A stretch of DNA of 27,033 nt from Dentipellis sp. KUC8613 (Eukaryota > Basidiomycota > Agaricomycetes > Russulales > Hericiaceae): the NCBI GenBank assembly GCA_002286715.1, contig NSJX01000047.1, positions 124,960 through 151,992 of the forward strand, written 5' to 3'. Position numbers and translations under genes: made by a program. Shown here one piece after another: positions 1 through 27,033 of the stretch (positions within the stretch are counted from its first letter, which is position 1; every line of letters begins with the position of its first letter). Under the pieces are notes generated by a model, which saw only the letters and a list, made by a program, of their open reading frames with translations, was not told the DNA's origin and made no database searches.

Positions 1-1131
1 GTAGCCCAGCTCAAGCGTAAAAATGCTCCTGCTACTCGGAGTTTTAACTGTAGAGGCAGCCACTGCAGCACGGGCGCGGGCGCGTCATCTGAAGGAGACA
101 CCAGTTAGTGGAAGTCAGCCACAGGCAATGGACGTACAAGGGTATTACAAGCTGGTCACGACCTGTCGACAGTTGTCATTTGAACGCAACCTACCCGCGA
201 GGCTATAAAAGATTTTGGGGATGTTACAAGCCGGAGCAAGATCGTGCTTGGTCGCGATGACCATACAACAGAGTCGCGAGCGAGTTGCGATCCCTCGCGA
301 TCCCTCGGAATCTTCCGCACGGCTTGCAATCGGTGCAGGGGGCCGAAATCTATAACAAGCCGGCGCGGCTTTTTGTGATGTTCTGTCCCGCTCTTCAAAC
401 TCGCTACGACTCCCATCAGAGTCAGCCAAATATTGTCATTTCAGCCCTTTATGCTACAGTGGATTGTCTCTTATTCCTCTGTATCCTTCAGTCCAACCTT
501 TTGCGCCCCACTGCGGTGTCTGTACGCACTGTAACACTCCTCTCGATCCTCGGACTTTGGCTCCAAACGCGGACAAGGCATTCGTGAATACCTTCTTCCC
601 GGAACAGTAATTTGGGACTTTACTCATACCCGGAACAGGATGAAAGAGCTTCTGTAGATATCTCGTTGCCAGGTCGGCTCTTCGCACTGATGAGCTGTGC
701 GGGCTGCGACAGTCCTCTCCCCACGTCGGGAGTTTACAGCAATCCCCAGCCTTGTTGTCCGCCAACGGTCAGCGTCTCCATCCTAATTCGCCTATATCGC
801 TGCTCATTAGGTGATGCTTGTATTTTGGAATGCCCTCGGATCTTTCCCTCAAAGGATTTCTTTTTCGATCCTCAACTAGGCCTTGTGCATGCTCGTATCC
901 ATGAGTCCATGACCAGATCCCCAATTCCGAAGGCCTTTTTCGCTTTTTTTTCAGCCCGAATCTGCATGGCTACTTGGACTTTATTGTTACCTCGAGCCTT
1001 GTCCTCAATTTGTTCGCATTCCTTTCCTAGCGTCCAGCGTTGTTCATCCCCCTTACCCACTCGACTACTTAAGAACATCTCCTGCGTGCTAGGTGAGCCC
1101 ACAACCACACATGTCTCACACCTCCCTTACG
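1..1131 (+). promoter_or_regulatory. Upstream region of A1
   Basis: No gene seen. From about 381 it matches the A2 upstream region. Near the gene is a block conserved in all four complete A promoters (GCCTTGTCCTCAATTTGTTC followed by CCTTTCCTAGCGTCC, about 999-1040). A TATA-like TACTTAAG lies at 1066-1073, 66 bp before the ATG, followed by GCGTGCTAGGTGAGC. Bases 1-380 are not matched by other modules; they hold a TATAAAA at 212-218 and a 10-bp tandem CGATCCCTCG at 288-307. The GTTTGG element present before A2 and A3 is not found here. Confidence 0.6.
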
Positions 1132-2312
1132 ATGTACTCATCCAGTCGCACAAACCCTCGTCAGCCGTATTCTTGGGCAGGAGCAGCCAACCAGGTCTCC
1201 GGCTCCTCCTCGCACGCCGCAGCCCCGCCGGCGACAACGTACAACCAAACAGGTGCCACGCAGACGGGGTATCCGTATGAAAGACGCTATGCTCCTGTAG
1301 CAGCCCACACTGCGAGCATTTCTGATGAGATCAAGTAAGTGTCTGGCAGTGTCCCTCATGATATTCAACCATACTGACGTATCTCCTCAGTCATCAGCAT
1401 GGAACTCCCTTCCAGGCTCCTGGAAACCCTACGCTGCACCCGTCGTACGATCCTCATCGTGATCAGTAAGCCATCCTCTCGACCCTCTTCCAAAATGATG
1501 AACTGACTGGCGACATCGAAGGTTCACTGCTGCTTTAGACAGCGCATTTCCTCATTTGTATACCCCGCAGATTGGCCACACTGCTTCACTTACTGGAGGA
1601 TCTGCATACCAAGGGTATACACCAGCAAACTTAGCGACTAATTTTCCTCACTCGAGCTATAGCGAACTTGTGAACTATGCCGGTGACTATCGCCCAGCCG
1701 GCAAGACATCTGGCACCGCACAGGCGGCCGTTACACCTGGTGGACATGCCGCGCCGTTGAGCACGCACCACGATCATACGAATGAACATCGTGCGAGTAT
1801 CGCTGAGCCCTCTGCCAAAGGCCAGAAACGTAAGAGTCGCAAAGGCGCGACTGCTGCGCCTGTTGCTCCGCAGGGTGAACCGCTCGACGGCGAATCTAAC
1901 GAGGAACGCGCGAGGAAGAACAAGAAAGCACGGCAGCAGCGCGACTATAGAGCGAGGGACAAAGGAATCGTGGACGAGCTCGAAGGCATCCTTCCGGATG
2001 GATACAAGACAAATGATCCCCGGGCGATCCGCAAGAAGGTTGCTCGCGGTGAGTGTATGTTTCAAGCCCTTGCATTTTTGTAGCTGAACTCGAGGATTCT
2101 CAGGTGTCGAATATATCAAAGACTTGACCGAGAAGAACTCCAGGCTGGAGAATGAAGTCGAGAGACATAAGACCATGCTTCGGACCGCCCAAAATCAATA
2201 TGATCATCTGTACAGCCAGTACAACTTAATGCGTAACGAGAACCAAAAGCTTCGAACGAACATAAATTTCCTAGAGGAAATGGTCGGGGATTTAGGGTCC
2301 GGTCAGTCGTAG
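1132..2312 (+). CDS. A1: bHLH-leucine-zipper-like putative transcription factor
   Basis: Four exons: 1132-1334, 1391-1465, 1522-2048, 2104-2312, giving 337 aa. All introns are GT-AG and 55-56 nt. The start was chosen because the ATG at 1132 aligns with the starts of A2, A3 and A4; an in-frame ATG at 1111 has no counterpart. Residues 1-190 are polar and low in charge, with a block NFPHSSYSELVNYAGDYRP shared by all copies. Residues about 195-239 are Lys/Arg-rich, residues about 236-251 form helix 1 (ending DELEGILP), 252-262 the loop, and 262-276 helix 2 (RKKVARGVEYIKDL). A coiled coil with heptad positions I5/L8, N12/L15, V19, L26, L36, L50, L57 (numbered from the last exon) follows. The last intron cuts helix 2 in phase 1. 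The predicted role is nuclear DNA binding as a dimer. The family assignment rests on the helix-loop-helix pattern; the basic region is atypical (Gln for the E-box Glu). Confidence 0.85.
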
Positions 2313-2442
2313 GCATAAGTTTGTATATCGCTGCAAGACAGGATAATCTGATTAGGCTGTTTGAATGCGCATTGGGTAGAGAGAGTAGTATTTAATGAAT
2401 GTCATTACGTTTTCAACGTAGATATGAATGGAAGAGACCAAA

Positions 2443-2951
2443 TTAATGACCTCTCACATCCCGCCTGTGGACAAAACTGTTCCTCCTCAAGCGAGAATAG
2501 AATTTCGCGCGGTCCAAGAAATTGCGCCGTATCTTCACTGCATCCTCTTTGCTATAGCCCCAGTCCATCGCCGTCTGCACCATGCTCGGTGTCTCCTTCT
2601 TCAGCTCTTCATCTATTTCATCTGAAAGGGCATCCAGCCTATCCATGTACTGCTTGCGCAGAGGTTCATATTCATCTATTGTCATGTGACCACTGTTGAA
2701 GAATTGCTTGTTGACCGCCCTGAACTCTGCGAGGACAGCGAAATGCTCCTGGCGCACTTTCTCGAGATAAGATTCCGACCATGTCGTCCTGGGCGCATTC
2801 TGAGTTGACTGGCGACCTGCTACCCATGTGATGTTGTATGATGAGGTTATCGGTACAGATGCGCGCCCAGAATACGAGACTCACCTTCAAGCCGAGAAGG
2901 TTGGCCGGTCGATGTGGCATGGTGCGGGCCGGGAACATTGTGCGAGGACAT
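2443..2951 (-). CDS. B1: small charged helical protein paired with A1
   Basis: Two exons on the minus strand: 2951-2885 (22 codons plus one base) and 2819-2443 (acceptor could instead be at 2816), giving 146 or 147 aa. The intron is GT-AG, phase 1. The ATG at 2951 aligns with the starts of B2, B3 and B4. The second exon encodes TTWSESYLEKVRQEHFAVLA, a helical segment, then a charged helix around DALSDEIDEELKKETP, a conserved AMDWGYSKEDAVKI segment, and an Arg-rich tail ending HRRDVRGH. No signal peptide or membrane segment is visible, and I recognise no known domain. The gene is convergent with A1; stop codons are 130 bp apart, so the 3' UTRs are likely to overlap. A TATAAA box lies 130 bp upstream. 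Function is unknown; the fixed pairing suggests a partner or modulator of family A. Confidence 0.8.
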
Positions 2952-4289
2952 AATGAGCCGCAAGGCTGTTGGTAATGTTGACGAGCAATACAATCGACAG
3001 GGAGCGTACTCTTCTCACCTGTATCACTGTTTCTGCGTAGACAACTAATGAAAATTGAACTTGAACGAGAGCCGTCGTTGTTTATAGGCGCGACGCCGCT
3101 GTCCTACCTGACGACGGAATCAAGCCATAAGACAATACTCACCTACGTCTCCACGAGCATACAATACAGACCTACGTCTCCGTGATCAAGCAATGTTGTG
3201 GTCCAGCGTGAAGAGGCGCAATAGTTCCACGACTGCGCCATCCAGCGGTTACACAATACACGGCCAGCGCACCTTGACTTATCTGCAAGACAATAAACAA
3301 GCATGACGTATGACGGAGCAACGATCACTGTGGATCCTCATGTTAGAGATCTTCACGGAAAGAACGTCTTTGGCTCATACGGCTAACGGCGACGGAGTGA
3401 GGTGTCGAATTGAATGAGTCGGGCCTATCGTCCTTTGTTTGGCAACACCCTCCAAACCAAACAATTTCCTAAACGAGACTGGCACTACCGGCGCCTCTGT
3501 CCTGCTCTTCAAACCAATTCGCTACGACTCCCATCACAGTCGGCCAAACATTGTCATGTCTATAAGCTACAGTGGATTGTCTCTTATTTTTCTGTGTCCC
3601 TCAAATCTACCTTTTGCACGCCACTGCAGTGTCTGCATCATATGCACTGTAATACTCCTCAGGCTCTCGATCCTCGGACTTTGGCTCTAAACGCGGACAA
3701 GGTATTCACTTTCTTCCCGGAACAGTCATTTGGGAGTTGACTCATACCCGGCACATGATAAACGAACTTCTGTAGATTTTCCCGTCGCCACTGCGCCAGA
3801 TCGGCTCTTCGCACTGCATGAGCTGTGCGGGCGGCGACAGTGACTCCCTCTCCTGCATCCTCCCACGTCGGGAGTTCACAGCAATCCCCAGCCTCGTTAT
3901 CTGCCAACGGTCAGCGTCTGCACAGCGTCTGCATCTAATCCGCATATATCGCTACTCATGAGGTGATGCTTATATTTTGGAATGCCCTCGGATCTTTCCC
4001 TCAAAGAATTTCCTTTTCAATCTTCAACTAGGCCTTGTATATGCTCGTACGTGCCGAATACAACATCATGACCAGATCCCCAATTCCGAAAGCCTTGTTC
4101 GCTTTCTTTCAGCCTGATTCTGCACGGCTACTCGGACTTCGTTGCTGCCTCGAGTCTTGTTCTCAATCTGTTCGAATTCCTTTCCTAGCGTCCGGCCTTG
4201 TTCATCTTTGTTGCTCGTTCAACTACTTAATAACATCTCCTGCGTGCTAGGTGAGCCAATAACCGCATACTTCCTACACCTCCCCTACG
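2952..4289. promoter_or_regulatory. Divergent B1/A2 control region
   Basis: From the B1 side: TATAAA on the minus strand at 3081-3086, a CCGTCGTCA-like block near 3110, AGACAATA at 3130-3137, TTACACAAT at 3249-3257 and GCAAGACAATA at 3285-3295. Toward A2: the bipartite GTTTGG-N14-CCAAAC element at 3437-3474, then CCTGCTCTTC and CGCTACGAC, the conserved CCTTTCCTAGCGTCC block near 4180 and a TACTTAAT box at 4224-4231. No separate gene is seen. Confidence 0.65.
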
Positions 4290-5469
4290 ATGTACTCATC
4301 CAGTCGTGCAACCCCTCGTCAGTCGTGGGCAGGAGCGGCCAACCAGGTCTCCGGCTCCTCCTCGCACGCCGCAGCCCCGCCGGCGACTACGTTCAGCCAA
4401 GCGGGTGCCACGCAAGCGGGTTACCCGAAAGAAAGGAGCTATCCTCTCGCAGCAGCCTACACTGGGAGCAATTCTTACGAGATCAAGTAAGTGTCTGGCA
4501 GCGTTCCTCATGATGTTCAACTATACTGACGTCACCGTATCTCTTCAGTCATCAGCACGGAACTTCGTTCCAAGCTCCTGGAAACCCCACGCTGCATCCG
4601 TCGTACGATCCTCATCGTGATCAGTGAGCTTTCTACTCAGTCGTCTCTCTAATGGCAACCTGACTGGCAACATCAAAGGTTCACTGCTGCTTTAGAAAGC
4701 GCATTTCCTCATTTGCATACTCCACAGATCGGCGGCACTGCGCCAGTCATTGGAGGATCTGCGTACCAAGGGTATACACCAGCGAACTTAGCGACTAACT
4801 TTCCTTACTCGAGCTACAGCGAACTTGCGAATTATGCCGGTGACTATCACCCTGCCGACAACGCGCCAGGGGCTGCACAGGCGGCCGTTGTACCTGGTAA
4901 ATTTGCCGCGCCATCGAGCATGCACCACGAGCATACGAATGAACGTCGCACGAGCATAGCTGAGCCCTCTGCCAGAGGCCAGAAACGTAAGAGTCGCAAA
5001 GGCGCCACTGCTGCGCCTGTTACTCCGCAGGGCGAATCGCTTGGGGGCGAGTCTAACGAGGAACGCGCGAGGAAGAACAAGAAAGCACGGCAGCAGCGCG
5101 ACTATAGAGCGAGGGACAAAGGAATCGTGGACGAGCTCGAAGACATCCTTCCGGATGGATACAAGACGAATGATCCCCGGGCGATCCGCAAGAAGGTTGC
5201 TCGCGGTGAGTATATGCTTCAAGCTCTTGTATTGTTGTAGCTGAACTCGAGGATTCTCAGGTGTCGAATATATTCAAGACTTGACCGAAAAGAACTCCAG
5301 GCTGGAGGCTAAAGTCGAGAGATCTGAGACCATGCTTCAAACTGCCCAAAATCAATATGATCGTCTGTATAGCAAGTACACTTTGACGCGTAACGAGAAC
5401 CAGAAGCTTCGACTGAGCATGAATCTCCTAGAGGGAAGGGTCAGGGATTTAGAGTCTGGTCAGTTGTAG
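4290..5469 (+). CDS. A2: bHLH-leucine-zipper-like putative transcription factor
   Basis: Four exons: 4290-4486, 4549-4623, 4679-5205, 5261-5469, giving 335 aa. Exon positions, phases and most lengths match A1, of which it is a recent duplicate. The 76 residues before the last intron (basic region, helix 1, loop, start of helix 2) differ from A1 at only 4 positions. The 69 residues of the last exon (rest of helix 2 and zipper) differ at 19. These include Glu to Lys at zipper position 18 and Lys to Glu at position 23. The conserved N-terminal block NFPYSSYSELANYAGDY is present. A predicted nuclear, dimerising DNA-binding protein. The ATG at 4290 is the first in its 5' leader and lies 66 bp downstream of a TACTTAAT TATA-like box. 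Confidence 0.85.
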
Positions 5470-5591
5470 ACACAAGTCTGTCTATCGTCGCATAATCCGG
5501 TAAGACTGTTTTGCCGGGCATTGGGTGGGGGAAGTAGTATTTTATGAATGTCAATATGTTTTCAACGTAGATATGAATGGCACAGACGAAA

Positions 5592-6097
5592 TTAATGACC
5601 TCCCGCATCCCGCCTGTGAAGAAAGCTGTTCCTCCTCAAGCGAGAATAGAATTTCTCCCGATCCAAAAAATTGCGCCATATCTTCTCTGCATCCCCTTCG
5701 CTATAGCCCCAGTCCATCGCCCTCTGCACCATGCCTGGTGTCTCCTTCTTCAGCTCTTCATCTATTTCATCTGACAGGGCATCCAGCCTATCCATGTACT
5801 GCTCGCGCAGAGGTTCATATTCAGATCTAGAGATGTGACCACTGAAGAATTGCTTCTTGACCGCCCTGAACTCTGCGAGGACAGCGAGATGCTCCTGGCG
5901 CACTTTCTCGAGATAAGGTTCCGACCATGTTGTCTTGGGCGGATTCTGAGTTGACTGGTGACCTGCTACCCATGTGATGTTGCATCATGAGATGATCGGT
6001 ACAAATGGGCGCCCAGAATACAAGACTCGCCTTCAAGCCGAGAGGGTTGGCCCGCCGAGGCAGCATGGTGCGAGCCGGAAACATTGTGCGAGGACAT
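5592..6097 (-). CDS. B2: small charged helical protein paired with A2
   Basis: Two exons on the minus strand: 6097-6031 and 5965-5592, giving 146 aa. It is close to B1 throughout, including EPYLEKVRQEHLAVLAEFRA, the DEIDEELKKETP helix, AMDWGYS and the C-terminal HRRDAGGH. The expected donor reads G|GCGAGT where B1 has G|GTGAGT, so the single intron is either a GC-AG intron or inefficiently spliced; the reading frame is otherwise intact. The gene is convergent with A2 (122 bp between stops). A TATAAA box lies about 125 bp upstream of the start. Function is unknown and no recognised domain is present. Confidence 0.75.
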
Positions 6098-7243
6098 GAT
6101 GAGTCAGAACGCTGCTGGAAATGTTGAAGAGCACGCCAATCGACAGGGAGCATACTCCTCTCACCTGTATCACTGTTGCTGCGTAGGCAAGTAATAAAAG
6201 TTGAACGAGAGCGGTCGTCATTTATAGGCGCGACGCCGCTGTCCTACCTGACGACGGATTCAAGCCACAAGACAATACTCACCTACGTCTCCACGAGTCT
6301 ATAATACAGACCTACACTCCTGTGATCAAGTGATGTTGTGGTTCGGTGCGAAGAGGCACAATAGTTCCACGACTGCGCCTTCTGGCGTTTACACAATAGA
6401 CGGCACACAGCGGACCTTGACTCATTTGCAAGACAATAGACAAGCATGACGGATGACAGAAGGTTACATTTCGATGGTCACCGGGGGGTTTGAATGTGAG
6501 GAGAGAATACCTTCGGCGTATACAATTGGTGGTGAAGGAAGGAGCCGAGTTCGGTGAGCGGGTCGGTGCACGTGCGCGTACGGTGTTTGGCAATATCCTC
6601 TAAACCAAACAATTCCCTAAACGGGCATCGCGTCGCCTCTTCCCAGACTTGCAATCATAGACCAGCTCCAAGTCGGCGAAAGAAAAAACGGCCTCATATC
6701 GCAGCCTCTGAAGACACAGCGGCGGCTATTTGGATGGTTCATCATCCTTCTGCTCTATCTCCGAAGTAAAAAGTATCACAGAACATGCACAACATATCAA
6801 TCGAAGCCTTGTTCCTGTTCCGGTCTCGTACTATACGGTATGTCATTGCTTTCTAGCTTGATTCTGCTCTCGTTCAAATACAGAACAAGGGTCCATCCTC
6901 CATCTAGATATTCTTGTATCTCTGACTGCTCCTTGAATGGCTCCTGTGAAAGTTTCCCTTTCGATCTACAACCAGCTCTTGTCAGCGCTGTACGTGCATG
7001 AAGACATCGCCGTGACCCTGTTCCCGATTTCGATAGGAGTCTTGTAAGTCTTTTTTCGCTACGGCTCTGTATGATTACCTGGATATTGCCAATGACTCGA
7101 GCCTTGTTCTCGATTATCTCAAATTCCTTTCTCAACACCCGGCCTTGTTCATCCCGTTCTCCCGTTGAGATATTTAAGAATGTCTCCAGCGTGCTAGGTG
7201 AGCCAGCAATCACATCTCCTCTACACTCTACACCTCTCTGACT
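6098..7243. promoter_or_regulatory. Divergent B2/A3 control region
   Basis: From the B2 side: TATAAA (minus) at 6221-6226, CAAGACAATA at 6268-6277, a TTACACAATA at 6390-6399 and GCAAGACAATA at 6428-6438. Toward A3: the GTTTGG-N14-CCAAAC element at 6585-6622, the conserved GCCTTGTTCTCGATTATCTC block near 7100 and TATTTAAG at 7171-7178, 73 bp before the ATG. No other gene is seen. Confidence 0.65.
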
Positions 7244-8359
7244 ATGCGCCCATCCAGTCGCACAAACCGCCACCAGCCGTACCCTTGGGCGGGAGCGCCT
7301 GACCAGGTCTCTGGCTCTTCCGCACACACCGCAGCCCCGCCGGCCACTGTTTACAGTCAGAATGGTGCAACGCATGCAGGATACCCGCCCGATCAGAGCT
7401 TTTCTTCCGCACATGGTGCCTCTTTCCAGCATTCGGGAAACTCTACGCTTCATCCCTACTACGATCCTCATCCTGACCAGTAAGCTGCCTTCGCAACTCT
7501 TACTACCTTAGTTTGGTATGCTGACTGGCGATGCGAAGGTTTAATGCTACTTTGGAAAGTGCATTCCCTCATCTGCATACTCCGCAGATCGGCAGCACTG
7601 CCCCCGCCACCGGAGGATCTACATACCAAGGGTATGCGCCAGGAAGCTTAGGCACTAACTTTCCTTATTCAAGCTATAGCGAACTTGCCAACTATGCAGG
7701 CGACTATCGTCAAGCTGGCAAGGCATCCGGGGCCGCACATGCGGCTGTTCCGTCTGAAGGAATCGCTCTGGCTTCGAATTTGCACAACAACTCTATGAGT
7801 GGTCGTCGTGCAAGTGTCACCGAGCCCAGCGCCACGAAGGGCGAGAAGCGTAAGAGCCGCAAAAGCACGACGGACGCACTTGCTGTTCAGCAGGGCGAGT
7901 CCCGCGGCGAAGAGCCCGACGAGGAACGCGCCAGGAAGAAGAAGAAAGCCATGCAGCAGCGCTTTTACAGGGAAAGCTATAGCAACGTTGTGAAGAGGCT
8001 CGATGCGGTGCTTCCGGATGACTACAAGGTGAACGAAGCTCGGCTCACTCGCAAGACTGTTGCTCGCGGTAAGTATCAATTTCGAGCTCTCGCATTGTCA
8101 CACCCGGACTGATCGATTCGAAGGTGTCGACTTTATCGAAGACCTTATAGAAGAGAAAAAGCAGTTGAAGAATGAACTGGAGACGCACAAGGTCTCACTC
8201 GAAACTAGCAGACAAGAATGCCGTTCCGTAAACGCACAACTGCGCTTAGCCAAACAGGAGATACAACAACTCAGGGCAGAACGGCAGGAGCTTCGAAGTG
8301 CTCTACATACTTCGCAGGTCGGAGTAAAGTATCGAGAGTCCGGCGGGAGATGGGCGTAG
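7244..8359 (+). CDS. A3: bHLH-leucine-zipper-like putative transcription factor
   Basis: Three exons: 7244-7479, 7539-8068, 8124-8359, giving 333 aa. It lacks the first intron of A1 and A2; the corresponding coding stretch is continuous. The Pro/Ser-rich N-terminus is followed by the conserved NFPYSSYSELANYAGDYRQ block, a basic stretch (KKKKAMQQRFYR), helix 1 ending RLDAVLPDD, helix 2 (RKTVARGVDFIEDL) and a zipper with d positions L8, L15, H22, V36, L50, L57. Zipper positions 18 and 23 are Glu and Lys, as in A1. It is clearly diverged from A1 and A2 along its whole length, so it is an older paralogue. A TATTTAAG box lies 73 bp upstream of the ATG. Confidence 0.83.
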
Positions 8360-8468
8360 GTCTGTCAATTCCACGATCCTGTCACTACCCTTCTCTAGAT
8401 ATACTAGCTGCATTGAATAAATGCTATCTTGTAAATCGTATTGTGTTTTCAGTGAATACATCGCGTCA

Positions 8469-8987
8469 CTAGTATCCTCCTACATCCCGTCTAGCCAAAA
8501 AATTCTGCCTGCTCGCGATCCAGCTTGAAGCGTGTATGATCTCCCCATGGATGAAATTGCGCTGTATCTTCTCCGCGTTTCCCTGGGTATAACCCCGTTC
8601 GAGTGCCGTTTGAATCATGCTCGGCGGTTCTTTCTTCCTCTCGTCTTCTAATTCTTCCCATACGGCGTTCATCTTAGCTGTGAGATGATTGTGCTGGTCC
8701 TGATATTCATAGATAGATAGGAGACCACTGAAGTATTGGTCTTCGACTGCCTCGCGCTCTGACAGGATAGCGAGATGCTCCTGGTCCAGTCTTTCACAGC
8801 GCAAATCAGACCACGTTCTCTTGGACTGACTCTGGGTTAAATCATGACCTTTTATTCAAGAGATATCGCGCGCACGATAAGAGAAATGATACCGACATGC
8901 ACATGAAACCGAAGACTCACCTTCAGGTCCATCGGTTTGGCTGATTTGTGCAGCTGGGTCGCGACCGTGAACATTACGCGAAGCCAT
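8469..8987 (-). CDS. B3: small charged helical protein paired with A3
   Basis: Two exons on the minus strand: 8987-8921 and 8848-8469, giving 148 aa. Exon 1 encodes MASRNVHGRDPAAQISQTDG and ends with the phase-1 donor seen in B1. Exon 2 contains KRTWSDLRCERLDQEHLAIL, a YFSGLLSIYEYQDQ segment, a Glu/Lys-rich helix (EELEDERKKEPPSM), the ALERGYTQGNAEKIQ segment and an Arg-containing tail. The DWG motif of its relatives is ERG here, a change at otherwise conserved residues. It is convergent with A3 (109 bp between stops). A TATAAG box is at 9056-9061. Function is unknown. Confidence 0.78.
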
Positions 8988-9278
8988 GATGAGCCGGAGA
9001 GCTGTCGGAAGTCTTCGTGGGCGACTGTTGCAAGTCACAATGCCCGTAGCCGGCACTTATAGGTGCCATGCTGGCATGCTGCCCTGCATGACTGCCACGG
9101 CTACGAGCCACAAGACAATAATGACCTACGTTTCTATGGCCAACAATGCTGTTGTCCAACTCGTACACAATTAAAGACCCGCAGGCAACATCGAATGCTG
9201 CAAGACAATAAGCCAGGGTGACAGTGAATGTCGATATGTTAGAAGTTTCTGTTCAAGTGCATTGAGATTGCATTGACA

Positions 9279-9776
9279 TCAATGCCCTCTGACGTCCCGC
9301 CTGTATAGAAAGTTATTCATACTCGAGTTATAACTGAAAATGCCCTGATCCCTTAAATCGTGCTGCTTCTTCTCCGCTTCTTCTTGGGTATAGCCCCAGT
9401 CGATTGCTATTTGCACCAAGCTCGGTGCCTCCTTCTTCTTCTCCTCTATCAGCTGCTCCCATACTGCGTCCATCTCGGCTGTGAGACGATCGTACAGAGC
9501 CTGGTATTCGAATACCGAGATGAGACCACTGAAGTACTGGTCATCGACAGCGTCGCGCTCCGACAGGATAGCGAGGTGTTCCACGCTCAGTCTTTCACAA
9601 TAAGGATCGGACCACGTTGTCCTAGACGGACTTTGGGTTGGCCGCTGATCTATGATTCGCGAGATGTTGCGTGACGGGAACAGACGTGTGCCTATAACAG
9701 GATACTCACCTTTAGGCCTCACGGTTTGGTTGGTCTGGGCAACAAAATATCCACCGCGAATATCGCGTAAAGCCAT
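9279..9776 (-). CDS. B4: unpaired small charged helical protein
   Basis: Two exons on the minus strand: 9776-9710 and 9649-9279, giving 145 aa. The 60-nt intron is a multiple of three and has no stop, so an unspliced transcript would read through as 165 aa. Exon 1 encodes MALRDIRGGYFVAQTNQTVR, clearly related to B3. Exon 2 has SRTTWSDPYCERLSVEHLAI, YFSGLISVFEYQAL, a Glu/Lys helix, AIDWGYTQEEAEKK and LYRRDVRGH. Its stop lies only 291 bp from the B3 start and there is no A gene next to it. A TATAAA box is at 9901-9906 and a GCAAGACAA motif lies just beyond it. Confidence 0.77.
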   Translation of the reverse strand: MALRDIRGGYFVAQTNQTVRPKGEYPVIGTRLFPSRNISRIIDQRPTQSPSRTTWSDPYCERLSVEHLAILSERDAVDDQYFSGLISVFEYQALYDRLTAEMDAVWEQLIEEKKKEAPSLVQIAIDWGYTQEEAEKKQHDLRDQGIFSYNSSMNNFLYRRDVRGH

Positions 9777-10262
9777 GATTGGACAGAGGGCTGCCGGGAG
9801 CGTGAGCCAGCAGACAGACGAACAAGTTTCAAATCCCTCGTACCTGTGTCACTTCGTCTTCGTGGGCGACTGATGCAAGTCCCGATGCTCGCAGCCGTCA
9901 TTTATATGCATGAGGTTGCTCTCCACAATGAGGGCTACGAGACGCAAGACAAAACAGACCTACGTTGCTACGTTCACGCAATGCCATTGTACAGCCAGCA
10001 GCGCACCGTACGGCAGCTTACACAATTGAGAGGCAAAGGACCCTAAGCGCTGCAAGACAATAAGCCCGCATGAAAGAATCACAACAAATTCTAGTCATGA
10101 TTAGTGGTTACACAAAAAGACAACGTAAGTACTAGAGCTCACCTAGGAAGACCGTAACTTCAGATGCCTGCATTTCGAGACGAGCTCATACTGTTTTGAA
10201 CACTGGGCAGGAGAGGGGGTGATATAGATAGTAATTTGTTTTCAAACCTAGATACACTGAGA
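9777..10262. promoter_or_regulatory. B4 promoter and shared 3' region of B5
   Basis: Contains the B4 TATAAA (minus) at 9901-9906, GCAAGACAAAA at 9944-9954, a TTACACAATTG near 10019 and GCAAGACAATA at 10052-10062. Bases 10203-10262 resemble the conserved A/B 3' intergenic block (a GGGTRG-like run and GTTTTCAA), although no A gene remains on the left of B5. Confidence 0.6.
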
Positions 10263-10768
10263 TCAATGTCCTCTGGGATCGCGCCTGTACGTAAACCCAC
10301 TCCTGCACGAACGGACACTGAAGTCCTGCTGCTTCATGAGATTGAGCCACAACTTCTTTGCCTCTTCTTCATTAGCGGCACAGCCCCAATCCATCGCCGT
10401 CTGCTCGAAACTCGGGGTGTCCTTTCTCAACTCTTCATCCAATTCATCCGAGAGAGTGCTGATCTTAGCCATGTAATATTTGAACAAGCCATGATATTGG
10501 TCTGAAGGCATGGCACCACTGAAGTATTGCTTGTTGACTGCTTCGAACTCGGCAGCGACGGCGCGGTCTTGCTGACGCAATTGCTCGCAACGAGGTTCTG
10601 ACCAGGTTGTCCTGGAGCTGGAGGGTTTCTGAAACACTGGTGACCTGCTATCCATGAGATATGCTACATGATGAGGTAAATGGTACAGATGTGCGTTGTG
10701 AATACGAGACTCACCTTCAAATTGAATGGCTTGACCGGTCGACGCAGCATGATGCGGGCCAGGAACAT
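10263..10768 (-). CDS. B5: unpaired B gene with altered start
   Basis: The main exon, 10628 or 10636 down to 10263, is intact and encodes SRTTWSEPRCEQL, a KQYFSGAMPSDQYH segment, a DELDEELRKDTPSFEQTAMD helix, WGCAANEEEAKK and a tail ending TYRRDPRGH. The start used by B1 and B2 is destroyed: the aligned bases read ATT TAA instead of ATG TCC. A possible rescue is the ATG at 10768, out of frame with the ancestral exon 1, giving exon 1 10768-10715 joined in phase 0 to a good TTTCAG acceptor at 10628 (139 aa). So the gene either shifted start and acceptor or is a young pseudogene. A TATAAA box is retained at 10910-10915. Confidence 0.55.
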
Positions 10769-11398
10769 TGTACGATTAAATGATGAGTCGGAGGCCTGTT
10801 GGTAGTGTGAACGAGCGATCGAATCTGCAAGGGGTGTAATAACCTTACCTGCAAATCTTACTTTGCCTACCTGGACGACTAATGAAAGTCAGAATGCCAA
10901 CATTCGCCGTTTATAGTAGGTGCGACGCGACGCACGTACTGCCCTATATGACGACGGGAGCAAGCTAAGATGCAAGACTTGCCAACATTTCCGTAGCCAA
11001 GCAGTGTCGCGGCCCATCCTGTAGCGCAACGGCTCCGTCTGGCGAGTTACACGATCAAGAGTCCATGAACGACCAGAGCACTGCAAGACAATAAGTCAGT
11101 ATCATATGACGGGCTACGACAGATGGTCAATGGTAACCGAAGTAGGAGAGCTTCGAATTCGACGTATGAAGTAGACTGTGGGCGGGGTTTGCTGAGAGAA
11201 CAGTAGAGTGGTAGCTCTGTAGAACGCGTGAGGTCAATGGTTACACAATAACTTGAGGCGTCGTACTGAAGCTGACCTGGCAAGGTAATAAGCTCTGGTC
11301 CGCGCATCTTATCAATCACAGATCAGCATGTACCAGCCATTGGGTAGGGAAAGGAGTGATTTGAATAACAATGTGTTCTCAATACAAGTACACTGAGA
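10769..11398. promoter_or_regulatory. B5 promoter region and decayed spacer
   Basis: TATAAA (minus) at 10910-10915, a degenerate TGCAAGACTTG at 10970, TTACACGATC near 11047, GCAAGACAATA at 11083-11093 and TTACACAATAAC near 11231. The arrangement copies the B1 and B2 upstream regions. No gene is seen. Confidence 0.55.
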
Positions 11399-11479
11399 TC
11401 GATGCCCTTCAAGGTCATGCCTGTACAAGAAGCCGTTCCTGCTCGAGCGGAAATTGAGGTCCTCCTGTTTCAAGACACA
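11399..11479 (-). pseudogene. 3' remnant of a B gene
   Basis: Twenty-seven codons on the minus strand align with the end of B5, including RSSRNGFLYRHDLEGH against RSCRSGFTYRRDPRGH. The stop codon is replaced by CGA, and homology ends abruptly near 11480. The flank at 11336-11398 also resembles the shared A/B 3' intergenic block next to the other B stops (a CATTGGGTRG-like start followed by a GTTTTCAA-type stretch). This marks a deleted B copy. Confidence 0.7.
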
Positions 11480-11626
11480 TGACAGACCACAAACGATAGC
11501 TCGGCAGTCGTGGGCGATTTAAATTGAAGGAAAAGTGAGTTTCAATGCATGCAATTGACCGCAGGCGGGTGTTGGTAGAAGACTGTCAAGTCCAGCCAAC
11601 GCAGCAGTGGCCGCTAACAGTCGTTT

Positions 11627-11660
11627 GTTTGGCAACAGCTTCCGATCCAAACAATTTCCT
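11627..11660 (+). promoter_or_regulatory. Orphan GTTTGG-N14-CCAAAC element
   Basis: GTTTGG followed by 14 bases and CCAAACAATTTCCT, matching the elements upstream of A2, A3 and A4, but no A gene follows. It probably marks a lost A copy next to the B remnant at 11399. Confidence 0.65.
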
Positions 11661-13490
11661 ATTTTGGCGTACTACGCCGCTGCGGTCTCAAGGCTTTCTC
11701 GACCAGCAACTACAACTTCGCGACAGACGCAAGCTCGAAGCTCCTAGTTGGTTTGTATCCATACTCTATTTTACAATGCATGTGGAACCGGGCGGTCCCT
11801 AGCCACGCAGCGCGCAGACAGAACCCGGTATTCAGCTGATGAGACCGTCGGAATGCCATTTGGTTGTCTGTTTGATTTCTGCTAGTATCTTTTTTAGATT
11901 CCAACGGGAGCAAGTGGCAGCGATAGCATGATCTAACCCGTCGGTGTACGTGCATCCTAGCCTAGCTGTCTAGCTACCCACCTGGAGTTGGATACGATAA
12001 AGGTGAGCTTATAATGACCTTAGGTGTAGATGCCGAACCTTTACCCGTCGAAGCATCCTCGGAATGTTGTCCCGTAGAGCCTACAGCACCACCGATTAGC
12101 CTATTGAGAAAAGCTTCCATCGACAGCAACGAGACTTACTGTGCGCTGGCTCGACAAGTTGGAAATCTCGCGGCGTCTCAAGCTCATCCGCACACGGAAG
12201 GAAATCATGCCGGTTGCGAGCTGAAAGTGATAGTCTGGCCGTGCTGATGACTGTCCTTCTTGTGAGGGAGCTGCGAGATCCGATTCTCCATATGCAGTTT
12301 AATCTGCCTGAGGCAGCCCTACGCGGCGACGGTAATAAGCAGCAGGACAGATAGAGCCTGCGGCCTCGCGATGAAACGATAACGCGGTGCCATCGTTCCG
12401 TACTTGAGGTGCCGAGCATATTACACAATTCAAGGGAACCTCCAGACAAGTCGGGAATCTCGCTGTACATAGATGATTGGCCAACAACGCACGATCGAGA
12501 GATCGGTGGACTGTCCGAAGGGAAGGATGAAAGAAGGGCCTCCAAGAATATCGCCGACTATAGCCTAAGATGCAGTCCTTGTATCGGTGTGAGGCAAAGA
12601 ATCAAGAAATAGCTATTTCGATGATAAGGGAGACAGCGGCCGGGCTAGTCGTATCAGAGAAGACGTGCTCGAGTTTTCGAGGGAAAACGACAGTGCTGGG
12701 CCGGATTCCAGAATGCGACGAGTTCGGACCGCATCAGAATGGAGGCCATGACATTGGAAAATACGGAGTGAAGCCAGGTCAATCAAAGCGTGGTAAGGTG
12801 TCTAAATTTGAGCCCTGCAGAGAACTCCGAGGCGTCTGGACGGCAACATGAGATCGGGGGCCCTGGGAGGAGATCAAGCATACGTGCCGCATCAGAAAGC
12901 AGACACGCTGCAACTGAGACGCAGGGACGAAGCAACAGAGGAAACTGTTGGCTGGAGACGCGTAGGGCACCACATCGCAGCGCAGTTGAAAATCGTCAAG
13001 GTATATCACAGGCCTTGAGAGTGTATTGTGATGACGGTGTATCCACCGGCTTACGCGTGATGGCGGCCCGGGTTACTTCGCACTGCTTTCTCTTCGGAAC
13101 GTCGTCGAGGTGGATCACGGAACACGGAATTGCTGATGTCGTGAGTGACAGCATCCAAGGAGAAAGGTGACTGGGTCCTTGGGAATATCAGAAAAGAATA
13201 ATCTGAATAGCCAGCTTTGTCGCTCCGTGTGAGCCGCGAATTGCGGTAGGTTCCGTGGAATTTGGAAGCTAGATGTACCTTGCGTGGGTGAGCTTTGGTG
13301 GGGTAGAAAGAGAGAGCGAACACTTGTGCTGTCTCAATCCTAGGAACGCCAACACAGCTCGTCATGATAATCAAGAACCGCACCTGCTGTCCAGGAACAT
13401 GCCCGAGGAACAGCTGTGGGATGATCGTAGCACGATCTATTCGAGGCTACGTACGCAGCGCGTTCATGTGAGGTTCTGTGATCCTAGGTT
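11661..13490. other. Gene-poor stretch, no supported gene
   Basis: Short open frames exist on both strands (for example 12096-12545 minus and 12790-13170 plus), but none shows a domain, convincing start or consistent splice sites. I see no transposon ends, long repeats or RNA genes. It separates the left A/B cluster from the conserved core genes. Confidence 0.4.
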
Positions 13491-13883
13491 TTGGAAGCCT
13501 GCGTGCGGTGCCAGTGGAGCCCGTCTGGGCTGCAGAAGATCATGATCACTTGCTTATTCGGGCGAACAAAGCGATTGAAGGCCGCCCTCAAGGAGGCGAT
13601 CCTCGGGTTCCAAAGCGCTGCACAAGCGTATGCGGCTGCCATCCTTTGGCGCCAAGGTCGTCAGAGTATTTATGAGGGTGAGATGGAGGAGGACACTCGG
13701 AAAATAAGATGGGATGGGGGGCTTGTGAGCGGGTCTGCGAACAAGGCCTGCCTTATCCGGCCATCTCGTCGCCTGCGTGAAGGCGCCGGCAAGTTGCGTC
13801 CGTACGCGCGCTTCCTCTCGGCTCTCCTCCGAGCATCTTCGTCACTTCAGCTCATCGACACCGCCAAGTCGAACATGTTGTGA
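13491..13883 (+). CDS. Uncertain hypothetical reading frame, no recognised domain
   Basis: An open frame of about 130 codons in the otherwise gene-poor stretch. It contains an alanine-rich amphipathic segment (LKAALKEAILGFQSAAQAYA) and basic stretches near the end. A good GTGAGT donor overlaps the last codons (about 13881), so it could be an exon of a larger gene, but I find no convincing next exon before the convergent zinc-finger gene ends at 14030. It has no similarity to families A or B that I can see. It may be non-coding. Confidence 0.2.
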   Translation: MEACVRCQWSPSGLQKIMITCLFGRTKRLKAALKEAILGFQSAAQAYAAAILWRQGRQSIYEGEMEEDTRKIRWDGGLVSGSANKACLIRPSRRLREGAGKLRPYARFLSALLRASSSLQLIDTAKSNML

Positions 13884-14029
13884 GTCCCCCGCTTCTCGTT
13901 ACTAAAAAAACACTAGTCTGATTGGCTACATAATCATAAAGAACATAATCCTAGTCATAGAACGTCGATGCTACAGTAATACCGTCGTGCGGTCCGTGCG
14001 AGTGTGGGGAAGTGCCAGCGGGGTCCAAG

Positions 14030-15266
14030 TCACAACATCCAAGGCCGACGCAGCTTCCACGCCTCGCCCTCTGGAACACTCGGCGGCCCCGCGGGACTGT
14101 TATCTCTCGAGACCCAGCCCGAGCTGGCCGACACCGACGATGACGGGACGGACTCGACATAGCTCGACGCGCGCGAGGACGCGTACGCGTACGCGTCCGT
14201 CTCGAGCGACGACGGCCGGAGCGTGTACAGCTTCGCGCCGTGCGCGTTCTCCCAATGGTCCACGCCGTCGAGCTCGTCGGGCTCCTCGACCTTCACGCGC
14301 ACCGCGGCGTCGTGCGCGCTGCGCCACATCGCGCTCTCGCGGTCGCGCGCGAGCCGCCTCTCGCGGTCCAGGATGTACGCGCTCACGACGGGCGTCCACG
14401 CGATGGTTGTCGGCTTCGCAACAGGCGTCTGTGAGAGCGGCGCAAACGGTTCCAGTGCCGGTGCCGGTGTCGATAGCGAGTCTATTTTCACGACGGCCGG
14501 CTTGGGTATCGGTGCTGGTTCGGACATCGACATTGATGTCGATGTCGACGTTGACTCTGGTGACAGTGCGGGTTCTGTCTTCGTGCGGCGCACACGAGCT
14601 GTCGGGCCCGACACGAACGTGTACTCTCTCGCTGCCGGTGCTGGGTCCTCGGAGACAGATGTCCTAGCCCGCTTCTTCGGGTTCTCGGCATCCCATGGGG
14701 TCGGCACGACCGCGGTGCGCATCTCGTACCACTTCTTGGTGTGGAACGGTCTGTAGCCGTGCTGTTCCTTGCGGTGGCGCGTCCGGGTGCCCTCGTCCGT
14801 GAAGAGCGTGTCGCAGTTGGGGCAGGTGAGACGCTCGCCCGAGCTGTGCGGGTAGCAAGAGGCGACAGACAATAAGTATCAAGGCGGGCAAGACAATAGA
14901 GGGTGGGCCACGCACTGGCGACGTTCGTGCGTCTTGAGGTTGGAGATGTTCTTGAAGGTCTTGCGGCACCAACGGCAAGAGAAGGGCCTGCAGACGGGAA
15001 CGGCGATGGTGAGCATGGTGGCGTGTGGCCCGTCCGAGCGCTGGGCTACGCGGGGAGTAGGAACGTACCTCAGCTTGGGGTATGTGTGCACGTCGCGCAT
15101 GTGGCGTCCTAGGTCGGTCCTCCGCTGGATGTGCTTGCCACACTCTTCGCATTCGTAGTACTGTCCGTGCTCCTGGCCAGGGGGCGCGGGGTCAGTCCCG
15201 CCACACCGATGCGCAAAAGAGCGTATTTACCGTGAGCACGGATCGGGTATGGGCAATGGGCGCCAT
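14030..15266 (-). CDS. Three-finger C2H2 zinc-finger protein, putative transcription factor
   Basis: Four exons on the minus strand: 15266-15231, 15172-15069, 14987-14916, 14843-14030, giving 341 aa. The splice choices rebuild three regular C2H2 fingers: C20-x2-C23-x12-H36-x4-H41, C51-x2-C54-x12-H67-x3-H71 and C78-x2-C81-x12-H94-x4-H99. The join at intron 3 creates the classic linker-like HSGERL between fingers 2 and 3. The remaining 240 residues are Ser/Thr/Pro/Glu-rich, with a basic KKRAR patch that could be a nuclear localisation signal and an ST/SM repeat (STSTSTSMSMSEP). A nuclear DNA-binding role is expected; the target is unknown. Intron 3 (14844-14915) contains two ACAATA-type motifs identical or close to the element repeated near the B genes. 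The C-terminus after the fingers is less certain, as a further intron cannot be excluded. Confidence 0.82.
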
Positions 15267-15950
15267 TGTCGATGGGGCGTGAGACTGGGGGTATCAAAGG
15301 ACGGGATGGCGATGCGTTTGGGGGATAGGGATACAATGTCGAGGAAGGATACAATCAAGGTCAAGGACGAACGGAAACAGCGTATGCGGGCGGGAGGCGG
15401 GGGCGAGTGGGGAGGGAAAAGCGGACGGCTTTTGTTCTCAAACCGGAGGCATTTATGGGGCCACGTCCGGCTGGTAGTCAAAGCAGGTACCTGAGTATGC
15501 AAATCGCATGCCCGTTGCGGGCAGCCTGCGCGAGGGGGCAGGCGGGGAGAACCGCTGATCGGGGCGGGAACAAGGCGAGTTCTGATGTTACTGGATGAAG
15601 AACAAAAAGATGTATCGTAAGGGGTTTCTATGCCACATGCCTGGGCTGTCATGCGCGGCTCGAGAACAAGAGCACAGTGAAGCTTTGACAATAGGCCGTT
15701 GCCATTGTTGTTGAAAAGGAAGGTGGGCCCCGCCACGTCGGCGTCTGATAATGAAGTGCGACCGGCGAGAGCCGCACCTGATCTGCATCTGAGACCCGTC
15801 ATCATCCCACGGCAGAATACAAGGGCTACCATAAGCAGCAGATCTTCGTCGAACGCGCGCTTCGATGGACGATGGTAGATTAGATAGCATTATGGCAATT
15901 GAGGAGACACAGAGTTCGTCCAACAGGCATCGTATACAATCCATAGGCAC
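15267..15950. other. Intergenic region between ERG24 3' end and zinc-finger gene 5' end
   Basis: No gene with support. It should contain the zinc-finger promoter at its left end and the ERG24 terminator at its right end. A long minus-strand open frame here (15227-15832) overlaps zinc-finger exon 1 in another frame and shows no domain. Confidence 0.4.
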
Positions 15951-17583
15951 TCAGTAAACATAAGGGATGATACGGTACGGCACCAGCTCCATGTACTTGC
16001 GCCAATCCTTTCCGTATCTGAGACAGAGGGGTTCAAAATTGGCGCACAATTAGGACAATTAGCACTCACTTCTTCTCGCAGTTCTCGTCGTCGCGGCGCT
16101 GCCTGTGAATGAGCAGCCCGGCGAAATAGATCACATAGAAGTATGTGATGGGCGTGTCGAAGCCGGTGGGCAGCGACCATGCGAGGGCCATGATCAGGTC
16201 GCCCCTACAGCGGCGATGGCCGTAAGAATGCTGCCATACAAAAGACAAAGGAAACCTTACATGTAATTGGGATGACGTGACGCGCCCCACCAGCCCGAAG
16301 TCAGAAGCTTTGAGCCGCGCTCGGTGGTCATGAATTTCAGATCTGTCACCAAATTAGCCCACACGATCTAGTGTCAGAAGCGCTGCACTCACTCTTCGGG
16401 TTACGGCCATTGCGGAACTCGTTCTTCTCGTTGTTGGCACTCCTGAAGATCCAGTAGCCGAGGAAGTTCACGCCAAGGATGCCCGCGCATGCAGGGTACC
16501 CCAGGTCCTTGGGGACGAATGCGAGGTAGCGCGCCTGCAGAGAGTAGACGAACGGCACCCATACGAGGTCGCCGACGGACAACATGAAGCCGAAACCGTC
16601 AGAGATGATGTCCATCGTTGTGAGGAGAGCAGTCTTCGGACACCAGTGAGTAAGCCATCTTCGGAGATATGAAAGGACTGAATACCTCGTTGTAGAGCGC
16701 GTCGATAATGTACAAGCCTTGGAAGAAGAGCACAAGAGCCATGGAATCGGTGATGCGGCCACCCAGGCGCGTAGCTTGCGCGCAGGCCATGCTGATGTCG
16801 ATGAGGAGCCACAGAATCATACCGGGCCTCAGTTCGTTGAATGACTTGACGTCGAGCGAGCCAACAGTCGGGTTGAGCTCACGGCCAATGTAGAACTGGA
16901 AGCGTGCAGCATCAGTTTCGTGCAGATTGAAAGACTGGACAAAGGGGCGCGCACGTCATAGATGAAGTTACCCGAGTTGCCGCCCAGCGCGAGCAGCTTT
17001 CCGCTCCGGAATGACAGAGCATACCAGAGCACACCCTGGAAGACCGACATGGCGAGTGCGGCCGTAACGAAGCCAACCCAGCGCTCATACAGGAACGTGA
17101 AGCTCTCCACTCCGAAACGCCAGATGTATCCGGTTGTGAGTCCCAGGGAAAGAAGGCACGTTGCGAATGCTGAGTGTCACTGTCAGTCTACCATTCGCTT
17201 CAGATAGTGTTTCAATACTCACCATTGAATTTGTACTTTTGGTGCCCGCCGTTGCGGAGCTGCGTGCCTTCGACCCAGTCGCCCGGAAGCACTTTCCACG
17301 CGACGACGCAGAACGTGTACCACGCGAGGTACATGAGCGCCGCCTGTGTATCCCAAAGTCCGGCCCACCATTCCGGATCGGACAGCGCCTTTGTGATAGA
17401 TGCTTGAATCGAGTCGAGTGGGGGCGGGCAGCCACCCGACGCGTCGTTGCAGGAGAAGTACAGCGCGTACACGGCTATGGGCACGCCCACGGTGACCGCG
17501 AAAGCGCCCGGCGGGCCCATAAACTCATACGTCGTCGTCCGGGGGTTGAGAGTGTCTGTCTGCGGCGGGGTGGACTTGGCCAT
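15951..17583 (-). CDS. ERG24: Delta(14)-sterol reductase (C-14 sterol reductase, ERG24 family)
   Basis: Seven exons on the minus strand: 17583-17223, 17169-16955, 16895-16686, 16633-16393, 16342-16261, 16204-16070, 16017-15951, giving 436 aa, the usual length for the family. Visible signatures are [12 protein letters not shown] near residue 115, [18 protein letters not shown] near 184-201, [20 protein letters not shown], the C-terminal [18 protein letters not shown] (355-372), [18 protein letters not shown] and the ending [10 protein letters not shown]. Several long hydrophobic segments indicate a multi-pass ER membrane protein. By family knowledge it reduces the C14-C15 double bond of sterol intermediates with NADPH, after Erg11, in ergosterol synthesis. 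ERG4 and lamin B receptor/DHCR7 relatives share the C-terminus, but the RELNP context and the length fit ERG24 best. It is divergent from the NDUFB7-like gene across 681 bp. Confidence 0.92.
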
Positions 17584-18264
17584 CGCGAGAACGGTGCGTA
17601 GTGAAGGAAAGCAGAAGGCTGGGACTTATGAGGCTCAAAGCAAGCCTGAATCGTACAATTATGCGTCACGTGATCCAGATGCTGGGCGTCCGCAGCAAAA
17701 TATCAGTGTGGGTGAGACGAAGGTATGTCAGGAGCGTGGTGGGAAGAGCGTGGCATAGGAGGGAGAGTCGCGGGAAACCGAGGCCAAAACAAGCCTGAAA
17801 GGTGTCAGCTGCGCAAAGAAGTACCGTATGTAGCTATGGGTGGGTCGAGGACATGCTGTAGCCAGCAGGCAACGTAAAAGCGACTAGAAGAGTACTAAAA
17901 GGTTCTGGATTCATGAGGCAAGTGTTCATAGCTCGACGAAGGAAAGGAAAGGGTGAAAGAAACAGTCCGTTTCAACCGAACGGCGAACGGACTCGCTCAC
18001 GAAATGTTAAATTCAAAAATATCGGCTACATAAAAACCAAGACGATTTGGATTTGGAACAGGTGTAAATTGAGGAGGTTTCTCCACTATGAAGCCTTCAG
18101 ACGAGGACTGAGAAGGTACTGACAGGAATCGAGAAAACGCCAAAGCCGCAGTGTCCAGTGTCCGTCTTTCTCATCACGTGAAGGAAGACCTCGGGAACCA
18201 CCGCCGGTCGCGCACGCCGTGGCGAACAGCGAGCAACCACCGTTCCTCACACTCTCCAACAACC
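17584..18264. promoter_or_regulatory. Divergent promoter of ERG24 and NDUFB7-like gene with two TCACGTGA sites
   Basis: The palindrome TCACGTGA occurs at 17666-17673 and again at 18174-18181, each about 83-84 bp upstream of one of the two start codons. This E-box is bound by Cbf1/USF-type bHLH factors in other eukaryotes. No TATA box typical of the A/B promoters is seen. No gene is present between. Confidence 0.6.
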
Positions 18265-18745
18265 ATGGCCACTTCTACAACGGCGTCGCAGACCGAGCTC
18301 AAGCAGAACCAGGTGCCCATTGCATGGAGGGATCAATGCTCTGCGTAAGTCTATCCTATATATGACCGGAGTGCAGGTGACGCTAACTCACTCGGTGTCG
18401 GAAACTATGTTCTTCGTTCAATTGCACGTTTCGCGTCTTGTATTGCCCTGAGGACAGTCTTCTCATCCCTCTCAACGTCTGCCGGAAAGACAAGATGTAC
18501 TTGCCTTGGGAGTGCGAGAATGAGAGACACGCGTATGAGAAGTGCGTGTTAGTTTTCTTTTCTATCCGGCTGTTATTGATGAGCTGTCTGCCTCTTGTAC
18601 AGGTGCCAATACGATGAGTTCGTCACTATAACTGACTATGCCGGGATGTGAAATGCTGACATTCTTGTTTTGCAGTTACCTCAGGCGAATGAAGATCCTG
18701 GCGAAGCAGAAGCAGCAGGAGGCGGACGCTGCAGCCCCCGCTTAG
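18265..18745 (+). CDS. NDUFB7: NADH dehydrogenase (complex I) B18 subunit, NDUFB7-like
   Basis: Four exons: 18265-18344, 18458-18541, 18603-18617, 18676-18745, giving 82 aa. The protein has the twin CX9C pattern of the family: C25 to C35 (CSALLIPLNVC), then CENERHAYEKC, followed by QYDDYLRRMKILAKQKQQ. These cysteines form a disulfide-bonded helical hairpin in the intermembrane space by family knowledge, and the protein is an accessory subunit of respiratory complex I. Exon 3 is a 15-nt microexon encoding part of CQYDD; it is needed to reach the conserved RRMK tail in frame. The start ATG has a good CAACC context. Fungal homologues are similarly short. Confidence 0.9.
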
Positions 18746-19635
18746 ACTTTAGACCAGCCTGTTCTGCTTTGTCGAACCATTATCTTCGCCCGTAACTCCA
18801 TCTAGAGTGTGTGAAGTGGAACGAACACTCTTGGGTTAGACGCCCCAGGATCTGTCCAGGTAACGACGATGTTGCTGGTACATTAACTGTCTTGCGTCGG
18901 CCCGGACTATACACCATCGCGATATCTCGAGACATTCGGTTGCTCGTACCTCGGGCCATTGCTGACTCGTCCTGACAGGTTCTCTATCTTGAGCGCGCTC
19001 ACCTCTAGTTCCAGGTTCTCACCCCGAGGCAGCGGCCGCGTCTTTCCTCGTATCCTTGGATCTCAAGGAGCATGTTGATCCGCGCTAGGAAGCAGACATA
19101 CAATGAAGGGATTAGAAGTTATTGTCTGGCGAGGTGAGCTTCGGACCGCTGTCCTATTGTGTAACCATTGAAATCACGTGCTCTACAGACCTATCATGGC
19201 ATCCTCTAAGAGTCTAGGAACGTAGGGCGTTATTGTGAGGTGTCTTGACATATGGCAGCGTCGTGCTGCCGATGAAGAGACGCAGGACGGCATGTCCACG
19301 TAGTGTTCACGAGGACACGGAGGAAAACATAGGTGACCCGAACGGCGGTGTTTATTGTCTGTCACTGGTATGATCCTCTCACATCTAAGGACTCACTATC
19401 TTTCCGCGATGCTCAATTGTGTAGCCTCCCCATCACAACGAGCGGAACGTCTGCGTTGGAGATTGAAGCAGATAGGAGGGTACCTGGCGTAGCTTGACAC
19501 CGTCGTCACGAAGGGCTGATAAATGTGGACCTTTGGTGGTGGACGAGACCTCGCAAGTTGCCCATGGAATAAAAGAAACACAGGTGAAGGCAAAAATTGG
19601 CACGATCAGGCCCTTACCCACAATTTGCGAATAGC
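18746..19635 (+). promoter_or_regulatory. NDUFB7-like 3' region and B6 promoter
   Basis: Contains TTATTGTCTGGCGAGGTGAG near 19118 and TATTGTGTAACC near 19154 (both repeated at the other right-cluster spacers in related form), TTATTGTCTGTC near 19348, a TTGTGTAGCC near 19410, and the conserved CACCGTCGTCACGAAGG block immediately before GATAAA at 19518-19523. No gene is seen in it. Confidence 0.5.
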
Positions 19636-20251
19636 ATGCCTCCGTTCGACACACACCCTGGGCCGAGTGCGCCGCAGAACACTCAGTACGTCGGGCCAAT
19701 GGATGGTGAGTACAAATCTCTCGTTGGTGACTTTCCGCCAGCGAACTAAACGGTGGGGCAACAGGAACTACTAGTATAGGGCAGCGACGCAGAGATGCTT
19801 CGTCTGGCGCAGGTATGACATCTACAACCAACGTTTATCTCATAATACGTTGTAATGACCAGCTTTAGCAGAGCAGTCGGGGCAGAATCAGCGCCGACCG
19901 GTCCGGTCGGACTATCGCTGCCATGTGCTGTTGCTGGAGCACGATGCCGTACTGGCGGAAATGCGCCAGTTGACTCAACAGTTTTGCAATGGCCTCATCG
20001 GTTTCTACGAACATCGGGAACTAGACGCGCGCTGTTTAGCTAAAGAACGTGCTATCAGACAAGCAATCCAGGAAGAAATGGACGCTGAGCCGCAGACTAG
20101 GAAGGAACGTATCAAAGACTGGGGTTTCACGGGGGACGACGTCACGCGGATAGATCGCGATCTTTTCAACCAGAATCTTTCAGGGGCGTATAATTTAGGG
20201 AAGAGCACCAGATATTTTCCATATAGGCGGCGACTTGCAGGGAAGAACTGA
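19636..20251 (+). CDS. B6: unpaired small charged helical protein (right-cluster type)
   Basis: Three exons: 19636-19705, 19765-19812, 19869-20251, giving 166 aa; all junctions are phase 1 and GT-AG. Exon 1 encodes MPPFDTHPGPSAPQNTQYVG, related to exon 1 of B8 and B9. Exon 2 is a short 48-nt exon rich in Ser, Thr and Arg. Exon 3 opens with a basic segment (QNQRRPVRSDYRCH), then helices with LEHDAVLAEMRQLTQQF, RAIRQAIQEEMDAEPQ, a KDWGFTGDDVTRID segment and the tail YFPYRRRLAGKN. It shares with the left B proteins the spacing of the helices, the DWG motif and the YRR tail. No A gene adjoins it. A GATAAA box lies at 19518-19523 behind a conserved CCGTCGTCACG block. Confidence 0.78.
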
Positions 20252-20332
20252 GTATAAGTCGTGATGCAGCTGAAACTATGCGTTACATTCGTACATGTCG
20301 TCTCATTTTGTGCTCTATTACTACCCTCTACT

Positions 20333-20829
20333 ATGAACCAGGCAACACCTACAGAGAATGCTTCGACCAGCACAGGTAGGATATCTATACCCTACGCCAA
20401 TCTCTTGACATGTTGTGACCAATCGCTTCAGGCCAGCAATCAGACCAGCGCCAGCGCCGACGAGTCAGGTCAGACTATCGATATCGTTGCCACTTGTTGG
20501 AGCTGGAGCGCGAGGCACTCCTCGCAGAGCTTAAGAACATAATACAGCAGTATTCCGACGGTGTCATTAGTGTCCGGGAACTCCGGGAACGGAATGCGCG
20601 CTGCCACGCTGAGCGGCAGGCTGTTTTACAAGCAATAGAAGAGGAATGGGATGCCGAAGAACCGACTACGGCGGAAGTTTTACGAGATTGGGGTATTGAT
20701 TATACGGAAGCGGATGTGAAGAGGATAGATCGCAATTCCTCCAATGAGAACTATCGGCGTGCTTGCAACTATAGGAGGAGTATTGAATACTTTCCATACA
20801 CTGGGCGACGGCTCGGGGGGAGATCGTGA
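20333..20829 (+). CDS. B7: 5'-truncated B copy, near-duplicate of B9
   Basis: Two exons: 20333-20375 and 20432-20829, giving 146 aa. From about 20351 onward it is almost identical to B9, but exon 1 and the promoter found at B9 are missing; homology breaks just before the TACAGAGAATGC sequence and a new ATG at 20333 would supply the start. It contains small in-frame indels relative to B9 (6 nt near the start of exon 2 and 3 nt near the end). The protein has LELEREALLAELKNIIQQYS, EEEWDAEEPTTAEVLRDWGI and RRSIEYFPYTGRRLGGRS. It starts only 81 bp after the B6 stop, with no TATA box of the family, so expression is doubtful and it may be a decaying copy. Confidence 0.55.
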
Positions 20830-20850
20830 TATAAGTAGCTGAAAATGCGC
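20351..20850 (+). repeat. Dispersed near-identical repeat carrying B7 (copy of 25374-25862)
   Basis: About 490 bp, nearly identical to 25374-25862 and covering B exon 2 to just past the stop codon. Differences are a handful of substitutions plus in-frame 6-nt and 3-nt insertions. It indicates very recent duplication or gene conversion between the two B loci. Confidence 0.85.
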
Positions 20851-21826
20851 ATTACGTTCGCACACACCATCAACCCATCGAGTCCGTCCTACTATCGTCC
20901 TCCGTTACTAAAGCGACAAAAATCGTAGGGTTTTAATCTGTCAAAACACCGCGACTTCGCCCATCCGTGGAAGAAGGTGATCACCGATGCCTCGTACGAT
21001 TGGAGTCTGAGATCTGAGCGCTGAAGTGCCAGTGGCCGACTACTTCGAACCACGACGGCGGTCGTAGCGAAGAGCAGAACGTTGGACGTAAGTAAGTGAT
21101 AGTGCTTAACCTTTGTTTCAAACGCTGTTGCCAAACAAACTAAAAAGTACTTCTGACCGTTTGCACAGTCGTTCAGCCTCTTACTATCGGCAGACTGTCG
21201 TTGACACGAAATTGGCCCCTGGAAAACATCGTGCGGGCCCTACACATCTATCCATTTCTCGGATTGCAGTAGGAGCTTGTCATGAGTAGAGTGCAGGGCT
21301 AGAAGTTATTGTCCTGCCAAGTGAGCTTCAGTACGTCGTACGATGCCTTGTTGTTGAACCGCTGAACCCGCACGTTCTCTAGAGCCGGCGTGATCTCGTC
21401 GAAACGTAAATTGTTGTTGAAATATCGCCGACGAAGCGACGCTGGTCAACATCTTCACAGCCTATCCACGGACCCTCCGAGCCTCAAATGTCGATGGCGT
21501 CATTTCAGTTCCGTCATAATCATTTGCTGCGATAGAATCACTTTTCAACCAGCGACGTTCTAATTGTCTCGCAGTGGATCAGTCTTGCTAATTGTCTTGC
21601 TGTGATGCTCAATTCTGCGCATCGAAGGGGATAAGATAAGCAGGGGTCGTGGAAAAGGGGGTCAGTATTGTCTTGCGTAGTTTGATACCGTTGTCACGTA
21701 GGGCCGATAAATGGCGACTCCTGGTGGTGGATGAAATCTCTCAAGTTGCCCACGGAACGAAAGCAGCACAGGTAAAGTGGAATTTCACTGGCACAATTGA
21801 ATGCTTACCTATAGTTTATGAACAGG
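20830..21826. promoter_or_regulatory. B7-B8 spacer with B8 promoter and a remnant A-side element
   Basis: On the minus strand, 21111-21136 holds a GTTTGG-N14 element whose second half is degenerate (AACAAAG side), with a TCTGCTCTTCGCTACGAC match at 21055-21072; no A gene lies to its left, so an A copy was probably lost. For B8: ATTGTCTCGC at 21563, ATTGTCTTGC at 21591, TATTGTCTTGC at 21666-21676, a GATACCGTTGTCACG block and GATAAA at 21706-21711. Confidence 0.6.
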
Positions 21827-22447
21827 ATGCTTCCGTCGAATGCACAGGCTGGATCTAGTCTGCCGCAGAACTTTCAGCGCGTTTTTCCAGAATACGGTGA
21901 GTCTATTTGTCTTGTTGAGAACGTCTCGTCAGTCAGTTGAACGGGCGTAGAATTTACGGTTCAGTGGTCCGAAGATGCTTCGAAAAGTACAGGCATGTTA
22001 ACTCCACCCGATGCCTTCACAATGACTCATTGATGACGAACAGCTCTAGGAGGTCAGTCAAGCCAAGTGCAGTCAAGCGACAATCCACGCCGACGAGTCA
22101 GGTCATCTCGACGCTTCCATGTGCTGTCATTGGAGGGCCGAGCGATAGCAGCAGAGGCAAGCGAAATAACCAGACTGTACACTGATGGTGTCATCGACAT
22201 CTTTGAAATGGCGGAATTAAATGCTCGCTGCATGGCTAAGAGCCGCGCTGTGCAGCAAGCAAGGGAAGAGGAAATGAATGGGGAGGACCCAACCAGGGAG
22301 GAAATCATTGCAGATTGGGGTTATACGGGTGCCGAAGCTGCGCGGGTGGATCGTGAAATTTCCAGGCATGATTTGTCGGCCGTATCCAATGCAGAGAGGA
22401 ACAACAGATACTTCCCGTATAGGCGACGGGTTTCGAGGACCCAGTGA
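21827..22447 (+). CDS. B8: small charged helical protein paired with A4
   Basis: Three exons: 21827-21896, 21951-21992, 22050-22447, giving 169 aa. Exon 1 encodes MLPSNAQAGSSLPQNFQRVF. The donor after exon 2 reads G|GCATGT, a GC donor rather than GT; the frame on both sides fits B9 and B6 only if it is used. Exon 3 carries a basic segment (DNPRRRVRSSRRFH), LEGRAIAAEASEITRLYTDG, EEEMNGEDPTREEI, ADWGYTGAEAARVDR and a YFPYRRRVSRTQ tail. It is convergent with A4 (111 bp between stop codons). A GATAAA box is at 21706-21711, 116 bp before the ATG, with TATTGTCTTGC at 21666. Confidence 0.75.
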
Positions 22448-22558
22448 ATGTAATCGTGATATTCGTAGTTGTCTTTTGCACTGTGTTCGTACATGTCATC
22501 GTATCATTGTCTATACAGCCATCAGTTGGGAAACGGCATGCACAGACCCTACGTTGCT

Positions 22559-23680
22559 TCATTGGTAATTATGCAATTGACTATCTGATTGCAGATATTG
22601 TACCGTGTTCTCCGATCCTTGCAAATCCTTCCGCGGCAATGATTTCATCCCTTGAGGGGCATTGAATGCGTCCCAAGCAGCATTGCGCTCATGGACTGCA
22701 TCATCGCGCTCTTTAAGAGCCCGATGAAGGGATGTCTCGCTCCAACTCAGTTTCACTTCCAAGTCCTTGATCTCTTCTAGTAAGTCTCCAATGTACCTGA
22801 CACCTGAGAACCCCTTAAAACGTGATTCGACATAGGGATCAGGAAAGATACATACTTTGGTCAACGGTCTGGCGAGTCAGCCCAGGCCGAACTGCCACCG
22901 TCTTGTATTTATCAGGAAGTACGTTTTCGAGCTTCTTCACAGCTTCTCTATCCTCCGCCCTATACTTGCGCTGTAAATCAGCTTTCCTCATCTTCCTCAC
23001 ACGTTCCTCTTCAGACTCGTTACCGAGCGGGCCTCCTTGTGCACCATCAGATGCATTGGTCACGCCTTGGCGATTCTTGCGCTTCTTACCCTTCGCGGAC
23101 TCGGCGGCACTCGCACGACGATTATTCATCAAGTTATGAGGCGCGCTCGGCGGCACGTCGTGTTCAACAGATGAAGCACCCGCCTGTGCGGTCCCAGATA
23201 CGCTTCCGGCTAGTTTGTGATCACCAGCGTAATTCGCGAGTTCGCTGTAGTTTGAATGAGGAAAGTTGGCGCCTAGGTGCCCTGGCGCAAATCCTTCGTA
23301 TGGAGATCCTCCAGTGATGGAGCCGGTGCTCCCGGTCTGTGGAGTACGAAGATAGGGAAATGTGCTTTCTAGTGTAGCACTGGACCTTTGTATCGGTACT
23401 TAGTATACCAATCTAGGACAGGGCTTGCGAAAGCTACTTACCGGTCAGGATCAGGATCGTAAGATGAGTGGAGCGTAGAATTTCCCGGATTCTGGAAGGG
23501 GGCAGCACGTGCCGACGGATAGGTCCCATCGGTCGGGTATCCTGCATGCGTCGCACTGGTCCGAGTAACATGTGCGGTCGCTGGCGGGGCTGTGGCGTGC
23601 GATGAGGACCCGGAGACCTGGCCGGGCGCTCCTGTCCAGGGATATGTCTGGTAGCGATTTGGGCGACTGGAGGAGTGCAT
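22559..23680 (-). CDS. A4: bHLH-leucine-zipper-like putative transcription factor
   Basis: Three exons on the minus strand: 23680-23442, 23385-22856, 22803-22559, giving 337 aa. Architecture matches A3: no first intron, the last intron in phase 1 inside helix 2. The N-terminus reads MHSSSRPNRYQTYPWTGAPG and the conserved block is NFPHSNYSELANYAGDH. The basic region includes RKMRKADLQRKYR, helix 1 ends KKLENVLPDKYK, the loop is slightly longer than in A1 (TVAVRPGLTR), and helix 2 reads RQTVDQSVRYIGDLLEE. The helix-2 Gly-Val junction residue is Ser here. Zipper positions 18 and 23 are Lys and Glu, the A2 state. The coiled coil is shorter, with Ala/Asn-rich residues from about position 40. The start is 65 bp downstream of a TACTTAAG box (minus strand). 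Confidence 0.82.
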
Positions 23681-25233
23681 CGTAGCAAAAGGAAGAGGAG
23701 ATGCGGATGTTGGCTCACCTAGCTTGCCGGAGACGTTCTTAAGTATCTGAATGGGAGAGCGGGGTGAACAACGCCGGACACCAGGAAAGGAATCCGAGCA
23801 AATTGAGGACAAGGCCCGCAGCCTGGTAGAGATGAAGGTCACCATGCAGAATCGAGTTGAAAGCGAACTCACAAGAATGTCGGAATTTGGAATCTGGTCA
23901 TGGCGCCGTTTCCAACCACATACAGTGTTAACGAGCACAGGTCGTGGATGGGAAAGGAAATCCTTTGAGGGAAGCAATCGGGGATACGATCGTAACAGAA
24001 TGAAATTAGCCGGTGTTAGCAGGAGAGACTGCGGACAGCTGGGAAGGGAACAAGGTTGGGACTTATTTGAAAGAACGAAAGAGAACCCTAACGAGGCGCA
24101 CAACAGCCACGATGGGGGGAACCAGCCTAACTGCGACATAGAGCAGATGAACTTCCGGGCTCTATGTCGGGCTATGCAAAAATCAGGTTACTATTTTGGG
24201 ATGAAAGTGAATGCCTTGTCCACGATCAGAGACCAAGTTTGACCATCGAGAGGAATGTTGCAGTACGTCCAGACATTGCAGATGTGCGAGAGGAGTAAAT
24301 TCGAGATGTATAGACAACAGATGCTGCGTATCGTTACAAAGAGCTGTAGTTCCACGATGAGAACCGCTGTCACTATGTCGCGAAGAGCAGGACAGCCTCG
24401 GACGTAGTGCTTGTTTAGGAAATTGTTTGGTTCAGACGCTGTTGCCAAACAAACTTATCCCGAGCTCAGGCTGTCTTGCAGCCTCACTGGCACCCACGGA
24501 CGATTGTCATTGATGTTGGATATTATTCACCCTTGAGCCACAATAAATCACTGTCTCCTTCTCCACTTCTCGACTCGCAGCAGGAACTCCTAGTGACAGA
24601 AGTTATTGTGAATCCGAGTCGCCAGGTCACAGGTGAGCTTCGGTACGGTGCCTTCAACTTCTTGCTATTGAGCACTGAACCCGTCTGCTCTCTAGAGCTG
24701 CCAATATGTCGTCTAGAAAATTAGGTCGGCATCTACCCTAGGAGTATCGCGCTGAAGAAGCGATGGTGGTCGGCTTCACGAAGTACTCACGAGTCCGAGC
24801 CTCAAATGTGGCCAGATTACGAGTCATGATTCACACTCAGTTTGTGTATGCAATTTATGTTGCGAGCGTGTCATGCCTGGATAGCATCACGTATGTCTGT
24901 GTTGTTTTGGAGCTCAGTTCTGTCACCCGTTGTGATATGATGACCCTTCTATTAGCGATGTTCTAATTGTCTCGCAGTGTATTAGCCTTCGCTGATTGTC
25001 TTGCTGCGGTGCTCAATTTCGCACATCGAAGCAGATATGATAAGCAGGGGTCGTGGAAGCGTAGGTCAGTATTGTCTTGCGTAGCTGGATACCGTCGTCA
25101 CGTAGGGTCGATAAAAGGAGGCTCCTGGCGGTGGACAAAATCTCTCTCAAGTTGCTCATGGAACGAAAGCAGCACAGGTAAAGTGTAACTGTCACCGGCA
25201 CAATCGAATGCTTACATATAGTTCACGAGCAGG
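23681..25233. promoter_or_regulatory. Divergent A4/B9 control region
   Basis: A4 side (minus strand): TACTTAAG at 23738-23745, the conserved CCTTGTCCTCAATTTGCTCG block near 23800, and the bipartite element at 24413-24450 (GTTTAGGAAATTGTTTGG, 14 bases, CCAAAC). B9 side (plus strand): ATTGTCTCGC at 24966, ATTGTCTTGC at 24995, TATTGTCTTGC at 25070-25080, a GATACCGTCGTCACG block and GATAAAA at 25110-25116, 118 bp before the ATG. The B9 side from about 24945 is very similar to the B8 promoter. No extra gene is seen. Confidence 0.65.
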
Positions 25234-25838
25234 ATGCTTCCATCCGACGCATGGATCGGATCCAGCGCGCCGCAGAACGTTCAACACATCGGGTTGTCGA
25301 ATGGTGAGTGCCGGTCTTCAAGTCGATCAGTGTTAGCCAGTCAGCTGAATGTCGGGGTTGTAGCGTCTACAGAGAATGCTTCGACCAGTACAGGTAGGAT
25401 ATCTATACCCTACGCCAATCTCTTGACATGCTGTGACCAATCGCTTCAGGCCAGCAATCAGACCAGCGCCAGCGCCGACAAGTCAGGTCAGACTATCGTT
25501 GCCACTTGTTGGAGCTGGAGCGCGAGGCACTCCTCACAGAGCTTAAGAACATAATACAGCAGTATTCCGACGGTGTCATTAGTGTCCGGGAACTCCGGGA
25601 ACGGAATGCGCGCTGCCACGCTGAGCGGCAGGCTGTTTTACAAGCAATAGAAGAGGAATGGGATGCCGAAGAACCGACTACGGCGGAAGTTTTACAAGAT
25701 TGGGGTATTGATTATACGGAAGAGGATGTGAAGAGGATAGATCGCAATTCCTCCAATGAGAACTATCGGCGTGCTTACAACTACAGGAGGGGTATTGAAT
25801 ACTTTCCGTACAGGCGACGGCTCGGAGGAAGATCGTGA
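25234..25838 (+). CDS. B9: small charged helical protein paired with A5
   Basis: Three exons: 25234-25303, 25364-25393, 25450-25838, giving 162 aa, all GT-AG and phase 1. Exon 1 encodes MLPSDAWIGSSAPQNVQHIG; exon 2 is only 30 nt. Exon 3 starts with a basic run (QRQRRQVRSDYRCH), then LELEREALLTELKNIIQQYS, the acidic EEEWDAEEPTTAEVLQDWGI segment and a YFPYRRRLGGRS tail. The 60-nt first intron has no stop in frame. The gene is a mosaic: its promoter and exon 1 resemble B8, its body is almost identical to B7. It is convergent with A5 (128 bp between stops). Confidence 0.8.
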
Positions 25839-25862
25839 TATAGGTAGCTGAAATTGTGTTCA
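25374..25862 (+). repeat. Dispersed near-identical repeat carrying B9 (copy of 20351-20850)
   Basis: Direct-orientation partner of the repeat at B7. The identity begins inside exon 2 and does not include exon 1 or the promoter. Confidence 0.85.
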
Positions 25863-25966
25863 TATTCACGTACATGTCATCGTTGCTTCCCGCGATCGTT
25901 CTCCCTTGGCAAACAGCACACCTCGTAGGATCATAACTTGTTGAGAGACTTCTTTATAGATTGTAT

Positions 25967-27033
25967 CTACTTGCCGGACTGAAGGGACTCTATTATGTTT
26001 TGCAATTCGGAGATATCAGTTAGCATCTTTGACTCCTTGCATCTAAGTAGCGTAACTTCGTGAGCCATGGCGTCATGACCCTTGACTGCCCCATGATAAA
26101 TTTCAAGGGCTTGCTGAAGTGCTACCTTAGTATCACTCAGTTTCATCTTTAAGACCCTGTTCTCTTCGAGTAGGTCTCTGATACATTCAATGCCTAAGCA
26201 CTCATTAGCCCATCTGCATTGATGCGTTGATTTTGGAAATCTACTTACCGCGAGTTATCGTCTTGCGATTCCGTCGACTTTCGTACACCTTGTATCCATC
26301 AGGAAGTATGTCTTCGAGCTCTTTTATAGCTCCTTTGTCCATCTCTCTATACCCGCGCTGTTGATCTGCTTTCTTCTTCTTCCTCGCGAGTTCCTCGCGA
26401 GACTCGTTGCCTAATTCATCTTTCGCTGCAGCGCTAGCAGATACATCGGTCGCGCTTTTGCGACTCTTGCGCTTCTGACTTTTCGCAAAAGGTTCGGCGA
26501 CACTCGCACGACGATTACTCGTAAGATTACGCTCCGTATAGGATGCCAGTGGTGCGGCATGTCCCATTCCAGTAGATGGAGCAGCCCCGGATGCATTGCC
26601 AGCTGGGCGATATTTACCGGCGTAATTGACTAGTTCGCTGTAACTCGAGTGAGGAAAATGAGAGCTCGGGTTCGCCAGTGCAAGCCCCTGGGTTGTAGAC
26701 CCCGCAATGAAGGAGGTGCTGCCGTTCTGCGGGGTATGTAGATAAGGAAATGCATTTTCTAAAGCAGCACTGAACCTTCAGAATTAGTAGTCAGTATGAC
26801 AGTCAAGGATCAGAATCGTGCAAATGCAGCTCACTGGTCAGGATGAGGATCGTAAAATGGGTGGAGCGTAGAATGTCCCGGATTCTGGAAGGAGGTTCCA
26901 TGCGCAGACGGATAGATCTCGTCGGTCGGATATCCTGTCTGCGTTGCACTGGTCCGACTTCGTGAGGTCACCGGCGGGGGTGCGACATGCGAGGCGGCGC
27001 CAGAGACCTGATCAGGCGAGCCTGTCCAGGGAT
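25967..27033 (-). CDS. A5: bHLH-leucine-zipper-like putative transcription factor, 5' end outside the window
   Basis: Visible exons on the minus strand: 27033-26835 (incomplete; roughly the first 15 codons lie beyond the edge, judged from A4), 26775-26249 and 26193-25967. The continuous first visible exon shows that, like A3 and A4, it lacks the first intron of A1 and A2. It contains HFPHSSYSELVNYAGKYRPA, a basic run (RKKKKADQQRGYR), helix 1 ending KELEDILPDGYK, helix 2 (RKTITRGIECIRDLLEE) and a zipper with L8, L15, L19 and L26, ending ELQNIIESLQSGK. Zipper positions 18 and 23 are both Lys, unlike any other copy. Confidence 0.8.

What the first reader, a model, noticed from the sequence alone, without database searches (positions are those of the whole stretch)
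381..27033. Multi-copy two-gene system: bHLH-zipper protein (A) tail to tail with a small helical protein (B)
Five A genes and nine B genes lie in one 27-kb window. All five A genes have a B gene facing them 109-130 bp away. The pair structure is kept through both recent (A1/B1, A2/B2) and old (A3/B3, A4/B8, A5/B9) duplications and in both orientations, so selection seems to keep the two together. Two unlike partner genes in repeated, diverging pairs recall the HD1/HD2 modules of basidiomycete mating loci, but no homeodomain, pheromone or receptor gene is seen. I know of no described system with this pair. A role in self/non-self or dimer-specific regulation is inference.
Basis: partly seen in the sequence, partly recalled or inferred. 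Interest (0 to 1): 0.88.

Follow-up and report, generated by a model that had tools for sequence, protein, structure and literature searches.

The report
Repeated bHLH-zipper/partner gene pairs in fungus
A wood-decay fungus carries one stretch of DNA with many copies of an undescribed two-gene pair, a probable DNA-binding zipper protein and a small helical partner, in which the DNA-binding part is shared among copies while the zipper and its partner differ from copy to copy, a pattern that suggests a recognition system but is not yet tested by experiment.

Summary
The window holds five A genes (four complete, one cut by a gap) and nine B genes plus a B relic; nine more A and ten more B lie elsewhere on the same 208-kb contig, and no confident one on any other contig. 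All 14 A found have a convergent B, stop codons 100-169 bp apart. A is a predicted bHLH-zipper protein without the usual E-box contacts; B is a helical hairpin of no known family. Among five close copies the bHLH half of A and the intron behind it are 95-99% and 91-96% identical; identity falls near the start of the zipper exon. Against Dentipellis fragilis one A shows the reverse: zipper 88%, N-terminus 64%, and the neighbouring B there is by far the closest relative (83%) of its B. Zipper plus B thus behave as a matched cassette, the DNA-binding half is shared by gene conversion. This mirrors the logic of HD1/HD2 mating modules, but the homeodomain and receptor genes found are on other contigs. 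Matched A-B recognition is supported by evolution; self/non-self recognition is inferred and untested. Relatives were found only in Dentipellis.

The parts
1132..2312 (+). A1: bHLH-zipper-like gene, exons 1132-1334, 1391-1465, 1522-2048, 2104-2312 (337 aa)
2104..2312 (+). A1 exon 4: helix 2 and zipper, the divergent exon
2443..2951 (-). B1: helical partner gene, convergent with A1 (146 aa)
   Evidence: public P0017 differs only by an added residue at the splice
4290..5469 (+). A2 (335 aa)
5592..6097 (-). B2, convergent with A2 (GC-AG intron)
7244..8359 (+). A3 (333 aa), identical to public P0001
8469..8987 (-). B3, convergent with A3
9279..9776 (-). B4, solitary
10263..10768 (-). B5, solitary; usual start codon lost, exon 2 open; upper limit approximate
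11402..11476 (-). B relic (25-residue C-terminal piece)
19636..20251 (+). B6, solitary, three exons
20333..20829 (+). B7, solitary, recent copy of B9 (dS 0.10)
21827..22447 (+). B8, convergent with A4
22559..23680 (-). A4 (337 aa)
25234..25838 (+). B9, convergent with A5
25967..27033 (-). A5, 5' end cut by an N run
3285..3296 (+). Element GCAAGACAATAA (ATTGTCTTG in the B sense) upstream of B1; exact nine-letter copies also upstream of B2-B5, B8, B9

Best explanation
Each A/B pair is a matched recognition module. A is a DNA-binding bHLH-zipper-like protein; B is a small helical-hairpin protein that recognises the zipper of its own A (or takes the place of a second A in the coiled coil) and so sets whether A is active. 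The zipper exon, the short spacer and B form the specificity cassette, held together by the tail-to-tail arrangement; the DNA-binding half is kept alike among copies by gene conversion. The likeliest use is recognition between different A/B types that meet when nuclei share a cell (self/non-self), separate from the genome's HD and STE3 genes. Shown: anatomy, pairing, the split pattern of divergence, co-divergence, conservation of one matched pair across species. Inferred: physical A-B binding, nuclear location, DNA binding, any role in self/non-self.
For: 14 of 14 A copies found have a convergent B 100-169 bp away; none of them is solitary while at least five B are. A1 vs A56k: dS 0.03 over the bHLH half, 1.53 over helix 2-zipper; intron 3 is 95% identical, then exon 4 60%, spacer 56%, B exon 2 70%, B intron 49%. 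The best single break lies near the start of exon 4 (codon about -2 to 21) in 10 of 10 comparisons of five copies (Fisher p 7e-5 to 2e-28). A3 vs public P0004: N-terminus 95%, bHLH 100%, zipper 41%. D. fragilis g6740 vs A168k: N-terminus 64%, bHLH 75%, zipper 88% against 20-31% for the other zippers; the neighbour g6739 is the closest relative of B167k (partner of A168k), 84% by BLASTP, 83% over 125 columns, next best 39%, support 100/100. Zipper distance tracks partner-B distance (10 core pairs, r 0.88; given the bHLH half r 0.70, p 0.0002), the bHLH half adds nothing there (r 0.07, p 0.29). Zippers keep hydrophobic a/d positions in one heptad register in 16 of 18. Models.
Against: No binding, expression or haplotype data. 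Zipper dN/dS stays below 1 in close pairs (0.44-0.65); e/g positions vary no more than outer positions. Over all 14 pairs the bHLH half (r 0.46, p 0.0006) and the N-terminus (r 0.51, p 0.0002) keep a correlation with B after the zipper is taken out, and the N-terminus does in nine core pairs (r 0.39, p 0.02). The other D. fragilis A with a readable zipper, g2786, does not show the reversal: best zipper match 52% (A7k), best N-terminus 61% and bHLH 69% (A12k). Conservation of a cassette across species may be plain orthology. A1 and A2 with B1 and B2 are close throughout (zipper 84%, B exon 2 92% at DNA level). A fails Pfam's HLH model. The N-terminal tree does not reject A168k with g6740 (p 0.26).
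Confidence: 0.5

Rival explanations
1. Insulated regulator pairs: each B is the dedicated partner or inhibitor of its own A in an ordinary regulatory circuit. After duplication, zippers and B diverged so that pairs do not cross-react (paralog insulation). No self/non-self recognition is involved.
For: All these diverged pairs lie in one assembly; one pair has a clear one-to-one relative in a second species; no A found is without B, as expected if B restrains A.
Against: Copies with a near-identical DNA-binding half that differ in pairing part suit recognition better than separate circuits (inference).
Confidence: 0.3
2. Neutral birth-and-death of a lineage-specific gene pair, with gene conversion in the 5' half and relaxed drift of the zipper and B.
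For: Pairs are copied as units; one A (94.6 kb of the contig) is 5'-truncated and one B (36.5 kb) has in-frame stops near its end; B5 lost its start.
Against: Spliced frames are open in copies about 30% identical to A1; the zipper core is kept (a/d differ in 34% of comparisons, other classes in 61-65%, five zippers); one zipper is more conserved than its N-terminus across species; no solitary A found.
Confidence: 0.12
3. Toxin-antidote or other selfish pair: A harmful, B the antidote, spread by drive.
For: A not found without B, B sometimes alone.
Against: A looks like a DNA-binding regulator, not a toxin; all confident copies sit on one contig; no drive data.
Confidence: 0.06

Closest known systems
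HD1/HD2 homeodomain modules of the Agaricomycete MAT-A locus
   Same: Two unlike genes per module, several diverged modules at one locus, a variable dimerisation part beside the partner gene and a conserved DNA-binding part (recalled); trans-species types of mating genes and likely N-terminal coiled coils for heterodimerisation are reported in PMC8970355 (passages seen)
   Different: No homeodomain found in A or B; tail-to-tail rather than (recalled) head-to-head; the divergent part is at the C-terminus of A; no DNA-binding domain recognised in B; Homeobox_KN genes lie on other contigs
bHLH-zipper transcription factors (PHO4, MAX, USF, MITF)
   Same: Predicted basic helix, loop, long helix 2 running into a zipper; PHO4 top PDB hit
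   Different: Not reported by Pfam's HLH model; K and Q/A at the positions of the E-box-reading H5 and E9 in 20 of 20, R13 kept; paired with a non-bHLH gene
Basidiomycete somatic incompatibility loci (genes unknown)
   Different: No link to an incompatibility phenotype was tested

Membership tests
HD1/HD2 mating module | homeodomain in at least one partner | tested here: not met
   Homeobox_KN search of the genome rings on C95 and C88 only (other homeodomain models not searched genome-wide); no homeodomain among Pfam matches of 4 A and 5 B (A1 has a below-cut-off match to HALZ, the zipper that follows plant homeodomains)
HD1/HD2 mating module | two unlike genes in repeated, diverged pairs | tested here: met
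   14 of 14 A found have a B
HD1/HD2 mating module | divergent (head-to-head) transcription (recalled) | tested here: not met
   all 14 pairs convergent
Pheromone/receptor (MAT-B) locus | STE3 receptor gene | tested here: not met
   18 STE3 matches, all on C1:2.33-2.35 Mb
bHLH-zipper proteins | helix-loop-helix followed by a zipper | tested here: met
bHLH-zipper proteins | match to Pfam HLH over its cut-off | tested here: not met
bHLH-zipper proteins | E-box contact residues H5, E9, R13 (recalled) | tested here: not met
   only R13 kept in 20 of 20 (ungapped register set by hand, HMMER places a two-residue gap)
Ascomycete-type het genes | HET or NLR domains | tested here: not met
   no such Pfam domain in 4 A and 5 B scanned
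Allorecognition locus | many alleles under balancing selection within a species | not testable with these tools
   only one haplotype was readable
Allorecognition locus | types shared between species | tested here: inconclusive
   one zipper/B type shared with D. fragilis, which orthology also explains
Transposon-borne genes | copies dispersed through the genome | tested here: not met
   all confident hits on contig C114

The most novel reading that the evidence does not exclude
A third, non-mating-type recognition locus in a mushroom-forming fungus, built of bHLH-zipper/helical-partner cassettes in which zipper plus B encode specificity: a molecular candidate for the still unknown basidiomycete somatic (heterokaryon) incompatibility genes.
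Probability: 0.25. Interest if true: 0.95.

Novelty: categorically new. Interest (0 to 1): 0.74.

Why it matters
Basidiomycete somatic incompatibility is described as mechanistically unknown (PMC8229728, passages seen). A region with the evolutionary marks of a specificity locus, on another contig than the HD and STE3 genes, gives a concrete candidate to sequence and test. Independently, it is a natural set of many zipper/partner pairs, some with an almost identical DNA-binding half, useful for learning how coiled-coil specificity evolves. Two protein families without detected relatives outside one genus are described.

Tried and rejected

One search checks all hand-typed B peptides against the contig, corrects these two and repeats the distance tests, identities and tree; the report uses. 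The results changed little (identity of B167k to g6739 from 78 to 83%).

Full report
What is there. Between the left and right groups lie a gene that I take by eye for a C2H2 zinc finger, an ERG4/ERG24-type sterol reductase and NDUFB7 (Pfam). Spliced A3, A165k and A56k equal public proteins of Dentipellis sp. KUC8613 (P0001, P0003, P0005), so the assembly is very probably of that strain (inference; the public contig is 215,026 bp, the held one 207,726).

The wider locus. Genome searches put every confident A and B match on C114, from 7.7 to 169 kb (two weak matches on C88, E 0.06 and 0.12; the tool scores only its best candidates). On the parts that I could read (83,039 bases) there are 14 A copies, one 5'-truncated, and 19 B copies plus the relic. 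All 14 A have a convergent B; stop-to-stop gaps are 100-169 bp. At least five B (B4, B5, B6, B7 and one at 10.6 kb) have no A, and no convincing A remains were found beside them. Public proteins add two further A (P0004, P0010) and five further B (P0021, P0025, P0026, P0028, P0033) on a contig of the public length that I did not find in the held sequence, probably in N stretches (inference).

The key pattern. Among the five closest copies (A1, A2, A56k, A94k, A120k), the bHLH half is 95-99% and intron 3 91-96% identical in 10 of 10 comparisons. The rest of the zipper exon is 54-84%, the spacer 42-80% and B exon 2 66-92%; A1/A2 are the closest throughout. A1 (plus strand, 126 kb) against A56k (minus strand, 57 kb): dS 0.44 in the N-terminus, 0.03 in the bHLH half, 1.53 in helix 2-zipper; B1 against B55k dS 0.68. 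Since the intron is also alike, purifying selection on protein alone does not explain it; ectopic gene conversion that stops near the zipper does (inference). A3 and P0004 repeat this in another branch: 95, 100 and 41%.

Across species one A shows the reverse order. D. fragilis g6740 and A168k share 64% of the N-terminus, 75% of the bHLH half and 88% of the zipper; other zippers share 20-31% with g6740. In trees the zipper pair has 100/100 support with end branches 0 and 0.14, against 0.32 and 0.22 for the N-termini, which do not group (grouping not rejected, p 0.26). I then searched with a four-sequence alignment led by B167k, the partner of A168k, and found g6739, numbered next to g6740 on a contig of the same length: 84% by BLASTP, 83% over 125 columns, next best 39%, support 100/100. 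g5764, numbered next to A gene g5763, is closest to B11k (76%; 97/94), partner of A12k; the start of g5763's helix 2 resembles A12k and A15k alike, while its N-terminus and bHLH half are closest to A37k, so this second case is only suggestive. g2786, the other D. fragilis A with a readable zipper, shows no high conservation (best zipper 52%). Of four annotated D. fragilis A genes, three have a neighbouring B by number and contig length; g2786 has none among the hits.

Co-divergence. For ten core pairs, zipper and B distances correlate at r 0.88, and at 0.70 (p 0.0002) given the bHLH half; the bHLH half adds nothing (0.07, p 0.29), the N-terminus little (0.23, p 0.08). Over all 14 pairs zipper, bHLH half and N-terminus each keep a partial correlation (0.50, 0.46, 0.51) (the first run gave much the same).

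Reading. The tail-to-tail layout puts the zipper exon beside B, so one short block can carry the specificity of both, while the DNA-binding part is exchanged. HD1/HD2 modules do the same with their ends reversed (recalled; N-terminal coiled coils in PMC8970355, passages). The genome has Homeobox_KN genes on C95 and C88 and a STE3 cluster on C1, so this is not a mating locus of the known kinds, though linkage beyond contigs is unknown. A recognition role fits, but paralog insulation fits the present data nearly as well; haplotypes decide.

A side result. CAAGACAATA lies upstream of 13 of 18 B genes (largest count for any ten-letter word in 20 shuffled sets: 3), and its nine-letter core was not seen in 700 bp upstream of 11 A genes. 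On the known sequence of C114, 17 of 20 copies of ATTGTCTTG and 11 of 12 of ATTGTGTAA lie within 1 kb upstream of a B in its sense orientation; 0.63 copies of the first are expected at even base use. The window alone has 23 near-matches against 1.9 expected. Seven B start positions used there are approximate because first exons were not modelled, and the copies share descent, so the counts are not independent. B genes seem to keep their own promoter code even in distant copies.

Noticed in passing
upstream of B1-B5, B8, B9 (e.g. 3285-3296, 9200-9211, 10052-10063, 11083-11094, 21665-21676, 25069-25080): Conserved ATTGT-containing elements (ATTGTCTTG, ATTGTGTAA) in fixed orientation upstream of B genes, including very diverged ones; the first was not seen within 700 bp upstream of 11 A genes.
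   Followed up: partly
L010 8591-10000, L011 1-10000 and L012 1-1392: Runs of 1,410 and 11,392 N flank the window; public A and B proteins not found in the held sequence probably lie in such stretches.
   Followed up: partly
20333-20829 and 25234-25838: B7 and B9 are recent copies (dS 0.10) although only B9 has a partner A.
   Followed up: no
G000:C1:2.328-2.348 Mb and G000:C95:562-571 kb: Several STE3 receptor genes and three homeodomain matches, the probable mating loci of this fungus.
   Followed up: no
public contig of 11,577 bp of Dentipellis sp. KUC8613 (P0027, P0029): A small contig carries B proteins 100% and 86% identical over aligned columns to P0028 of the large contig: possible second haplotype or assembly duplicate.
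   Followed up: no
14030-15200: By-eye C2H2 zinc-finger gene; the one ORF piece tested (14030-14722) gave no Pfam match.
   Followed up: no
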